Assembly: GCA_016222805.1 (NCBI GenBank)
Contig: JACRQG010000025.1
Span: 62,001 to 126,000 of the forward strand
Source of the DNA: Verrucomicrobiota bacterium
GTDB lineage: Bacteria > Verrucomicrobiota > Verrucomicrobiia > Opitutales > Opitutaceae
DNA length: 64,000 bases
Direction: 5' to 3'
Part shown: positions 1-64,000 of the stretch, piece by piece
Layout of the letters: every line of letters starts with the position of its first letter
Position numbering within the stretch: position 1 is the stretch's first letter
The notes under the pieces: model-generated
What the model was told of the DNA's origin: nothing
What the model saw: only the letters and a program-made list of their open reading frames with translations
The model's database searches: none
Program-made: the position numbers and the translations under genes

Positions 1-679
1 GGGGGCGGAAGTCGGCATCGAGTCCAAGCAGATCCGAAACGACCAACACCTGGCCGGAAGTTCCGGCGCCGGCCCCGATTCCGATGGTCGGAATCGTCAG
101 CGCCGCTGTCACGTCCGCCGCCAAGGTGGCAGGGACGCACTCCAACACCACCGCGAAGGCCCCGATTCCCTCCAGACGGCGGGCATCCGTCCGGATCCGC
201 TCCGCCGCCGGTTCGGTCCGTCCCTGCACCTGGTATCCCCCAATTTGGTGCACCGCTTGGGGCGTTAGGCCAAGATGCCCCATCACCGGGATGCCGCTCT
301 CGATGAGATGCGCCAATACCTCCGCGTGACCCGCGAGGCCCTCGGCCTTCACCGCATTCGCCCCCGCGCACATCAAGGCGCCAGCGGCCTCAACCGCCAC
401 TTGCCGCCCCCGGCGCACAGCCAGAAACGGCAGATCCGCGACGACCAGGCTCCGGGGCGCACCCCGCCGGACCGCCGCGGTATGCAGCGCCATCATCTCG
501 AGCGTCGCGTGCACGGTCGAGGGCAGGCCGTGCACGACCATGGCGACGCTGTCACCGACGAGGATGGCATCCACGTCAGCCGCCTCGAGAATGCGCGCCG
601 TCAGGACGTCGTACGCCGTCACCATGGCCAGGCGGCGTCCCTCCCGTCGCGCCCGGGCCAGATCGTGAACGTTATTCAT
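1..679 (-). CDS. panB: Ketopantoate hydroxymethyltransferase (PanB), 3' end outside window
   Basis: Enzyme of pantothenate and coenzyme A synthesis that transfers a hydroxymethyl group from methylenetetrahydrofolate to 2-oxoisovalerate in the cytoplasm. The reading frame starts at an ATG complementary to 677-679 and gives MNNVHDLARARREG, then the PanB signatures MVTAYD, ILVGDSVAMVVHG and TLEMMALHTAAVRRG. Further on come MGHLGLTPQ and TIGIGAG followed by GQVLVVSDLLGL. About 226 codons are visible and the C-terminus (family length about 260-280) lies beyond position 1. It is read away from the rest of the window and is not obviously linked to its neighbours. Recognition is firm. Confidence 0.93.
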   Translation of the reverse strand, partial: MNNVHDLARARREGRRLAMVTAYDVLTARILEAADVDAILVGDSVAMVVHGLPSTVHATLEMMALHTAAVRRGAPRSLVVADLPFLAVRRGRQVAVEAAGALMCAGANAVKAEGLAGHAEVLAHLIESGIPVMGHLGLTPQAVHQIGGYQVQGRTEPAAERIRTDARRLEGIGAFAVVLECVPATLAADVTAALTIPTIGIGAGAGTSGQVLVVSDLLGLDADFRP

Positions 680-910
680 GCCGCCCCCCGGCATCCGACA
701 GGCCAGGCGAGCGGACGGCGGGACCGCCCGAAACGGGCGGGTGGGAGCGGCGAAGTGCGTGTCGCATGGCGATCAGGCCTTGGATAATCCAGACAAAGGT
801 TGAGACGGACTAGAGCTGTCCGGTCGCGCACGAGTTCGCGCCAGACGCGAACGAGGGAGCCGGGGAGACAGGGGACTTTCAATCGAAAACCGCCGGAGCT
901 TCGCGTCCCG

Positions 911-1016
911 GGCGCGTCTGCCGGTTGGCGGTCATTAGGCTGGTGTAGCCGGGGGCAGTGACCCCGGCGGCCGGCCACACCGCGGCCAGCTACAACCGCC
1001 ATCCGACAGATGCGCC
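911..1016. repeat. 106-bp intergenic palindromic repeat, copy A
   Basis: The outer arms are near-perfect inverted repeats: GGCGCGTCTGCCGGTTGGCG on the left and the complementary arm ending GACAGATGCGCC on the right. An inner pair is built from TGTAGCCGGG and GGCCAGCTACA. The same 106-bp unit lies at 52665-52770, about 99 of 106 bases identical. It sits between panB and a TonB receptor, both minus strand, in a 439-bp gap that otherwise shows no gene. It resembles a REP/MITE-type dispersed element. Confidence 0.8.
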
Positions 1017-1118
1017 CTCGCGTCCCATGATTCGATGCCTTCAAGTCCGCTCCAGGTCCGCCGGCGACGGCAACGAGAGACCGCCGACCGGCGTCTCCGG
1101 CGCCGGTTGCCATCTCGG

Positions 1119-4100
1119 TCAGAACCGGCGCGTGACCTCCAATGTCCAGGTCCGCCCCGGCAGGAGATTCTGGTTCACCGAGGAGTCGTAGCTGAATCCC
1201 TCCGAACTCGCGAGCGGCGGCTCGAGATCGTTGAGGTTCACCACGCCGAGGCGGATTTCGGTGCCCCGCACCCAGGTCGGCGCCGCGTCGCCAAAGCGGT
1301 AGCCCGCCAGCAAATTGACCGAGAGTGTGGGATCGATCACGCGCCGGTACACGGTTTGACCGGCAGTGAGAAACGGGGCGATGTAAGACGGACGACCGAG
1401 CGACTCGTACACTGCAGCGGTGGTCGTGGCACCGGAATCATGGGTGCGGCCCACGTAATACGCCCCCAGCGAAGCCGACCAGGCGCCGCGCCGCCATCCC
1501 AGCGTCGTCGTGCCGCGCCACCGCGCCGCGCCGCCCGCGTAAAGTCCATTGCTCACCGTGGGCGGCAGGTTGGCCGGGGCGAGCGTCGACTCGGAGCGGG
1601 CGAGATAGGACCAATCCGAGTTTACTACCAGGTTGCCCCAGGCCCGGCGCGGGAGCACGTACCGCAGGCTGAAATCCCACCCCTCGTGCTCGCTGCTGGC
1701 GAGGTTCAGGAACGGCCGGTTGAGAGAGAAGATCTTCCCGGCTGAAGCCGCGGGCCGGCCCGGATTGGCGGCATTGTAGGCGGCGAAAGCCGCCCGGTCC
1801 TCCGGCGTCAGGGCAAATCGCACCACATCGGGGTCGCCTTTGTAGCCGGAGGTGCCGCTGCCCAGATCGATCGACCCAATCGGCACCCCCGCGGCGAGCT
1901 GGGCGCGGGTGTAGGCCTGCAGCAGCGCGGCGTCGCTGTCGCGAATCTGGGCGACGCTGCGCTGTCCGAGCAGATTGGTCCGACTGATCCGCCAGGCATC
2001 CGCAGTGAGGCTGAGCCCCGCCACGCCCGGCACGTCGATCACGACTCCCCAGGTGCGGCCCTTGCTCTCCTGCGCCCGCAGGCTGGGGTTGCCGCCGAAG
2101 TACGTGCGCTGCACATAGGGCCCTTCATTGAGCAGGGGATTGCGGTAGGTGTCGATGTCCCCTGCCCCGGCCGAAATCGTCCAGCGGGGACTGGTGAACA
2201 GGGCGGCCAGGCTCGGCGCCATGAAACCTTCGTTGTAGGAACCGCGCAGCATCAGCCAGCGCGCGGGCCGCCAGTTCAGGCCCACCTTCGGCTTGGTGGT
2301 CGTCCCAAAGTCGCTGTAGTGCTCCTGCCGCCCCGAGCCGGTCACCTCGAGCGAGTGCACCAACGGCAGCGGGCGCCGCGCCCCGACCAAGGGGACCACC
2401 ACCTCGGCATACAGGCTGGTGACGGTACGGTCACCGCGGACATCGGACCGCGGGGGGTGCAGCAGGAAGTCGTTGTTGGTCGGATCGAGGCCGGAACCCG
2501 CGGGATTCTCACCGCTGAACGGCGGACGGAGGTCCTTGAGATCCTCGAAGCGGTATTCACCCCCGATCGCCGCGAGGACATCGGCGCCCCCCAGCTGGAA
2601 GAGCCGCCCCGTCGTACGCAGGTCGCCGCTGGCGATCGTGCTCCAGGCCTCGCGCCGGTAGGTCTCAGAGAAGGAGTCCACGACCGCCGCCGGATTCGTG
2701 TAGGGTCGATCCGCCACGACCGCGCCCCCCTGCACGCGAAAGGTGTAACCAAAGGGATTATACGCCGCGGCGTCGGTCCGTGCCAGCGCCTGCTGCAGCC
2801 GGCTCTCCCGCACGTCCGGGTAGGCCTCGTCCAGGCCGGAAACTTCGTTGAAAAACCCCGAGGTCTCCCAGCGCCAGGTGCCCCCGAGCCGGCCCCGCAA
2901 CCCACCGGCCAGCCGGACCACGTCGGCGCGGGTGTTGACGGTCTCGGCCGCCAGCCCGGCCAGGGTCATCGCCGTGAAGCTGACGTCGCGCGGCTGGCCG
3001 GCGAGACGCGGGGTGCCGTCGGCGTTGGGCGCCCCGGTGGGATGATAGAAACGCACCCCGTAAGGGTTGTAGGGATTGTCGGCCGGCATGACCGCGAGTT
3101 GGTCCGAGGTCGGCGCGTTCAGGGCGAGCGGCTGCCGCCGCATCGTGGACTTCGCCCGGTAGTAGCCAAACTCGCCGAAGGCGGTGATCTCACGCGAGAG
3201 GTCGAGTTCGGCCGAAAGAAACGTGTTGGCGCGGCGCACGCGCGGCGCCGCCATGCCGAACTGGTTCAGGTCGAGGAAAAACTCCGGATTGCTCACCCGG
3301 GAGGGTGCCGCGGTCGTGAGGGTTGGCACGCCGTTGACCGGACGGAAGTAGTTATTGGCAGTCGCGGTGCCGACGCGGAACGTCGGCCAGTATCCGCGGG
3401 CCGACCGGGCGTCGAACGGACCGCCGGCGACGTTGAACGGGGGTTCGGCCCGGGCGGAGCTGTCGGCGCTGCGGCTGAAGTCGCGCTCGGTCAGGAAAAT
3501 GGCCTCGCGATAAAGGGCCTCTACGGTCGCGAAGAGCCGGCCGCGCCCGTGGGCAAACGGGGTGCCCAGCGTCACGGTACCCTGCACGCTCTCGCCGCCA
3601 CCGTGTTCCGGGGCGCCGAAGCGCAGCGAGGTTTCCACCCCGGTGTAGTCGCGCCGCAGCACGTAGTTGATCACCCCACCCACGGCGTCCGACCCGTAGA
3701 TCGCGGAGGCACCGTCGCGCAACACCTCCACGCGCTCGACCCCCCGCGCCGGAAGCTGGTTCACGTTCACCGCCTGCGAGAGACCCGCGGTCATCGGGTT
3801 GATCGCCATGCGGCGACCGTTGACGAGGACGAGCGTCGCGGTCGCCCCGAGGTTGCGGAGATTGAGGTTCGCGTTGTCGCCTCGTGCCCCCGAGGAACCG
3901 AGTCGCGTCTCGTTCTCCGGCAAATTGACCACGGAAGGCAGCGAGGTCAGCAGGTCGACCGGCAGAAGCGGCCCACGCACGTCGATCGCCGTCTGATCCA
4001 GGACGGTCATGGGCGCCACCTTCTCCAGATCGAGCCGGCGCAGATGCGAGCCGGTGACGACGAGGCGCTGCAACTCCACCGCCTGCTCGCCGGCGGGGAC

Positions 4101-4217
4101 CGGCGTCGGCCCGGGCTCCGCGGCCAGCACAATCTCGATGGCGGGGGACAAGCAATGCGTCGCGGCTAGCGCGGCGATCGCCAGCCGCGCGGGAGAAAAC
4201 AATATGGTGTGGTGCAT
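1119..4217 (-). CDS. TonB-dependent outer-membrane receptor
   Basis: A 1032-residue protein with an N-terminal hydrophobic signal segment that ends near a run of small residues (VLAAEPG). A plug domain follows (around residues 50-190; QRLVVTGSHLRR, LVLVNGRRM, ERVEVLRDGASAIYGSDA), then a long barrel ending in the aromatic residue RRF, as expected for the last outer-membrane strand. The plug motifs VLVNGRR and EVLRDGASAIYGSDAVGG are typical of receptors taking up carbohydrate or iron complexes, but the substrate cannot be told. No N-terminal carboxypeptidase-like domain is present, unlike the two other receptors in this window. It stands alone, with no inner-membrane transporter beside it. Confidence 0.93.
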   Translation of the reverse strand: MHHTILFSPARLAIAALAATHCLSPAIEIVLAAEPGPTPVPAGEQAVELQRLVVTGSHLRRLDLEKVAPMTVLDQTAIDVRGPLLPVDLLTSLPSVVNLPENETRLGSSGARGDNANLNLRNLGATATLVLVNGRRMAINPMTAGLSQAVNVNQLPARGVERVEVLRDGASAIYGSDAVGGVINYVLRRDYTGVETSLRFGAPEHGGGESVQGTVTLGTPFAHGRGRLFATVEALYREAIFLTERDFSRSADSSARAEPPFNVAGGPFDARSARGYWPTFRVGTATANNYFRPVNGVPTLTTAAPSRVSNPEFFLDLNQFGMAAPRVRRANTFLSAELDLSREITAFGEFGYYRAKSTMRRQPLALNAPTSDQLAVMPADNPYNPYGVRFYHPTGAPNADGTPRLAGQPRDVSFTAMTLAGLAAETVNTRADVVRLAGGLRGRLGGTWRWETSGFFNEVSGLDEAYPDVRESRLQQALARTDAAAYNPFGYTFRVQGGAVVADRPYTNPAAVVDSFSETYRREAWSTIASGDLRTTGRLFQLGGADVLAAIGGEYRFEDLKDLRPPFSGENPAGSGLDPTNNDFLLHPPRSDVRGDRTVTSLYAEVVVPLVGARRPLPLVHSLEVTGSGRQEHYSDFGTTTKPKVGLNWRPARWLMLRGSYNEGFMAPSLAALFTSPRWTISAGAGDIDTYRNPLLNEGPYVQRTYFGGNPSLRAQESKGRTWGVVIDVPGVAGLSLTADAWRISRTNLLGQRSVAQIRDSDAALLQAYTRAQLAAGVPIGSIDLGSGTSGYKGDPDVVRFALTPEDRAAFAAYNAANPGRPAASAGKIFSLNRPFLNLASSEHEGWDFSLRYVLPRRAWGNLVVNSDWSYLARSESTLAPANLPPTVSNGLYAGGAARWRGTTTLGWRRGAWSASLGAYYVGRTHDSGATTTAAVYESLGRPSYIAPFLTAGQTVYRRVIDPTLSVNLLAGYRFGDAAPTWVRGTEIRLGVVNLNDLEPPLASSEGFSYDSSVNQNLLPGRTWTLEVTRRF

Positions 4218-4400
4218 GGCGTGGAAGCGGGACCGCGCCTACGCAGCGCGCGACGCACGCGTGTTCAACGCCAATGTCGGTCCGTCACCGGATCTTTCCG
4301 AATGTGACGGCGCCGTCACCCAATTCGGGGTCGCTCCAGCGCGCCGGTCCCCGCGGTATGCCGTCCGGCGTCCTTTACCCCTCGTCGCGGGAAAACCCGA

Positions 4401-4862
4401 TCACAGCAACTCGGGCGAAATCTGCCAGCGGACACACCAGCCCTCTCCGGAGAGATCGAGTCGCATGGCCGCGCACTTCTTCAACCGGAAACGCGGTGGA
4501 TGCGCGGCGCCCGCCACCAGGAGGGAAGCGAGGGCGCTCAGATGCGGGTCGTGCCCCACGAGGGCAACGGGATTCTCGGTGAGTTTCAGGCGCCGCAGGA
4601 TCACTTCCGGGTCGTCCTGCGGCTTGAGTCCGGTGACCTCCACCAGGGGCACCTTCAATCGGAGCCGTCGGGAAAGGAGGGCCGCCGTTTCCGCCGCCCG
4701 CCGCAATGGGCTGTGCCAGATCTCCGCCGCTTCGACCGCCCGGGCGTCGCGCAGCCACTGCCCCATCACGCGGACTTGGCGGAGGCCTTTGGGACTGAGG
4801 GGCCGGAGGGCGTCGCGGCTACCCTCCTCGGCATGGGCATGGCGGAAAAGATAAAGGTGCAT
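4401..4862 (-). CDS. sixA: SixA-type histidine phosphatase
   Basis: A 153-residue member of the phosphoglycerate-mutase-like histidine phosphatases. The catalytic motif at the N-terminus reads MHLYLFRHAHAEE. SPLRRAAETA and LVGHDPHLSAL supply the second arginine and the second catalytic histidine. SixA proteins remove phosphate from phosphohistidine on phosphotransfer proteins. The start was chosen so that the RH motif falls at residues 7-8, as in the family; an open frame extends further upstream but has no homology. It is divergent from a CHAD-domain gene, a pairing that suggests a phosphate or polyphosphate-related role. Substrate is inferred, not shown. Confidence 0.85.
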   Translation of the reverse strand: MHLYLFRHAHAEEGSRDALRPLSPKGLRQVRVMGQWLRDARAVEAAEIWHSPLRRAAETAALLSRRLRLKVPLVEVTGLKPQDDPEVILRRLKLTENPVALVGHDPHLSALASLLVAGAAHPPRFRLKKCAAMRLDLSGEGWCVRWQISPELL

Positions 4863-5167
4863 CCAGGGGGCGCGACGCCGTAGTTGGGACGCGCAGGGAG
4901 CCAGCGTGCTGATCGTGAGGGAAAAGCAAATGCCGGAACGGCAACAATCACGTGACAGTTCCCGCCACCCCCAGCAACGGAGTGAACTCATGAGGGTGAT
5001 CCGAACTCCGCCGGACACCGGGCGGTGTCCGCCAGCGCCCCGTCGGTCCCGTCAGCTACCGCGCGCCGAAACCAGGAACTCCGTTGATGCTGGGGTGACA
5101 ATTGGGTGTCGCACGGGTTGGCGCTTGCGCCCGATGACACCGCCTTCGAAGCCTGCAATGTCTCGTC
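4863..5167. other. Divergent intergenic region
   Basis: A 305-bp gap between sixA (minus) and the CHAD gene (plus). It should hold both promoters. I see no convincing gene, repeat or hairpin in it. Confidence 0.5.
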
Positions 5168-6217
5168 GTGAGTCCATCTGCCCATCCTTTCTCCCTTTCC
5201 GTCCGCAGTCGCGCCAGCACCGGCCGGAAGGTTTCGTCCCGGGTCTCGGCCGGAAGTCGACGCCTGGCGGTGCTGCTCCCTGGCGGTCGTCCACCACTAG
5301 AGCAGCAGGTCCGGATCTTCGTGGAGAACCGCCGCTGGATCGAGGCGGGTTGCCGGCTTCGCCGCGATCTTGCGGACCTGGAGGGCGTACAACGCCTGCT
5401 GTTCCGCCACTACGGCGAACTGGTGTGCCACTGGCAGCCCGCACTGGAGGGGGATGCGAACGCCCTGCACGAAGTGCGGAAGTCGCTGCGTCGCCTGAGG
5501 ACCGTTTTGCGCAGCTTCCGGGCACGACTGAAGCCGACCTCCGCCCGCCGCCTCAGCCGGCACCTCCGCAAGCTAGATCGGGATCTCGGTCCAGCCCGCG
5601 ACCTCGACGTCGCGCTGGAGTTCTTGCGCGATCCCGGAGAGGTGAGGTCCAAAACCGCTGCGTATCTGTCCCGTCTGCAGCACGCCCGCCGGAAAGCTCA
5701 GCGCGCCGTGCGGCGCCGGCTTGGAGGTGCCGCCTTCCGGGCTTTGCAGTCCCGCATCGACCCCCTGCTGCGCGTCGAGATCCCGGCGCTCGGGGCCGCC
5801 ACTTCTCCGACGTCGCTGACCCGGGCGGCCGGCGAAGCACTGCTCCGACAATGGCGGCGGGCGCGAAAACTCGGCCGACACCGGAATTCGAGCGACAGCA
5901 CCCGGTTGCACCGCCTGCGCATCGCGTTGCGCCGGGTGCGATACCTGGCCGAAGTCTTCGCCCCCATCTTGGGTCGGCCGGTGGAACAACTGCAGCGGCG
6001 GGCTGACCGGTTCGAGCACCTGATTGCGGAAATCCGAGATACCTCCGGTGAACTGGCCCGGACTTCCGAGAATGAACCGTCGCCACCGCGGGCAGTTCGA
6101 CGCCGCCTGCGCCACCGTCGCGACCAGGCCCGGGCCGCCCTCGAGGAGGCGTGGTCGAACTTCGAGAATCGGAAATTCTGCCGCGACCTCAAGGCACTGC
6201 TCGAAGCGGCGGATTGA
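5168..6217 (+). CDS. CHAD-domain protein
   Basis: A 349-residue, very arginine-rich protein with the conserved histidine alpha-helical domain. The two characteristic helices are ALHEVRKSLRRLRT near residue 100 and RLHRLRIALRRVRYLAE near residue 248. The arginines and lysines of CHAD domains bind polyphosphate, and members are found on polyphosphate granules or beside triphosphate tunnel enzymes; here no CYTH domain is fused. The start is a GTG at 5168 and is uncertain, since the first 70 residues are not conserved in the family. It ends directly against the convergent next gene: the TGA at 6215-6217 abuts the stop at 6218. Confidence 0.82.
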   Translation: MSPSAHPFSLSVRSRASTGRKVSSRVSAGSRRLAVLLPGGRPPLEQQVRIFVENRRWIEAGCRLRRDLADLEGVQRLLFRHYGELVCHWQPALEGDANALHEVRKSLRRLRTVLRSFRARLKPTSARRLSRHLRKLDRDLGPARDLDVALEFLRDPGEVRSKTAAYLSRLQHARRKAQRAVRRRLGGAAFRALQSRIDPLLRVEIPALGAATSPTSLTRAAGEALLRQWRRARKLGRHRNSSDSTRLHRLRIALRRVRYLAEVFAPILGRPVEQLQRRADRFEHLIAEIRDTSGELARTSENEPSPPRAVRRRLRHRRDQARAALEEAWSNFENRKFCRDLKALLEAAD

Positions 6218-6838
6218 TTACGCCGCCAGCCGGACCGGCTCCGCACCGGAGCCAAGCAGGGCTTCGTCATCGTCGAGTTCGACGACGGGCCCACAAAGAT
6301 TCCGCACACTCTCCAGCCGCGCCGCATAGTCGACCAGGCGGGATCGCCACCGATTGGCGTGGATGAGCAATGAGTACGGCACCAAACTGAGCGCAGCCGG
6401 ATGGCCCGTCCCCAGGGGGGAAACCGACGAATCGAAGGCCCGCACCGGCCACAACGACCGCCCTAGGACGAGTGCACCTGCGCCACAGGCGAGCAGCGGC
6501 CGACCGGAGGCCAGAAAGCGCTCGATCGCCTCATCGCCACCCGACCGGTGCAAACTTCCCAAGAGGTAGAACGGGTTGCCGCTCGCCAGGACCACACAGT
6601 CAAAATCGTCCAACTCCGTCGCGGGACGCTCATCAAAATCGAAGTAGGTTTGCCGGGCGACCCCGGCCCCGGCCACTGCCGCCCGCGCGAGCATGGCGTT
6701 GCGACTGCGCTCCTTTCCGATCGGCTCCGCCGTCGTCACCACGGCCGCGCGGCCACAGTCACTGGCGAGGGCGCGCACAGTCCGCTCCAGCCATGCCACC
6801 GCCAGATTCGTGGAGACCAGCAAAAGTCGAACGGGCAT
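6218..6838 (-). CDS. Peptidase S51 (PepE/cyanophycinase-like) homologue without the catalytic serine
   Basis: A 206-residue protein with the S51 fold pattern: an N-terminal strand MPVRLLLVSTN, then DCVVLASGNPFYLLG (matching the GGNTFYLL motif of peptidase E), then LLACGAGALVLGRS. In active S51 enzymes the last motif is G-x-S-A-G-A with serine as the nucleophile. Here the residue in that place is Gly119. It may therefore be a binding protein or an inactive relative. The position of the motif and the length (S51 about 200-270) support family assignment; function is unknown. Confidence 0.65.
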   Translation of the reverse strand: MPVRLLLVSTNLAVAWLERTVRALASDCGRAAVVTTAEPIGKERSRNAMLARAAVAGAGVARQTYFDFDERPATELDDFDCVVLASGNPFYLLGSLHRSGGDEAIERFLASGRPLLACGAGALVLGRSLWPVRAFDSSVSPLGTGHPAALSLVPYSLLIHANRWRSRLVDYAARLESVRNLCGPVVELDDDEALLGSGAEPVRLAA

Positions 6839-7002
6839 GGTTCGAAACTGTCACCCCACGGTTACGCCCGCGCGGCGGTCCGGTGAAATATCGGTTTCAA
6901 CGGAAGGCGCCAGACCTCGCGGTTGCGGATTCACCGGTTCGTCACCGCCTCGCCGCCCGGATGTCATGAAGGCGGCGCATCGTGGGAGTCCTTCACCACG
7001 CC

Positions 7003-9897
7003 ATGACACCCTTCACCGCCCTCTGCTTCCGGTTCCGCTTCGGCTGGCCGATTACGCTCCTGTTGTTGCTGACCTTTGCCTCCCTCACCGCCCTTGCCCA
7101 ATCCACCGGCAGCCTGTCCGGCCGGGTCTCCGACGCCCGCACCGGCTTTTCCCTGCAGGGCGCGGTGGTCCGAGTCTCCGGCTCCACCGCCATCGCCTAC
7201 ACCGATGCCAACGGACGGTACAGCCTCACCGGGCTGCCCGCCGGCTTCCGGCGCGTCGAGGTGGAGTACGTCGGCCTCGATCCTCTCTCCCGAGAGGTGG
7301 AAATCCTCTCCGGCACCGCCAGCTTTTTCGACGCCCCGCTTGAGAGCAGGGCCCTGCAGTTGGAGGCGTTCACCGTGGCGGAGTCTGTCCGCGGCCAGGC
7401 CCTCGCCATCAACCAGCAGAAAACCGCCAGCGGACTCGTGAACATCGTCTCCGAGGAGACCTTCAACACCAACCTCGGCGGCAACCTCGGGTTCACTCTG
7501 CAGCAGCTTCCCGGTCTCAGCGTCAACGAGGGCGAGGACGGCGAGCCGTCCGGCGTCAACATCCGCGGCCTCGAAGCGAAATACAATTCCGTCCAAGTTG
7601 ACGGTAACCGGATGCCGTCGTCCGGCAATTCGCGCGCATTTTCCGTGGGCCAGCTCAACGCGGATGCGGTCGCCAACATCGAGGTGATCAAGGCCGCCAC
7701 CCCGGATCGCGACGGCGATGCCCTCGGCGGCATCATTAACGTCGTCTCCCGCTCCGCCTTCCAGCGGGAAGGTCGCGCCGTCGAGTTCAATGTCGGCGGT
7801 CTCTACTACGACAAGCGCGAGCAGTGGAACTACAACGCCGCCGTCAACTATCTCGATATCTTCAGCGTCGGCGGCGGCCAGAGAAACCTCGGCGTCGGCA
7901 TCAACCTCGCCTGGTCGGAAACCTCCCGTGACTACGACAACCTCGACAAGGACTACGCTGTGCTGCAGCCCCAGTTCGAGCCAGCCTTGCGGCTCACCGG
8001 TCCGCTTTATTTCCACACGAATGCCGCCCCTCAGACCAACTTCCGCACCACGTCGGCCCTGAGCGCCAACCTTGCCCTCGACTATCGGATCGGCCCCGGC
8101 ACGACCCTGTACCTTCGGCCGTTCTTCCGGCACCAGGAGACCGACGCCGAGAAGCCGCGGGCCCGCTACTACGTCAATTCCAACCACAACTTCAACTCCG
8201 CCACCGGCACCAAGAGCATCGCCGAGGCCACCTACAACACCGGGCGCAGCCTCCCGACCATTCTCACCGAGCTCCGTTACCAGAACGACGTCAGCTTCAC
8301 GGACAACGACGTCTATGGCGCGTCCTTCGGCGGCCAGCACCGTTTCAACGGCACCGTGATCAGCGTCGATCTTTTCCGCTCCAACAACGACTCCAACCGC
8401 GACCGATCTCTCGCCTACGTCGTCCGTAACCAAGGCTACCAGTTCGGCTACGACCAGTCCACCCGCTGGAAGCCGGTCTACACCATCCTCAACGGCAAGG
8501 ACCCCTACGACGTCGCCACCATCAACCGCGGCGATCTCACCTACTCCCCGCGCGATGCCACCGAAAAGGCCACCAGCGCGAAGGTCGACGTCGAGCGAAA
8601 GTTCGCCGGCGACCGCATCAGCGGCGCCCTGAAGTTCGGCGCCAAGTTTCGCTCCAACGTGAAGGAGCAGGACCAGGCCTCGATCGTCTACCAGACCGGT
8701 TCCAATGCCGCCGGATTTCCGTACGCCAGCATCCTCACCCGCACCGACTACAAGACTTTCGGCGCGCTGCCGATCTACCAGTACCCGGACCTGAACAGAC
8801 TCGACGCCTTGCGCCAGAGCAGCCCTCAGCTCTTCACGCTGCAGGTCACCAGCGCGCTGCAGAACGACGTGATCAACGACTACCGCGCCCAGGAGGATAC
8901 CACCGCCGCCTACGCCATGGGCACCCTCCGCTTCGGCGCCTCGACGCTGATCGGTGGGCTCCGCATCGAGCACAACACTTTCTCTTCGCATACCTATCGT
9001 TACAACAGCAACGCCCCCGCCGCTCCCACCGCCGTCGACGCCGATCGCAGCTACACGAGGTGGCTTCCCGGCCTGCACCTGCGCCACGAACTCGCGAAGA
9101 ACCTCATCCTCCGCGAGAGCTATCATCGCAGCTACAGCCGCCCCGATGTTAATGCCCTCGTCGCCGGCCTCAATCTCGACACCACCACCGGCAACATCTC
9201 CGGCGGCAACCCCAATCTCCAGCCCTCGACGGCCCACAACTTCGACGTCCAGCTTGAGTACTACACCCCCAAGGGCGGGCTCTACTCCGCAGGGGTGTTC
9301 TACAAGAGGATGAAGGGATTCTACTACGAATCCACTCTGCGCTTCACCGCCACCGACGCCAACGGCTATCCCATCCCCGATCCCAACGGCACCCGGACAT
9401 ACACCACCACCGACAACGCCCTCGGCGCGACCAACTACGGAGTCGAACTCATCGCCCGGCAGAAGCTGCTGTTTCTACCCGCGCCGTTCAACGGGCTCGG
9501 TGTGGCGCTCTCCGGCACCTTCACCACGAGCGACGGCAAGTACCCTGGCCGTCTGGACGAGGACCTGCCCACCTACGGCTTCAGCGACAAGATTTACAAC
9601 GCCGCCCTCGAATACGCCGGCGGCGGTTTTCGCGCCCGCCTGAGCTACACCTATCGCTCCGACTTCCTGGAGGGCCTCGATGCCAACAGTTTCTTCGACG
9701 ACTGGTTTGGCGCCTACGAGTCGCTCAACTGGGAGTCGAGCTACCAACTCAGCCGCCAGACCCGGATCTTCTTTCATCTCAACAATCTCTTGGACGAACC
9801 GCAGATCTCCTACCAGGGCTACCGCCGCACCGACAATCCTGAGGACTACACCACGTATTCCTGGCGTGCCACCGTCGGCATGAGCTACCGCTTCTGA
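7003..9897 (+). CDS. TonB-dependent receptor with carboxypeptidase-like N-terminal domain
   Basis: A 964-residue receptor. The start chosen is ATG 7003, which puts a standard signal peptide (cleavage near LTALAQS) at the N-terminus; a GTG seven codons upstream is possible. A carboxypeptidase-regulatory-like fold follows (GSLSGRVSDARTGFSLQGAVV), then a plug (around residues 120-250) with VNIRGLEAKYNSVQVDGNR and a DGDALGGIINV stretch, then the barrel ending MSYRF. The DRDGDALGG plug motif is characteristic of receptors often linked to glycan or phosphorylated-compound uptake. A secreted phosphatase lies 276 bp downstream on the same strand, so uptake of phosphatase products is a reasonable inference only. 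Confidence 0.92.
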   Translation: MTPFTALCFRFRFGWPITLLLLLTFASLTALAQSTGSLSGRVSDARTGFSLQGAVVRVSGSTAIAYTDANGRYSLTGLPAGFRRVEVEYVGLDPLSREVEILSGTASFFDAPLESRALQLEAFTVAESVRGQALAINQQKTASGLVNIVSEETFNTNLGGNLGFTLQQLPGLSVNEGEDGEPSGVNIRGLEAKYNSVQVDGNRMPSSGNSRAFSVGQLNADAVANIEVIKAATPDRDGDALGGIINVVSRSAFQREGRAVEFNVGGLYYDKREQWNYNAAVNYLDIFSVGGGQRNLGVGINLAWSETSRDYDNLDKDYAVLQPQFEPALRLTGPLYFHTNAAPQTNFRTTSALSANLALDYRIGPGTTLYLRPFFRHQETDAEKPRARYYVNSNHNFNSATGTKSIAEATYNTGRSLPTILTELRYQNDVSFTDNDVYGASFGGQHRFNGTVISVDLFRSNNDSNRDRSLAYVVRNQGYQFGYDQSTRWKPVYTILNGKDPYDVATINRGDLTYSPRDATEKATSAKVDVERKFAGDRISGALKFGAKFRSNVKEQDQASIVYQTGSNAAGFPYASILTRTDYKTFGALPIYQYPDLNRLDALRQSSPQLFTLQVTSALQNDVINDYRAQEDTTAAYAMGTLRFGASTLIGGLRIEHNTFSSHTYRYNSNAPAAPTAVDADRSYTRWLPGLHLRHELAKNLILRESYHRSYSRPDVNALVAGLNLDTTTGNISGGNPNLQPSTAHNFDVQLEYYTPKGGLYSAGVFYKRMKGFYYESTLRFTATDANGYPIPDPNGTRTYTTTDNALGATNYGVELIARQKLLFLPAPFNGLGVALSGTFTTSDGKYPGRLDEDLPTYGFSDKIYNAALEYAGGGFRARLSYTYRSDFLEGLDANSFFDDWFGAYESLNWESSYQLSRQTRIFFHLNNLLDEPQISYQGYRRTDNPEDYTTYSWRATVGMSYRF

Positions 9898-10173
9898 GTC
9901 TGCGGCGCCAGGGCCAGCACCCGCTGCTCCCGCCGGGCTTCACGGTCAACGAAGGGCGTTGGCGCGCCCAGTCACTCCCTCCTCCCGCTGAAAGCGAACT
10001 GTGCGTCCTCCGGTCTGCCGCCGATGCACCGCTGCTTCGCCGCGGTCTGCGGACGGTGGAACTCAGCTCTGCTCCCTGCCGACGCGAGATTGTCACGACC
10101 AAGAAGGCCGTTCCGGATCGCGCTACGCACGAATTCTCCCTCCCGTTCGACCCCGTCAATTTCACCCACTTCC

Positions 10174-11556
10174 ATGAAATCGCCTGCCGTCTCCGTCCTC
10201 AGCGCCTGCCTGCTCCTGCCTCTGGTCTGCTTGGCCCATGAGCCGGCGCCTCCCGCCGCCTTCCCGGACAAGGCCATCCACGCCCCTCGCCCGATGCCCG
10301 ACCGGATTGTCCTGACGTGGGACGGTGACCCGGCCACCACTCAAGCGGTCACCTGGCGGACCGACACTAGCGTCGGGCGCGCCGAGGCGGAGCTTGCGGT
10401 CGCAAACGAAAACGGTCGCGACCTGAAAGGTACAAAGGTACCGGCGACGACGACCGCGCTGATCTCCAGCCTGGGACCGGCGCACTACCACTCGGCGGGT
10501 TTCCGTGATCTGCGGCCGGACACCCTCTACGCCTACCGTGTGGGCGACGGCGTCAATTGGAGCGAGTGGAGTCACTTTCGCACCGCCAGCCGGACCACCC
10601 GCGCCTTCTCGTTTCTCTACTTCGGCGACGCGCAGAACGATATCCGCACCCATTGGTCGCGCGTCTTCCGCGAAGCCTTCCGGCAGGCGCCGCGCGCCGC
10701 CTTCACCCTGCACGCCGGCGACCTGATCAACAACGCCCACAACGACGCCCAGTGGGGCGAGTGGTTCGGCGCCCCAGCGTGGGTCAACGCCACGCTGCCC
10801 GTCGTTCCCATCGCGGGAAACCACGAGTATGCGCGGCTTGATGAGAAGGACGAGAAGGCACCGCGCGTCCTCAGTCGCAACTGGCGACCGCAGTTCACCC
10901 TGCCGGAGAACGGCCCGGCGGACCTCGCGGAAGTCCGCGAAACCGCCTACTGGTTTGACTACCAAGGCGCGCGCATCGTGTCGCTCGACTCGAACGTGAA
11001 GCAGGAGGAACAGGTGCCGTGGCTGCGGGCGACGCTTCAGGCCAATCCGCAGCGCTGGACAATCCTGGCCTTCCACCACCCGATCTTCTCGCCCGCCCGC
11101 AACCGCGACAACGCGAAGCTGCGCGAACTCTGGAAGCCCGTGCTGGACGAGTTCAAGGTCGACCTTGTGCTCACCGGGCACGACCACACCTACGCACGCA
11201 GCGGCGATGTCTCCAGCCGCGTGCCGGTCGGCGACGTCAACCAGCCCAAGGGCTACAACCAGGTTTACGATCCCGCCATCGGCACGGTGTACGTAGTTTC
11301 GGTAAGCGGCCCCAAGATGTATGACATCACCAGTTCCGACTGGGCGGTGCGAAGCGCGGAGGATACCCAACTCTTCCAGGTCATCACGGTCGATGGCGAC
11401 GAACTGCGTTTCGAAGCACGCACCGCCACCAATCGGCTCTACGACGCTTTCACCCTGCGGAAACGACCCGGTGAGCCGAACCTGTTGATCGAGACCTTGC
11501 CACCGCAACGGCGCCGGCCCGCGGCACCCCGGACGCCGAAGGAAAAGCCGGAGTAG
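10174..11556 (+). CDS. Secreted purple acid phosphatase-like metallophosphoesterase
   Basis: A 460-residue protein with a signal peptide (start MKSPAVSVLSACLLLPLVC, cleavage near CLAHEP). An N-terminal fibronectin-III-like domain follows (PDRIVLTWDGDPATTQAVTW), then a calcineurin-type phosphoesterase domain. The metal-ligand motifs appear in order: YFGDAQND near residue 150, HAGDLINN near 182, AGNHEY near 215, FHHPIF near 302 and TGHDHTYAR near 335. This layout is that of bacterial purple acid phosphatases, which release phosphate from organic esters outside the cytoplasm. The start was chosen because the upstream in-frame sequence has no signal peptide. Confidence 0.9.
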   Translation: MKSPAVSVLSACLLLPLVCLAHEPAPPAAFPDKAIHAPRPMPDRIVLTWDGDPATTQAVTWRTDTSVGRAEAELAVANENGRDLKGTKVPATTTALISSLGPAHYHSAGFRDLRPDTLYAYRVGDGVNWSEWSHFRTASRTTRAFSFLYFGDAQNDIRTHWSRVFREAFRQAPRAAFTLHAGDLINNAHNDAQWGEWFGAPAWVNATLPVVPIAGNHEYARLDEKDEKAPRVLSRNWRPQFTLPENGPADLAEVRETAYWFDYQGARIVSLDSNVKQEEQVPWLRATLQANPQRWTILAFHHPIFSPARNRDNAKLRELWKPVLDEFKVDLVLTGHDHTYARSGDVSSRVPVGDVNQPKGYNQVYDPAIGTVYVVSVSGPKMYDITSSDWAVRSAEDTQLFQVITVDGDELRFEARTATNRLYDAFTLRKRPGEPNLLIETLPPQRRRPAAPRTPKEKPE

Positions 11557-12004
11557 GAAGAGAGTGGGCGCGCGGCCGGTGCCGCCGGCTGGCAACCCAC
11601 CCCGACCCGCGGGCACCTCTCTCAAGAGGGGCTCGTGTCTCAGGTGCGCTGCGACTTGGTAGTCCGATTTTTGCGTTCAAGACGCGGTATCGGGTCGCCC
11701 CCGGGGCAGGGGGCAGGGGACGACGCGGAACACCGTAGCCCCGGCAGACTGGCCGCCCCCCTTTGAGCAGGGTGGCGTGCAGCGACGGGGTGGGTCCACC
11801 GCGAATCGCCACTTCGATTTTCCCACCTCCGCTTCCAGGGAAACAAGAGGCGGAGCCGTTGCTTCGGCTCCGCCTCACACACCTAACAGGCACCGCCACG
11901 TTGCGTCCCTTTGCTTGGTCCCGAGACGCCCGCGGCGGGGCGCGGTCGCCCCGCCGACACGAACGCATCCACGCAATCGTCACTCCGCCGGGCGGAGCCG
12001 CCGA
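11557..12004. other. Convergent intergenic region
   Basis: A 448-bp gap between two convergent genes. It contains one clear hairpin (11848-11875) and otherwise no gene that I can support. Confidence 0.5.
11848..11875. terminator. Hairpin between convergent genes
   Basis: AGGCGGAGCC and GGCTCCGCCT form a perfect 10-bp stem around an 8-base loop. There is no T tract on either side, so it is at best a candidate bidirectional terminator for the phosphatase gene and the minus-strand pair. Confidence 0.5.
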
Positions 12005-13813
12005 TTAATCGATCTCGTAGACCTCGACGATCACCTCGCCGCCGCCGGTCTTGCCGCGGACCTGCAGCGTGTAGGCGCCGGGAGAGAGCGTCGCCAGCAG
12101 CACGGCATCACGGCTGCCCGCCGTCAGCGCGAAAGCGCCGACCTGCGCGGCGAGCTGCACCGCCTGCGCGCCGGTCCAGTCGTCGTTCTCCGCGATCTTG
12201 TTGGCGCCGGAGTAGAGCTCGAGTACGGGGTCGGCGAGGAAGCCGCTGACGCCGAGCGCGCCGAGTCCAGGACCGACGGCCCGAATCATCACCGTCTGGG
12301 ACTGATTGCCGTTGATGTAGAAGCCGGGGTAGGCGGTGCCACCGGCTGCAAGCGTGAGCCTCGTGGAGATGTTGACCAGCTTGCTGGTGGAACCGCTGTT
12401 CACCACGACGGTGGCGCCGGAGCCCCCATCGCCCAGCGCGCTGGCGGGATCGAAGTAGCCGTCACGACCGAGTTTGGTCCAGGCATAGGCCCAGTTGCCG
12501 GAGGTGGTGAAGGCCCCGAGGTGATTCGTGGCGGTAAAGAAGCCGTCGTTGGGCGGGGTGCCGGCAAAGAGGAGCGCCGGGCTGCCGGCCTTCAGGCGCG
12601 GGTCGAGCTTGCCGTCGCGGGCGCGGCTGATCGAGACGAGCTGCGGATCGGCGTTGATCCGGTTCTGCTGCGCGGTGGCGGTGATGTGCGCCACGGTGTA
12701 GTTGGTGGCCGGGGCCGGGCCGCCGGCGGTCACGTTGGGCGCGAGGAACAGCGCGGTTTCGGTCGCGCCGGCGCCGAAGGTGCCAAAGAGGTTGTTGGCG
12801 ATCACGATGTCGCCCGCGGCGAGGCGTTTCGCGCTGTCCTGCGCCTGGGCGCTCTCGGTCTCGATGCGCCACGCGTAGCCGCGAAAGTCGTGGAAGATCG
12901 AATTGTAGACCTTGCCGCCGGTGTTGTCGCGGAAGATGGGCCCGATGCTGTTCGCGTTGGTGCTGGTGGCCCCGGAACCAATCGCGGTGTAGTTGTAGAC
13001 CGTCGGGATCGCATAGGGCTGGCCGTCCTCGGGGGTGGTGCCGCCGTCGGACTCGAAGGCGTGGTTGCCGACCGACGGGTCCTGGATGGCGAACAGGAAC
13101 TGCAGTTTGCCCCGGAATCCCTCGTCCCAATCGAAGGCATCGTCGTCGTTGAAGGCGCTGACGAGGTATTTGCAGTTCACCGTGCCGCCGAACCACTCAA
13201 AGCCGTCGTCGGCGTTGGCGAAGACCTCGACATACTCGATCGTCGTGCCGGCGCCGACCGCGCCCATGGTGAGGCCGTTGAGCTCGTTGTTGGGCCCGAG
13301 GAGCGATCCGGCATGCCGGATCGAGACGTACCGGAAAGTGCCGGAGTTGTCGTTGTCGTCCGTGCCCCCGTAGAGGCCGAGGGGTTCGGTGGTGGGGATA
13401 CCCTCGATGTTGCCGGTGCCGGCGGCGGTGTTGATCCGCGCCCGGCCGAGGATGACGACGCCGCCCCAGAGGCCGCGGTCGGCCTGCCCGAGGTTGCCGT
13501 TCAAATTGTCGGCCTCGGCGGTGAAGACGATCGGCTCGGCGGCCGTGCCGCTGGCGTTGATCTTCCCGCCGCGGGCGATGACCAGCGCGGACGCGTCCTG
13601 GGCGGCGCGCACCTTGCCCTTGATGACGGTGCCGGGCTCGATGGTGAGCGTGGCGCCGTCGGTGACGAAGACGCGACCGTCGAGGATGTAGGTATTGGAC
13701 TTCGTCCAGGTGCGGTTGGCGGTGATGTTGGCATTCACCACCACGTCGGCGCCGAACAGGGCGGCGGGTGCGGCCAGGGCCGCGAGTGCAGAGAGGAACG
13801 AGGACTTCTTCAT
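12005..13813 (-). CDS. Secreted beta-helix-like protein with Opitutaceae-type C-terminal domain
   Basis: A 602-residue protein with a signal peptide (MKKSSFLSALAALAAP, cleavage near LFGADVV). The central part (residues about 25-470) has GATLTIEPGTVIKG, ALVIARGGKINASGTA and GLWGGVVILG. Such segments occur in proteins encoded beside TonB receptors in Bacteroidota and related phyla, and probably form a parallel beta-helix. The last 120 residues match a domain seen on many Opitutaceae exported proteins (MIRAVGPGLGALGV, DPVLELYSG, NDDWTG, SPGAYTLQVRG, VEVYEID). Its start lies 47 bp after the stop of the receptor 13861-16725, so the two are almost certainly co-transcribed and probably work together at the cell surface. 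Confidence 0.78.
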   Translation of the reverse strand: MKKSSFLSALAALAAPAALFGADVVVNANITANRTWTKSNTYILDGRVFVTDGATLTIEPGTVIKGKVRAAQDASALVIARGGKINASGTAAEPIVFTAEADNLNGNLGQADRGLWGGVVILGRARINTAAGTGNIEGIPTTEPLGLYGGTDDNDNSGTFRYVSIRHAGSLLGPNNELNGLTMGAVGAGTTIEYVEVFANADDGFEWFGGTVNCKYLVSAFNDDDAFDWDEGFRGKLQFLFAIQDPSVGNHAFESDGGTTPEDGQPYAIPTVYNYTAIGSGATSTNANSIGPIFRDNTGGKVYNSIFHDFRGYAWRIETESAQAQDSAKRLAAGDIVIANNLFGTFGAGATETALFLAPNVTAGGPAPATNYTVAHITATAQQNRINADPQLVSISRARDGKLDPRLKAGSPALLFAGTPPNDGFFTATNHLGAFTTSGNWAYAWTKLGRDGYFDPASALGDGGSGATVVVNSGSTSKLVNISTRLTLAAGGTAYPGFYINGNQSQTVMIRAVGPGLGALGVSGFLADPVLELYSGANKIAENDDWTGAQAVQLAAQVGAFALTAGSRDAVLLATLSPGAYTLQVRGKTGGGEVIVEVYEID

Positions 13814-13860
13814 GTCGGAGGGCTGGAGGTTGGAACGGCGGACAATTGGGCCGGAGCGGC

Positions 13861-16725
13861 TCAATAAGTGTAGGTGACCCCGAGGGAGGTCGTGACGCCC
13901 CGCCGGCGCGACGAGCGGAGGTAGTCGACGCCGCGGTAGGTGTAGGTTTCCTCGGCGGCCTCGTTCAGGAGGTTCTTCACCGAAGCGGTGAACTTCCAGC
14001 GATCGCGCCAGGTTTGGTTGAGGATGAGATCGAGGGTCGGCGCCGGCTGCTCGTAGACGTTGGGCGTGCCGGGCGGACTGACCTGGGCCAGGCGCGCGCC
14101 AAAGACGTTGTAGTAGGCGCTGACGGTGGTGCCCCAGCGGCGATGCTGGTAGGTCAGGTCGAAGTTGAGGAGGTACGGCGACTGGCCGGTCAGCTCGCGG
14201 GTGGCGCCGGCGCCGGGTTCGAAGAAGCGGATGAAGGCGAGCTCCGCCGGAGTGATCTCCACGGACGACTCGACCCAGGTGTAGTTGCAGCCGCCGGACC
14301 AGCCGCGGAGGTGCTCGGAGAGGATGCCGAGGTTCTTGCGGGCCTCGATCTCGATCCCCCGCACCTCGCCGACCGGCGCGTTCTGGTACTGCAGTTCGCC
14401 GCTGTTGATCACCGAGAACACGCCGCGCTCGATCGGATCGACCATGCGCTTGTGGAAGAAACTCAGCGCGACGATTTCCCCGCGGCGGGGAAACCACTCC
14501 CAGCGCAGGTCGTAGTTGCGGATGGTCGTGCGGCGGAGGTTGGGATTGCCGATGTAGACGAAGTCGCCAACGAACTCGAAGGAGGTGTAGTCGGCGATTT
14601 CGCGGAAGTTGGGCCGCGCGATCGTCTTCGTCACGGCGGCGCGGAGGTTCATCCGATCCGTGAGGGCATAGACGAGGCTCGCCGACGGCAGGTCGTCGGT
14701 GTTGTCGAGCCGGCCGGCGCGACGTCGCGGATCCCGGCTCCGCACCTCCAGATCGGTCGTTTCGCGGCGGAGGCCGCCGACGAGCCGCAGCGCGCGCGTC
14801 ACCGGCAGGTCCAGCATCGCGTAGCCGGCCTGCACCCTCTGCTCGCCGAGGTAGCTGTTGCCGGCGGAGCCGGTCTCCACCAGGTAGAGCTGACCCGGGC
14901 GGAAACGCCCCGTCGCCGGATCGATCTGTCCGACCTGCGCCGGCCGCAGGAAGGCCTGCTCGTCGCCGTCGTAGCGCAGCACCGTGCTGTTGTATTCGAA
15001 GAGCCGCTCGCGGTACTCGCGCGTCGTCTCCGCGCGCGCCCAACCGGCCTTGAACTGGGCGCTGCGGCCGCCCCAGGCCCCGAAGGGCAGCGTGAGGTCG
15101 ACCGAGTAGTCGTCGCGCGACTCCTCGAGGTTGCGGAAGTAGCGCGACGGCCGCGGCAGGCCGGAGGCTTCGAAGTACTGGCTGCCGTCCGGGGTCTGGA
15201 AGGTGGAGAAGAACCGCGTGTCCGGCTCGTCCTGCGAGGTCGTCGCGTCGGTCACGCTCCACTGCAGCCGGGCGTCGCGCAGGGCGGGGAACAGGTGCTT
15301 GCCGGCAAGCTGGAAGGACCTCAGGTCGCGCTCCGTGTAGCGCAGGGTGCGGGTCTCGAAGGTCTCCGTCTCGCTGAGGCCGCCGCCCGCGACGTTAAGG
15401 CCCTCCTGCCGGCGGGCCATGTCGTTGCCCGCCTGATTCCACATCGTGTTGACGCTCACCTGGTGCTCGGGGCTGACCTGGTACGCGACATTGAAGAGCG
15501 AGCCGATCAGGGTGTCGTCCTCGCTGCGGGAATCGCTGAGCAGCACCAGCGGCGCCAGCGCTGGCGCGTTCACGCTTTGGCGTTCGTAGCGGCCGAGCAC
15601 GCCGTCGCGGTAGCCGCCGAAGTTGCGATCGTACGAGACGCTTGCGGCGTAGCCGAGCTTGCGGCCGAAGAGGCGACCCAGCCCGCCGAAGGCCACGGCG
15701 AAGCTGCGGTTGAACGGCGCCTCCCTGACCGTGGGCGCAAGGATTGGACGGAACGCCTGCGTGAGCCGGCCGATCTCCGCATCGACCGTCGGCGAGGAGA
15801 AACGCAGCGGCAGCCGCTGGTCCGCCAGCGCGGCCGGGAGGGAACGCGAACCGTCGTCGCGCCCCCAGCGGTTGCTGGCCCCGCCGGTGCCCAGGAAGTC
15901 CTTTCCGGTCACCTGCGAATTCACCGCGAATGAGACCGACACCGACACCATGAACTGCTCGGGAAACTCCTTCGTCTTCATGTCGACGCTGCCGCCGGTG
16001 AAGTTACCCGGCTTGTCGGGCGTGAATGTCTTGGTCGTGACGATCGCGTCGATCAGATCGCTGGGAAACATGTCGAGGTTGACCGCGCGACGATCCGGAT
16101 CGGCGCTCGGCACCTCGACGCCGTTGACCATCGTCGAGCTGTACCGCTCGCCGAGACCGCGGATGTAGACGTACTTGCCCCCGACGACGGAGGCGCCCGT
16201 CACCGCTTTCATCGCCGCCGCCGCGGTGCCGAAGCCGAGCTTGCTCATCTGGTCGGCCCCGATGGCGTCGCTCACCGCCGTGGCTTTCTGCCGGAGGCTG
16301 AGGAGCCCGAGGCCCGAGTTCTGCACGACGTCCGCCGACACCGAAAAGGCCTCCATCTTCACGATGGCGTCGCGGGCCACGGCCAGGGCGACGTCGATGT
16401 TGGCGACCAAGCCCGCCATCACGGCGGTGCCCGTAATGGTCGCCGGCTGGAACCCGACCCGCGTCACCGTCACGGTCTGGAAGCCGGCCGGAACGCCCGC
16501 GAGCCGGTACGCGCCGTCGAGGTCGGAGGTGGCGGTGATGGTCCCGCCGGCAATTCCCACGGAGGCCCCGGCGACGCCGCTTCCGTTCTCCGCGTGCAAC
16601 ACGCGTCCGGCGATGACGCCGAGGCCACTCTCGCCCGCCGGGGCGGCGGCCAACGCCAAGGCGGCACCCGCCGCCAGCCAGGCAACAAGTCCTACCGCGA
16701 TGCGAACAGAGCGGGAAATCCACAT
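13861..16725 (-). CDS. TonB-dependent receptor with carboxypeptidase-like N-terminal domain
   Basis: A 954-residue receptor. After a signal segment (AAGAALALAAAP) comes a carboxypeptidase-like domain (GVIAGRVLHAENGSGVAGASV) and a plug with KYVYIRGLGERYSSTMVNG and SADPDRRAVNLDMFPSDL. The barrel ends in GVTYTY. The GLGERY and NLDMFPSDL motifs mark a receptor subfamily usually paired with a secreted protein like the one encoded directly downstream. The pair sits near a secreted phosphatase and a CHAD protein, so phosphate-related uptake is possible, but nothing in the sequence fixes the ligand. Confidence 0.9.
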   Translation of the reverse strand: MWISRSVRIAVGLVAWLAAGAALALAAAPAGESGLGVIAGRVLHAENGSGVAGASVGIAGGTITATSDLDGAYRLAGVPAGFQTVTVTRVGFQPATITGTAVMAGLVANIDVALAVARDAIVKMEAFSVSADVVQNSGLGLLSLRQKATAVSDAIGADQMSKLGFGTAAAAMKAVTGASVVGGKYVYIRGLGERYSSTMVNGVEVPSADPDRRAVNLDMFPSDLIDAIVTTKTFTPDKPGNFTGGSVDMKTKEFPEQFMVSVSVSFAVNSQVTGKDFLGTGGASNRWGRDDGSRSLPAALADQRLPLRFSSPTVDAEIGRLTQAFRPILAPTVREAPFNRSFAVAFGGLGRLFGRKLGYAASVSYDRNFGGYRDGVLGRYERQSVNAPALAPLVLLSDSRSEDDTLIGSLFNVAYQVSPEHQVSVNTMWNQAGNDMARRQEGLNVAGGGLSETETFETRTLRYTERDLRSFQLAGKHLFPALRDARLQWSVTDATTSQDEPDTRFFSTFQTPDGSQYFEASGLPRPSRYFRNLEESRDDYSVDLTLPFGAWGGRSAQFKAGWARAETTREYRERLFEYNSTVLRYDGDEQAFLRPAQVGQIDPATGRFRPGQLYLVETGSAGNSYLGEQRVQAGYAMLDLPVTRALRLVGGLRRETTDLEVRSRDPRRRAGRLDNTDDLPSASLVYALTDRMNLRAAVTKTIARPNFREIADYTSFEFVGDFVYIGNPNLRRTTIRNYDLRWEWFPRRGEIVALSFFHKRMVDPIERGVFSVINSGELQYQNAPVGEVRGIEIEARKNLGILSEHLRGWSGGCNYTWVESSVEITPAELAFIRFFEPGAGATRELTGQSPYLLNFDLTYQHRRWGTTVSAYYNVFGARLAQVSPPGTPNVYEQPAPTLDLILNQTWRDRWKFTASVKNLLNEAAEETYTYRGVDYLRSSRRRGVTTSLGVTYTY

Positions 16726-16879
16726 GCGGCACAGGACCGCATGCGCCGCGAAACGCCGGCAATGCTAATGCCGATTCGTCGCCGAAGCTTCACCCGTCCG
16801 CCATCCGGACGCCACTTAGGTTACATCACCATGACGCTGCCGCCCGCCTCAGTGTGGACCCGGCGGCCGCGGAAGACGG

Positions 16880-17263
16880 CTACGCCGGGCGCCGGCCGTT
16901 GGCGCGCTCCAGCCGGACGGCGGCATTCTTCGAGAGGCGCGTCCACGGCAGGGCCCGCAGCCGGGCCTCCGCGATGGGCTCGCCGGTGACCTCGCAAATC
17001 CCGTAGGTCCCCTTCTGCAGCCGCTTCAACGCCGCCTCGATCTCGCCCAACTCCGTGTCTTCCTGCGCCATCTCCGCGCGCAGGGTGCGGAGTTCCACTT
17101 CATCCTCGGCGACGTCGAGCAAATCAGCGCCGCCCCGCTCGTGCGGCACGCGGGCCGCGTGTTCATGTTCATCGCGGGCCTTCAACAAATCCTTCCGGAG
17201 CCGGAGCAGGGTCCGGTGGTGCCAGGCCCACTTCGAGGGGATCGCGTTAGGGGCAGGTTTCAT
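16880..17263 (-). CDS. DksA/TraR-family protein with degenerate zinc finger
   Basis: A 127-residue protein with a long N-terminal coiled-coil region (RTLLRLRKDLLKARDEHEH through EIEAALKRLQKG) and the DksA C-terminal signature GTYGIC..TGEPI...RLRALPW. DksA proteins bind the RNA polymerase secondary channel and modulate transcription with ppGpp. The four-cysteine zinc site is reduced to one cysteine: C90-x2-T93, then 17 residues, S111-x2-A114. This recalls the zinc-independent DksA2 type. The acidic residues expected at the coiled-coil tip may be the D-V-A-E-D stretch near residue 50. Confidence 0.8.
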   Translation of the reverse strand: MKPAPNAIPSKWAWHHRTLLRLRKDLLKARDEHEHAARVPHERGGADLLDVAEDEVELRTLRAEMAQEDTELGEIEAALKRLQKGTYGICEVTGEPIAEARLRALPWTRLSKNAAVRLERANGRRPA

Positions 17264-17797
17264 GGCAAGCGCACTCTAGCGCGATTTGCCCGAATTGCTA
17301 TGCGAAGGTTGGCGGTCGCCACGCAGATCTTGGTGGTAGTGGTCACGTGCGCACGCGACTCCCGGAAAGCCCCGGATCTTGGACCCGCTGCCTCTCCTTT
17401 CGCCGCGTCGCCGCGAGCTGAAGGGCGGCGATCCCGTGAGCCCGTTCGCCGCCTTTCGCCCCGTTTCGGCCACCCCCGGATCTTCGCCGAAAAAAACGAA
17501 AAGCGGCGAAAAATGGCCGATATCGCGTCCGGATTCTCGCGCAGCACAAAACCGCCCACGTCAAGGCGACCTCGCGCCCCAGACCGTAGCAGACAGACGT
17601 CTTGCTCACTGGAGAGATGTCGACTCAGCCCGGGTGCGTCCCGTCGCCGTGCTTCCTCGTCTGGGCCAGACGCGGAACAGGGACAAGCGGAACGATGCGC
17701 TGCGCGAGCTGCACCCTCGGTCTCGTATACCCGGTTTCGGGTACAGGCCCTAATTTACCCACCAACGACCACCCGTTGAGTGACTCTGCCGCGATAC
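17264..17797. other. Intergenic region upstream of the GxxExxY gene
   Basis: A 534-bp gap. It contains the left copy of a 64-bp repeat (17445-17508). No gene in it can be supported; the open frames that cross it are low in homology and overlap on both strands. Confidence 0.5.
17445..17508. repeat. 64-bp direct repeat flanking the GxxExxY gene, left copy
   Basis: Begins TTCGCCGCCTTTCGCCCCG and ends CGAAAAGCGGCG. It is identical to 18400-18463 except for one base (G/A at the 25th position). The ends are themselves imperfectly inverted (CGCCGCCTTTCG against CGAAAAGCGGCG), and the unit contains a run of seven A. Confidence 0.85.
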
Positions 17798-18199
17798 ATG
17801 CAGACCAAGGACCGACCGTTTGCCCTCTGCGACATCGTTCGCGAAACCGCCCGGGCGGTACACCAGTTTCTTGGCCCAGGACATCTGGAAAGAGTCTACG
17901 AAAACGCCCTAGTCCACCGACTGCGCAAACGGGGACTGCAACTCGTCCAGCAGCAACAACTGCTCGTGTACGACGAGGACGGAACGGAGCTGGGGGCGTT
18001 CACGGCGGATCTCGTGATCGAGGAGATGCTTCTCCTGGAACTCAAAGCAACCCGGGCAGTGGTGCCGGAGCATATCGCCCAACTCTTGGGTTATCTTCGC
18101 GCCGCGAACCTCGAGCACGGGGCCCTGCTGAACTTCGGAACGCTCCCGTTCTACATCAAGATGTATGGAATGTCCCGATCCCTGCGGCAAGGTAGGTGA
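17798..18199 (+). CDS. GxxExxY protein (PDDEXK-like fold)
   Basis: A 133-residue protein of the GxxExxY family, widespread in Verrucomicrobiota and Bacteroidota. The name motif is present as GPGHLERVYENAL, and a nuclease-like core follows: FTADLVIEEMLLLELKA, with Asp, Glu and Lys placed as in PDDEXK enzymes. HIAQLLGYLRAA and ALLNFG are typical of the C-terminal half. The biological role of the family is not settled. The start is taken at ATG 17798; a GTG at 17780 is also in frame. The gene sits alone between two 64-bp direct repeats, suggesting that it moved as a small cassette. Confidence 0.85.
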   Translation: MQTKDRPFALCDIVRETARAVHQFLGPGHLERVYENALVHRLRKRGLQLVQQQQLLVYDEDGTELGAFTADLVIEEMLLLELKATRAVVPEHIAQLLGYLRAANLEHGALLNFGTLPFYIKMYGMSRSLRQGR

Positions 18200-18533
18200 A
18201 CCCTGCACGAGATCCTGGCGGCGCCCCACGTCCAATCCAGCCGACAAGAGCGAAAGACGGCGAAAGGGGAGCTTTCGTAGGCACCCTCGGGGCTTCCGCC
18301 AGCTCACTGCCAAAACGAAAACTCTCCACGCCTACCGCCGTCGGCCGCGAGGCCGGCTGCCACCGGTCACCACCCGAGGTTGCCTCCCAGGCATCCTCTT
18401 TCGCCGCCTTTCGCCCCGTTTCGACCACCCCCGGATCTTCGCCGAAAAAAACGAAAAGCGGCGGTCGCCCCTGCCGCTCGCAGCCGGCGGGATTTCCGGA
18501 GCTGGCCGCGCCCGCCATCCTGCGGCGCAGCGG
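18200..18533. other. Intergenic region downstream of the GxxExxY gene
   Basis: A 334-bp gap that contains the right copy of the 64-bp repeat (18400-18463). I see no gene in it. Confidence 0.5.
18400..18463. repeat. 64-bp direct repeat flanking the GxxExxY gene, right copy
   Basis: Differs from 17445-17508 at one base of 64 and lies in the same orientation. The two copies bracket about 890 bp containing only the GxxExxY gene. No transposase or terminal inverted repeats of a known insertion sequence are seen beside them. Confidence 0.85.
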
Positions 18534-20426
18534 CTACCCCCGCCCCGCAGCCGCGCGTCCGGCCACCCCGGCCGCAAGCAGCTGCGCACTCCGCCACTGC
18601 GCCCACGGCAGCGCCGCGATCAGCATGACCGCCAGCTGGCTGGCGACAAAGAGGATCAGCCACCAGAAGGCGGCGCCCATGAAGCCATAGCTGTGCAGGC
18701 CGACGCCAAGCATGTTGACACCGAACCAGCTCCACGCCGTCACCACGTTGCCGAACACCGCCAGCACCGCGAGTCCGCGCTGCCGCACGTAGCCTCCGCT
18801 GCGCGCATGGAGGATAATCGCGTTCCACAACACGATCAGCAGCGCGCCATTCTCCTTCGGATCCCAGCCCCAAAACCGTCCCCACGACTGGTCCGCCCAG
18901 ATGCCGCCGAGGACGGTGCCAACCAGGCTGAAGAACGTGGCAAAACAGACGATGCCGTAGATCATCCGCGCGAGCGCGTCGGCGGTGGCGCGATCCAGGG
19001 AGCGGGTCAGGGCGCCGCGGACGATGTAGAGGATCGCCAGCAGACCCGCGAGAAACGTCGCCGAGTATCCGACCGTGATGGTGACCACGTGGGTCGCGAG
19101 CCAGAAGTTGGAATCGAGCACCGCCCGCATCATCTCCATCGTGTCGCCGCCAAGGGAGAGGTGATGCGCGATCAGCAGCGCCGCAAAACCGATCAACCCC
19201 GCGGCCACGCTGCCCACGGCATTGCGGAAGAAGTACTCCAGCACGAGGCAGAGGGCGACCGCTCCCCAGCCGACAAAGAGCGCCGAGGAGTAGAGGTTGG
19301 TCACCGGTGGCCGCGCCTCGAGCCACATCCGCGCCAGGATCCCGCCCGAAGTGAGGACAAAGGCCAGACCCACGAGACCAAACGCGATCCGGCCGAGCTC
19401 CTCGGGCCACCGCAACCAGGAGAAGAATGCCACCAGCGCGGCGGCCACATAGAGCGCCATGCTCGTGTAGAAAGGTTGGGCCGCGTTGAAGCGGGTCTCG
19501 AAGTCGGTCTTCCGCTTCATCTCGGGCCACGCCGCCATCGTGCGCTCCCGCTGGGCCCGGACCAGCCGGTTGAACTCCGCGGCATTACCCCGTTGCCACG
19601 CGCGACCCAGGGCGGCCAACGCCTGGGCCGAAGGCTCAAGCTGGCCCGAGGCCAGGGTCGCGCTCCAGGCGCCGCCGATCGTGCGCCACCCTTCCTCCGC
19701 AGCGACTCCCGCGGCTGGCGGCACCAGGCGCAAGTAGCCGAATTCGTCCATGACGGTGAAAGCGCGGCTGAGGGCGGACCAGCCACCCGCGTCGGTCTTG
19801 CCCCCGGGGGCGGCCGTCCCGGTCGGCGCGGATCGCACCGCCGCGACCGCCGCGGGCAGGTTCTGCTCGAGGCGAGCCAGGTCCTCGAGGAAGGTCTCGA
19901 TCCCGGGCGCCGCAGCACAGGTCTGCAGGCGCTGATAGAGGATCACCGCGTCGCGAAGTTGCACGACCGCCCGTTGGAAGGGAGTGCGCGCGGCGCCCTC
20001 GACGTCGTCGGCCAGGCGTGCCTGCCGATCGAGTTCCATCAGCCGCGGCTGCAACTGCGTCAGGGAAAAACGCTTGCCGCCGGCGCCGTCGGTGGTCGCC
20101 AGGCCCAGCATCGCCAGCACGTCGGGATGGACGACTTCGAACACCTGGTACCGATCCGCCTGCAGCGGCTTGAAGAACATGTCCAGCAGCCACTCGGCCG
20201 GAGCCACCGTCCGGCCATCGGGCGCGACCACCCGCTGCCGCCCCTGCAGCATGAGCAGGGAGGTGCGCGCGACGGTGTCGACCGGCTTGACGCGTCCGTT
20301 GACGAGAGTCGGGACGCGGGTGAACGCATCGAGGTCGAATTCTCCCCCGAGGCGCGGTGTCCGCAGGGTGAAGGCAACCCCCGCGGTAACGGCGAGCAGG
20401 ACGAAAAGCGGCAGGCGGGTGTTCAT
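18534..20426 (-). CDS. ccsA: Cytochrome c maturation protein CcsA/ResC (System II haem handling)
   Basis: A 630-residue integral membrane protein. The N-terminal third (to about residue 310) is mainly extracytoplasmic. The C-terminal half holds about eight membrane segments and the tryptophan-rich haem-binding motif WGRFWGWDPKENGALLIV, characteristic of CcsA/CcmC/CcmF proteins. With ResB it exports haem and attaches it to CXXCH apocytochromes in the periplasm. It overlaps the upstream resB by four bases (ATGA, 20423-20426), so translation is coupled. Its position directly beside genes for dozens of haem motifs suggests it serves them. Confidence 0.93.
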   Translation of the reverse strand: MNTRLPLFVLLAVTAGVAFTLRTPRLGGEFDLDAFTRVPTLVNGRVKPVDTVARTSLLMLQGRQRVVAPDGRTVAPAEWLLDMFFKPLQADRYQVFEVVHPDVLAMLGLATTDGAGGKRFSLTQLQPRLMELDRQARLADDVEGAARTPFQRAVVQLRDAVILYQRLQTCAAAPGIETFLEDLARLEQNLPAAVAAVRSAPTGTAAPGGKTDAGGWSALSRAFTVMDEFGYLRLVPPAAGVAAEEGWRTIGGAWSATLASGQLEPSAQALAALGRAWQRGNAAEFNRLVRAQRERTMAAWPEMKRKTDFETRFNAAQPFYTSMALYVAAALVAFFSWLRWPEELGRIAFGLVGLAFVLTSGGILARMWLEARPPVTNLYSSALFVGWGAVALCLVLEYFFRNAVGSVAAGLIGFAALLIAHHLSLGGDTMEMMRAVLDSNFWLATHVVTITVGYSATFLAGLLAILYIVRGALTRSLDRATADALARMIYGIVCFATFFSLVGTVLGGIWADQSWGRFWGWDPKENGALLIVLWNAIILHARSGGYVRQRGLAVLAVFGNVVTAWSWFGVNMLGVGLHSYGFMGAAFWWLILFVASQLAVMLIAALPWAQWRSAQLLAAGVAGRAAAGRG

Positions 20427-21628
20427 GCGAGGGCGGGGGGAGGAAGGTTGGCGGTCCGGCGCCGGCCGACAAAACCGGCCAGGTGAACCCCGAACTGCAG
20501 CAGCAGGCCTACCGACATCAGCCCGCAGGCGACATAGGGAATCAGCCAGGAGGGGTTGCGCACGACCTGCAGGATGGTGGTGCGGTCGTTGTTCTCGAAA
20601 CCCGACTGGTAAAACGTGAGGCCGCCGTACCGCAGCGGGTTGTTCATGTAGATGAGCACCTCGCGGTCATCGCGTCCGTCCGGCGTGTTGAGGCGCAGGC
20701 GGCTGGAGAAGTTCTTCGGGATCTGCGTGCCCGCATAGCGGTCGTGGCTGAACTTCAGCAGCGTGAGCGAGTACGGTTGATACACCCGCTTGGGGCGCAG
20801 CGCGATGCGCCAGGTGCGGCCCTCGTGGACAAACTCCTGCGGTTGGTCCAGGAGCAACGAGACAAGGTAGACCCCGAGCGAGCGATCCGGCGCGCTCAGC
20901 TCGACAAAGGCCGACGGAGCGTTGCGTTCCTTCGGCCGGTAAGTGACCGGCTGCGGAGCCGCGAGGATTCGCAGTCCCAGGCCAGCCGTCGCCATCACCG
21001 CCCCCCCCTCATGACCCCGCATCGCCAGGCTGGAGTTGGGATAGTAGGCCTTCGTCACGACCCGGAAGGGCAGTTTCGGATGCTGGAGGGACTCCTTGCC
21101 CGCCAGCAGCGCCTCGGGAATCGCGACGACCTCGTCGAACTTCGCCTCGGTGATGTCGGTGAACGCGAGCTCGGTGGCCTGGAAGCTCTCCGCATAGTTG
21201 CGGGTCTCGCCCATGCTCAATCGCAGGTGGAAGTCCTCCTGCCACAGCCCCGTCAGGAGTTCCCCGACCAGCAGCAGAATCAGGCCGAAATGGGAGAGGA
21301 GCAGTCCGGACTTTCGCCACGTCAGGGCAAAGCGGCCGAGAAAGGCGGCGGTCAGGTTCAGCATCAGCAACCCTCCGACCAGATACCCGCCGGGAAACAG
21401 CGGCACGGAGACCGGGCCCACCTGACCATAGACCACAAAGGAACGGAAGTACTTCTCCTGCACCGCCCAGATGCCGAGATTGACCTGGTCCAGCGTGCCG
21501 GCGAAGACCAGGATCATGCTGAGACCCAGGAGAACCAGGGTCAGTTTCAGGGAGGCGAGCTGCTGGCGGACCGAGAGGAGAAGCGGCAGGATCCGGCGGG
21601 GGCCAGCGACAGAGGTGGGTGTGGTCAT
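20423..21628 (-). CDS. resB: Cytochrome c maturation protein ResB (System II)
   Basis: A 401-residue membrane protein of the ResB/Ccs1 family, partner of CcsA. Hydrophobic segments lie near residues 25-45 (LTLVLLGLSMILVFAGTLDQ), 75-95 and 105-130 (LLLSHFGLILLLVGELLTG). A large periplasmic region follows with the ResB pattern IYMNNPLRYGGLTFYQSGFE, and one last membrane segment near the C-terminus. The start at 21628 places the first membrane segment as expected; an upstream in-frame extension is arginine-rich and looks non-coding. It is divergent from the cytochrome c gene at 21905. Confidence 0.92.
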   Translation of the reverse strand: MTTPTSVAGPRRILPLLLSVRQQLASLKLTLVLLGLSMILVFAGTLDQVNLGIWAVQEKYFRSFVVYGQVGPVSVPLFPGGYLVGGLLMLNLTAAFLGRFALTWRKSGLLLSHFGLILLLVGELLTGLWQEDFHLRLSMGETRNYAESFQATELAFTDITEAKFDEVVAIPEALLAGKESLQHPKLPFRVVTKAYYPNSSLAMRGHEGGAVMATAGLGLRILAAPQPVTYRPKERNAPSAFVELSAPDRSLGVYLVSLLLDQPQEFVHEGRTWRIALRPKRVYQPYSLTLLKFSHDRYAGTQIPKNFSSRLRLNTPDGRDDREVLIYMNNPLRYGGLTFYQSGFENNDRTTILQVVRNPSWLIPYVACGLMSVGLLLQFGVHLAGFVGRRRTANLPPPALA

Positions 21629-21812
21629 GGGAGCGCCCGTGGTCGGCGCGACCAGCGTGCCAGAAGGCCCACGGCCCCCGCTCCGCGGATCTTGCGGAGC
21701 GCTGCGCACGACTTGGGGACTGCTTCCGGAGCCCCGATCCCGGCCGGAGGCTTGTCTCCGGAGCTCCACTGCGCGTCCTGGACGACTGCGCATCTTTTTC
21801 GAATTCCGCTCG

Positions 21813-21873
21813 CAAGCTTTGCGTCGAAGATAGCAACCTATGCACAGCCACACCCGCCGACTTTCGGCATGCT
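21813..21873 (+). promoter_or_regulatory. Shared electron-transfer operator/promoter, upstream of the monohaem cytochrome gene
   Basis: Direct repeats CAAGCTTTGCGT (21813-21824) and CAACCTATGCAC (21834-21845) are 21 bp apart. They are followed, exactly 21 bases after TGCACA, by the -10-like CATGCT (21868-21873). The layout is the same as at six other sites in the window. The predicted start of transcription is about 25 bases before ATG 21905. Confidence 0.6.
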
Positions 21874-21904
21874 CGTTCCGCCTCAAAACACCTTCAATTC
21901 ACCC

Positions 21905-22243
21905 ATGAAACACGAAATCAAACTGATCGTCGCCGGTGCCCTGCTTGCCGCGGGTGCCGCCTTTGTCATCGCCGCTCCTGTCGCTGAAAACTGGGAAAAC
22001 CATTGCGCCAAGTGCCACGGAGCCGACGGCAAGGGCCAGACCAAGGTCGGCAAGAAGCTGAACGTCCTCGACTACACGAGCGCGGCCGATCAGGCGAAAT
22101 TCACCGACGAACAGGCGATCAAGGTCACGACCGAAGGCGCCAAGGACAAGGCGGGCAAGGAGCGCATGAAGGGCTTCAAGGACGAGCTCTCCGCCCAGGA
22201 GATCAAGGACCTCGTCGCGCACGTGCGTAAGTTCAAGAAGTAA
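21905..22243 (+). CDS. Periplasmic monohaem cytochrome c
   Basis: A 112-residue class I-type cytochrome with a signal peptide (MKHEIKLIVAGALLAAGAA, cleavage near VIAAPVAE). The haem site is CAKCH in NWENHCAKCHGADGKGQT, and MKGF near residue 93 gives a likely axial methionine. It would shuttle electrons in the periplasm. It is a close relative, of identical length, of the gene at 34663-35001; both read GKGQTK.GKKL after the haem. It leads the transcription unit that continues into the ImcH-like gene, with a hairpin between them. Confidence 0.93.
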   Translation: MKHEIKLIVAGALLAAGAAFVIAAPVAENWENHCAKCHGADGKGQTKVGKKLNVLDYTSAADQAKFTDEQAIKVTTEGAKDKAGKERMKGFKDELSAQEIKDLVAHVRKFKK

Positions 22244-22270
22244 TCGGCTTCATCTGTTTCGTTAGAAAGA

Positions 22271-22307
22271 CCGGCGCGGAGCGATTGCCATCCGCGCCGG
22301 CCTTGTT
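22271..22307 (+). terminator. Hairpin between cytochrome c and ImcH-like genes
   Basis: CCGGCGCGGA (22271-22280) and TCCGCGCCGG (22291-22300) form a perfect 10-bp stem with a 10-base loop, followed by CCTTGTT. It is probably a partial terminator or processing site that lowers expression of the downstream gene relative to the cytochrome. Confidence 0.6.
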
Positions 22308-22337
22308 CCCGGCCCTGGCAATCGTCAGACTTCCACC

Positions 22338-23855
22338 ATGTCAGACTCACCCACTCCCTCCGCCCCCGCCCCGGAACCCGCTCGCTCGGCCAAGGCGCGT
22401 TCGAACTTCAACAACTGGATCAGCGCCGTCGGTGGTGTCGTCGCCATCGGGGCCCTGTTCTCGTTCGCCCTCTTGGTCTGGATGGACTTCACGCAGGGGG
22501 AAAAGAACCCGTATTTGGGCATCTTCACCTACCTGGTCGCCCCCGGATTCCTGATTGCCGGCCTGGCGCTGGCCGGGTTTGGCGCCTGGGCCCAGCGGCG
22601 CTGGATGGTCAAGCACGCGAACGCGCCCGACCGGTGGCGCATCGACTTCCACAGTCCCGCGCAGCGCCGCGGGATGGCGGCGCTGGTCATCGGCGCCCTC
22701 GGTTTCGTCGTGCTCAGCGCCTTCGGCAGCTACCAGACCTACCACTACGCCGAGTCGAACCAGTTCTGCGGCCAGGTCTGCCACTCGGCGATGAATCCCG
22801 AATGGGTGACGTACCGGCGCGGCGCGCACGCCCGCGTCAACTGCGTCGAGTGCCACATCGGCTCCGGCGCCCGCTGGTTCATCGAAGCCAAGCTGAACGG
22901 CGCCCACCAGCTGATGGCCTACACGCTCAACAATTGGAACCGTCCCATCGACACCCCGATCAAGAACCTCCGCCCCGCGCAGGACACCTGCGAGAAGTGC
23001 CATTGGCCAGAGAAGTTCGCCGGCAACGTCGAAATGGTTTTCGACCACTTCCTTTCCGACAAGAAGAACACCCCGTACACCGCCCGGATGCTGATGCACG
23101 TGAACACCAACGTGCCCGGCCACCCGCCCGGCGGCATCCACTGGCATGTGAACGAATTCGAGCGCGTCGAGTACTTCGCCACCGACGAGGACCGCCAGAA
23201 CATCCCGTGGATGCGCGTCGTGAACAAGAAGAACGGCACGTCCCGCGTCTTCCGCACCGACGATTTCAAGGGCGAACCTCCGGCGGACAAGGTGCGCGTG
23301 ATGGACTGCATCGACTGCCACAACCGCCCCGCGCACGTGTTCCCGACGGCCAACGAGGCGGTCGAGCCCGCCATGTTCACCGGCGAGCTCACCACCAAGC
23401 TGCCGAATATCAAGCGGGGCGCCGTTCAGGCGATGACGCAGAAGGAAATTACCAAGGATGCGGAGGCCCCGCAGAAGATCGCGGACTTCATGCGCGGGAA
23501 GTACAACGACCCGGCCCACGCGGTCGACCTCCCCGGCGCGATCAACTCGGTGCAGAAGATCTTCTCGAGCACGATCTTCGTCGATCGCAAGGCCGACTGG
23601 CGCGTCTATCCCAACAACATCGGCCACAAGGATTGGCCCGGCTGCTTCCGCTGCCACGACGACAAGCACAAAACCGCCCAGGGGCAGAAGGTCCGCTCCA
23701 GCGACTGCACGTCCTGCCACACCATCCTCTCGCAGGGCAAGGGGACAGATCTCGAACTCCTCAACGCCAAGGGTCTCGAATTCAAGCATCCCAGCGGGGA
23801 CCTCGATCCCGAGCTGAGTTGCGCCGACTGCCACAACGGCGGAATCCAGAAGTGA
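22338..23855 (+). CDS. ImcH-like inner-membrane NapC/NirT-family heptahaem cytochrome c
   Basis: A 505-residue protein with three membrane segments in the first 140 residues (near 27-48, 60-85 and 112-132) and a periplasmic multihaem domain. Haem motifs in order are CGQVCH (a CX3CH site in the NapC-type position, followed by SAMNPEW), CVECH, CEKCH, CIDCH, CFRCH, CTSCH and CADCH. Three N-terminal membrane helices, a NapC/NirT domain, seven motifs and a length near 500 match ImcH of Geobacter, which takes electrons from menaquinol for acceptors of higher potential. A role as quinol oxidase feeding periplasmic cytochromes is inferred from this likeness and from the neighbours. Confidence 0.82.
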   Translation: MSDSPTPSAPAPEPARSAKARSNFNNWISAVGGVVAIGALFSFALLVWMDFTQGEKNPYLGIFTYLVAPGFLIAGLALAGFGAWAQRRWMVKHANAPDRWRIDFHSPAQRRGMAALVIGALGFVVLSAFGSYQTYHYAESNQFCGQVCHSAMNPEWVTYRRGAHARVNCVECHIGSGARWFIEAKLNGAHQLMAYTLNNWNRPIDTPIKNLRPAQDTCEKCHWPEKFAGNVEMVFDHFLSDKKNTPYTARMLMHVNTNVPGHPPGGIHWHVNEFERVEYFATDEDRQNIPWMRVVNKKNGTSRVFRTDDFKGEPPADKVRVMDCIDCHNRPAHVFPTANEAVEPAMFTGELTTKLPNIKRGAVQAMTQKEITKDAEAPQKIADFMRGKYNDPAHAVDLPGAINSVQKIFSSTIFVDRKADWRVYPNNIGHKDWPGCFRCHDDKHKTAQGQKVRSSDCTSCHTILSQGKGTDLELLNAKGLEFKHPSGDLDPELSCADCHNGGIQK

Positions 23856-23885
23856 GGATTCCGCCGGGCGGCCAAAACCCGGTGC

Positions 23886-23914
23886 GGCCGGGGCCGGCTT
23901 CCGGCTCCGGCCGG
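23886..23914. terminator. GC-rich hairpin between convergent genes
   Basis: GCCGGGGCC and GGCTCCGGC pair, with one G-U wobble, around a short loop, directly after the ImcH-like gene and just before the stop of the convergent 91-residue gene. There is no clear T tract. Confidence 0.45.
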
Positions 23915-23918
23915 CCCG

Positions 23919-24194
23919 CTACAACTTGAGATAGCGGCTGGGCGCCGGCTCGTCGTCCGGCTTGCCCTCGTAGGCGTGGACCGAACAGGCCGAGTCCGCC
24001 CAGAGCGGGAGATTCTGCTTCTTGGTTTCCCACGTCTGCCGCACCTCCTCGGCGACCGCGGGATCCCTCGCCGCCAGCATCAGACGGTTGAGGGCGGCGT
24101 AGACCACCGCCTCCGCCTTGCAACCGATCGACTCGGCGTAGCGCTCGACGGCATCGGACTCCGCCGCTTCCAGGTGTAGTTTGATCGAGGACAT
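23919..24194 (-). CDS. Small protein with ribbon-helix-helix-like N-terminus, function unknown
   Basis: A 91-residue protein starting MSSIKLHLEAAESDAVERYA. The first 40 residues read as a short strand followed by two helices (DAVERYAESIG, AEAVVYAALNRLML), the pattern of ribbon-helix-helix DNA-binding or antitoxin-like proteins. The tail is polar and proline-rich (KPDDEPAPSRYLKL) with one cysteine. It is the only short non-cytochrome gene inside the plus-strand cytochrome series and is read against it. It is divergent from the CbcL-like gene, so it could regulate the shared 205-bp region. That role is speculative. Confidence 0.6.
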   Translation of the reverse strand: MSSIKLHLEAAESDAVERYAESIGCKAEAVVYAALNRLMLAARDPAVAEEVRQTWETKKQNLPLWADSACSVHAYEGKPDDEPAPSRYLKL

Positions 24195-24331
24195 GTCATT
24201 TTCCTCCCACTTGCAGGTTGAACGGTTTGCTCGCGGTTTCTGCCGCCGAGCATAGTCCCCGGCGCCGTCGCGGTCCGCGCATTCCTTGACCAAGACTGGG
24301 CACACTTTGCCGGGGGGAGGACAAAATCTGG

Positions 24332-24392
24332 CAATGCGCGCGCACGAACCGTCAATGGCTGCGTAGTGCCGCCGACCGGTTTTTTCCATACT
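24332..24392 (+). promoter_or_regulatory. Shared electron-transfer operator/promoter, upstream of CbcL-like gene 1
   Basis: Direct repeats CAATGCGCGCGC (24332-24343) and CAATGGCTGCGT (24353-24364) are 21 bp apart. They are followed at the fixed 21-base distance by CATACT (24387-24392). The predicted first transcribed base is at about 24399, next to the ATG at 24400, so this mRNA may be leaderless. Confidence 0.6.
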
Positions 24393-24399
24393 CGGCCCC

Positions 24400-26568
24400 A
24401 TGCGCGCCTCCCCGATCGTCTTTGCCCGCCGCGTTGCCAGCCTTGGCCTGATTGCTTTCTCGCTTGCCGCCAGTCGTGCCGCCGAACCGGCCGCCACCGC
24501 GGAGGCCCCGTCCAAGAAACCGCCCGTGGTCGCGAACAAGGACTGCATGGAATGCCACGAGGCGGAGTTCAAGTCGCGCAAGAAGGGCCTGCCGAAGGAA
24601 TGGGTCGGCGTGCGGCCCGAGCAGTTCGCCAAATCCGTCCACGGCAAACTCAACTGCGTCGACTGCCACGCGGACATCAAGGAGGCGGAGCATCCCTCGA
24701 AACTCAAACCCGCGCAGTGCGCCTCGTGCCACGAGAAGGCCGCCGAGCAGTTCAGCACCAGCATCCACGGCATGAGCCACAAGATGGGCGCCTCGGCCGC
24801 CGCGTCCTGCGCGAGTTGCCACGGCACCCACGAGATGGCGCCGGTGAAGCAGGCGGACTCCCCGGTCTTCAAGTTCAACCTGCCCAAGACCTGCGGCACG
24901 TGCCACGACGACGCCAAAATCACCAAGGAATACAAGATCGGCGAAGCCAAGGCGGCCGGGCACTATCTCGACAGCATCCACGGTCGCGCCCTCGTGAAAA
25001 TGGGGCTGATCGTCGCCCCGTCGTGCAACGACTGCCACGGCGTGCACGACATCAAGCGCACGGTCGACAAGGAGTCCCGCTCCAACCACGCCAACATCGC
25101 CAAGACCTGCGGCGCCTGCCACGTCGGCGTCGAGGATGTCTACAAGGAGAGCATCCACGGCCAGCTGCTCGCCAAGGGAGACCCCAAGGGCCCGGTCTGC
25201 GTCGACTGCCACAGCGCGCACGAGATCGAGAAGCCCACCAATGCCCACTTCAAGGCCGGCAGCGACCGTAGCTGCGGCAAGTGCCACCAGGATCGGCTCG
25301 AACATTACCGCGAAACCTATCACGGCAAGGCGATGGCCCTCGGCCAGCCCAACGTCGCCGCCGATGTCGCCGCCTGTTATGACTGCCACGGCCACCACGA
25401 TGTCTTCGCGGTCACAGACAAGCGCTCGCGCCTCCACAAGGAGAAGATCGTCGGCACCTGCGCCCAATGCCACCCGGGCGTCAACGCCAGCTTCACGCAG
25501 TACCAGCCCCACGCCAACCCGCTGGACAAGGAGAACTATCCCATCCTGAACAAGGTGTTCTGGTTCATGACCACGCTCCTCGTGAGCGTCTTCGCCTTCT
25601 TCGGGCTGCACACCGCCTTCTGGCTCTTCCGCTCGGTCTACCTCTACCTGCACGACTCGAAGTCGTTCCGCGAGGCGGTGGTCAAGGCGCACGTCGACGA
25701 CGACGTCTTCACGCGCTTCACCCCGTTCGAGCGCTTCCTGCACCTGATGATGGTCACGAGCTTCCTCGCGCTGGTCATCACCGGCATGCCGTTGAAGTTC
25801 TACTACACCGACTGGGCGAAGACCATGTTCCGCTTCCTCGGCAACGCGGAGGTCGCCCGCACCCTCCATCACTACGCCGCCGTCGTCACCTTCGCCTACT
25901 TCATCCTCCACGTCGGCGGGCTCGTGGTGAACTTCTGGAAACAGCGTGACGGGATTCGCGATCCGGCGACCGGCAAGGTCACCTTCCGCCGACTGCTCGA
26001 TATCGTCTTCCATCCCGATTCCATGGTGCCGTCGCTCCAGGACTGGCGCGATTTTGTCGCCCACCAGAAATGGTTCTTCGGCAAGGGGCCCCGCCCGCAG
26101 TTCGACCGTTGGACGTATTGGGAGCGCTTTGACTACTTCGCCGTGTTCTGGGGCGTGGCGATCATCGGCTTCTCCGGCTTGATTCTCTGGTTCCCGAAGT
26201 TCTTCACGCTCTTCTTCCCGGGCTGGATCATCAACATCGCCATGGTCGTGCACTCCGACGAGGCGCTGCTCGCCGCCGGCTTCATCTTCTCGTTCCACTT
26301 CTTCAACACCCATTTCCGCATCGAGAAGTTCCCGATGGATACGGTGATCTTCTCCGGGCGGATTTCGCGGACCGAGATGCTGCACGAGCGGAAGCGCTGG
26401 TACGACCGGCTCGTCGCGGCCGGCAAGCTGGACCTGTTCCGGGTCAAGGCCGACGACTGGGAAGGTCGCAAGAACATCGCCAAATCTTTCGGGTTCCTGT
26501 TCTTCGGCACCGGCCTGGTCCTCCTCGTCCTGATTGTGTACGCGATGGTCTCGCGCCTGGGACACTGA
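24400..26568 (+). CDS. CbcL-like fusion: 11-haem cytochrome c domain plus membrane cytochrome b
   Basis: A 722-residue protein. After a signal peptide (cleavage near ASRAAEP), residues about 45-370 carry eleven CXXCH motifs: CMECH, CVDCH, CASCH, CASCH, CGTCH, CNDCH, CGACH, CVDCH, CGKCH, CYDCH and CAQCH. From about residue 385 to the end there are six hydrophobic segments with histidines suited to b haems (FERFLHLM, TLHHYAAV, FILHVGG, VVHSDEA, FSFHFFNTHF), as in HydC/FdnI-type cytochrome b. The fusion matches CbcL of Geobacter, a menaquinol-oxidising inner-membrane enzyme needed for low-potential extracellular acceptors. Its two extra haems relative to CbcL (nine) are noted. Its own promoter matches those of the porin-cytochrome modules. 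Confidence 0.85.
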   Translation: MRASPIVFARRVASLGLIAFSLAASRAAEPAATAEAPSKKPPVVANKDCMECHEAEFKSRKKGLPKEWVGVRPEQFAKSVHGKLNCVDCHADIKEAEHPSKLKPAQCASCHEKAAEQFSTSIHGMSHKMGASAAASCASCHGTHEMAPVKQADSPVFKFNLPKTCGTCHDDAKITKEYKIGEAKAAGHYLDSIHGRALVKMGLIVAPSCNDCHGVHDIKRTVDKESRSNHANIAKTCGACHVGVEDVYKESIHGQLLAKGDPKGPVCVDCHSAHEIEKPTNAHFKAGSDRSCGKCHQDRLEHYRETYHGKAMALGQPNVAADVAACYDCHGHHDVFAVTDKRSRLHKEKIVGTCAQCHPGVNASFTQYQPHANPLDKENYPILNKVFWFMTTLLVSVFAFFGLHTAFWLFRSVYLYLHDSKSFREAVVKAHVDDDVFTRFTPFERFLHLMMVTSFLALVITGMPLKFYYTDWAKTMFRFLGNAEVARTLHHYAAVVTFAYFILHVGGLVVNFWKQRDGIRDPATGKVTFRRLLDIVFHPDSMVPSLQDWRDFVAHQKWFFGKGPRPQFDRWTYWERFDYFAVFWGVAIIGFSGLILWFPKFFTLFFPGWIINIAMVVHSDEALLAAGFIFSFHFFNTHFRIEKFPMDTVIFSGRISRTEMLHERKRWYDRLVAAGKLDLFRVKADDWEGRKNIAKSFGFLFFGTGLVLLVLIVYAMVSRLGH

Positions 26569-26764
26569 GCCGTCTGCACGCTTCGCCGCTCCGCCCATGG
26601 CATCCTGCCGGGGGAGCGGCGTCCGCCCGCGGAAGAGGTTGATCGAGCCCCTTCGCCCTTGCCGCGCTGGTTTCGTTGTCGCCGGCGTCGCCGCGCCCGG
26701 ATCCCTGCCGGCGCCCCCGCGCTCCGCTGGCTGCGGTCCAGAGCCGAGTGGAGAAAAACCCGGG

Positions 26765-27703
26765 CTACGACTCCGACGGGACGTTGAAAACCCAGTCTTC
26801 CCGCGCGAAATGGCGTCGCAATCCCCGCACCGGAGGAACCGCCGCCCTTCCAATCACCAGCGCCAGCCCCGGCCGCGCCCATTCGGGCAGGCCATAACGC
26901 CGGCGCAGTCCGCGATCCTGTCCGAGGAGGAATCCCGGGAAACCCAGGAAACACGTGCCGTAGCCAAGCGACTGCGCCGCCAGCATCGCGTGGGTGGCGG
27001 CGATCGTCGCATCCGCAGGATGCGACGTGGACGACGCATAGAACAACAAGGCCAACGGGGCCCGGTGGAAGAAATAATCCTCGCCGGGAGCAACCTCCGG
27101 CCGCCGCCCGAGGTAGGCGTCAAACAAGGGCGCGACGAAGCTCCGCACCAACCGGTACTGGGCTGCGTCCAGCCGGGCCCGCAGAAGCCAGACCACCGGG
27201 GGCCGGAAGAGCCAGCGGCGCCGGGCCACGACGTCCAGCAAGCCGCGCCGAAACTCACGGACCTCGTTCCCGCCCGGCAGAATCAGCACCCCCACGCCGC
27301 TCGGCGGCAGGCTGACCGGCGCGGTGCGGGCCGCGTCCAGGATTCGGTGCACGTCCTCCGTGGGAACCGGCTCCGGCCGGAAAACCCGGCAACTGCGGCG
27401 CGCCTGCAGCAAGGCGTTCAGCTGGCCAAAATCCGCCCGTTGCCCGGCGGCCGGCAACGGACGCTGATCCTCCACGGCGAGGCCCCGGCCCTCGACGTGG
27501 ATCGCCTCCCGCGGGCAGGCCGCCACGCACTGGCCGCAACCGGTGCAGCCGAACATCCGTCGCGGATCCACCTCGATGTGATCCCCTCCCCACTGCAAGG
27601 GGCCGCCCCGGCAGACCTGCACGCAACGGCCGCACGCATCGCACCGCCCCACGTCGATGGTGACGCGGGCCACACCGTCGGCCACGGCCGTGCGAAGGGG
27701 CAT
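26765..27703 (-). CDS. Nitroreductase-family protein with N-terminal two-cluster ferredoxin domain
   Basis: A 312-residue fusion. Residues about 10-75 hold two [4Fe-4S] motifs, CDACGRCVQVC and CTGCGQCVAACP. From about residue 90 the protein is a nitroreductase-type flavin domain (LLQARRSCRVFRPEPVPTE, RILDAARTAPVSLPPSG) ending with ATHAMLAAQSLGYGTCFLG. Such proteins use FMN and take electrons from the Fe-S centres for reduction reactions. The substrate is unknown. The start was set at MPLRTAVADG (27703), because the thirteen residues upstream are unlike the family. It sits between two CbcL-like genes but lacks their promoter motif, so a link to electron export is only positional. Confidence 0.85.
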   Translation of the reverse strand: MPLRTAVADGVARVTIDVGRCDACGRCVQVCRGGPLQWGGDHIEVDPRRMFGCTGCGQCVAACPREAIHVEGRGLAVEDQRPLPAAGQRADFGQLNALLQARRSCRVFRPEPVPTEDVHRILDAARTAPVSLPPSGVGVLILPGGNEVREFRRGLLDVVARRRWLFRPPVVWLLRARLDAAQYRLVRSFVAPLFDAYLGRRPEVAPGEDYFFHRAPLALLFYASSTSHPADATIAATHAMLAAQSLGYGTCFLGFPGFLLGQDRGLRRRYGLPEWARPGLALVIGRAAVPPVRGLRRHFAREDWVFNVPSES

Positions 27704-27775
27704 GCGCCACGCTAGCGCCGCCTCCGGGCCGCGCCCACGCACCCGTTGGCAATCACCGCGCGTCGCTTGCCGGCG

Positions 27776-30061
27776 TTATTTCGACTCCGGAGCGCCCGGG
27801 GCGTGGCCGGTCGGTGGATTGACCTCGCACTCGCCCGCCTTGATCCGGGCCAGCTCCAGGGGGTGCTCCTCGAGCATCTCCCGCTCCGACATCCGTCCGG
27901 TGAGCCACGAGAGGTTCATCGGATACACGTCCGGATTGAAGATCACGAAGTAGAAGTGCCAGACGATGATCGCCAGCGTGGCGAGGATCGCCTCGTAGAA
28001 GTGAATCGTGCGGGAGATGTCGAAGCCGAGCTTCGTGAAGAGGCCCATCGAGGTGTTGTCGAACCACAGGATGACGCCGGTCACGCCCATCAGCAGCGTG
28101 CCCCACATCATCGCCCAGTACTCCGCCTTCTCGATGTAGCTGAAGCGGCCGAAGGCCGGCTTGGTGGGCACCAGTCCCAGGTTGTAGCGCAGCACCTTGA
28201 ACGGATCGACCAGGTCCCGTCCCCGCGGCAGCAGATCCATGAACAACTGCCGCCCACGCACCGTGAACGCCAGATACCAGATGTGCCAGACCCCCGCCAC
28301 CAGCATCACCACGCCGGCGATGCGGTGGATGATTCCCCGCCATTCGAAGGCACGGGCGCTGAGGTCGCGGATCCCGACCACCCACCAGGCTTCGGGATAG
28401 CGCAACATGAACCCGGTCACCACCAGGAGCCCGAAGCTGATCACCAGGGCCCCGTGCTGGAGCCGTTCGTGCCCGGTCATGCGCACGTACAGGCGGTGGG
28501 CGACGTGCTCCTCCTCGATCAGCCCCTGCTGGATCGCGAGCTTGCGGCGGATCTTCTTGATGAAATCGAGCGCATTGTGGACGACCATCCCGCCAATCAC
28601 CGCGATGATCAGCACCACATAGAGGGTCGAGATGAGGTAGAGAATGGGGTCGCCCCCCTTGCCCTTTTCCGCCGCCTCCGGGCTGACGTGCACCTTGCCC
28701 ACCGTGAAGCGCGTGTTCGCCCCCGGATGGCACTGCCCGCAGGTTTGCGCGAGGTTGTCCTTGTGAATCGAGGAAGTCGGATCGTTCTGGGACTTGATCG
28801 CGTGGGAATTATGGCAGGAGGCGCAGTTGACGACCTCCACCGATCCGCCGCGCACCGCCAGGCCGTGGTAGCTGTCGGCAAACGTCTGGAAGGTGTGCGA
28901 GGCGATGCCGTACTTCTGGGTCAGCTTGAGCGAGGCGTGGCAATCGGCGCACACCTGCTGCGCCACGTGGGTCTTATGCACGCGTGACGCCGGATCCAGG
29001 TGACCGCGGATGTCGTGCTCGCCGTGGCAGTCGGTGCAGGTCGCGGAGTCGGCGTTGCCCTTGGCGAGGGCCAGTGCGTGCACACTCTCGCCGAACTCCT
29101 TGCCGATCTTCTCGTGGCATTTCGTGCAGGTCTCGGCGACGTGCACCTTGTTCATGCGGGCGCCGGGCGCCAGGGCCCGGTTCATCTCGTGCGCGCCGTG
29201 GCAGTCCACGCAATTGGCCGCCTTCGCGTCGCCCTTCTGCAGCGCGGCCCCGTGCACGCTCAGGTCGAAGGACTTCACGAACTTCTCGCCGCGCAGCGCC
29301 TGGCCGGCGACGGTCTCCTTCTCCACGTGGCAGGACTCGCACTGCTTCGTCTGCGCGAGCTTCTGGGCCAGGGTCGCCTTGCTGCCGGCCACCGGCGCCA
29401 CCGGCTCGCGGTGGCAGGTGAGGCAGTCCGGGGCGTTCTTGGCCTTCTCCTTGAAGGCCCGGCCGTGGGCGGATCCGTTGAAGTGATCCCGCGCCTTTTC
29501 ATGGCACTTGCCGCAGGAGGCTGGTTGCGGGCCGTTGGCAAAGGAGAACGCCGGCGACTTCACCGCCGCTACGTCATGCTTGCCGTGGCAGGCCACGCAG
29601 TTCGTGTCTTCGCCCTTCGGGATCTCCGCCAGCGCCAGCCGGGGATGAAACTTGTGCTTCTTCTTGCCCGTGTCCTCGTGGCAGCCGACGCAGTCCACCA
29701 CCACCATCGGCTTGCGGTGCGGCGTCGCCTCGCCGTCGAACTTCTCATGACAGTCGATGCACTCGAGCGACTTGTGCGCCGAGGCATTGACCACCTTCTC
29801 GTCGACGAAGAGCGACAGCTTCTTGCCGTCCTTCTTCATCGAAAGGTCTTTGTCACTGTGGCACTCGAGGCAGGAGGCGGTCGAATTGGGCTTCGGGGCC
29901 GCCGCGTCGGCCGCCGCCGCGGGTGCGGCGGGCGCGGCCGGCTCGGCCGCGGAGAGCGCCGCGCTCGCGGCAATCAAAAAGGCCGGCCAGAAGAACCCGC
30001 GGCGGGCTCCGCTGCGGAGGTTGCCGCGGATTGGAGACGCCCCGGAAAGGATGGTATGCAT
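27776..30061 (-). CDS. CbcL-like fusion: 13-haem cytochrome c domain plus membrane cytochrome b
   Basis: A 761-residue protein from ATG 30061. A signal peptide (cleavage near ALSAAEP) is followed by thirteen CXXCH motifs up to about residue 465: CLECH, CIDCH, CVGCH, CVACH, CGKCH, CLTCH, CESCH, CVDCH, CTKCH, CTDCH, CADCH, CASCH and CGQCH. A cytochrome b domain with about five membrane segments follows. It includes the likely haem ligands MTGHERLQHGALV, GIIHRIAGV, VWHIWY, IHFYEA and VWHFYF, and ends in the extended motif VIFNPDVYPMNLSWLTGRMSE. The TTG upstream at 30079 would lie before the predicted transcription start, which favours the ATG. It is probably a second quinol/periplasm electron-transfer enzyme, tuned differently from its paralogue. 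Confidence 0.84.
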   Translation of the reverse strand: MHTILSGASPIRGNLRSGARRGFFWPAFLIAASAALSAAEPAAPAAPAAAADAAAPKPNSTASCLECHSDKDLSMKKDGKKLSLFVDEKVVNASAHKSLECIDCHEKFDGEATPHRKPMVVVDCVGCHEDTGKKKHKFHPRLALAEIPKGEDTNCVACHGKHDVAAVKSPAFSFANGPQPASCGKCHEKARDHFNGSAHGRAFKEKAKNAPDCLTCHREPVAPVAGSKATLAQKLAQTKQCESCHVEKETVAGQALRGEKFVKSFDLSVHGAALQKGDAKAANCVDCHGAHEMNRALAPGARMNKVHVAETCTKCHEKIGKEFGESVHALALAKGNADSATCTDCHGEHDIRGHLDPASRVHKTHVAQQVCADCHASLKLTQKYGIASHTFQTFADSYHGLAVRGGSVEVVNCASCHNSHAIKSQNDPTSSIHKDNLAQTCGQCHPGANTRFTVGKVHVSPEAAEKGKGGDPILYLISTLYVVLIIAVIGGMVVHNALDFIKKIRRKLAIQQGLIEEEHVAHRLYVRMTGHERLQHGALVISFGLLVVTGFMLRYPEAWWVVGIRDLSARAFEWRGIIHRIAGVVMLVAGVWHIWYLAFTVRGRQLFMDLLPRGRDLVDPFKVLRYNLGLVPTKPAFGRFSYIEKAEYWAMMWGTLLMGVTGVILWFDNTSMGLFTKLGFDISRTIHFYEAILATLAIIVWHFYFVIFNPDVYPMNLSWLTGRMSEREMLEEHPLELARIKAGECEVNPPTGHAPGAPESK

Positions 30062-30083
30062 GAGAGTGGCTGAGACCAACCCA

Positions 30084-30144
30084 TCCTACGGCCTCCTGAA
30101 GCCGCCGGTCCTCGCATCGGTTGACCAACCCTCCGCGGCCATTG
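30084..30144 (-). promoter_or_regulatory. Shared electron-transfer operator/promoter, upstream of CbcL-like gene 2
   Basis: Read on the minus strand, CAATGGCCGCGG (30144-30133) and CAACCGATGCGA (30123-30112) are direct repeats 21 bp apart. The -10-like GTAGGA (30089-30084) follows TGCGAG by exactly 21 bases. It is the most degenerate of the seven sites, but repeat spacing and promoter spacing are kept. It predicts a leader of about 16 bases before ATG 30061. Confidence 0.5.
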
Positions 30145-30364
30145 CCCCGCGGCCGGTAATTCGGATTCGGGACGCGCATTCCTTGCCCCCGCCACCGGCC
30201 AAGAGACGCGCAGGGAGCGCCAATAGGCGGTTAGCCCGGGAGGGCTGGAAGGGTAATACTCGCCGGCGCCCCCTCGTCCCCACGCCGGCTCCGCGATCAC
30301 GCTTCGCCGCCCGCCCTTCGATCGCCCACCGGCGTAGCAGTTCTTCCCCTACGCTTTCTTCCCC

Positions 30365-32047
30365 ATGCCAGACGTGTCTTTCCCCCACCCGTCGGACCCG
30401 CTTTCCTCCGCCCGCCTGGCCGACCTCGAAGCCCGTCTGCACCGCATCGAAACCCACCTCGGGCTCGCACCCGCCGCCGCGTCTCCCTCCGCCCCACCCT
30501 CGGCCGCCGCCCCCCTCCCGGTCGCCGCGCGGCCAGCCCGCGTCGAGCCCCAGGCCCAGTCCGCGGACGAGTTCGAAGTCGAGGTCGGGCAGACCTGGTT
30601 CGCCCGGGTGGGGATTCTCGTCTTTGCCCTGGGCGGCGGCTACATGCTGACCCTGCCGTATCCCGGCCTTACTCCCCTCGCGCCGCCGCTCGCGGGCATC
30701 GCCACGGCCGGGCTGCTGCTGGGAGTAGCCCACTACGGTCAGAGCGCCTTCGACCTGGTGGCCCGTTACCTGCGCGGTGCCGGGATGGCGCTGCTTTATT
30801 GCGCCACCTTGCGCTTCTTCTTCTTCGGCGCTCCGCCGGCCCTGACGATCGACTCCGCCTTGGGCCCGGTCCTCCTTTGGGCGGCCGTGGGCATCAATCT
30901 TGCCCTCGCCCTGCACCGCGACTCCCCGTGGCTGACGGGCCTGACGCTGCTCTGCGGCGCGGGCACCCTCCTGGCGATCGGAAGCGCCGGCGGGACGCTG
31001 GTCGGGCTCGGGGTGATCAGCCTCCTCGCCGTGTGGCTGAGCGTGCGGCGCGAATGGCCGGCCGTCGTCCTCTTCGGAGTGGCCGTGGTGTTCGGCACCT
31101 ATCTCCTTTGGGCCGCCGGCAACCCAATCCGCGGCGGGGACTTCAAGTTCACCACGTCGCCTTCGTTGGCCCCGGCCTGTCTCCTGCTCTACGTGCTGGT
31201 CTTCGGCCTCCAGCCGCTGTTCCGCCCCGCCCGGGGGGATGACGACGTGTTCTCGATTGGGGGCGCGCTGGCGGTCTGCGGCCTCGGCTACGCCACCTAC
31301 CTCGTGCACACCCTGGCGGCCTTTCCAAAGGAATTCGCCACCGCCCACCTCGGCGCCGTCGCCGTCTACACCGTGATCGCGGTCGCCCTCTGGACCCGAC
31401 GCCACAGCCCCATCTCCACCTTTCTTCACGTCATGACCGGCAGCGCCGCCCTGAGCGCGGCCATCCTCAAGTTCTTCCCGACACCGGATGTCTTCGTCTG
31501 GCTCTCGCTGCAGAGCGTGGCCGTGGTGGCCACCGCGATTGCGTTTCGCTCGCGTTCCATCGTCGTGGCGAACTTCCTGATCTACCTCGCAGTCGTGCTG
31601 GCGTACATCTTCGTCAAGAAGACTGAGACCGGCATCAGCGTCGGCTTCGGCATCGTCGCCTTGATCAGCGCCCGTATCCTCAACTGGAAGAAGCACCGGC
31701 TGGAATTGAAGACCGAGCTGATGCGCAACGCCTACCTGCTGAGCGCGTTCGTCATCTTCCCCTATGCGCTCTATCATCTCGTGCCGCCCCGCGTCGTCGG
31801 CCTGGCCTGGATCGGCATGGCGCTGGTCTACTACATCCTGAATTTCGCGGTGCAGAATCGCAAATACCGCTGGATGGGACACGGCACGCTGCTGTTGACC
31901 GCCATCTTCCTCCTGCTGGCGGGGAGCCGCCAGCTCGACCCCACGTGGCGCATCATCTCCTTCCTCGCCCTGGGGGCGGTCATGCTCATCGCCTCGCTGG
32001 CCTTCACCCGACTGCGCCGGCGGGAGAACGCCCCTTCCGCGACTTGA
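30365..32047 (+). CDS. DUF2339-type polytopic membrane protein
   Basis: A 560-residue protein with a short N-terminal coiled-coil segment (ARLADLEARLHRIETHLG), an alanine/proline linker to about residue 65, and then about fifteen hydrophobic segments through to the C-terminus. The conserved opening EVEVGQTWFARVGILVFALGGGYML matches DUF2339 membrane proteins, whose members are large multi-span proteins of unknown role. It has no haem motif or redox site. It is the only non-redox gene between the CbcL-like and NrfD operons and may have inserted there or be a housekeeping envelope gene. Confidence 0.78.
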   Translation: MPDVSFPHPSDPLSSARLADLEARLHRIETHLGLAPAAASPSAPPSAAAPLPVAARPARVEPQAQSADEFEVEVGQTWFARVGILVFALGGGYMLTLPYPGLTPLAPPLAGIATAGLLLGVAHYGQSAFDLVARYLRGAGMALLYCATLRFFFFGAPPALTIDSALGPVLLWAAVGINLALALHRDSPWLTGLTLLCGAGTLLAIGSAGGTLVGLGVISLLAVWLSVRREWPAVVLFGVAVVFGTYLLWAAGNPIRGGDFKFTTSPSLAPACLLLYVLVFGLQPLFRPARGDDDVFSIGGALAVCGLGYATYLVHTLAAFPKEFATAHLGAVAVYTVIAVALWTRRHSPISTFLHVMTGSAALSAAILKFFPTPDVFVWLSLQSVAVVATAIAFRSRSIVVANFLIYLAVVLAYIFVKKTETGISVGFGIVALISARILNWKKHRLELKTELMRNAYLLSAFVIFPYALYHLVPPRVVGLAWIGMALVYYILNFAVQNRKYRWMGHGTLLLTAIFLLLAGSRQLDPTWRIISFLALGAVMLIASLAFTRLRRRENAPSAT

Positions 32048-32134
32048 TCGCCTCCGGACTGGACCCGCGGGGAGGCACGAACGCGAAGGATGGGACGCCC
32101 CCGTCCTTCGTCGCACCACCGCCAGCCCCCGGTC

Positions 32135-33376
32135 TCAAACGGCCGAGTGCAACGGACCCTGTGAGTGGCCCACCTTGTCGTACTTGGCCGGCAAGAAGAC
32201 CCGCAGGAAAAGCCAGAGGATCAGATAGGGCAGCACCATGAGCGTGAGCCCCACCAGCCAGCCTTCCTGACCCGCCAGTTCGAACTTGAAGGTCGTGAAG
32301 CCGCGCAGGCTCTTGGAGAAGAGCTGGCCGCCGATGACCACATTCCACCGCATCAGCAACACGCCCGCCATGATCAGCAGGGCGCTGAAATAGTAGATGC
32401 GCCGCCGGACAAACCGCGGGATCTGCTGGCGGAAGACCTGCGTGGAGCCCAGCAGCAGGAGCGGAATCAGCGTCCCGCAGAAGAGCTGGCCGACGAGCAT
32501 CGTGTTGAAGAGCTTTCCCGCCGCCAGTTGCTTCAACACATGGATGGACTCGTCCGCCGAGTAGAGCCGGTGCAGCCAGTCCAACCCTTCGATCGAGAAA
32601 TCGAGCAGCAGGGCATAAAAGAGGAACTTGCCCATCTCATCGAGACACTCGTCGTCGACCTCGCGACCGCGAAACCAGTTCAACTCCGTGTAGATAAACA
32701 CGCACAAGGCGATGCCGGAAACGATGGCGGAGAAGATGAAGATCACCGGCATGAGCACGTTGCCCCACCAGGGATTCGCCTTGATGGAGCCGAAGATAAA
32801 CCCGACGTAGCCGTGCAGCAGGAACGCGGAGGGGATGCCGATCAGCGTCACGATCGAACTCAGCTTCTCATCGAACTTCAGCGCTTCGGGAGAGACGTCC
32901 CTGGCGCCAAGCGTCAGCAGGCGGTACAGGGCACCTTGCAGCCCCGGTTCGGTCTGTCCCCAGCGGACGAAATCGTGCCGGTACTCGAGCCAAAGCTCCA
33001 ACAGAAGCACCGCCATGATGTACCAGGCATAGACAAAGCCGAACATGGCCATCGGTGACGAGAGGTGCGGCGTCATCATCACCTGCAGGCACCGTTCCGG
33101 GTGCCCGAGGTGGAGGAGCAGCGGCATCGGCGCGCAAATCAGGAAGGCCAGCGCCGTGAGCAGCGCCAGCCGGTAGACCGGCGCCAGCGCCCGGACGTTG
33201 AACACCTTGACCAGCGAGGCCATGATGAACGCACCCGCCACGAGCCCGGTGATGTAAGGGTAGATGACGATCAGGATGCTCCAGAGGACATGCTGCTCGT
33301 TCGGATAGGCGAAGCCCTCCACATGCGGGGCCGCGGTTTCGACGCCCAGCTGGGCCAAAAAGAGGAACGAGTTCAT
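32135..33376 (-). CDS. NrfD/PsrC-family quinone-interacting membrane subunit
   Basis: A 413-residue integral membrane protein with about nine to ten hydrophobic segments, beginning QHVLWSILIVIYPYITGLVAGAF. It carries the NrfD family patterns HLGHPERC near residue 90 and LLHGYVGFIFGS near residue 185. NrfD subunits hold the quinone site and pass electrons to or from an Fe-S subunit. Its start lies one base after the stop of the Fe-S gene 33378-34190, the normal partner. It ends the minus-strand cluster. No terminator with a T tract was seen after it. Confidence 0.88.
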   Translation of the reverse strand: MNSFLFLAQLGVETAAPHVEGFAYPNEQHVLWSILIVIYPYITGLVAGAFIMASLVKVFNVRALAPVYRLALLTALAFLICAPMPLLLHLGHPERCLQVMMTPHLSSPMAMFGFVYAWYIMAVLLLELWLEYRHDFVRWGQTEPGLQGALYRLLTLGARDVSPEALKFDEKLSSIVTLIGIPSAFLLHGYVGFIFGSIKANPWWGNVLMPVIFIFSAIVSGIALCVFIYTELNWFRGREVDDECLDEMGKFLFYALLLDFSIEGLDWLHRLYSADESIHVLKQLAAGKLFNTMLVGQLFCGTLIPLLLLGSTQVFRQQIPRFVRRRIYYFSALLIMAGVLLMRWNVVIGGQLFSKSLRGFTTFKFELAGQEGWLVGLTLMVLPYLILWLFLRVFLPAKYDKVGHSQGPLHSAV

Positions 33377-33377
33377 C

Positions 33378-34190
33378 TCACCTGACCTCCTTGTCGATGT
33401 TGGCGTACAGCACCCGCGGTTCGGTGCCGAGGTTCGGCTTGAGGGTGAAGACCTTGTTGTTGCGGATGAACTCCTGCACCGGGTCCTTTTCGGTCATGTT
33501 CTTCAGATCGCCGAAGATCCGCGTCTGGGTCGGGCACACCTCCACGCAGGCCGGCTTCAACCCACGGGTGATCCGGTGATAGCACAGGGTGCATTTTTCG
33601 GCGGTGTGAGTGTCCGGATTCATGAACCGGCAGCCATAGGGACACGCCTGGATGCAGAAGCCGCAGCCGATGCAATATTCCGGATCCACCAGCACGGCTC
33701 CGTCCGGTGTGTCGAAGGTCGCACCCACCGGGCAGGCCTGGGAACAGGGCGAATGCTCGCAGAGATTGCAGAGTTTGGGGACGTAGAAGGCCTTCAGGAT
33801 TTCCGACTTCGGCACCAGCGTCGGCGGGAATCCGTCGCGACCGCCATTGGGCGAATCGACGGTCACTTCGCCGCGCAGGGCGAGCTGACCGGGCTTGGGC
33901 TTGCGGATGAGGTAACGCTCAATCCAGGTCCGAAAATAGTGCGGACTGGCGGACACCTTGTTTTCGATCTTGCAGGCATCCACGCACAGTCCGCAACCGA
34001 TGCAGCGGTCCACGTCGATGCACATCAGCCACTGGTGCTTGGTCGGGTCGTAGCCCTTGGGCGCCCCGCTCGACGTGAGAAGATTCTTCACGGTCGACTT
34101 CGCGGCTTTCGCCGCCGGCAGCGCCGCCAGCCAGCCGAGGCCGCTTCCCAGCCATCCCAGCCAACGCCGTCGGGAACAGGAGGAGTTCAT
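33378..34190 (-). CDS. Four-cluster Fe-S subunit, PsrB/NrfC/HybA type, Tat-like signal
   Basis: A 270-residue periplasmic electron-transfer subunit. The N-terminus SCSRRRWLGWLG followed by a hydrophobic stretch to PAAKAA looks like a Tat signal. Four cysteine sets are visible: CIGCGLCVDAC, CNLCEHSPCSQACP, CIGCGFCIQACPYGC and CTLC with PACVEVCP, i.e. four [4Fe-4S] clusters. It would link the NrfD subunit to the tetrahaem cytochrome encoded upstream. It overlaps that gene by four bases (34187-34190). The start was chosen at the Met directly before the signal; an open upstream frame runs through the tetrahaem gene. Confidence 0.9.
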   Translation of the reverse strand: MNSSCSRRRWLGWLGSGLGWLAALPAAKAAKSTVKNLLTSSGAPKGYDPTKHQWLMCIDVDRCIGCGLCVDACKIENKVSASPHYFRTWIERYLIRKPKPGQLALRGEVTVDSPNGGRDGFPPTLVPKSEILKAFYVPKLCNLCEHSPCSQACPVGATFDTPDGAVLVDPEYCIGCGFCIQACPYGCRFMNPDTHTAEKCTLCYHRITRGLKPACVEVCPTQTRIFGDLKNMTEKDPVQEFIRNNKVFTLKPNLGTEPRVLYANIDKEVR

Positions 34191-34642
34191 TTGGACTGGT
34201 TGGGTTGATGGGCCACGTGACACTCGAGACACTTCTCGTTCGGATAATGCTCCGTGAGGTTGATCTGACGGTGTTTGGCCGGACGGGCGGCGTCGGCGAG
34301 ATGACAGCGGACGCAATGCCGATCGGTCAGCTTGGCTGGGACGATGTCGGGATTCTTCACATGGGGCCGGTTTGGTCCGTGGCACGCCTCGCAGGAGACC
34401 GAGCGGTGCCGCGCCTTGGTGAGTTGCGCAAACGTGTCGCCGTGGCACTCATCGCAGGCCTTGGCCCCGGCGTAGACTGGCGGACGGGAGGCTGCTTCCT
34501 CCAGCGCCGCGCCCCGATAGTGCCCAAACTGTCCAAAGGTGGCCGGGGTGAGAAACACCCGCGCCACGGAATAGGTGCCGATGATCGCGAGCGTCAACAG
34601 CACCAGCCGCAGCAGCTGCGGAGGCAGCCGGGGGGAGGTCAT
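34187..34642 (-). CDS. Membrane-anchored tetrahaem cytochrome c
   Basis: A 151-residue protein with one N-terminal anchor (LLRLVLLTLAIIGTYSVARVF) and four CXXCH motifs: CDECH, CEACH, CVRCH and CLECH. Spacing and length resemble small NrfH/c7-like cytochromes that pair with Fe-S and NrfD subunits. Together the three genes 34642 to 32135 form a complete quinol:cytochrome module like the Cbc-type complexes of Geobacter. It starts 20 bp after the monohaem gene and overlaps the Fe-S gene by four bases, so the four are one transcription unit. Confidence 0.9.
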   Translation of the reverse strand: MTSPRLPPQLLRLVLLTLAIIGTYSVARVFLTPATFGQFGHYRGAALEEAASRPPVYAGAKACDECHGDTFAQLTKARHRSVSCEACHGPNRPHVKNPDIVPAKLTDRHCVRCHLADAARPAKHRQINLTEHYPNEKCLECHVAHQPNQSK

Positions 34643-34662
34643 GACTGGAGTCGGCCGACCGA

Positions 34663-35001
34663 CTACTTCTTCAGTGAACGCACGTAACCCACGAGCGCCT
34701 TCATGTCGGCCTCGGACAGTCCTTCCGCCGGCTTCATCGTCTGCTTGCCGTCCTTGTCCTTCACGCCCTCCTTCATCGCCCTCAGCGCCTGTTCGTCCGT
34801 GAACTTGGCCTGGACCTGCGCGTCGGCGAGATCCCGGAGGCCGAGTTTCTTGCCCATCTTGGTCTGGCCCTTGCCATCGGGACCGTGGCACTTGGCACAA
34901 TGCTCGGTCCAGTTGGCACCGGCATCAGCCGCAAAGGAGGCGAGGGCCGCCCCCGCGATGGACAAAACAATCGAAGCAACGACGAAGCGCGTGGTTTTCA
35001 T
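34663..35001 (-). CDS. Periplasmic monohaem cytochrome c
   Basis: A 112-residue protein with a signal peptide (MKTTRFVVASIVLSIAGAALA) and one haem motif in HCAKCHGPDGKGQTKMGKK. MKPAEGLSEADMKALVGYV near the C-terminus gives the likely axial Met. It is a paralogue of the gene at 21905-22243, of the same length, with the same GKGQTK.GKKL and KFTDEQA segments. It leads the second NrfD module. The 157-bp gap before it contains a half-copy of the shared operator (minus strand, 35118-35107: CAATCGATGCGG), but no good -10 at the usual distance. Confidence 0.92.
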   Translation of the reverse strand: MKTTRFVVASIVLSIAGAALASFAADAGANWTEHCAKCHGPDGKGQTKMGKKLGLRDLADAQVQAKFTDEQALRAMKEGVKDKDGKQTMKPAEGLSEADMKALVGYVRSLKK

Positions 35002-35158
35002 GGGGCAAAAGGGCCGCGTCCGAAGGGGGATCGGTGCGCGGCGAAGAAAGCGTCGCGAAGGTATCGATACGCGAGTGCGGCAGCTAACCGCTTTTTGACC
35101 AAGGCACCGCATCGATTGTTCGAACTTGGGTCACCGCCGGTCTCCGCGCGGCGGGTGC

Positions 35159-35650
35159 TCATGAGCCGCGCCCTCCTCCTTCGGAACCGCCTGAGTGGTC
35201 CGCACGGCCATCGGGAGTCGGCACTCGCTCCGCGAGCCGGCACATCCAGTCATAGTATTCATCCCGGGTGAGCCCGAGCGCCGCCGCGCCGTAGCTCTCG
35301 GCCTCGTGGGCCGAGGCAAACTCCCCGTAATTGACCAGCACCAACTGGTAGAGGACAACCGCCGCGGCCTCGTCCCGATTGGACTGAAAGCAAGGGTGCA
35401 CGTGCAGGAGAAAGCCGTCCTCCGGCCGATCCCCGCAGGGCGCGGGATGCGCCAGCTCGCCCGGCAGCAGCCCGGCCTCGCTGAAGACGACGGTGCACGG
35501 ATAGCGCACCTGCGTCCGGTCGAGGAGCAACCGCTGCAGCGCGTCCCAGCCCAGGTGCGGCCCGTACCGGGTCAGCGCCTCCAGCCCGCGAGCCACCACG
35601 TGGTCGGTCAGCGACTGCCGGGCGTCAGCGGCGGAAAGTGGCCTGGTCAT
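35159..35650 (-). CDS. Conserved-looking protein of unknown function inside the NrfD operon
   Basis: A 163-residue soluble protein that I do not recognise. It has no signal peptide, membrane segment or haem motif. Visible features are three separated cysteines (RYPCTVVFSEAGLL, HPAPCGDRPEDG, HVHPCFQSN), a His-rich LLHVHPCF strand, and a mainly helical C-terminal half (AAVVLYQLVLVNYGEF, GLTRDEYYDWMCRL). It starts 21 bp after the stop of the NrfD-cNMP gene, so it is co-transcribed with it. A cytoplasmic accessory or regulator for the complex is possible. The glycine-rich tail is poorly conserved in character. Confidence 0.7.
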   Translation of the reverse strand: MTRPLSAADARQSLTDHVVARGLEALTRYGPHLGWDALQRLLLDRTQVRYPCTVVFSEAGLLPGELAHPAPCGDRPEDGFLLHVHPCFQSNRDEAAAVVLYQLVLVNYGEFASAHEAESYGAAALGLTRDEYYDWMCRLAERVPTPDGRADHSGGSEGGGRGS

Positions 35651-35671
35651 GTTCGGCGTAACGGGTGACCC

Positions 35672-37381
35672 TCAAAGGGTCGCGCGGGGCGTCGTCGATG
35701 TACTCTCGCTGGCCTTGGTCAGCCGCCCCTGAAGGATCGGCACCGCCATGCGAAGGAAAATCGTGTAGAGCAGGAGGCCGAAGGCCCAGATGCCGAAACA
35801 GATCAGCGTCTCGTTCAGCGACGGCTTGTACTCGCTGATGTCCCCGAGCGGCGTCGGGATGAACCCGGGGATGACCAGCCCCATCCCCTTCTCGATCCAG
35901 ATCCCGACGATGCAGCACACGCAGGCCACATCCAGCCACTTGAGGCTGCGGCTGACCGGGAGAATTAGCAGCACCATCCCGACCAGGTTGAGGGCCACGG
36001 CTGACCAGATCCACGGCACCAAGGCGTGGTGCCCGTGCAGCCCGAGGAAAAGGTACTTCGAGGAGGCCACATGGAGGTTGCCTGAATAGAACTCCTTGAA
36101 CACCTCGTTCGCCAACAGGAAGACATTGATGATCATGGCCACCTGCACGATGCCCCGCAGCGTGAGCAGCGCGTGATCGGTGATCATCAGTCGTTCGCTC
36201 ATCCGGGCGCGGATGATCTGGCCGAGCTCGCGGTCTTCGAGCAAGACGCGCAGCGCGTCGGGCGTCACGCGCAGCACGCGCGAAGGCACCTCGGCGATCG
36301 CCGTCGCCATGCGGTCGGTGCCGTGCAACGCCGACACCTCCCCGAACTGGTCCCCTGGTTGGGCCGTGCGCGTAACCCGGGCCCGACCGCCTTCCCCGCG
36401 TTTCACCACGACGCTGCCCTGCAGGACGAGGAAGGCGTGCGCCGCCTTCGTGCCCTGCCGTAGCAACACCTCGCCTGCGGCCACCTCCAGGACCTCGGCA
36501 CCCGCAAGGAACCGGGCTTGCTGCTCGGTGGTGATCCCTCCGGCCTCCGGCAGTGCCTCCACCAGCGCGGCGAAATCCACCGCCGTGGCCGGCCGGCCGG
36601 ACCGGCTGCCGGCGTCGGCCTGCCCGGCGATTTCCTCCACTGATCCGGAGGCGGTCACGCGGCGGACGACCTGCAACGCCAGGATGATCAGCGCCGGGCC
36701 GGCGGCAAACGCCGACGCCAGGAACCGCGGTCCGACGATGGCGGAGTTCCAGAAGGGGCGGCCGCCCAGCCCCACGTAGAGAAAGGCGGTGACCGTGTGA
36801 ATCGACACGGCCCAGACAATCGCGATGAAGACGAACGGAATGTAGAACCACTTCGAGGGCCGGCGGCCCAGGTAGCGCATGTAGAGCAGGTACCCGCAGA
36901 TGTGCACGTTGAGCAGCAGGTAGCCGTTCAGCACGATCACATCCCAGCTCAGCATGGAGTTGGGGAAGTTCATCTGCCCCAGGCCGGGGATGAGATGCCA
37001 GAACCGGTCCGGCCGCCCCAGATCCACGGTCACGAACGCGAGGCACATGACGATGGCGGCGACCGCCAGCAGCTCGCCGAAAATCACGAGATCGTGCAGC
37101 TCCTCGTTGTCGTAGATATAGACGGGAATGACCATCATCACCGCCGCGGCCGCCACCCCGACGAGAAAGGTGAAGTTCGCGATATAGACCCCCCACGACA
37201 CTTCATCGCTCATGCCCGTCGTGAGCAGACCATGGACGAGCTGCTTGCAGTAGGCGTTGAGGCCGATGAGTGTCACCGCCGTCAGCAGCCCCATCCAGGC
37301 GTAATAGCGCCAGTCGCCGACGAACGCGATCCGCGCACAGCGCGACAGGAACGTGGCGTAGTTGCGAAGCGCGGTGCTCAT
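35672..37381 (-). CDS. NrfD-family membrane subunit with inserted cyclic-nucleotide-binding domain
   Basis: A 569-residue protein. Six hydrophobic segments (about 24-45, 63-89, 95-119, 146-168, 178-203, 213-240) form the first part of an NrfD/PsrC fold. A soluble domain at about 265-395 follows, then four more segments (about 403-425, 452-476, 482-507, 523-549). The soluble domain is a cNMP-binding fold: FLVLQGSVVVKRGE, then GDQFGEVSALHG (Gly-Glu at 347-348) and RMATAIAE with Arg357. These match the phosphate-binding cassette of CAP-like proteins. Starting at 37381 it overlaps the Fe-S gene by four bases. The domain would face the cytoplasm and could gate quinol oxidation by a nucleotide; that function is inferred. 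Confidence 0.87.
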   Translation of the reverse strand: MSTALRNYATFLSRCARIAFVGDWRYYAWMGLLTAVTLIGLNAYCKQLVHGLLTTGMSDEVSWGVYIANFTFLVGVAAAAVMMVIPVYIYDNEELHDLVIFGELLAVAAIVMCLAFVTVDLGRPDRFWHLIPGLGQMNFPNSMLSWDVIVLNGYLLLNVHICGYLLYMRYLGRRPSKWFYIPFVFIAIVWAVSIHTVTAFLYVGLGGRPFWNSAIVGPRFLASAFAAGPALIILALQVVRRVTASGSVEEIAGQADAGSRSGRPATAVDFAALVEALPEAGGITTEQQARFLAGAEVLEVAAGEVLLRQGTKAAHAFLVLQGSVVVKRGEGGRARVTRTAQPGDQFGEVSALHGTDRMATAIAEVPSRVLRVTPDALRVLLEDRELGQIIRARMSERLMITDHALLTLRGIVQVAMIINVFLLANEVFKEFYSGNLHVASSKYLFLGLHGHHALVPWIWSAVALNLVGMVLLILPVSRSLKWLDVACVCCIVGIWIEKGMGLVIPGFIPTPLGDISEYKPSLNETLICFGIWAFGLLLYTIFLRMAVPILQGRLTKASESTSTTPRATL

Positions 37382-38328
37382 TTGTCGAAATAGTAAAAGA
37401 ACCGCGGCGAGGTCCCCATCTCCTCCTTCAGTTGGATGAAGACCCGCTTTTCGCGCAGGATGTGGGAGACCTCGCTGTTGGGATCGAGGATGTTGCCGAA
37501 CTTGCGGGCCCCCACGGGACAGACTTCCAGGCAGGCCGGGTAGCGGCCCGCCCGGGTCCGCTGCACGCAGAAGTGACACTTCTCCATCACTCCCTTCGGG
37601 CGCGGCCGGTTGCCCAGGTAGGCCATCTCCGGATTCAAACGCTCCCGGGGGATCGTGGGTTGGGCGAAGTTGAACCGTCGGGCCCAGTACGGACACGCCG
37701 CCTCGCAATAGCGGCACCCGATGCACCAGTCATAGTCGATGACGGTGATGCCGTCCTTTTCCTGCCAGGTGGCGTTGACCGGACAGACCTTCACGCAGGG
37801 CGGGTTCTCGCACTGCTGGCATTGCACCGGCATGTAGAAATACCCCTTCTCCGGCACCTGCTCGGCCGCGTAGCGGTGCTCGGCCTTCTCCAGGTCCAGC
37901 GAGCCGTGCGGCAGGCGCAGGACCCGGATATACTGGATTTCCGGATTCCGCGACGGGTTGTTCTCCGCCACGCACGCGTGCACACACTTGCGGCAGCCGA
38001 TGCAGCGCGTGAGATTGAGACAGTAGACGAACTCGACGCCGTCCATCGGGCGCAGGTCGCGCACATGCGGGCGGATGCCGTACTGCCGCTCCACTTCGCG
38101 CTCGATGCGGGCGAGGACGCGCTTCATCTCCTCCGGCGTCAGCTCCTTGTAATACTTCTGCAGGAACTCCTCCGTCGAGGTGAAGTCCTGCAACTCCCGC
38201 AGAGGCGAAAGGCTCGCCGCCAGGGCGGCCAGCCCGGAAACGGCGGCGGATCCCCGGAGGAAACTGCGACGCGACATCGCGTGGTCCGACGTCTTGTCGG
38301 GGGCGGCAGGTGGCAAGGGGGGAGCCAT
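37378..38328 (-). CDS. Four-cluster Fe-S subunit with Tat signal, PsrB/HybA type
   Basis: A 316-residue protein with a clear twin-arginine signal (SRRSFLRGSAAVSGLAALAA). Four cysteine sets follow: CIGCRKCVHAC, CQQCENPPCVKVCP, CIGCRYCEAACP and CHFC with PACLEVCP, each for a [4Fe-4S] cluster. It would carry electrons between the NrfD-cNMP subunit and the tetrahaem cytochrome on the periplasmic face. It begins 6 bp after the tetrahaem gene and overlaps the NrfD-cNMP gene by four bases. It is longer than its counterpart 33378-34190 because of a charged helical insert after the signal (residues about 45-90). Confidence 0.92.
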   Translation of the reverse strand: MAPPLPPAAPDKTSDHAMSRRSFLRGSAAVSGLAALAASLSPLRELQDFTSTEEFLQKYYKELTPEEMKRVLARIEREVERQYGIRPHVRDLRPMDGVEFVYCLNLTRCIGCRKCVHACVAENNPSRNPEIQYIRVLRLPHGSLDLEKAEHRYAAEQVPEKGYFYMPVQCQQCENPPCVKVCPVNATWQEKDGITVIDYDWCIGCRYCEAACPYWARRFNFAQPTIPRERLNPEMAYLGNRPRPKGVMEKCHFCVQRTRAGRYPACLEVCPVGARKFGNILDPNSEVSHILREKRVFIQLKEEMGTSPRFFYYFDK

Positions 38329-38334
38329 GGGGAA

Positions 38335-39024
38335 TCAACGGGTGGACGTGGGTGGGACGGGAACCGCTGGGGGCGTCTCTTCCCGGAGGGACCGCGGTCC
38401 GGGAGCGGCCGCCCGGCCCGGAATGCGCGGCTGGTGGGGATCGTGGCAATTGACGCACACCAGCCGGCGCGACGGGCCGGACTTGGCGTCCCAATGACCC
38501 GAGGTGCGGCCATGGGCGCCTCCTTCCCAGTCCCGGTAGGTCGGACCGTGGCAGCTCCCGCAGAGGGGGACGCTGTTGTCGAACTTCAGTTCCCGCCCGT
38601 CGCGAGCCTGCAGCGTGACGAGGTTCGACTCGTTATGGCAGTTGTAGCACTGGTTGTTCCGGTCGTGCGAACCGTGCGCCATGGAGAAGTTCGAATGCTC
38701 CTTGGGCAGGATGATCCTGTGGTTCGCGTCATAGCGGATCGGCGGCGGCTTGTTCTTTTCGTGGCAGGCGTAGCAGTCGAAATCGGACAGATCCTCCTTG
38801 GCCGCCACCAGGTCCGCATAGCTGCGGCGCCACGGAGCCGTGTCCAGAAACTTCACGTCCACCGGCGGGACCGCCGGCCGGGCCGGCGGGCGGCCCCACA
38901 GTCCCGGGTCCGCCGCGAAGAGCGCCAGCAGCCCGGCGAAGCCCAGGCTGAGACCAGCCAGCACATAACCGGTACGGCGCGGAAAAGGATCCGGGGTGGG
39001 AGGGATCGGGGAGGGCGTATCCAT
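38335..39024 (-). CDS. Membrane-anchored tetrahaem cytochrome c
   Basis: A 229-residue protein with an N-terminal membrane anchor (GYVLAGLSLGFAGLLALFA) and four motifs: CYACH, CYNCH, CGSCH and CVNCH. The tail is proline-rich. Histidines outside the motifs (NHRIILPKEHSNF, MAHGSHDRN, GAHGRTSGHW) could be distal ligands. It opens the minus-strand cluster 39024 to 35159 and belongs with the Fe-S and NrfD-cNMP genes as one complex. I could not find a convincing copy of the shared operator upstream, so this unit may be under separate control. Confidence 0.88.
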   Translation of the reverse strand: MDTPSPIPPTPDPFPRRTGYVLAGLSLGFAGLLALFAADPGLWGRPPARPAVPPVDVKFLDTAPWRRSYADLVAAKEDLSDFDCYACHEKNKPPPIRYDANHRIILPKEHSNFSMAHGSHDRNNQCYNCHNESNLVTLQARDGRELKFDNSVPLCGSCHGPTYRDWEGGAHGRTSGHWDAKSGPSRRLVCVNCHDPHQPRIPGRAAAPGPRSLREETPPAVPVPPTSTR

Positions 39025-39527
39025 GGTGATGCAGCGCGATTGGAAATCACCCCTGTGCCGGGGCGCACCCGATTGCGGTCCAGCCACTCGTCACCGGCAT
39101 CGCAATCACCGGTCCCGATTCGAGGCTCCGCAGACGCCCGCGGCCGGGGGGCGCCGTTTTCTCGTCCCCTTCGCCTCTTCGAGCGCGCTCCTGGCTTTGG
39201 CGCGCCTCCACGGGACCCAGCCGCCGCTCCCGCCCACCCATCGACGGCGACGCCACCGCTGAAGCAAATCGCGGCGATGGTCGGGCCATCGCTGAATCAG
39301 GGCGGGCAAAGTGGGGCGACGTGCGCATGGCTGGTTGGGGCAAGCCAGAAACGACCGGGGGATCGGGGTGGGAGGGGTGCGGCACTGTAGTTCACCGTGC
39401 CGAAGCAGAACCAACCGCATTTTGGCGAAGGGGCCGCATGCCTTGCGGTGCCCACCCGCCGCCCGGCCACTCTGTATCTTAATTCTGAATACTCTGAATT
39501 GCTCTTGCGGACGGCCGGCAGGAAAGA
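39025..39527. other. Intergenic region before the porin-cytochrome array
   Basis: About 500 bp between divergent operons. No gene is supported. The promoter of the minus-strand tetrahaem operon must lie here, but I cannot place it. The last 30 bp lead into the first shared operator (39528). Confidence 0.5.
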
Positions 39528-39588
39528 CAAGCCCCGCGCAGCCTTGGCCAACGCACGCGCAGCCAAACTCCCCCAAACCTGCGATAAA
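39528..39588 (+). promoter_or_regulatory. Shared operator/promoter copy with no gene behind it (P0)
   Basis: Direct repeats CAAGCCCCGCGC (39528-39539) and CAACGCACGCGC (39549-39560) are 21 bp apart, and GATAAA (39583-39588) lies 21 bases after CGCGCA. Both repeats are perfect matches to CAA-N5-GCGC. Transcription from here would meet the terminator at 39617-39662 after only about 70 bases. Confidence 0.6.
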
Positions 39589-39616
39589 GAACCCCGATAG
39601 AGTTACCCCGAAATCT

Positions 39617-39662
39617 GCCGGCCGCGGTGCAAGTGGGTGCACTGCGGCCGGCCTTGTTTTTT
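39617..39662 (+). terminator. Orphan terminator of the porin-module family (T0)
   Basis: GCCGGCCGCGGTGCA and TGCACTGCGGCCGGC form a 15-bp stem with one G-U pair and loop AGTGGG, followed by CTTGTTTTTT. It closely resembles the terminator after the third barrel gene (49363-49408), yet no gene precedes it on the plus strand. Confidence 0.85.
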
Positions 39663-39708
39663 CCCCTCGCGGACACCCAGCGCGGGAACCGGACGGGCAA
39701 GAACCGCC

Positions 39709-39769
39709 CAAGCGGCGCGCCAGAATGGCCAACTGATGCGCAGCCGCTGAGCGGATTGTCAGGCATAAA
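39709..39769 (+). promoter_or_regulatory. Shared operator/promoter for porin-cytochrome module 1
   Basis: Direct repeats CAAGCGGCGCGC (39709-39720) and CAACTGATGCGC (39730-39741) are 21 bp apart. CATAAA (39764-39769) follows TGCGCA by 21 bases. The hexamer ends 59 bases before ATG 39829. Confidence 0.65.
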
Positions 39770-39828
39770 CGGGCTCCGACGCGGGACACCGTCTGCGCCA
39801 GCGCCGAGAACCCAAGACCAAACCTGTT

Positions 39829-40656
39829 ATGCACCTGCGACCAAGACTGACCAAGAACACCCTGATTTTCGGAGGCACCGCCGCCTGGGGCCTCCTGCTG
39901 ATTTCCTGCGTGGCGGTGAACCGAGCCGTGGTCTCGCCGGTCACGATCGACGGCGCGACCTACGTCGGCACCAAACAGTGCACCGAGTGCCACGAGGAGC
40001 AGACGGCCCACTTCGCCGGGTCGACGCACGCCAAGGTCGCCATCGCCGATGCCAAGCTCGGCGACACCGGCTGCGAGGCCTGCCACGGGCCGGGCAGCCT
40101 GCACGTCAAGGCCGGCGGAACCAAGGCCACCATCATCAACCCGAAGAAGTCCGCCGAGTCGTGCTTCCAGTGCCACCTCGAGAAGCGGGGCCAGTTCAGC
40201 CTGCCCAATTCCCACCCAGTCATGGCCGGCAAGGTGACCTGCGTCGACTGCCACGACGTGCACGAGGGCAACGCGGTCCGCGGCACGGGAGCCTCGCTCG
40301 AAGCCGAGATCGAGACCTGCACCAAGTGCCACACCGCCCAACGCGGCCCGTTCGTCTATGAACACAGCGCCATGCGTGAAGGCTGCACCGCGTGCCACAA
40401 CCCGCACGGCTCGGTCAATGCCAAGATGCTCGTCGCCCGCGACGCCAACCTCTGCAACTCCTGCCACCTGCTCCGGCCGAGCGTGCCGAACAGCGGTGAG
40501 ATCAACTCCAACTCGATCCGCAGCACGATCGTGAACGGCATCAAGGTCGCTTCGCCGGAGAATCACAACAACCGGCTGCAGCAGGGCACCTGCTGGGTCG
40601 CCGGCTGCCACGAGGCCGTCCACGGCTCCAACGCCAACAACCACCTCCGCCGCTAA
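39829..40656 (+). CDS. DmsE/MtrA-like octahaem lipoprotein cytochrome, module 1
   Basis: A 275-residue cytochrome. The N-terminus has a positive stretch (MHLRPRLTKN), a hydrophobic segment and a lipobox LLIS-C27, so a periplasm-facing lipoprotein is predicted. Haem motifs: CTECH, CEACH, CFQCH, CVDCH, CTKCH, CTACH, CNSCH, and a last unusual CX4CH (CWVAGCHEAVHGSN). The pattern (CEACHGPGSLHVK, NPHGSVN) is that of the DmsE/MtrA family, which usually has ten haems; here eight sites are present. It should sit inside or against the barrel encoded 17 bp downstream and carry electrons across the outer membrane. It contains a 30-residue insertion between the last two motifs compared with module 2. Confidence 0.9.
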   Translation: MHLRPRLTKNTLIFGGTAAWGLLLISCVAVNRAVVSPVTIDGATYVGTKQCTECHEEQTAHFAGSTHAKVAIADAKLGDTGCEACHGPGSLHVKAGGTKATIINPKKSAESCFQCHLEKRGQFSLPNSHPVMAGKVTCVDCHDVHEGNAVRGTGASLEAEIETCTKCHTAQRGPFVYEHSAMREGCTACHNPHGSVNAKMLVARDANLCNSCHLLRPSVPNSGEINSNSIRSTIVNGIKVASPENHNNRLQQGTCWVAGCHEAVHGSNANNHLRR

Positions 40657-40673
40657 CCCCGAGACCGCCCAAC

Positions 40674-42854
40674 ATGAAAGTGAATACTTCTTCCCTCTTC
40701 CGTTGCGCCGGCTTCGTGGCTGGTTCGGCGATTCTCCTCACCGGCGTTTCCGCCCGGGCCGCCGCCGCGGCCGGCGACGCGATGCCGGAGTTCCAGAGCT
40801 ACATCAAGATCTCCGGCCAGGCCGCCGACATCAGCGGCAGCAAGGCCAGCCAGGCCGCCCGCACCCAGGAGCCCAAGAGTGGCGCCGGGATCGAGGAGCT
40901 CTATTACTCCAAGGAACTGTCCAAGACGACCAACATGGTCATCGAGGGCAAGGCCCTGTCGGGCGCCGAGGACTATCTCGCCAGCTACAAGATCACCAAG
41001 GCCGAGGTCGGCACGTTTGATGTCGGCTACAAACGCTTCCGGACGTTCTACGATGGTGTCGGCGGGTTTTTCCCGCTGAACAACGCGTGGTTCCCGCTGA
41101 AGACGCAGGAGCTGCACACCGACCGCGGCCAGTTCTGGGCCGAGGCGAAAATCACGCTGCCCAAGATGCCGGTCTTCACCCTGCGGTACACGAACGAACT
41201 CCGCAACGGGCGCAAGGACTCGACCATCTGGGGCGACACCAGCTTCACGGGGATCCCGAATAACGTCTCCCCGTTCTCCCCGGTCCGGAAGATCATTCCC
41301 GCCACCATCCAGCTCGGCGAGCGCCATGAGGAGATCGAAGCCTCGGTCAAGCACACCCTCGGCAACACCACCTACCAGCTCACGCTGCTCGGGGATCGCG
41401 TCAACAACCTCGATACGCGGTACATGACCCGCTTCCCCGGGGAGGCCCGCCTCTTCCCGGCCCCGGCCGCCACCGTTCTCGTGCCCGCGGCCAACATGAA
41501 CAGCCAGATCATCATGGAGCAAACCGACGGCATGGAGGCGACGATGAGTGTGCTCAACGCCTCCACCATCACCGTCCTGTCTCCGCGGCTGACGCTGCGC
41601 ACCGGACTGAGCTATTCGCTCCTGCACAGCGATTCGACCGGCGACCGGCCGATCTGGACTTCGACGCCGACCGCGGTCGTCGTCGTGATCGCCCCCAGCA
41701 ACAACAACCAGAACCTCCTCATCGGCTCCCGCCTCGAGGTCTGGACCGCGAAGGCCGGGGTGGATCTCAAGCCCACCAAGGACTTCTCCGCCACGGTGGC
41801 CGTCCGCGCTGAGGACAAGTACGTCTCCTCGGCCGGTTCGCTCACCAGTGTCGCCGCCGCCGTCAACACCGCCAATGGTGCGATTACCATCACGCCCACC
41901 AACCAGCTCAACTGGTCGCGGGTGAAGGAGCAATCCGCCACGCCCGTGGTCGAGGCGCGCTACACCGGGATTCCCGATCTCACGCTCTACGGCAACGGCA
42001 GCAAGCGGCTCCTCGATGGCGACGAGCGCTACTCCACTCCCTACAATCCGCTGACCGCGGTCAACGGCACCCTGGCCAACAATGATATCGGTGAGGATCA
42101 CGCCAATTGCGCCTTCGGCGCCAACTGGCGCCAGTCGAGCCGACTCACCTTCCGCAGCGAGGTGTTCCTGAAGGACCACGAGTTCCTGTCTGAAGGCTAC
42201 GCCACCCGGGTCGGCGATCACTTCATGCTGCGCACGAAATACTCCGGGCTGAAGTTCTCCGCCGTCGCCAAGCTGTCACCGGAAGTGACCTGCACCAGCC
42301 GGTATATCTACCAGACGGGTCGGGTCGATGTCACCGGCGTCCTTCCCGGCGCCGAGGAGTATGATTCGATGCACGCGAAGAACCACACGCTGAGCGAGAC
42401 GGTCGACTGGGCTCCCAGCCGCCAGTTCTACCTGCAGGGCAACGTGAACGTGGTGTTCAACGTGATCAGCACGGTCTATCCGCGCGCCGGGGTCGCCCCC
42501 GCGACCGCGACGGCGGTCGCCTGGGACGTCAACCAGGTGCTGCAGAACGCCAACAACAACTACATCACGGCGGGGCTGACCGCCGGCGCCGTCCTCTCCA
42601 AGGAGGACGACCTCAAGATCCAGTTCACCTACTACCGGGCGGACAACTCCGACGCCGCCCTCGCGCTTCGCACCCAGCCCTACGGCTCCGACCTCAAGGA
42701 GTACATGGTGACGGCCGGCCTGAAACATAAGTTCTCCGACAAGTGGATCGGCCACGCCAAGCTCGGCTATCTCGACAACAAGAACACCGCCACCGGCGGC
42801 CGCACCAGCTTCCGCGGCCCGCTCGGGTACGTGTCGATCGAGTACGGACTGTAA
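40674..42854 (+). CDS. MtrB/PioB-like outer-membrane beta-barrel, module 1
   Basis: A 726-residue protein with a signal peptide (cleavage near ARAAAAAG) and a body of alternating short polar and hydrophobic segments typical of a large barrel. Shared with module 2: GYKRFRTFYDG.GGFFP near residue 125, and the RNGRKDSTIWGD segment near 178. Length (MtrB about 700) and strict pairing with a DmsE/MtrA-like cytochrome identify it as the porin partner. It ends VSIEYGL, without the usual terminal Phe. It starts 17 bp after its cytochrome gene and is followed by two hairpins. Family assignment rests on context and architecture more than on a long motif. Confidence 0.82.
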   Translation: MKVNTSSLFRCAGFVAGSAILLTGVSARAAAAAGDAMPEFQSYIKISGQAADISGSKASQAARTQEPKSGAGIEELYYSKELSKTTNMVIEGKALSGAEDYLASYKITKAEVGTFDVGYKRFRTFYDGVGGFFPLNNAWFPLKTQELHTDRGQFWAEAKITLPKMPVFTLRYTNELRNGRKDSTIWGDTSFTGIPNNVSPFSPVRKIIPATIQLGERHEEIEASVKHTLGNTTYQLTLLGDRVNNLDTRYMTRFPGEARLFPAPAATVLVPAANMNSQIIMEQTDGMEATMSVLNASTITVLSPRLTLRTGLSYSLLHSDSTGDRPIWTSTPTAVVVVIAPSNNNQNLLIGSRLEVWTAKAGVDLKPTKDFSATVAVRAEDKYVSSAGSLTSVAAAVNTANGAITITPTNQLNWSRVKEQSATPVVEARYTGIPDLTLYGNGSKRLLDGDERYSTPYNPLTAVNGTLANNDIGEDHANCAFGANWRQSSRLTFRSEVFLKDHEFLSEGYATRVGDHFMLRTKYSGLKFSAVAKLSPEVTCTSRYIYQTGRVDVTGVLPGAEEYDSMHAKNHTLSETVDWAPSRQFYLQGNVNVVFNVISTVYPRAGVAPATATAVAWDVNQVLQNANNNYITAGLTAGAVLSKEDDLKIQFTYYRADNSDAALALRTQPYGSDLKEYMVTAGLKHKFSDKWIGHAKLGYLDNKNTATGGRTSFRGPLGYVSIEYGL

Positions 42855-42862
42855 GCACTGGG

Positions 42863-42921
42863 GACCAGCCCTGGCTGGTCGCTGAAAACGGCCGCGGCGC
42901 TCGCACGAGTGCCGCGGCCGT
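42863..42921 (+). terminator. Tandem hairpins after module 1
   Basis: A first hairpin (GACCAGCC with GGCTGGTC, 42863-42880) is followed by a perfect 11-bp stem ACGGCCGCGGC / GCCGCGGCCGT (42888-42921). The GGCCGCGG core is shared with the terminators after the other modules, but the T tract is weak, so some readthrough is likely. Confidence 0.65.
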
Positions 42922-43221
42922 TCCGTTCCCGCCCAGCGGGAGGATTGGCCGGGCGCTCCACTTTCTGCCCCATTCCGGCAGCGCCGATGGCGGCGGCGGG
43001 GAGCGACAAAACCTCCTCCGCGCACCGCTGGATAGCGGCGCGAAATGACAGGATTTCCGGAAAGACGGCCGTGCGACCAGGCACCGCAAAATCTGCCAAG
43101 TCCCGCGCCGGTCTTGCCAATGGATGCGCAGTCAAGACCACCCCGGTTCGGCTAAACAATAGGCCGGTTATTAGTGACCCAAAACTTCTGCTATTAGCAA
43201 CGTTAGGAACCCTGATTCACC
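42922..43221. other. Intergenic region between modules 1 and 2
   Basis: Holds the operator/promoter of module 2 (43097-43157). The first 170 bp contain nothing that I can identify. Confidence 0.5.
43097..43157 (+). promoter_or_regulatory. Shared operator/promoter for porin-cytochrome module 2
   Basis: Direct repeats CAAGTCCCGCGC (43097-43108) and CAATGGATGCGC (43118-43129) are 21 bp apart. CTAAAC (43152-43157) follows TGCGCA by 21 bases. The hexamer ends 64 bases before ATG 43222. Confidence 0.65.
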
Positions 43222-43998
43222 ATGACACTGCGACCGAGACTGACTAAGAATGCGCTAGTATTCGGAGGAGTAGCCGCTTGGGGGTTACTCCTCATTTCGT
43301 GTGTGGCCGTAAACCGCACCCTCGTTGCTCCTCCCAGTATTCCCGGGGCCACCTTTGTCGGCAACAAGGCCTGCGCGGAGTGCCATGAGGAGACCACCAG
43401 CCATTTTGGCGGTTCTTCCCATGCTCGCCTGGCGATCGCCGATGCCAAGGTGGGTGAAACCGGCTGCGAAGCTTGCCACGGTCCCGGCAGCCTGCACGTC
43501 AAGGCCGGCGGCACCAAGAGCACCATCATCAATCCGCAGAAGTCTCCGGAATCGTGCTTCGAGTGCCATCTGGACAAGCGCGGCGAGTTCAGCCTGCCGT
43601 ACAGCCATGCGGTCATGTCGGGCAAGATGAGCTGCGGCGAGTGCCATGACCCGCACAAGGGTAAGGCCACCAAGGGCACCGGCGCCTCCCTGCAGACGCA
43701 GGCCGAAGCCTGCACCGAGTGCCACACCGCGCAAAAGGGTCCCTTCATCTTCAAGCACAACGCCATGAAGGAAGGCTGCACCTCCTGCCACCGTCCCCAC
43801 GGCTCGGTGAACCAGAAGATGCTCGCCGCCCCGGATTCGAATGTGTGCCTGCAATGCCATGCCACGGGCTCGAGCCCCGGCATGCTCTTCGCGGGTGGAC
43901 GCGACCACGCCGGCAATCCCGTCAACGGATCCTGCTGGGTCGCCGGCTGCCATGAGGCAGTCCACGGCTCCAACGTCAGCCATGCCCTGCGCTTCTAA
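43222..43998 (+). CDS. DmsE/MtrA-like octahaem lipoprotein cytochrome, module 2
   Basis: A 258-residue paralogue of 39829-40656, very similar in the N-terminal signal (MTLRPRLTKNALVFGG, lipobox ISC) and through the haem region. Haems: CAECH, CEACH, CFECH, CGECH, CTECH, CTSCH, CLQCH and the CX4CH site CWVAGCH. The first 90 coding bases are lower in GC and use rarer codons (for example CTA GTA TTC GGA) than the same stretch of the paralogues, which could affect early translation. It is followed after 19 bp by its own barrel gene. Confidence 0.9.
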   Translation: MTLRPRLTKNALVFGGVAAWGLLLISCVAVNRTLVAPPSIPGATFVGNKACAECHEETTSHFGGSSHARLAIADAKVGETGCEACHGPGSLHVKAGGTKSTIINPQKSPESCFECHLDKRGEFSLPYSHAVMSGKMSCGECHDPHKGKATKGTGASLQTQAEACTECHTAQKGPFIFKHNAMKEGCTSCHRPHGSVNQKMLAAPDSNVCLQCHATGSSPGMLFAGGRDHAGNPVNGSCWVAGCHEAVHGSNVSHALRF

Positions 43999-44017
43999 CC
44001 CGCCAACGGACACCCAA

Positions 44018-46231
44018 ATGAATTCACTCTCTTTTGCTCTCCGCACCGCTGGCCTGTCCGCCGGTCTGGCTTTCCTGTCCGTCTCCGTCGGCGCCGCTGA
44101 AACCGACGCCATGCCGACGTTTGACAGCAACTATATCACGTTCTCGGCCGGTGGCGCCGACCTCAACGGCAGCAAACCCGCCTACCAGGCCCGGACCCAG
44201 AGCGCCAAGAGCGGCGCCGCGGGTATCGAAGACATGCGCTTCGACTACGACCTGAAGGACAAGACCACGCTGACGGTCACCGGCCGCGCCCTCGCCGGCC
44301 AGGAGGACTACCTGCTCAACTTCAAGCTCTCGAAGGATCAGGTCGGATCGGTGGAGGTCGGGTATAAGACGTTCCGCACGTTTTACGACGGCGCGGGCGG
44401 CTTCTTCCCCATCGGCAACGTCTGGATGCCGCTCTTCAGCCGGGCGCTCTACGTCGACCGCGGCCAATTCAGCCTCAGCGGCACCATCGCGCTGCCGAAG
44501 GCACCGGTCTTCACGTTCAAGTACGCGCACAGCACGCGCGACGGGCGCAAGGACAGCACCAGCTGGGGTGACAGCAACCTGACCGGGATTCCGATTTATG
44601 CCGGTCCCGGCGCGGTGAATCCCATCGCCGCCATGCGGAAGCTGCTCCCGGCCTACGTCGACCTCGACGAGAAGAATGACACGTGGGAGATCAGCGCCCG
44701 CCACAAGGTGGGCAACACGACCGCCGTCGTCTCGCTGGGCGGCAACTCGATCAAGAACCTGAACGTGCGCGAAATGTACCAGAACATCGGCGAGCTCGCC
44801 GTGTTCCCGGCGCCGGTCTTCACCGCGCCGACGGTCAACAACGTCCGCGCCGGCAGCCCGCGCCGCACGACCATGACCCAGCGCCACGAGGAGGACGGCT
44901 ATCACGCGTCCGCCACGTTCGAGACCAAGGTGGACGAGAAGGTCACCGTTTTCGGCGGCCTCGTGTACCACACGGCCGACGTCGACATCGCGACCTCCCG
45001 CCAGCTCATCGCGACCATCGCCTCGGCGACCGGCGTGCGTGACTACGCCGGCGGCTTCACCAACACGGGCCCCACGGCCCGCGCCCCGTATCACCTGGTC
45101 GCGAAAGGCGACCTCGAATACACGGTGGTGACCGGCAACATCGGCGCCCGCTTTAACCCGAGCAAGGATGTCGCCATCGAGGCCGCCCTCCGCGGCGAGC
45201 GCTGGAAGGACTCCGGCAAGAACCTCGGTAACTACTCCTCGCAGGGAGTGACGCTCGCCACCGGCGCGGTCACGTCCTATGCCTCCCAAGGCCTGCACGG
45301 CGTCGAAAACGTCGAGAAGCCGTGGACGCCCACCCTGGACTTCCGCTACACCGGCATCAAAAACATGGCCCTCTACGCGAGCTGGGAGTACCGCACCGCG
45401 AAACAGGATGAGCACGTGCGTTACGAAGGCCTGAATGGTCAGACCAAGGCCAACGAGCTCGACATGATCGGAAAGAAGATCGACGAAACGCACTCCAATG
45501 CGACGATCGGCATGTCCGCCACCGTCAGCCCGCAGCTGACCCTCCGGGCCGAGGTCTTCACCAAGGATCACGAGAACGACTTCAACGGCTACGACGATGT
45601 CATCGGCCGCAACTACGTCCTGAACTACGACATCTACGGCGGCCGGCTCACCGCGGTGATCAAGCCGTCCAACCAGGTGAACCTCACGTCGCGCTACGTG
45701 CTCCAGCGGGGCAAGTCCACGATCTTCCACTCTGGGCTCACGACCACCGGCGTCCTCAACGGCTGGGTCGATGGCAACGACTCCACCCGTCACAGCTTCT
45801 CCGAAGGCATCACCTGGAGCGTCTCCAAGGCCGTCTACGTTCAGGCCAACGGCTCCGTGGTCTACGACCAGATGCAGACCATGTACCCGTGGATCAGCGG
45901 CATCGCGAAGCGCAACTTCCGCAATGCCGACAACAACTACGTCACGGGCGATGCCACCGTCGGCTTCTCGATCGACCGCAACACGACCGGGATGATCCAG
46001 GCCACCTACTACCGCGCCAACAACTTCGACGCCGATTATGCCGCCGTCGGCATGCCCCTCGGGGCCAGCGGCAAAGATTCGACCATCAGTCTCGGCGTGC
46101 GGTACAAGATCGACGACAAGACCCTGCTGAACGCCAAGGTGGGCTACTGTGACAGCGAGAACAGCACGCGCGGCGGCTTCGCCGACTTCAGCGGGCCCCT
46201 CGCCTATCTGTCCATCCAGCGCGCGTTCTAA
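44018..46231 (+). CDS. MtrB/PioB-like outer-membrane beta-barrel, module 2
   Basis: A 737-residue barrel protein with signal peptide (MNSLSFALRTAGLSAGLAFL, cleavage near VGAAET). It shares with module 1 the start of the mature protein (NGSKPAYQARTQ..KSGA), the GYKTFRTFYDGAGGFFP segment and RDGRKDSTSWGDSNLTG. The C-terminus SIQRAF ends in Phe as expected for assembly by the BAM machinery. The start 44018 was chosen for its signal peptide; an open frame continues upstream into the cytochrome gene. Modules 1 and 2 are clearly more alike than either is to module 3. Confidence 0.83.
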   Translation: MNSLSFALRTAGLSAGLAFLSVSVGAAETDAMPTFDSNYITFSAGGADLNGSKPAYQARTQSAKSGAAGIEDMRFDYDLKDKTTLTVTGRALAGQEDYLLNFKLSKDQVGSVEVGYKTFRTFYDGAGGFFPIGNVWMPLFSRALYVDRGQFSLSGTIALPKAPVFTFKYAHSTRDGRKDSTSWGDSNLTGIPIYAGPGAVNPIAAMRKLLPAYVDLDEKNDTWEISARHKVGNTTAVVSLGGNSIKNLNVREMYQNIGELAVFPAPVFTAPTVNNVRAGSPRRTTMTQRHEEDGYHASATFETKVDEKVTVFGGLVYHTADVDIATSRQLIATIASATGVRDYAGGFTNTGPTARAPYHLVAKGDLEYTVVTGNIGARFNPSKDVAIEAALRGERWKDSGKNLGNYSSQGVTLATGAVTSYASQGLHGVENVEKPWTPTLDFRYTGIKNMALYASWEYRTAKQDEHVRYEGLNGQTKANELDMIGKKIDETHSNATIGMSATVSPQLTLRAEVFTKDHENDFNGYDDVIGRNYVLNYDIYGGRLTAVIKPSNQVNLTSRYVLQRGKSTIFHSGLTTTGVLNGWVDGNDSTRHSFSEGITWSVSKAVYVQANGSVVYDQMQTMYPWISGIAKRNFRNADNNYVTGDATVGFSIDRNTTGMIQATYYRANNFDADYAAVGMPLGASGKDSTISLGVRYKIDDKTLLNAKVGYCDSENSTRGGFADFSGPLAYLSIQRAF

Positions 46232-46255
46232 GCTCGTCAGCTGCCAGCCAACTTC

Positions 46256-46317
46256 GACGCTCGATCGAGCGTCCTACCGGCCGCGGTGCATCTCATTGCA
46301 CCGCGGCCGTTCTTTTT
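46256..46317 (+). terminator. Tandem hairpins and T tract after module 2
   Basis: A perfect 18-bp palindrome GACGCTCGATCGAGCGTC (46256-46273) precedes a perfect 13-bp stem CGGCCGCGGTGCA / TGCACCGCGGCCG (46278-46309) with loop TCTCAT and the tract TTCTTTTT. Confidence 0.9.
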
Positions 46318-46364
46318 CCCCCGAAACCCGCCTTCCGCCCGGTTCCGCCGAGGACAAGATCTGA

Positions 46365-46425
46365 CAAGTCTTGCGCGGAACAACGCAAACCATGCGCAGC
46401 CTGCCCTGTTCATCTCGGGCATAAC
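46365..46425 (+). promoter_or_regulatory. Shared operator/promoter for porin-cytochrome module 3
   Basis: Direct repeats CAAGTCTTGCGC (46365-46376) and CAAACCATGCGC (46386-46397) are 21 bp apart. CATAAC (46420-46425) follows TGCGCA by 21 bases. The hexamer ends 59 bases before ATG 46485, the same distance as in module 1. Confidence 0.65.
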
Positions 46426-46484
46426 AAGGTCGATGGTTCAGCACCCCTTTCCCACGCTCTCCTAACTTAACCGCACCCTCAGCC

Positions 46485-47258
46485 ATGACCCTACGACCGC
46501 GCCTGACCAAGAACGCCCTGATCTTCGGCGGAACCGCCGCCTGGGGCCTTTTCCTCGTCTCCTGCGTGATGGTGAACCGCAACGTCATCATGCCGCCAAC
46601 CGTTCCCGGCGCGACCTTCGTCGGCTCCAAGGCCTGCGAAGAGTGCCACGCCGATGTCACCAAGGGCTTCGGCGGGGCGACCCACGCCAAGCTGATGACG
46701 CCGGGTGACGCCCAGAAGGAGATGGGCTGCGAATCCTGCCACGGCCCGGGCAGCGTGCACACCAAGAGCGGAGGCGGTGCCGGCACCATCGTCAATCCGC
46801 AGAAGAAGGCCGACACCTGCTACCAGTGCCATCTCGAGAAGCGCGGCGAATTCAACCTTCCCTACGGCCACAAGCCCGGGGTCGTCGGCTGCTCCGAGTG
46901 CCATGATCCGCACAAGGGCGACGCCATCAAGGGCGGCGGGGTCCGCCTCGCCTCCGCCAATGAGACCTGCCTGAAGTGCCACGAGTCGCAACGCGGCCCC
47001 TATGTCTTCGAGCACGAGGCGCTCCGCGACAACTGCAGCGTCTGCCACAACCCGCACGGTTCGACGAACCCGAAGATGCTGAAGGCGCGCAACGCGACCC
47101 TCTGCCTGCAGTGCCACTACCAGCAGCAGACCGCCACCGGCCTCTACATCGGCGGCCGCGATCACCAGACCTACCTGCAGCAACGCGGCACGTGCTGGAG
47201 CGCGGGCTGCCACGAGGCCGTCCACGGATCGCACGTGAATTCGTCGCTCCGCTTCTAA
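46485..47258 (+). CDS. DmsE/MtrA-like octahaem lipoprotein cytochrome, module 3
   Basis: A 257-residue paralogue with the same N-terminus (MTLRPRLTKNALIFGG) and lipobox (LFLVSC). Haems: CEECH, CESCH, CYQCH, CSECH, CLKCH, CSVCH, CLQCH and the CX4CH site CWSAGCHEAVHGSH. The segment between the third and fourth haems is shortened (YGHKPGVVG), and the last linker is YQQQTATGLYIGGRDH, similar in length to module 2. It is followed after 32 bp by the third barrel gene. Confidence 0.9.
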   Translation: MTLRPRLTKNALIFGGTAAWGLFLVSCVMVNRNVIMPPTVPGATFVGSKACEECHADVTKGFGGATHAKLMTPGDAQKEMGCESCHGPGSVHTKSGGGAGTIVNPQKKADTCYQCHLEKRGEFNLPYGHKPGVVGCSECHDPHKGDAIKGGGVRLASANETCLKCHESQRGPYVFEHEALRDNCSVCHNPHGSTNPKMLKARNATLCLQCHYQQQTATGLYIGGRDHQTYLQQRGTCWSAGCHEAVHGSHVNSSLRF

Positions 47259-47290
47259 CTCCACCCAGCAACCTTCAAGAATCTCCCGCC

Positions 47291-49330
47291 ATGCACAGCT
47301 CTCGTTTCAGCACCCTCTGGGCGGTCCTCCTCGCGCCAGCGACCCTGCTGGCCCAGCAATCCTCCTCGTCCGGCACCATCACGGTCGGCGGCGGTGGCTC
47401 CCTGCTCGACGGCGACCGGCCGTCGTTCCAGCAGGTCATGCAGCAGAAGAAGGACGGTTACGGCGGCATCGAGGAATTCAAGGTCACCAGTGAGGCCAAG
47501 GATTCCGTCTTCAAGTTCGAGGCCCGCCTCCTCCCGGGCAACGACGACTACCGCGTCGCCATCCGTTACGACAAGAACGACCGGTACTACGTCGATGCCG
47601 GCTACGAGCAGTTCCGCGTCTGGTCCGACGGTTCGGGCGGCGTCTTCCTGCCGATGAACGTCTCGTTCGTCATGTTCAACGAGGACCTCTCCCTCTCCCG
47701 GGCCAAGCTCTGGGCGGAGTTCGGTGCCTGGACCGCGGACAAGACCCTGTTCAAGTTCCGCTGGGAGCGCCGCACGCGCAACGGCACCAAGAGCTCGACC
47801 CATTGGGCCGACTCGAACCTCGTGGGCACCTTCGGCACCCGCAGCATCGTGCCGACCTTTTACGACGTCGACGACCAGACCGACGATTTCTCGATCAGCG
47901 TGAGCAACACGTCGAAGGAGGACGTGAAGTGGGGCGCCACCCTTCGGTACACCGACACCAAGATCGATGACCGCCGCTACGAGCGCCGCCGGCCCTTCGA
48001 GACCGCCGACCGCATCGTGACGCACAAGGACGAATCGAAGAACGACATCTTCACCGCCCACGGCTTCTACGAGAAGAAGGTCAGCGAGCAGCTGACCGTG
48101 ACCGCCGGCGCCCTGCGCACGACCCTCGACGGCGTGATCGAGGGCAGCCGCATCTACGGCCAGACCTACGACCCCGTCTACGACCCGGCCTACCTCCGCC
48201 GCCAGCAGCGCGACGAGGGCTACTACAACCTCGAGGGCACGTCCGAAATCAAGCAGACGATCCTCAACGCCAACGCCGTCTACCTGCCCGCCAAACACTG
48301 GTCGGTCCGCGGCAGCCTGCGCTTCGAAAACTCGCACCAGGAGACGATCGCCGAATTCGTCGAGACCAACATCGGCGCCGGCCCCGCCTTCGCGGCCATC
48401 CTCGAGGACGTCGAGGGCGAGCACAAGAAGTCGTGGGACGAATGGGGCGAGGGCCTGGAGGTCCGTTACACCGGCCAGCCCAACGTGGTCTACAGCGCCA
48501 AGGCCGAGTGGATCCAGGGCCAGGGCGACCACGAGGAGGAGCGGATGATTCACCACACCGGCCAGCTCACCGTCGACCGCGACCTCGAGTACAAGCGCAA
48601 CAGCCAGAAGTACTCCCTCGGTGCCAACTGGTACTTCCGGCCCGGCCTCACCCTCGCCGCCCAGTACTACTGGAAGGGCAACACCAACGACTACAACGCC
48701 CGCCGCGACAACACCTCGAACATTCTCACCTCGGGCGACCGCTACCCGGCCTTCATCACCGACCAGGACTTCGAGACCAATGACTTCAACGTGCGCCTCT
48801 CCTGGCGCCCCGTGACCGGTCTGAACCTGGTCTCCCGCTACGACTACCAGAAGGGCAAGATTATCTCCCAGGACGCCGGACTCGGCAAGGTGGACAGCGC
48901 CGAGATGAAGTCCCACATCCTCTCGCAGAGCGCCACCTGGAGCCCCGCGGGCAGCTACTACTTCACGGGCAACGTCAACGTGACCTACGACACCCTCACC
49001 ACCCCCACCCTGGCCTTCACGCAGAATCAGGATAACAACTACGTGAACGCCTCCCTTGGCGGCGGCTGGGTGGTCGGCAAGCAGGACGACCTGTACGCGG
49101 ACTACTCGTGGTTCCGGGCCAACAACTTCATCGACCGGTCCGCCACGCTGATTCCCTTCGGCCTCAGCCAGAAGACCCAGCAGGCCTCCCTCACCTGGGT
49201 CCGCCGGCAGAGCGAGAATCTCCTCTACACCGTCAAGTACGGGTATGTCACCAACCGCGATCAGACCTGGGCGGGTCTCAATGACTTCGACGCCCACGTG
49301 ATCTACGCCAAGGTGCAGTACAAGTTCTGA
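47291..49330 (+). CDS. MtrB/PioB-like outer-membrane beta-barrel, module 3 (divergent)
   Basis: A 679-residue barrel protein with signal peptide (MHSSRFSTLWAVLLAPATLL, cleavage near LAQQSS). It is the most divergent of the three: the mature N-terminus is glycine-rich (GTITVGGGGSLLDGD), while GYEQFRVWSDGSGGVF and RRTRNGTKSSTHWADSNLVG still align with the other two. It is rich in acidic and aromatic residues and ends AKVQYKF. The start was chosen for the signal peptide. The pairing with a closely conserved cytochrome but a changed barrel suggests a different outer-surface partner or substrate. Confidence 0.82.
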   Translation: MHSSRFSTLWAVLLAPATLLAQQSSSSGTITVGGGGSLLDGDRPSFQQVMQQKKDGYGGIEEFKVTSEAKDSVFKFEARLLPGNDDYRVAIRYDKNDRYYVDAGYEQFRVWSDGSGGVFLPMNVSFVMFNEDLSLSRAKLWAEFGAWTADKTLFKFRWERRTRNGTKSSTHWADSNLVGTFGTRSIVPTFYDVDDQTDDFSISVSNTSKEDVKWGATLRYTDTKIDDRRYERRRPFETADRIVTHKDESKNDIFTAHGFYEKKVSEQLTVTAGALRTTLDGVIEGSRIYGQTYDPVYDPAYLRRQQRDEGYYNLEGTSEIKQTILNANAVYLPAKHWSVRGSLRFENSHQETIAEFVETNIGAGPAFAAILEDVEGEHKKSWDEWGEGLEVRYTGQPNVVYSAKAEWIQGQGDHEEERMIHHTGQLTVDRDLEYKRNSQKYSLGANWYFRPGLTLAAQYYWKGNTNDYNARRDNTSNILTSGDRYPAFITDQDFETNDFNVRLSWRPVTGLNLVSRYDYQKGKIISQDAGLGKVDSAEMKSHILSQSATWSPAGSYYFTGNVNVTYDTLTTPTLAFTQNQDNNYVNASLGGGWVVGKQDDLYADYSWFRANNFIDRSATLIPFGLSQKTQQASLTWVRRQSENLLYTVKYGYVTNRDQTWAGLNDFDAHVIYAKVQYKF

Positions 49331-49362
49331 CGAGTCGGTTTCGTCAGTCCTCCATAGAACCA

Positions 49363-49408
49363 GTCGGCCGCGGCGCATGTGGGTGCGCCGCGGCCGACCC
49401 TTTTTTCC
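49363..49408 (+). terminator. Strong terminator after module 3
   Basis: A perfect 15-bp stem GTCGGCCGCGGCGCA / TGCGCCGCGGCCGAC with loop TGTGGG, then CCTTTTTT. It closes the porin-cytochrome array. Confidence 0.93.
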
Positions 49409-49576
49409 GGTTCGGCTTGGCCCACCCCCTGCCCCCACGACTTCGCCCTGCGGTAGGGTGCGGTTTCCGCCCCGCCGGGGCGCGGGCAGAGCCGGTCAAG
49501 CTGAAGGGCAGCCGCGCTGACGATCCGTCCGCCTCAGGATCCGCGAAGGCGAAGCTGCAGAATGCCCGGCCGCGCT

Positions 49577-52500
49577 TTACTTCAGCTCCTCGATGAAGGT
49601 CAGGAGGTCGGCCATGTCCTGGACGGACATGCCGCCCTCGAGGCCCTCGGGCATCAGGCTCTTCCCGGAGGAACTGCTGCCCTTCACGTTGGCCCGCGGA
49701 ATGGAGACTTCGGCGCCTCCCATGATCTTCAGCGCCAGGCCGGAGGCATCGTCACGGGTGATCATTCCGAGGTAGGCGTTGCCGTCCTTGGTGTTCACTT
49801 CGTAGGCGATATACTGCGGGGCGACCTCCTTGTGCGGATCGACGATCGCAGCCAGCAGCGAATCGCGACCGCGGCTTTTGGTGGTGATCAAGTCCGGACC
49901 GAGTTCCATGCCCTCCCCGGCCGCCCGGTGACAGATGAAGCACCGGCCCTGGTACTGCACCTTTCCGCGGGTGGCATCGCCCTTGGTCGTCACCGCCGGC
50001 TGGAACTTCGCCGCCACTTCCTCGCGCGACGGAGGAATCACGCTCGCCAGAACGGTCCGCGCCTGCGTGCGCAGGGCTGCGTTCTTGTGCCGGCCGAGGC
50101 TCTCCACTTGGGAGGCGGCCAGGTCGCCCGGTTTGACCCGCCCAGCCGCCACCGCGTCCAGCAGGGCCTTGATCCGATCCTCCCGCGCCATGAGTGCCGC
50201 CAGAACCGCCTCCCGGGCCTTCGGTCCATATTCCCAGTGGCGGAGCAGCACACCCGCCACTTCGGGCGCCGGGTGCGCCGCCAGCGCCTTGACGGCCGCA
50301 ACTTGGATCTCCTCGGGCTGACCCGCCGCCACACAGGCAGACAACGCCGCCCGCGTCTGCCCCAGAGCTCCCACGCCGAGGAGTTCGATCGCCTGCAGGC
50401 GGGAGGCCGGCGGCGCCTTGCCATCCGCCGCCACTGCCGCCGCGCGGGCAAACACCGTATCCAGCCGCTTCGCGGTATCGGCCGCCCCGACGGTGAGCCC
50501 CGCCCGGTGCAGGCCGTCTCCCAGGGCCCGCAGCCAGAGCGGATTCGTCCCCGGGCGCGCCAGAAACTCGATTAACGGGCCGAAACCTTCAGCCGGCTTG
50601 GAGGCGGCCCGGATCTCGACCAGGCGCGCCACGAACGGCGCCGCCCGCTGCGCCAGGGCCGCGTCTCCGGTCAGCGCCGGGAACAACACCCGGTTCACGG
50701 CATCCGGCACGCCGCTGAGCAGGGCCGCGGAAATCCAGCGATCGGCGTGGTCGCGCCGGGCCAGTTGCGCGTAGGCACTCTCCAGCGCGGGCTGGGTGCC
50801 AGCCACGAACGCGAGTTGCAGGCGCACCCGCGCACTCGGATCGTCCGAAAGGGCGGCCAGCCGCGCCAGGAGCGCCGCCCCTGGGGCCTGCCGCGCCATG
50901 AGTTTTTCGGCGAGCCCGACCGCACGCTCACGCACATGTTCGTCCCGGTCAGCCAGCGCGGTGGCCACACTGGCCTCATCGAGGGAGCCCAATCCCTCCA
51001 GCGCACCCAGGGCATGATGCCGGGCCAGCGCCGAGGTCGATTCCCGCACCAGGGCCTGGAGGAGGGGCACGGCCGTCTTGTCCTGCCGTTCGTAAAGAAG
51101 GCGGGAGGCGGTGTCCCGATGCCAGCCGTTCGGATGGGCCAGCGTGGCGACCAGTTCCGCAGTGGGTGCCCGACCGAGCGCCGGATTGCCGCGCCGTTTC
51201 CACGCAGGGTTGTCGGGGACCAGCCGGAAGATGCGGCCCCGATCGTTGCCGGAGTTGAGATCGAGGTACTTCTTGATCTCGTCGGGGAGACTCCACGGGT
51301 GCTCGATCACCTCCCGGTACATGTCGCAGATATGCAGGGTGCCGTCCGGGGCGTTGGCGAAGTTCACCACCCGCACCCACGTGTCGGTGCTCGCGGCGAA
51401 CTCGTACCCCTGCTCGTCCGCCGGCCGGCGTCCGATCAGGCTCGCGCCGTCGGCGGTGATCTTCTTGCGGTGCACCAACTGGCCGCCGGAATCGCCGGAA
51501 AACGAGTTGTTCACGAAGTCCTCGCCGTAGGCGTCGCCGCGGAAGATCATCGTCCCGGAGGCGCCGGTGAAGTAGCCGCTCACCCTTCCGCCGCCCTCCA
51601 CGGCACCCTTGACCACGCCGGAGATGCGCCAGCGCGTGCGGATGATGCGCCAGGGTTCGTCCGGGCTCACGCGATAGACCTCCGCCGCCCCGCCGTCCGC
51701 CGCGATGCTTTGGCGCGGCGCGGGCATCGTGAAAAACGGGTTCCGCGTCGCGTAGCGACCGTCGTAGACCCAGAACTGCAGGTGATCGGAGTTGGAGCAG
51801 CCGAACTTCCGCCCGTAGTTGTCGAAACTCATGCCGTACTGCGCGCCGCCGGCCTCGAAGCCGTGCTCGTAGGTCCGGGGATCGAACCAGAAATCCCGCG
51901 CGGGTGTCAGCTCCTCCTCCGGCAGGTCGGGCCGCTTCAGGTTCCGGATCTTCCCCCGGTTGCCGGTGCCGCACTGGATGTGCACGCGGTTGTCCTGGCC
52001 CCACATGAAGCTGTTGAACATCCCCTGCACGTTCAGCCGCGCCAGGCCGGTGCCGAACCCGGTAAAAACCTTCTCGCGCACCTCGGCCCGCCCATCGCCA
52101 TCGCGATCCTCGAACCGCCAGATGTCGGGCGTCGCGCCGACAAACAGGCCGCCGTTCGCCCAGATCAGCCCGGTCGGCCACGGCAGATTATCCGCAAACA
52201 CCCGGCTGTTCTCGTAGAAGCCGTCGCCGTCCCGATCCTCGAGCAGGGAGATCCGCCCGAGGTGCGGCGTGCGGTCGCGCTCCTCCGAGTAGTCGATCAT
52301 CTCGCAGACGAACATCCGGCCGTTTTCGTCGAAGCAGATGGCGATCGGATCGCGCACGAAGGGCTCGTGCGTCACCAACTGCGCCTTGAAGCCGGGCTTC
52401 ACCTTCCAGGTGGCCACCGCGTCCTTCGGCTCCACCGGGGGATACCGGGGCAGGTCCTTGGCCGGGTCGACGGCCACCGCCCCTTTGGTTTCGCCGTACG

Positions 52501-52591
52501 CCTGGGCGTAGGTGTTGCGATGTTGGACCGATTCCGCGGCCAGCAGGCCGCCGCCGGTGCCGAGCAGGCACAGCAAGGGGACGAGTTTCAT
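49577..52591 (-). CDS. PVC-type haem-binding protein: propeller, HEAT-like repeats and C-terminal cytochrome c
   Basis: A 1004-residue exported protein (signal MKLVPLLCLLGTGGGLLAAES). Residues about 55-460 form the membrane-bound-dehydrogenase-like beta-propeller typical of Planctomycetes and Verrucomicrobia (FKAQLVTHEPFVRDPIAI, GRMFVCEM, LLEDRDGDGFYE). Residues about 500-860 look like alpha-helical HEAT repeats. The C-terminal domain has one haem site, CFICHRAAGEGMELGPDL. These proteins are thought to oxidise sugars or related compounds in the periplasm, but the reaction is unproven. The start was set at 52591; the open frame upstream runs through the 106-bp repeat and is not coding. It is probably co-transcribed with the next two genes. 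Confidence 0.9.
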   Translation of the reverse strand: MKLVPLLCLLGTGGGLLAAESVQHRNTYAQAYGETKGAVAVDPAKDLPRYPPVEPKDAVATWKVKPGFKAQLVTHEPFVRDPIAICFDENGRMFVCEMIDYSEERDRTPHLGRISLLEDRDGDGFYENSRVFADNLPWPTGLIWANGGLFVGATPDIWRFEDRDGDGRAEVREKVFTGFGTGLARLNVQGMFNSFMWGQDNRVHIQCGTGNRGKIRNLKRPDLPEEELTPARDFWFDPRTYEHGFEAGGAQYGMSFDNYGRKFGCSNSDHLQFWVYDGRYATRNPFFTMPAPRQSIAADGGAAEVYRVSPDEPWRIIRTRWRISGVVKGAVEGGGRVSGYFTGASGTMIFRGDAYGEDFVNNSFSGDSGGQLVHRKKITADGASLIGRRPADEQGYEFAASTDTWVRVVNFANAPDGTLHICDMYREVIEHPWSLPDEIKKYLDLNSGNDRGRIFRLVPDNPAWKRRGNPALGRAPTAELVATLAHPNGWHRDTASRLLYERQDKTAVPLLQALVRESTSALARHHALGALEGLGSLDEASVATALADRDEHVRERAVGLAEKLMARQAPGAALLARLAALSDDPSARVRLQLAFVAGTQPALESAYAQLARRDHADRWISAALLSGVPDAVNRVLFPALTGDAALAQRAAPFVARLVEIRAASKPAEGFGPLIEFLARPGTNPLWLRALGDGLHRAGLTVGAADTAKRLDTVFARAAAVAADGKAPPASRLQAIELLGVGALGQTRAALSACVAAGQPEEIQVAAVKALAAHPAPEVAGVLLRHWEYGPKAREAVLAALMAREDRIKALLDAVAAGRVKPGDLAASQVESLGRHKNAALRTQARTVLASVIPPSREEVAAKFQPAVTTKGDATRGKVQYQGRCFICHRAAGEGMELGPDLITTKSRGRDSLLAAIVDPHKEVAPQYIAYEVNTKDGNAYLGMITRDDASGLALKIMGGAEVSIPRANVKGSSSSGKSLMPEGLEGGMSVQDMADLLTFIEELK

Positions 52592-52664
52592 GGGGAGTGG
52601 GATCCGCTTTCTGGTAACCTTCCGGTTACCTGTCAACGATCGCGGCACGGGGGCGGCCGCGAGG

Positions 52665-52770
52665 GGCGCATCTGCCGGTTGGCGGTCATTTGTCTGGTGT
52701 AGCCGGGGGCGGTGACCCCGGCGGCCGGCCTCACCGCGGCCGGCTACAACCGCCAACCGACAGATGCGCC
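52665..52770. repeat. 106-bp intergenic palindromic repeat, copy B
   Basis: Second copy of the unit at 911-1016, with seven differences in 106 bases. The outer arms GGCGCATCTGCCGGTTGGCG and GACAGATGCGCC pair, as do TGTAGCCGGG and CCGGCTACA. It lies in the 250-bp gap between the DUF1549/1553 gene and the PVC haem gene, so it could be transcribed and fold within their message. Confidence 0.8.
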
Positions 52771-52841
52771 CGGTCGCGAGCCGGGTCTGGGGGATTTTCG
52801 TCCGGGAAAGCACCCCGCGCGGTCGGCCGGCTGCCGCCGCT

Positions 52842-55664
52842 TCACTCGAGGAAGGCCAGCTCGTTCGACTGGAGCAGCGTCTGCGCCAGCGCCTCCCAGC
52901 GCGTGAGGCCGGTCCCGGAGGATCCGACCCCGTCCAGAAAGGCGCGGGCCAGGGCGGCTTCACCGGCGTCCGGTGGCCGCTGCAGCACGGTGCGGAAAAG
53001 GGACTCGATCCGCACCGACTCGGAAGCCCCCGCCTCGCGCTCCACCCGCGCGGCGAGCCGTCGCGTCATTTCCAGCACGAAGGGGCTGTTGAGCAGAAAC
53101 AGCGCCTGCTGGGGAACGGTGGTCGCCAGCCGCTGCGCGCTCGACACGTCCGGGTTCGGAAAATCAAAGGTGCGGAACATGCCGGGCAGGTTCTGGCGGT
53201 CGATGAAGCCATATACGGTGCGTCTCCGGGTGAACGGCTGCTGCAGCAGATCATCCGGGAGGCCGCCTCCGGCGCGGTTCAGCTCTCCCGCCACCTGCAG
53301 CCAGGTATCCCGCTGGGCCTCGAACTCCAGCCGGCGGCGACCGAAGCGCGCGAGCCACCGGTTGTCCGGATCCAGGCCCGCCCCGGCCGGCTCGACGTCA
53401 CTGGCCTGCCGATACACCCGCGACAGGACGATGGTGCGGTGCAGCGCCTTGGTCGACCAGCCTCCAGCCATGAAGGAGGCCGCCAGCCAGTCGAGCAGCG
53501 CCCGGTGTTCCGGCGGTGGCGTCCGCACGCCAAAATCACTCGGGGTGTCGACCAGCCCCCGGCCGAAATGCCAGCCCCAGATCCGGTTCACGAATACCCG
53601 CGCCGTGAGGGGGTTTCCCGGACTGGCGATCGCCCGGGCCAGTTCCAGCCGGCCGCTGCCGTCGGTGAAAGGCACCCGCTCTTCCCCGGAAAGCACCTCC
53701 AGGAACCGGCGCGGCACCTCGGGCCCCCGGTTTCCCGGCCGGCCCCGCAGGAGCACGGCCGAGTTGCGTGGCTCCGCGCGATCGACCAGCGCCATCGCCC
53801 GGAGCGGCGCCCCCGCTTCGGTCCACTGCAGCGATTCCAGCTCCCTCCGCAGGGCCGCCGTGCGATCATTGAGCTGGCGGCGAATCATTGTGGCCGCCGC
53901 CTCTTCCGCCACCGCGGGTGGCGCCCCGGCCGCGGTCAGGAAGCCGCGCAGCCCCTCCGCCTCTTCCGGCGCGAGGGCGATCCGCCCTGACTTGCCCTTC
54001 TGCTTCCCTGCCGGGGCGGTGCCCGCCGGCTCCGCCGCCGCAAACACCTCGTTGTAAACTCCGGCCACCTCCGACAGCGATCCCGGCGGATTTTCCCGCC
54101 CTGCCAAGGCTCCCACCACGGCCGCGTGAAACCGGCGATCGCCCCGCCAGCCGGCGATCAGCCCGGCCGCGGCCTCGCGAAACCCCTCGGCCGGCAGCGC
54201 CGCCAACGCGAACCACGGCGCCAGGATCGGATGGTCCCGTCGGGTCGCCTCGGCGAGGTAGCTTCGCCAACGCCGAAGCACTTCGGGGTTCAGTTTCCGC
54301 GTCCCGGCAAAGAGCTCGAATTTCTCCCCCGCCACGGCGTCACCCGCCTCCCAGGCGCCCCACAGGTAGTCACCCGTGCGACGACGGAGCCCGGCCAGGA
54401 ACGCCTGCACTTCGCCGCGTTCCTTCTCCCGAATCCTCCCTTCGACCACCGCCCGCTTGCGCAGGAATTGCTGGTAGGCGGGCGAATCCACCAGCGGCCG
54501 CAACAGGGGCTTTTCCGCCGGCTCCTCCGACGAGGCAAACACCCCGTGCAATGAATAGTAATCCTGGGTCGGCACCGGATCGTATTTGTGATCGTGGCAT
54601 CGGGCACAGGTCACGGTCAGGCCGAGCAACCCGCGCGTCATCACGTCGATCCGGTCGTCGATGATGTCGTTCTGGTTGCCGAGAAACCGGCGGCCCAGGG
54701 TGAGAAATCCCAGCGCAGCCAGGGGCGACTTGTCCTCGCCGAGCGGCAGGCGATCCGCCGCGAGCTGCTCCACGACGAATTGATCGTAGGGTTTGTCGTC
54801 ATTGAACGAGCGGATCACGTAGTCCCGGTAGGTATGGGAGAAAGCGAAGCGCCGCTCGGCATTGCCCACCAGGTAGCCCTGCGTGTCGGCATAACGCGCC
54901 ACATCGAGCCAGAAGCGTCCCCAGCGTTCGCCATAGGCGGGCGAGGCCAGCAACCGCTCGACCGCCTCGGCATAGGCCCGGGGATCCTGGGGATAACGCC
55001 GCGCGAACGCCTCCACCTCGTCCATCGTCGGGGGCAGCCCGGTGAGGTCGTACGCCACGCGCCGCAGCAGGGTGCGTGGACCCGCCTCGCGCGCCAGGGC
55101 CAGGCCCCGCGCCTCCAGTGCGGAGACGACAAACGCGTCCACCGGTGTCGCGATCGCCTCGGGGCGGCGCACCGACGGGGGCACCGGCTTCACCACCGGC
55201 TGGAACGCCCAGTGGCGGCGCGCCGCCACCATGTCGAGCGGATGCGCCGGACCGCGGGTGCGCGGATCCGGCGCCCCCATTCGCACCCATTGCTCCAGCA
55301 GGGCGACCTCTTCCGGCGGCAGTTTTCCGCCCTGCTCCTTCGGTGGCATCTGCAGATCCTCCGAAGCATGGCGGACGGCCTCGAGTAGCAGGCTCTTCCC
55401 GGGGTCTCCCGGTACAATCGCCGGGCCGGTTTCCCCACCCTTCCGCAAGGTATCGCGCGTGTCGAGCCGCAGCCCTCCCTTGGACTTGCCCGCCGCCGCG
55501 CTGTGACAGTCGTAACAACGTTCGACCAGGATGGGGCGGATCTTCGCCTCGAAGAACTCCACCTGCTCCGCCGGGAGCTCCGGTTCCGCCGCCGAGGTCA
55601 CGCCCACCACGGCCGCACCGGCGGCCACCCCCCGCACCCACCTTACGACGTTACGATAGGGCAT
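52842..55664 (-). CDS. Cytochrome c / DUF1549 / DUF1553 (PSD1) protein
   Basis: A 940-residue exported protein. After the signal comes a planctomycete-type cytochrome domain with CYDCH near residue 50 (RPILVERCYDCHSAAAGKSK) and MPPKEQGGKLP. DUF1549 follows (PVDAFVVSALEARGLA, LTGLPPTMDEVEAFA, RYADTQGY), including TCARCHDHKYDPVPT, and then DUF1553 at the C-terminus (PLTARVFVNRIWGWHFGRG). Members usually pair with DUF1501 proteins in polysaccharide or sulfated-glycan regions, where their role is unproven. The start 55664 was chosen at MPYRNVVRW. It lies 123 bp after the DUF1501 gene, in the reverse of the more common order. Confidence 0.9.
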   Translation of the reverse strand: MPYRNVVRWVRGVAAGAAVVGVTSAAEPELPAEQVEFFEAKIRPILVERCYDCHSAAAGKSKGGLRLDTRDTLRKGGETGPAIVPGDPGKSLLLEAVRHASEDLQMPPKEQGGKLPPEEVALLEQWVRMGAPDPRTRGPAHPLDMVAARRHWAFQPVVKPVPPSVRRPEAIATPVDAFVVSALEARGLALAREAGPRTLLRRVAYDLTGLPPTMDEVEAFARRYPQDPRAYAEAVERLLASPAYGERWGRFWLDVARYADTQGYLVGNAERRFAFSHTYRDYVIRSFNDDKPYDQFVVEQLAADRLPLGEDKSPLAALGFLTLGRRFLGNQNDIIDDRIDVMTRGLLGLTVTCARCHDHKYDPVPTQDYYSLHGVFASSEEPAEKPLLRPLVDSPAYQQFLRKRAVVEGRIREKERGEVQAFLAGLRRRTGDYLWGAWEAGDAVAGEKFELFAGTRKLNPEVLRRWRSYLAEATRRDHPILAPWFALAALPAEGFREAAAGLIAGWRGDRRFHAAVVGALAGRENPPGSLSEVAGVYNEVFAAAEPAGTAPAGKQKGKSGRIALAPEEAEGLRGFLTAAGAPPAVAEEAAATMIRRQLNDRTAALRRELESLQWTEAGAPLRAMALVDRAEPRNSAVLLRGRPGNRGPEVPRRFLEVLSGEERVPFTDGSGRLELARAIASPGNPLTARVFVNRIWGWHFGRGLVDTPSDFGVRTPPPEHRALLDWLAASFMAGGWSTKALHRTIVLSRVYRQASDVEPAGAGLDPDNRWLARFGRRRLEFEAQRDTWLQVAGELNRAGGGLPDDLLQQPFTRRRTVYGFIDRQNLPGMFRTFDFPNPDVSSAQRLATTVPQQALFLLNSPFVLEMTRRLAARVEREAGASESVRIESLFRTVLQRPPDAGEAALARAFLDGVGSSGTGLTRWEALAQTLLQSNELAFLE

Positions 55665-55787
55665 GGCTGGATCCCTTTCGTGTCGGCGGGGCACCCGCGC
55701 CCATCGCTTCGCAGCCGGGTTCCCGCGGGGCGAGGCCGCCCCGCCCACAAGCACGACGCCAAACGCGGCCCCAATTACCCGCCGCGC

Positions 55788-57239
55788 TCACGCGATCAGC
55801 TCCTTCACGACCCGGCCATGCACGTCGGTGAGCCGAAAGTCCCGTCCGGCGTGCCGGTACGTCAGTCGTTCATGATCGAAACCCAGCAGCGCGAGGATCG
55901 TGGCGTGCAGATCGTGCACGTGCACGGGTTTCTCGACCGCCTTGAAGCCGAAGTCGTCCGTCGCCCCGTGCACATGGCCTCCCCGCACCCCGCCGCCGGC
56001 CAGCCACATCGTGAAGCCGTAGTGGTTGTGATCGCGTCCGTTGACCTTGCCGGCGTTGGCACCGGCCGTCGGCAACTCGACCACCGGCGTGCGCCCGAAC
56101 TCTCCGCCCCAGATCACCAGCGTGTCCTCAAGCATTCCGCGCTGCCGGAGATCCTGCAGCAGCGCGCCGATGGCCTGGTCGCTTTCCCGCGCGAGCTTGC
56201 GGTGGTTGACCTCGAGGTCGTCGTGGTTGTCCCACGGCTGGCCCGGACCATGCCAGACCTGGACGAAGCGCACGCCGCGCTCCAGCAACCGGCGCGCGGT
56301 GAGAATCTGCCGCCCCTGCACAGTATCGCCATAAAGCTCCCGCATGGCAGCCGGCTCCCGGGTGAGATCAAAGGCATCGCTCGCCTCGAGCTGCATGCGA
56401 TAGGCCAGCTCGAACGACTGGATCCTCGCTTCCAACTGCGGGTCCTCACCGCGGCGCGAAGCGTGCAGCTGGTTGAGCCGCCGCAGGAGATCGAGCTGCG
56501 CCCGCTGTTCGGCGGGGGAGCTGACCGGGCTGCGGATGTGTTCGATGAGTTTGTCCAGTTCCCGGTGCTGGGTGTCGATGTAGCTGCCCTGGAAGATGCC
56601 GGGGAGAAAGGCGCTCTGCCAGTTCTGCGACTCCTGGATCGGATGTCCTCCCGGGCACATCGCGATGAACCCCGGGAGATTCTGGTTTTCGGAACCGAGT
56701 CCGTAGGTCACCCACGAACCGAGGCTCGGGCGTGGCAGCCGCGCGTCTCCGCAGTTCATCAGCAGGAGCGAAGGTTCGTGATTGGGTACGTCGGCCTGCA
56801 TCGACCGGACGACCGCGATGTCGTCGATGTGCTTCGCCACCTGCGGAAAAAGCTCGCTCACCTCGATGCCGCTGCGTCCGTGGCGCTCGAACTTGAACGG
56901 GGAGGCGAAGGCCGCCCCGGTCTTGCGCTCGGTCTTCAGCTCGACCGGCAGCGTCTTTCCATGCCACCGCGCCAGCTCGGGCTTGGGATCAAAGGTGTCG
57001 ACCTGCGACGGCCCGCCGTTCGCGAAGAGGTGAATGACGCGCTTCGCCTTGGCGGGAAAGTGCGGCGCGCGCGGCGCCAGCGGGAAGTTCGGATCAAAGG
57101 CCACCCCGGCCTGCCTCCCTGCGGCCGCCTCCGCCCCGGCCACCAGCGCGAACCCGAGCGCGCCCATGCCGACGCCGCAGCGCTGGAGAAACGCGCGACG
57201 ACTGAGCAGCAGGTCCTCGGGACGGAGCGGATGGGGCAT
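55788..57239 (-). CDS. DUF1501 protein (sulfatase-like fold) with Tat signal
   Basis: A 483-residue protein with a twin-arginine signal (LLSRRAFLQRCGVGMGALGFAL). The body matches DUF1501: AKRVIHLFANGGPSQVDTFDPKPEL, VRSMQADVPNHEPS, PRPSLGSWVTYGLGS and LEDTLVIWGGEFGRTP. The latter holds metal-site residues typical of the alkaline-phosphatase/sulfatase superfamily. The catalytic activity of the family is not established. It is the first gene of the minus-strand trio and is divergent from the DUF1080 gene (90 bp apart). Confidence 0.92.
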   Translation of the reverse strand: MPHPLRPEDLLLSRRAFLQRCGVGMGALGFALVAGAEAAAGRQAGVAFDPNFPLAPRAPHFPAKAKRVIHLFANGGPSQVDTFDPKPELARWHGKTLPVELKTERKTGAAFASPFKFERHGRSGIEVSELFPQVAKHIDDIAVVRSMQADVPNHEPSLLLMNCGDARLPRPSLGSWVTYGLGSENQNLPGFIAMCPGGHPIQESQNWQSAFLPGIFQGSYIDTQHRELDKLIEHIRSPVSSPAEQRAQLDLLRRLNQLHASRRGEDPQLEARIQSFELAYRMQLEASDAFDLTREPAAMRELYGDTVQGRQILTARRLLERGVRFVQVWHGPGQPWDNHDDLEVNHRKLARESDQAIGALLQDLRQRGMLEDTLVIWGGEFGRTPVVELPTAGANAGKVNGRDHNHYGFTMWLAGGGVRGGHVHGATDDFGFKAVEKPVHVHDLHATILALLGFDHERLTYRHAGRDFRLTDVHGRVVKELIA

Positions 57240-57329
57240 GGGGCGACCGCAGCAAAACGTGACGTCGGCTCCCGGGGAAGCCGGATTTTCTGGCGTGCAG
57301 AGTTCTCGCCGCCGCGCCTTGCTTGCGCC

Positions 57330-58502
57330 ATGCGTCCCCTGCTGCGACTCACCCCCGCCTTGTTGAGCCTGGCCGTCGCGTCCGCCCTCCGCGCCGCCGC
57401 TCCGGTACCCGACGCCGAGGGCTTTGTCCCGCTCTTCAACGGCCGGGATTTCACCGGCTGGACCAACGTCAACTGCGCGCCCGAAACCTGGAGCATCAAG
57501 GACGGCGTGATTCACTCCACCGGCCTGCCGATCGGCTGCCTCCGCACGACCCGCCAGTACGAGAACTTCATCCTGGAACTGGAATGGCGCCACCTGAAGC
57601 GCAGCGGCAACTCCGGGATCTTCGTCTGGGGTTCACCGATCAACGCCCCCGGCGTGCCCTTCCTGCGCGGCATCGAGGTGCAGGCCCTGGACAACGGTTA
57701 CGCGGAGGACTTCGAGCAGAAGAACGGCAAGAAGTCGGACTGGTTCACCGTCCACGGGGATGTCTTCGCGATCCACGGGGCCTCGATGAAGTACATCGGA
57801 CGCACCAATGGTAAACGGAGTTTCCCGATTGAGGACCGCAGCAAACCCTCCCCGGAGTGGAACCACTATCGCATCGTGGCCAACCACGGTTCGCTGCGTC
57901 TGCACGTCAACGGCAAGGAGGTCAGCGGCGGCGACGAAGCCAATTACCGCAAGGGTTACCTGGGGCTCGAATCGGAGGGATCGCCCGTGGAGTTCCGCAA
58001 CCTCCGCATCAAGGAACTGCCCTCGACCGGCGCGAGCCCGGAGGTTACCGCACCTCTCGATCCTGGCTGGAAGGCGCTCTTCAATGGCCTGGATCTGCGC
58101 GGCTGGCGCGATGCCGCCGGCGCGGTCGCCCACTGGACGGTAGGCGGGGGTCGGATCACCCGGAAACCGACGCCAGGCGAGGAAGCCCCGCTGTGGACCG
58201 AAGCCCAGTTTGGCGCGGCGGAGTTCGTCGTCGACTACCAGCCGCCGAAGACCGGAACGCCGGGAGCGGCAGTCGCGGAGATCATGGTCCGCGGCCAGCG
58301 CGTGACCTTGGGCGGCGCCGAGTCGGGCAAGTTCAGCCGGTTCACCGTGACCGTGGAAAGAGGCACCATCCGGGTGCAACGCGACTCCGCCAGCCCGGTC
58401 GAGCAGCCGCTCCCTTCCGCTGCCCCGGCCCGCGCCCCCTTCGGTCTGGTCGCCGCCGACGCCGGCGGCACGTTCACCAACCTGCACGCCCGCAATCTCT
58501 GA
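57330..58502 (+). CDS. Secreted protein with two DUF1080 domains
   Basis: A 390-residue exported protein (signal to about ALRAAAP) with two DUF1080 (3-keto-glucoside hydrolase/LamG-like) domains. The first runs from about 30 to 225 (GFVPLFNGRDFTGWTN, FILELEWRHLKRSGNSGIF, SPEWNHYRIVANHG), the second from about 245 to the end (GWKALFNGLDLRGWRD). The second is shorter and looks degenerate. Proteins of this family are abundant in Verrucomicrobiota and are linked to 3-keto-sugar breakdown. The start 57330 follows the signal peptide; the open frame extends upstream through the DUF1501 region on the other strand. Confidence 0.88.
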   Translation: MRPLLRLTPALLSLAVASALRAAAPVPDAEGFVPLFNGRDFTGWTNVNCAPETWSIKDGVIHSTGLPIGCLRTTRQYENFILELEWRHLKRSGNSGIFVWGSPINAPGVPFLRGIEVQALDNGYAEDFEQKNGKKSDWFTVHGDVFAIHGASMKYIGRTNGKRSFPIEDRSKPSPEWNHYRIVANHGSLRLHVNGKEVSGGDEANYRKGYLGLESEGSPVEFRNLRIKELPSTGASPEVTAPLDPGWKALFNGLDLRGWRDAAGAVAHWTVGGGRITRKPTPGEEAPLWTEAQFGAAEFVVDYQPPKTGTPGAAVAEIMVRGQRVTLGGAESGKFSRFTVTVERGTIRVQRDSASPVEQPLPSAAPARAPFGLVAADAGGTFTNLHARNL

Positions 58503-58598
58503 GCCGGCTTCTGCCCCCGCAGTGACCGTGATGGGGAAACCCCGTTCACGGCCCACCTGCTCCCGCGATAGCGAGCGCCTCCCCTCTCCATCCCTGCC

Positions 58599-59960
58599 AT
58601 GAGGACCATCGCCCACCGATTCGGGTTTGCCTCCCTCGCACTCGTCGGTCTGCAGGTCTCGGTCGGCACCCTGCCTGCCGCGCAAGAACCCGATCCCGCC
58701 ACCGACTGGAAACGCAGCCATCCGGATATCGTCGTGTACGTGCCCAAGGGCGGCGCGCACCACGACACTGACAACGAGCACTTCCTGGTGTTTCCGTCAC
58801 CCGGAGGCGACGAGTTGCTGGCAACGTGGACGCAGAGCAGCGTCGAGGGCCGGGGGGACAATCGCTTGATGCTGGCGCGTAGCCGCGACGGAAAGAGCTG
58901 GTCCGAACCGCAGCGCATCCGGGGCACGACGCCGGGCACTCGCGAACCGCAGGCCAGCTGGGGCTTCCCGGTCGTGGCGAAGACGGGCCGCATCTACCTC
59001 TTCTACACGAAACAGGTGGAGTTGAACGACGGCAATCCCCAGGGCTGCGGCACGATGGGCTGCTGCTATTCTGACGACGGCGGACGCGCGTGGCAGGATG
59101 GCCCCGACCTGCCGATGCCGCGCAATCGTTTCGACCACTCCGATCCCAACGTACCCAAGAACTGGATCGTCTGGCAGAAGCCCATCCGCGATCGTCGGGG
59201 GCACTGGTTGGCCGGCTATACCCAGGTGACCAGTCGAAGCCTGCAGCCACCTGCGATCGTCGGCCGCTGGTGGCAGTGGGAAAGCCGGTGCCAGTTCATG
59301 CGCCTCGAGAATCTCGACGACGGCCCGGCTCCCGCCGACCTGCGTCTCACCTGGCTACCCGAAGCTGAAACGGGGCTCGAGGTGCCGCATCCCAACACGG
59401 GACGGTCGTCCGCCTCGGAACCCGCCGTCGTCCTGCTGCCCGACGGCCGGCTCTTCGCCACGATGCGCACCTGGACGGGTGAAATCTGGTTCTCGGTGTC
59501 CAACGATGACGGCCGCACGTGGCGCCGGACCGAGATTATGCGCTATCGCGACGGCGGCGAGCCGGTGCTCCACCCCCTGGCGCCGTGCCCGATCTATGCG
59601 CTGCAGGATGGCCGCTACCTGCTGCTGTTCCACAACAACAACGGTCACGTGGGCGCCCACAACCAGCGCGAGGTCGCCTGGAAGACGAATCACCTCAATT
59701 TCGTTCGCCACCCCGCGTTCATCGCGATCGGCGAGTTCCGGTCCGGCGCACATCAGCCCCTCTGGTTCAGTCCGCCCAAGCAGATCCTCGACACGCAGGG
59801 AGTGATCATCGGCCCGAAGAAGAGCGCCGAGATTGCCACGTACACGAGTGTCACCGAATGGCGCGGCCAGCGCGTCCTGTGGTATCCCGATCGGAAGTAC
59901 TACCTGCTCGGCAAGTACCTGCCCGATGCGCTGCTCGCAGAGCTGCAGCCGCCGCGCTAA
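58599..59960 (+). CDS. Exported sialidase-like (BNR/Asp-box) protein
   Basis: A 453-residue protein with a signal peptide (cleavage near LPAAQEP) and a six-bladed propeller of the sialidase fold. Three Asp-box motifs are seen: SRDGKSW, SDDGGRAW and SNDDGRTW. The GTREPQASWGFPV and SEPAVVLLPDGRLFATMR stretches are typical of the exo-alpha-sialidase-like group of Verrucomicrobiota. Whether it cleaves sialic acid is unknown, as many relatives act on other glycans. It lies 96 bp after the DUF1080 gene on the same strand, probably in the same transcript. Confidence 0.85.
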   Translation: MRTIAHRFGFASLALVGLQVSVGTLPAAQEPDPATDWKRSHPDIVVYVPKGGAHHDTDNEHFLVFPSPGGDELLATWTQSSVEGRGDNRLMLARSRDGKSWSEPQRIRGTTPGTREPQASWGFPVVAKTGRIYLFYTKQVELNDGNPQGCGTMGCCYSDDGGRAWQDGPDLPMPRNRFDHSDPNVPKNWIVWQKPIRDRRGHWLAGYTQVTSRSLQPPAIVGRWWQWESRCQFMRLENLDDGPAPADLRLTWLPEAETGLEVPHPNTGRSSASEPAVVLLPDGRLFATMRTWTGEIWFSVSNDDGRTWRRTEIMRYRDGGEPVLHPLAPCPIYALQDGRYLLLFHNNNGHVGAHNQREVAWKTNHLNFVRHPAFIAIGEFRSGAHQPLWFSPPKQILDTQGVIIGPKKSAEIATYTSVTEWRGQRVLWYPDRKYYLLGKYLPDALLAELQPPR

Positions 59961-60187
59961 CCCGTGCGCGGATCACCAGGTCAGGTCGTTGCTGGTTAGC
60001 TTCGGTATCAGGGCTACAGAAGCCGGGGCAATCCTGCGGCCGGCAGCGCGCCACCACGGTGCGAGCCGCTCCGCGATTTTCGGGGTCGAGGCCGCAGCGA
60101 ACCGCGGGTTGAGCTCGCCGGCGGGCGTCCCGATGGCACCGCGCCGCTCACTCACTGTCACGCCCGCTCACTCTGAGCCGGCGACCG

Positions 60188-60832
60188 CTACCGCAGCCCG
60201 ACCGGCGTACCCAGCACTTCGCGCAACACCACGGCGCGCCGGAGCGCCGCCGGGTCGCGGAGATCTTCGCGCGCTCGTCCGCTGGTCGCCTCTGCACTGG
60301 CCGCGGCGGCCCGCGACTCGACCTCGGCCGCCAGCGCGGCGGCCCGCCGCTTGGTGGCCAGCCGCGCCTCCTCGAGTGCCTTGATCTCCTCGGCCAGCTT
60401 TCGCTGCCGCTCGAGTTCGGCCGCCCGCGCGTCAAACGCCGGCACCGCCGGAAGGGGCGGCGGGGTCTCGGGTTCCGGCCGGGCACGGCGCTCGAGTTCC
60501 TGCAGCACCCGCCGCAGCGGGTCGCCGAAGGTATCGGGCATCTGGGTGGTCTCCGGGCTCGGCGCCGGTGGCGGGGCCTCCCGGCGCATGAGCGGCGGAG
60601 GTTCCGCGGCGGGCGGCGGGGCCTCGCCCCGGCGTTCCGCGATGCGCCGCCGGATCTGCTCCTGGATTTCCTGCACCCGCCGCTCCTCCTCCAGGGCGTC
60701 GGGTTTCGCCTCGTCGGATGGCGCCTCCTGCCGCGTCTTCCGCACACCGCGCAACAACTGCACCACGACGTACACGACGAACGCGACGACGGGCAGTCGC
60801 TCGAGGATCCAGTCGAGAAAGGAGGCTTTCAC
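60188..60832 (-). CDS. Small membrane-anchored coiled-coil protein, function unknown
   Basis: A 214-residue protein with one N-terminal membrane segment (PVVAFVVYVVVQLL, residues 14-27). A charged, proline-rich middle follows, then a long helical stretch rich in Ala, Glu and Arg (AAELERQRKLAEEIKALEEARLATKRR). No enzyme motif is seen. It starts 27 bp after floA on the same strand and is likely the last gene of the NfeD-FloA operon. A scaffold role at flotillin domains would fit, but is a guess. Confidence 0.7.
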   Translation of the reverse strand: MKASFLDWILERLPVVAFVVYVVVQLLRGVRKTRQEAPSDEAKPDALEEERRVQEIQEQIRRRIAERRGEAPPPAAEPPPLMRREAPPPAPSPETTQMPDTFGDPLRRVLQELERRARPEPETPPPLPAVPAFDARAAELERQRKLAEEIKALEEARLATKRRAAALAAEVESRAAAASAEATSGRAREDLRDPAALRRAVVLREVLGTPVGLR

Positions 60833-60859
60833 CGCGGGATTCGGCGGCCGGGCTGCAGC

Positions 60860-61861
60860 CTATTTCTTGCCTTCCGGGTGGGCGATCGCCGAGCGCATCT
60901 GCGTGTCGGCCTGCACGTTTTCCATGCGGTAGAAGTCCATCACGCCGAGGCGACCGTTGCGGAAGGCCTCCGCCTGCGCCAGCGGCACCTGCGCCTGCGC
61001 CTCGACGACCTTGGCCTGCATCTCCTGCACGCGCGCCTTCATTTCCTGCTCCAGCGCCACGGCCGCCGCGCGCCGGATTTCCGCCTGGGCCTGCGCCATG
61101 TTCTTGTTCGCCTCGGCCTGGGCCTCCTGGAGTTTGGCGCCGACATTCTCGCCGACATCGACGTCGGCAATGTCGATCGAGAGGATCTCGAACGCCGTGC
61201 CCACGTCGAGGCCGCGCGCCAGCACCGTCTTGGAAATGCTGTCCGGGGACTCGAGCACCGACTTGTAGGATTCCGCGGAACCAATCGTGGTCACGATGCC
61301 TTCACCCACGCGCGCGATGATCGTCTCCTCCTTGGCGCCGCCGACGAAGCGGTCGAGATTGGTGCGCACGGTCACGCGCGCCTTCACCTTCACCTGGATG
61401 CCATCCTTGGCGACGCCGTCGATGGTCGTGCGGCCGCCCTCGGGATTCGGGCAGTCGATCACCTTGGGATCCACGGAGGTGCGCACGGCCTCCACCACGC
61501 TCTTGCCCGAGCCCTTGGTTGCGAGGTCGATCGCACAGGCGCGGTCCCACTCCAGGGCGATGCCGGCCTTTTGCGCGGCAATCAGCGCCTGCACGGTCGG
61601 CACCACGTTGCCACCCGCCTGGAAATGGGAGGCGATTTGGTCCGCATCAAGGCTGATGCCGGCGCGGACGGCGGTGATGCGCGCATCCACGATCAGACCA
61701 TACGGGATGCTGGCGAACTTGAGGGCCACGAGCTTGGACATGGGCACCGGGGCGCCGTTGAAGAGCGCCTTAACCCAGGCGCCGATCAAGCTGAAGACAA
61801 TGGCGCCGATGACGAGGAGAACGAGGCCGAGGGCGACGAGACCGACCAGGGTGAGACTCAT
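60860..61861 (-). CDS. floA: Flotillin-like protein FloA
   Basis: A 333-residue protein. An N-terminal membrane hairpin ([28 protein letters not shown]) is followed by the FloA core: [44 protein letters not shown], and the SPHF-like part with [16 protein letters not shown] coiled-coil of EA repeats follows ([20 protein letters not shown]). FloA organises lipid-raft-like membrane regions. It overlaps the short NfeD gene by four bases, the usual FloA-NfeD partnership. Confidence 0.95.
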
Positions 61862-62343
61862 GATGTGGTGGTTGGATTGGAAGGTTGGGTGACGATGACG
61901 CGAAAATTGTCGAGCCCGACGATCTCGACCTGAGTCCCGGGCGGCACGTGTCCGCTGCGCGCGAAGGCCTCGTACCGGCGGCCCTCACACTCGATCACGC
62001 CGCTGGGTGCGAGGGTTGTGACCGCCACCGCCCTCCGCCCAACGACGCTCCGATCCGCCACCGCCGGCTGGCTCGTGCTCGCGACTGTGGCGGTCATGGA
62101 AAACGTCTTGGCGAGTCGACTCCGCGGCAGCAGGACAAACTCGAGGTACAACGTAAGGCCGCCCAGCGCGAGCCCAGCGGCGGTCGCAATCGCGCCCCCT
62201 TGGGCGCCATACTGGTCGAACGCCACGAGGACCCCGATCAGCATCAGTACGCCGCCGACCATCCCGAGGATCGCCCCGGGCACGATCACTTCCAGCGCCA
62301 GCAACACGATGCCGGCGCCAAACAGAAGCAGAATCAGGGTCAT
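61858..62343 (-). CDS. Short NfeD-family membrane protein
   Basis: A 161-residue protein with three to four membrane segments in the first 80 residues ([32 protein letters not shown]) and a C-terminal OB-fold NfeD domain ([27 protein letters not shown]). It lacks the protease domain of the longer NfeD. It is translationally coupled on both sides by four-base overlaps (62340-62343 with the long NfeD, 61858-61861 with floA). It probably works with FloA in membrane organisation. Confidence 0.9.
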
Positions 62344-63812
62344 GCAGTCCTCCCTTCGTCGCGGTCCACCATCAGGCCGAAGTCGGTCCGCCGGCGAACC
62401 ACCACCCGGGTGCCCTTCGGAGCAGAGCCCACCTCGAGCCGCGCCTCGAAGCGCTGGCCGTCAACCTCGACCTGCCCGCTGGGAAACAGCCCGGTCATGG
62501 CGACTCCGCTGCGACCCACCAGCGAATCCGTCGCCAGGCCGGTCGCCGGCGCCGCGCCCGCGACCTGGGCCGCACCCGCCACCGGCTGTGAGACCGCCAG
62601 CCGCGTGAAGAACCACCCCTTGGGAATGAAGCGGGCCAGCGCCAGGGCCAGTCCCACCGCCACCAGCAGGCCGAGGCTCAGGTCCCGCAGCGGCAGCAGA
62701 AACATGTCTCCCTGCACGCTGACCGGCTCATTGGGCCAGATATCCGCCATGGACCAGAGCAGCGAGCCGAGCATCAAGGCCAGTCCGGACAGCGCCAGCA
62801 CGACGATTCCGGGAAAGAAAATCAACTCCACCAGCACCATCACGAAGCCCAGGCCGAACAACAGCATCGGCTCATGCCCGGAGAGGCCTGCCACGTAGTT
62901 GCTCAGGAAGACGATGGCCAGACAGACGATGCCCGTCACCCCGAAGACCCCGAAGCCCGGCGTCTTGAATTCGATGTAGAGTGCCAGCAGGCCTACGCCC
63001 AGGAGGATTGGAGCCAGCGCCCGGAGGAACACCGCGAAATGCTCGGACCAGGTGATCTCCAGCGTGTTCACGGAATACTTCCCTTCGCCGAACCGCTGAT
63101 CGAGGAGCTCCGAAATGTCCTTGGCCACGCCGGCGGCCAGAAGGGCCTGCGCCGGGTCGCCGTACTTCTCGGCCGCTTCCTTGGCCGTGAGCGACAGCAA
63201 CTCCCCTTTCCCCTTCAGCACCTTGTCACCGATCTTCAGCTCGTAGTCCGAGTCGATCATCGCGGAAATGACCTGGCCCCGGTAGCCTCCCTTGCCCTCG
63301 CTCGTGGCCCGGATGCGGGCCTTGAGGTAGCTGACGATCTTCTGGCGCATCGTCGCGTCGATCTCCTGTCCGGTGGCGAGCACCGGCGCCGCTGCACCAA
63401 TCACTCCGTCGGGCGCAAACCAGATCTCCTCCGTCGTCGCCGAGATGAAGGCGCCGGCCGACAGGGCCTCGGAGTTGACGAAGGTGATCGTCTTCCCCGG
63501 GAACTTCCCGAGCGCCTCCATGATTTCAAAGGTCACATCGAGCGCCCCGCCCGGCGTCTTCATGTCCAGAACCACGGCATCCGCCTTGTCCTCAATCGCC
63601 TGCTTCAGCCCGCGGCGGATGATGAACAACAGCGGTGAATCCACCTGTTCGCGGACCGGGATCACCACCACCCGCGTCCGGGCGCCCGGCTCCCCCTTGG
63701 TCGCCGCCGGCGTCACGCGATCCGGGTCGGAAACCGCCGCGTTGCCCCCGCCCACGGAGGAAGGCACCAGGGCGATCAGCCCCAAAACAAGCGGCAGAAG
63801 TCGGCGGAACAT
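62340..63812 (-). CDS. Long NfeD: membrane serine protease (ClpP class) with OB domain
   Basis: A 490-residue protein. After the signal (MFRRLLPLVLGLIALVPSS) there is a ClpP-type serine protease domain with LDMKTPGGALDVT and ALSAGAFISATTEEIWF, whose serine in the SAG motif is the predicted nucleophile. About five membrane segments follow (residues about 255-400), then a C-terminal NfeD OB fold (GRSGVAMTGLFPSGQVEVDG). Relatives cleave membrane proteins such as stomatin family members. The start 63812 gives the signal peptide. It is the first gene of the nfeD-nfeD-floA operon. Confidence 0.92.
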   Translation of the reverse strand: MFRRLLPLVLGLIALVPSSVGGGNAAVSDPDRVTPAATKGEPGARTRVVVIPVREQVDSPLLFIIRRGLKQAIEDKADAVVLDMKTPGGALDVTFEIMEALGKFPGKTITFVNSEALSAGAFISATTEEIWFAPDGVIGAAAPVLATGQEIDATMRQKIVSYLKARIRATSEGKGGYRGQVISAMIDSDYELKIGDKVLKGKGELLSLTAKEAAEKYGDPAQALLAAGVAKDISELLDQRFGEGKYSVNTLEITWSEHFAVFLRALAPILLGVGLLALYIEFKTPGFGVFGVTGIVCLAIVFLSNYVAGLSGHEPMLLFGLGFVMVLVELIFFPGIVVLALSGLALMLGSLLWSMADIWPNEPVSVQGDMFLLPLRDLSLGLLVAVGLALALARFIPKGWFFTRLAVSQPVAGAAQVAGAAPATGLATDSLVGRSGVAMTGLFPSGQVEVDGQRFEARLEVGSAPKGTRVVVRRRTDFGLMVDRDEGRTA

Positions 63813-63972
63813 CAAGGTCACCCTAGCGACCCGCCGGGAGCGTGCAAGTGCGCCGCGGGCGGAATTCGACCTTCGTGTTTCCAACGGGGGCGCCGATGGG
63901 CCGCTTTCCCGGCCCAGATTCCGAGAATAAACCTTTGCGCGCGACCTGCCGCCCCCATTAAACAGCCCTTCG

Positions 63973-64000
63973 ATGGAAAAAGTCTCCTATCAAGGGCAGG
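63973..64000 (+). CDS. Start of an unidentified gene, cut by the window end
   Basis: An ATG at 63973 opens a frame reading MEKVSYQGQ up to the window edge, divergent from the NfeD operon. Nine residues are too few to name the product. Confidence 0.4.

What the first reader, a model, noticed from the sequence alone, without database searches (positions are those of the whole stretch)
18534..49408. A compact, self-contained extracellular-electron-transfer island in a Verrucomicrobiota-like genome
Within 31 kb lie System II haem maturation, an ImcH-like quinol oxidase, two CbcL-like c/b fusions, two NrfD modules, two soluble monohaem shuttles and three outer-membrane porin-cytochrome pairs, with 65 haem motifs in the electron-transfer proteins. 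Seen directly: the motifs, gene order and membrane topology. Known: ImcH and CbcL move electrons from menaquinol to periplasmic cytochromes at different redox potentials in Geobacter, and MtrAB-type pairs cross the outer membrane. Inference: the organism exchanges electrons with extracellular partners and can choose among several inner-membrane entry routes. No extracellular MtrC/OmcA-like multihaem cytochrome, nanowire cytochrome or terminal reductase is encoded here, so the conduit may end at the barrel (as in MtoAB/PioAB) or use partners elsewhere.
Basis: partly seen in the sequence, partly recalled or inferred. Interest (0 to 1): 0.88.

Follow-up and report, generated by a model that had tools for sequence, protein, structure and literature searches.

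The report
Electron-export island with nucleotide-sensing quinol oxidase
A bacterium of the Opitutaceae kind carries a cluster of cytochrome genes probably used to pass electrons through its outer membrane, and one of its membrane enzymes has an unusual built-in domain of the kind that binds cyclic nucleotides, hinting that a cell signal might tune this respiration directly.

Summary
Nearest named relatives are Opitutaceae/Opitutae. The ImcH- and CbcL-like proteins fit their families. The octahaem cytochromes are MtrA relatives. Their barrels miss the MtrB/PioB profile directly, but a relative passes it. Octahaem-plus-porin pairs of this description were already reported in Verrucomicrobia (PMC5615132), so the conduit is not new.

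One 'NrfD module' (35672-39024) is a DsrP/DsrO-like quinol oxidoreductase whose DsrP-like subunit carries a cyclic-nucleotide-binding domain (residues 244-398) in a predicted cytoplasmic loop. Of 150 sampled genomes of the family, 43 have this subunit: 22 with the insert, 21 without. Two presumed ligand-contact residues are invariant in 23 of 23 distinct inserts. The subunit co-occurs with the octahaem cytochrome in 40 of 43 genomes, against 30 of 107 without it. No fusion was found in samples of three other phyla. Best reading: second-messenger-tuned electron entry into an extracellular route. Ligand, direction and function are untested.

The parts
18534..20426 (-). CcsA-like cytochrome c assembly protein (System II)
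   Evidence: PF01578, 83.7 bits
20423..21628 (-). ResB-like (System II)
   Evidence: PF05140, 57.6 bits; start refined by me
21905..22243 (+). monohaem cytochrome c, first copy
   Evidence: one CXXCH; a monohaem gene stands between ResB and ImcH in L018 and L019 too
22338..23855 (+). ImcH-like heptahaem quinol oxidase (6 CX2CH + 1 CX3CH, 3 TM)
   Evidence: PF03264, TM count, 39-40% in two Geomonas genomes
24400..26568 (+). CbcL-like c/b fusion, 11 haem c motifs
   Evidence: PF14522/PF14537 + PF01292 (30.2 bits, cut-off 30.1)
27776..30061 (-). CbcL-like c/b fusion, 13 haem c motifs
   Evidence: PF14522/PF14537 + PF01292
32135..33376 (-). NrfD-like membrane subunit of module B (8 TM)
   Evidence: PF03916, 135.6 bits
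33378..34190 (-). 4Fe-4S ferredoxin-like subunit of module B
   Evidence: Fer4_11; TtrB- and DsrO-like below cut-offs
34187..34642 (-). tetrahaem cytochrome of module B
   Evidence: 4 CXXCH, one TM
34663..35001 (-). monohaem cytochrome c, second copy
   Evidence: PF00034
35159..35650 (-). small protein of unknown function that accompanies DsrP-type modules
   Evidence: no Pfam or NCBIfam hit; found in 37 of 40 fetched regions; homologue in the NapA cluster
35672..37381 (-). DsrP-type NrfD-like membrane subunit of module A with an inserted cNMP-binding domain
   Evidence: NF045798 DsrP 414.5 bits, cut-off 350; PF03916 and PF00027
36188..36652 (-). the cNMP-binding insert (residues 244-398) in the predicted cytoplasmic TMH5-TMH6 loop
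37378..38277 (-). DsrO-like 4Fe-4S subunit of module A with a probable twin-arginine signal
   Evidence: NF045797 173.3 bits, below cut-off 200; PF10518 20.9 bits, below cut-off 22.7
38335..39024 (-). tetrahaem cytochrome of module A, in the place of DsrJ
   Evidence: 4 CXXCH, one TM
39829..40656 (+). octahaem MtrA-like cytochrome 1, lipobox LISC
40674..42854 (+). outer-membrane barrel 1
   Evidence: homologous to barrels 2 and 3; strand periodicity
43222..43998 (+). octahaem MtrA-like cytochrome 2
44018..46231 (+). outer-membrane barrel 2
46485..47255 (+). octahaem MtrA-like cytochrome 3
47291..49330 (+). outer-membrane barrel 3
   Evidence: relative L182 (446.8 bits) passes PF11854

Best explanation
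The island encodes an extracellular electron-transfer apparatus of an Opitutaceae-like bacterium. At the inner membrane several quinol oxidoreductases (ImcH-like, two CbcL-like, module B and a DsrP/DsrO-like module A) pass electrons to periplasmic tetra- and monohaem cytochromes. These feed three parallel octahaem-cytochrome/barrel conduits of the porin-cytochrome kind in the outer membrane. Module A is strongly tied to the conduit in this family (the other entry routes were not tested in the same way), and its DsrP-like subunit carries a cyclic-nucleotide-binding domain in a cytoplasmic loop of the second four-helix bundle. The most likely role of the insert is that a cytoplasmic nucleotide (cAMP is the first candidate, since the genome has class III cyclase genes) shifts the conformation of that bundle and so tunes quinol oxidation or proton movement. 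Shown by sequence: gene order, domains, haem motifs, insert position, conserved cassette residues, co-occurrence. Inferred: complex formation, outward direction, ligand, and gating.
For: 65 haem motifs and families. The octahaem profile matches chain A of 6r2q, E 2.3e-37 (the table gives that chain another molecule name, and that it is MtrA is recalled). Conserved synteny in named Opitutaceae/Opitutae contigs. Module A subunit passes the DsrP cut-off. Octahaem present in 40 of 43 genomes with the module A subunit, against 30 of 107 without it (Fisher 6e-14, relatedness ignored); in genomes with only the second form, like the NapA-associated paralogue, it is 5 of 12. Insert: PF00027 62.3 bits; solved relatives include a single-domain cyclic-nucleotide-binding protein (5d1i, E 5e-11) and cGMP- and cAMP-dependent kinase chains; E348 and R357 invariant in 23 of 23 distinct rows; insert-free homologues of 74-88% identity over residues 1-243 and the NapA-associated paralogue join at the same point. 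K+R/D+E of non-insert loops 14/7 on the insert's side and 8/10 on the other (summed); PMC8076601 (passages) models DsrP with ten helices like ActC, whose termini lie on the N-side. Three PF00211 matches in the genome.
Against: Barrels have no direct MtrB/PioB match; profile comparisons with the two other barrels of the genome were weak (best probability 15%, E 0.0017; others), though the control, two barrels that both match PF11854, did no better (0.3%), so that test has little power. Of 10 barrel relatives scanned one by one, 1 passed PF11854. The insert is absent from about half of the module A subunits, so it is dispensable. The kinase E-values add up several weak domain matches (the best two domains of each of the four chains shown lie between 0.004 and 0.14). 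That cNMP-fold domains can lack a nucleotide ligand is recalled. The DsrO-like subunit is below its NCBIfam cut-off. No extracellular multihaem cytochrome was found.
Confidence: 0.55

Rival explanations
1. The conduit runs inwards: the octahaem/barrel pairs take electrons from Fe(II) or reduced humics and the inner-membrane cytochromes reduce quinone, as proposed for MtoAB/PioAB.
For: No MtrC/OmcA-like protein over the cut-off, as in Mto/Pio systems; CbcL/MtoC homologues occur in oxidisers too (PMC6295460, abstract and passages); the genome has alternative-complex-III-like genes and a COX1 gene.
Against: ImcH homologues had so far been reported only from reducers (PMC6295460); an ImcH and two CbcL homologues together resemble metal reducers.
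Confidence: 0.2
2. Module A is not dedicated to the conduit but is a general quinol:cytochrome c oxidoreductase feeding periplasmic reductases such as NapA.
For: A paralogous module with an insert-free DsrP-type subunit lies beside NapA in the same genome.
Against: Octahaem co-occurrence is strong for the module A form (40 of 43) and not clearly above background for the other form (5 of 12, against 25 of 95 with neither; p 0.31); NapA was found in 0 of 40 fetched module A regions.
Confidence: 0.15
3. The cNMP-like insert does not sense a nucleotide; it is a dimerisation or docking element, or neutral baggage tolerated in a loop.
For: Present and absent in closely related subunits; on the trees its presence changes 7-8 times, at least 3 forced by supported branches.
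Against: Invariant G-E and R of the cassette in 23 of 23 distinct rows argue for retained ligand binding.
Confidence: 0.35

Closest known systems
Verrucomicrobial porin-multihaem cytochrome clusters (He et al. 2017, PMC5615132; 2019, PMC6344600)
   Same: Octahaem periplasmic cytochrome beside a large porin without known homologues, in Opitutus and other Verrucomicrobia; extracellular electron transfer proposed.
   Different: The passages and section read do not describe a DsrP-like module, an ImcH or CbcL homologue in the cluster, or a cNMP insert; the figure itself was not available. They say some clusters hold an extracellular multihaem gene, not seen here. Sequence identity with their genes was not tested.
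MtrAB / MtoAB / PioAB
   Same: MtrA-related cytochrome encoded with a barrel; no extracellular cytochrome, as in Mto/Pio.
   Different: Eight haems instead of ten, lipobox, last haem CX4CH, barrels without a direct profile match.
ImcH and CbcL of Geobacter
   Same: Topology, haem arrangement and, for ImcH, 39-40% identity in two Geomonas genomes.
   Different: CbcL-like proteins have 11 and 13 haem motifs instead of 9 (PMC6295460 gives 3-23 for homologues). ImcH lies in one fetched stretch with an octahaem cytochrome in 8 of 40 regions, whereas PMC6295460 found no mtrAB/mtoAB next to imcH.
DsrMKJOP (DsrJOP part)
   Same: Membrane subunit passes the DsrP model; FeS subunit scores best with DsrO; a small multihaem c protein is encoded with them.
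   Different: No DsrMK in the island; four haem motifs instead of the three haems of DsrJ (PMC8076601); cNMP insert; linked to a porin-cytochrome conduit.
PKA-R / PKG / CRP cyclic-nucleotide-binding domains
   Same: Fold family (PF00027) and conserved cassette residues.
   Different: Inserted in a loop of a polytopic NrfD-family membrane subunit.

Membership tests
ImcH | 3 N-terminal TM, CX3CH then six CX2CH, 495-519 aa (Geobacter group in PMC6295460) | tested here: met
   505 aa, 3 TM, 1 CX3CH + 6 CX2CH; 39-40% identity in two Geomonas genomes
CbcL/MtrH/MtoC | N-terminal multihaem c half and C-terminal b-type cytochrome membrane half | tested here: met
   PF14522/PF14537 and PF01292 over cut-off in both, the latter by 0.1 bit in the 11-haem protein; not compared with Geobacter CbcL itself
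MtrA/DmsE cytochrome | homology to MtrA | tested here: met
   6r2q_A E 2.3e-37 (chain identity recalled)
MtrA/DmsE cytochrome | ten haems and the DmsE cut-off (TIGR03508) | tested here: not met
   eight motifs; 157.2 bits against 192.2 for cytochrome 1, the only one of three scanned with NCBIfam
MtrB/PioB barrel | match to PF11854 or TIGR03509 | tested here: inconclusive
   0 of 3 island barrels match; 2 of 32 family members match at E <= 0.1, one identified, L182, 39.6 bits over cut-off 23; hhalign weak but without power
MtrAB-type conduit | cytochrome inside the barrel, spanning the outer membrane | not testable with these tools
   structure prediction switched off
DsrP | NF045798 over cut-off, 10 TM | tested here: met
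   414.5 against 350 bits; 10 hydrophobic segments outside the insert at a low threshold, 9 at the stricter one
DsrMKJOP | DsrMK partners encoded alongside | tested here: not met
   none among the island proteins scanned; rest of the genome not searched for them
DsrO | NF045797 over cut-off | tested here: not met
   173.3 against 200 bits, but the best of the families listed
cNMP-binding domain | PF00027 match and conserved cassette E and R | tested here: met
   62.3 bits, cut-off 27.5; 23 of 23 rows; that these two residues are the ligand contacts is recalled
cNMP-binding domain | binds a cyclic nucleotide | not testable with these tools
   needs a binding assay

The most novel reading that the evidence does not exclude
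A respiratory quinol oxidoreductase dedicated to extracellular electron transfer is gated allosterically by a cytoplasmic cyclic nucleotide through a domain built into its proton/quinone membrane subunit, so the cell sets electron export at once rather than by transcription; the gate is gained or lost repeatedly among close relatives.
Probability: 0.3. Interest if true: 0.82.

Novelty: new variant of a known kind. Interest (0 to 1): 0.62.

Why it matters
Direct second-messenger control of a quinone-reactive respiratory subunit would be an unusual kind of regulation, and the natural mix of insert-bearing and insert-free subunits (insert-free ones 74-88% identical to this one over residues 1-243) makes it directly testable. 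The island also puts ImcH, CbcL and a DsrP-like route together with porin-cytochrome conduits in a phylum where the papers read here propose, but do not demonstrate, such respiration.

Tried and rejected
Extracellular MtrC/OmcA search of the genome: nothing over the cut-off; the two weak hits are the ActA-like pentahaem and the module A tetrahaem. Solved-structure search with the barrel profiles: 0 hits. Profile comparison of island barrels with the two other barrels of the genome: weak; the control between those two barrels was weak as well. RNA families and tRNAs in the window: none. The first tree had an implausible branch of length 10 for L035, so it was rebuilt without L035, the NapA-type outgroup and three rows identical to others (L020, L022, L026). 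The insert rows are no clade in either tree, and one clade is rejected in the second (AU p 0.002). A single origin followed by several losses cannot be told from several gains.

Considered and rejected: that the insert is a separate CRP-type gene running in frame by accident (an insert in frame at the same point in 25 rows); that the 'second monohaem' was a reader error (I first missed it; it is at 21905-22243).

Limits: the genome search scores only a few candidates a genome for the cNMP-containing query, so distant fusions could be missed; the 247-genome search rang nowhere and so had no positive control; how many of the 22 insert-bearing genomes were in the 387 is unknown. Fisher tests ignore relatedness. 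In one search I took as module A all insert-bearing copies plus insert-free copies of 74-88% identity over about residues 1-243 (43 genomes), and as the NapA-like form insert-free copies of 61-68% (12 genomes with only that); the 12 were not checked for a NapA neighbour. ImcH was seen in 3 of 19 insert-bearing and 10 of 21 insert-free regions (p 0.046, stretch lengths differ), a difference that I did not pursue.
Full report
What is there. The window is G000:C36:62001-126000 of a 7.9 Mb, 51-contig genome, 95.6% complete. Its nearest named relatives by the octahaem cytochromes are Opitutaceae and Opitutae MAGs, so Opitutaceae (Verrucomicrobiota) is the likely family. The genes of the finding were re-derived from open frames, codon-position G+C and Pfam. 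The haem count of 65 is exact.

Gene by gene. System II maturation (CcsA-like, ResB-like), a monohaem c, an ImcH-like protein, an 11-haem CbcL-like fusion, a nitroreductase/ferredoxin, a 13-haem CbcL-like fusion, a DUF2339 protein, then one minus-strand run, in transcription order: tetrahaem A, DsrO-like FeS, DsrP-like with insert, a small unknown protein, monohaem c, tetrahaem B, FeS B, NrfD-like B. Three plus-strand octahaem/barrel pairs follow. The pairs are paralogues: cytochromes 2 and 3 are 67% and 56% identical to the first, barrels 2 and 3 39% and 25%.

Family tests. ImcH: topology and motifs agree with PMC6295460 (abstract and passages), and identity in two Geomonas genomes is 39-40%. 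CbcL: both halves present. Octahaem: MtrA-like; cytochrome 1 is below the DmsE and GSU2203 cut-offs. Barrels: no family over a cut-off for any of the three (one sub-threshold Porin_3 match). Of 32 related barrels, 2 match MtrB_PioB and 3 match PSCyt1 at E <= 0.1. L182, a 446.8-bit relative of barrel 3, passes the MtrB_PioB cut-off at 39.6 bits, so a remote relationship is likely; profile comparison does not show it, but the same test also fails between two barrels that both match PF11854.

Module A. NCBIfam names the membrane subunit DsrP (414.5 bits, cut-off 350); the FeS subunit scores best with DsrO but below cut-off. [quoted passage not shown] Homologues without it join at the same point. 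With ten hydrophobic segments outside the insert, the insert follows the sixth. [quoted passage not shown] by that layout the insert is in the cytoplasmic TMH5-TMH6 loop. Loop charges agree: 14 K+R and 7 D+E on that side (insert not counted) against 8 and 10 on the other (summed).

Is the insert real and maintained? In 150 sampled genomes of the family, 55 have a match to the subunit: 43 of the module A form and 12 with only a form like the NapA-associated paralogue (61-68% identity). Of the 43, 22 have the insert (G027 and G146 as fragments) and 21 do not (recount). All 22 insert copies fetched keep an F-G-E ... R-x-A motif, and E348 and R357 are invariant in 23 distinct aligned rows. Solved relatives are cyclic-nucleotide-binding domains: whole-chain E 5e-12 for cGMP-dependent kinases, which sums several weak domains, and 5e-11 for the single-domain 5d1i. 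Presence changes 7-8 times on the trees, at least 3 times by supported branches, and one clade is rejected, p 0.002. The genome has three PF00211 matches over the cut-off.

Where else. In Verrucomicrobiota 5 of 387 genomes carry the fusion, all of the window's own family; 6 more genomes hit only by insert-free ends or a cNMP-only frame. Phylum of the Acidobacteria locus L035: 0 of 297 (two hits were cNMP-only frames). Phylum of the Geomonas locus L036: 0 of 247, without a positive control. Phylum of the planctomycete locus L033: 0 of 246; 9 hits were insert-free NrfD ends.

Tie to the conduit. The octahaem cytochrome is found in 70 of 150 family genomes: in 40 of 43 with module A, in 5 of 12 with only the NapA-like form, and in 25 of the other 95. 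The three module A genomes without it are 70-83% complete. In 40 fetched module A regions an octahaem lies within the stretch in 23 and a barrel in 25, although a number of stretches end at contig ends; NapA was found in none.

The rest of the genome. A fourth octahaem (eight CXXCH, no CX4CH) with a barrel matching MtrB_PioB at 45.9 bits, a ten-haem cytochrome with a clear MtrB_PioB barrel of 326 bits, alternative-complex-III-like genes leading into a COX1 gene, and NapA with its own DsrP-type module. No OmcA/MtrC over the cut-off. The multihaem survey used two Pfam families and one NCBIfam family only, so a novel extracellular cytochrome could be missed.

What is known. He et al. 2017 (PMC5615132; passages and section 12 read) reported a novel porin beside an octahaem cytochrome in six Verrucomicrobia MAGs and homologues in Opitutus, with extracellular transfer proposed; He et al. 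2019 (PMC6344600; passages) again lists putative novel porin-cytochrome genes in Verrucomicrobia. PMC6295460 counts four CbcL-type and one ImcH homologue in Verrucomicrobia. No paper joining NrfD or DsrP with a cNMP domain was found in four searches: NrfD + cyclic nucleotide-binding domain, NrfD + cNMP, cyclic nucleotide-binding domain + extracellular electron transfer, DsrP + cyclic nucleotide. The one hit names a separate cyclic-nucleotide protein in a hydrogenase cluster. These searches cover only the held open library.

Mechanism. Shown: the gene set, motifs, domain insertion, conservation and co-occurrence. Inferred: quinol oxidation by ImcH, CbcL and modules A and B, transfer through small cytochromes to octahaem conduits, outward direction, and nucleotide tuning of module A. 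The last is the novel part and is untested.

Noticed in passing
L029:6799-9225, L030:7178-9982, L031:10576-13086: In three Verrucomicrobia MAGs the barrel beside an octahaem cytochrome carries an N-terminal PSCyt1 monohaem domain: a haem-barrel fusion somewhat like Cyc2 in layout (comparison mine).
   Followed up: partly
window 35159-35650: Small protein without any family hit accompanies DsrP-type modules in 37 of 40 regions, and a 32% identical homologue lies in the NapA cluster; perhaps an assembly factor.
   Followed up: partly
L035:9836-15102: An Acidobacteria MAG has the two tetrahaem-FeS-NrfD modules B and A directly in tandem; its module A subunit lacks the insert and no octahaem was matched in the stretch.
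   Followed up: no
window 39829-47255, octahaem proteins: Last haem site is CX4CH and a lipobox (LISC/LVSC) is present in all three octahaem proteins; the fourth octahaem of the genome has eight CXXCH and no CX4CH.
   Followed up: partly
window 22338-23855 and regions L096-L135: An ImcH homologue was seen in 3 of 19 insert-bearing and 10 of 21 insert-free module A regions; whether ImcH placement and the insert are related is open.
   Followed up: no
window 49577-55754: DUF7133/HEAT/cytochrome c and PSCyt1-PSCyt2-PSD1 genes of planctomycete type directly next to the island.
   Followed up: no
L122 (FeSa) and L107 (NrfDa): Subunit genes read in two pieces in these two draft genomes, perhaps assembly or sequencing errors.
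   Followed up: no
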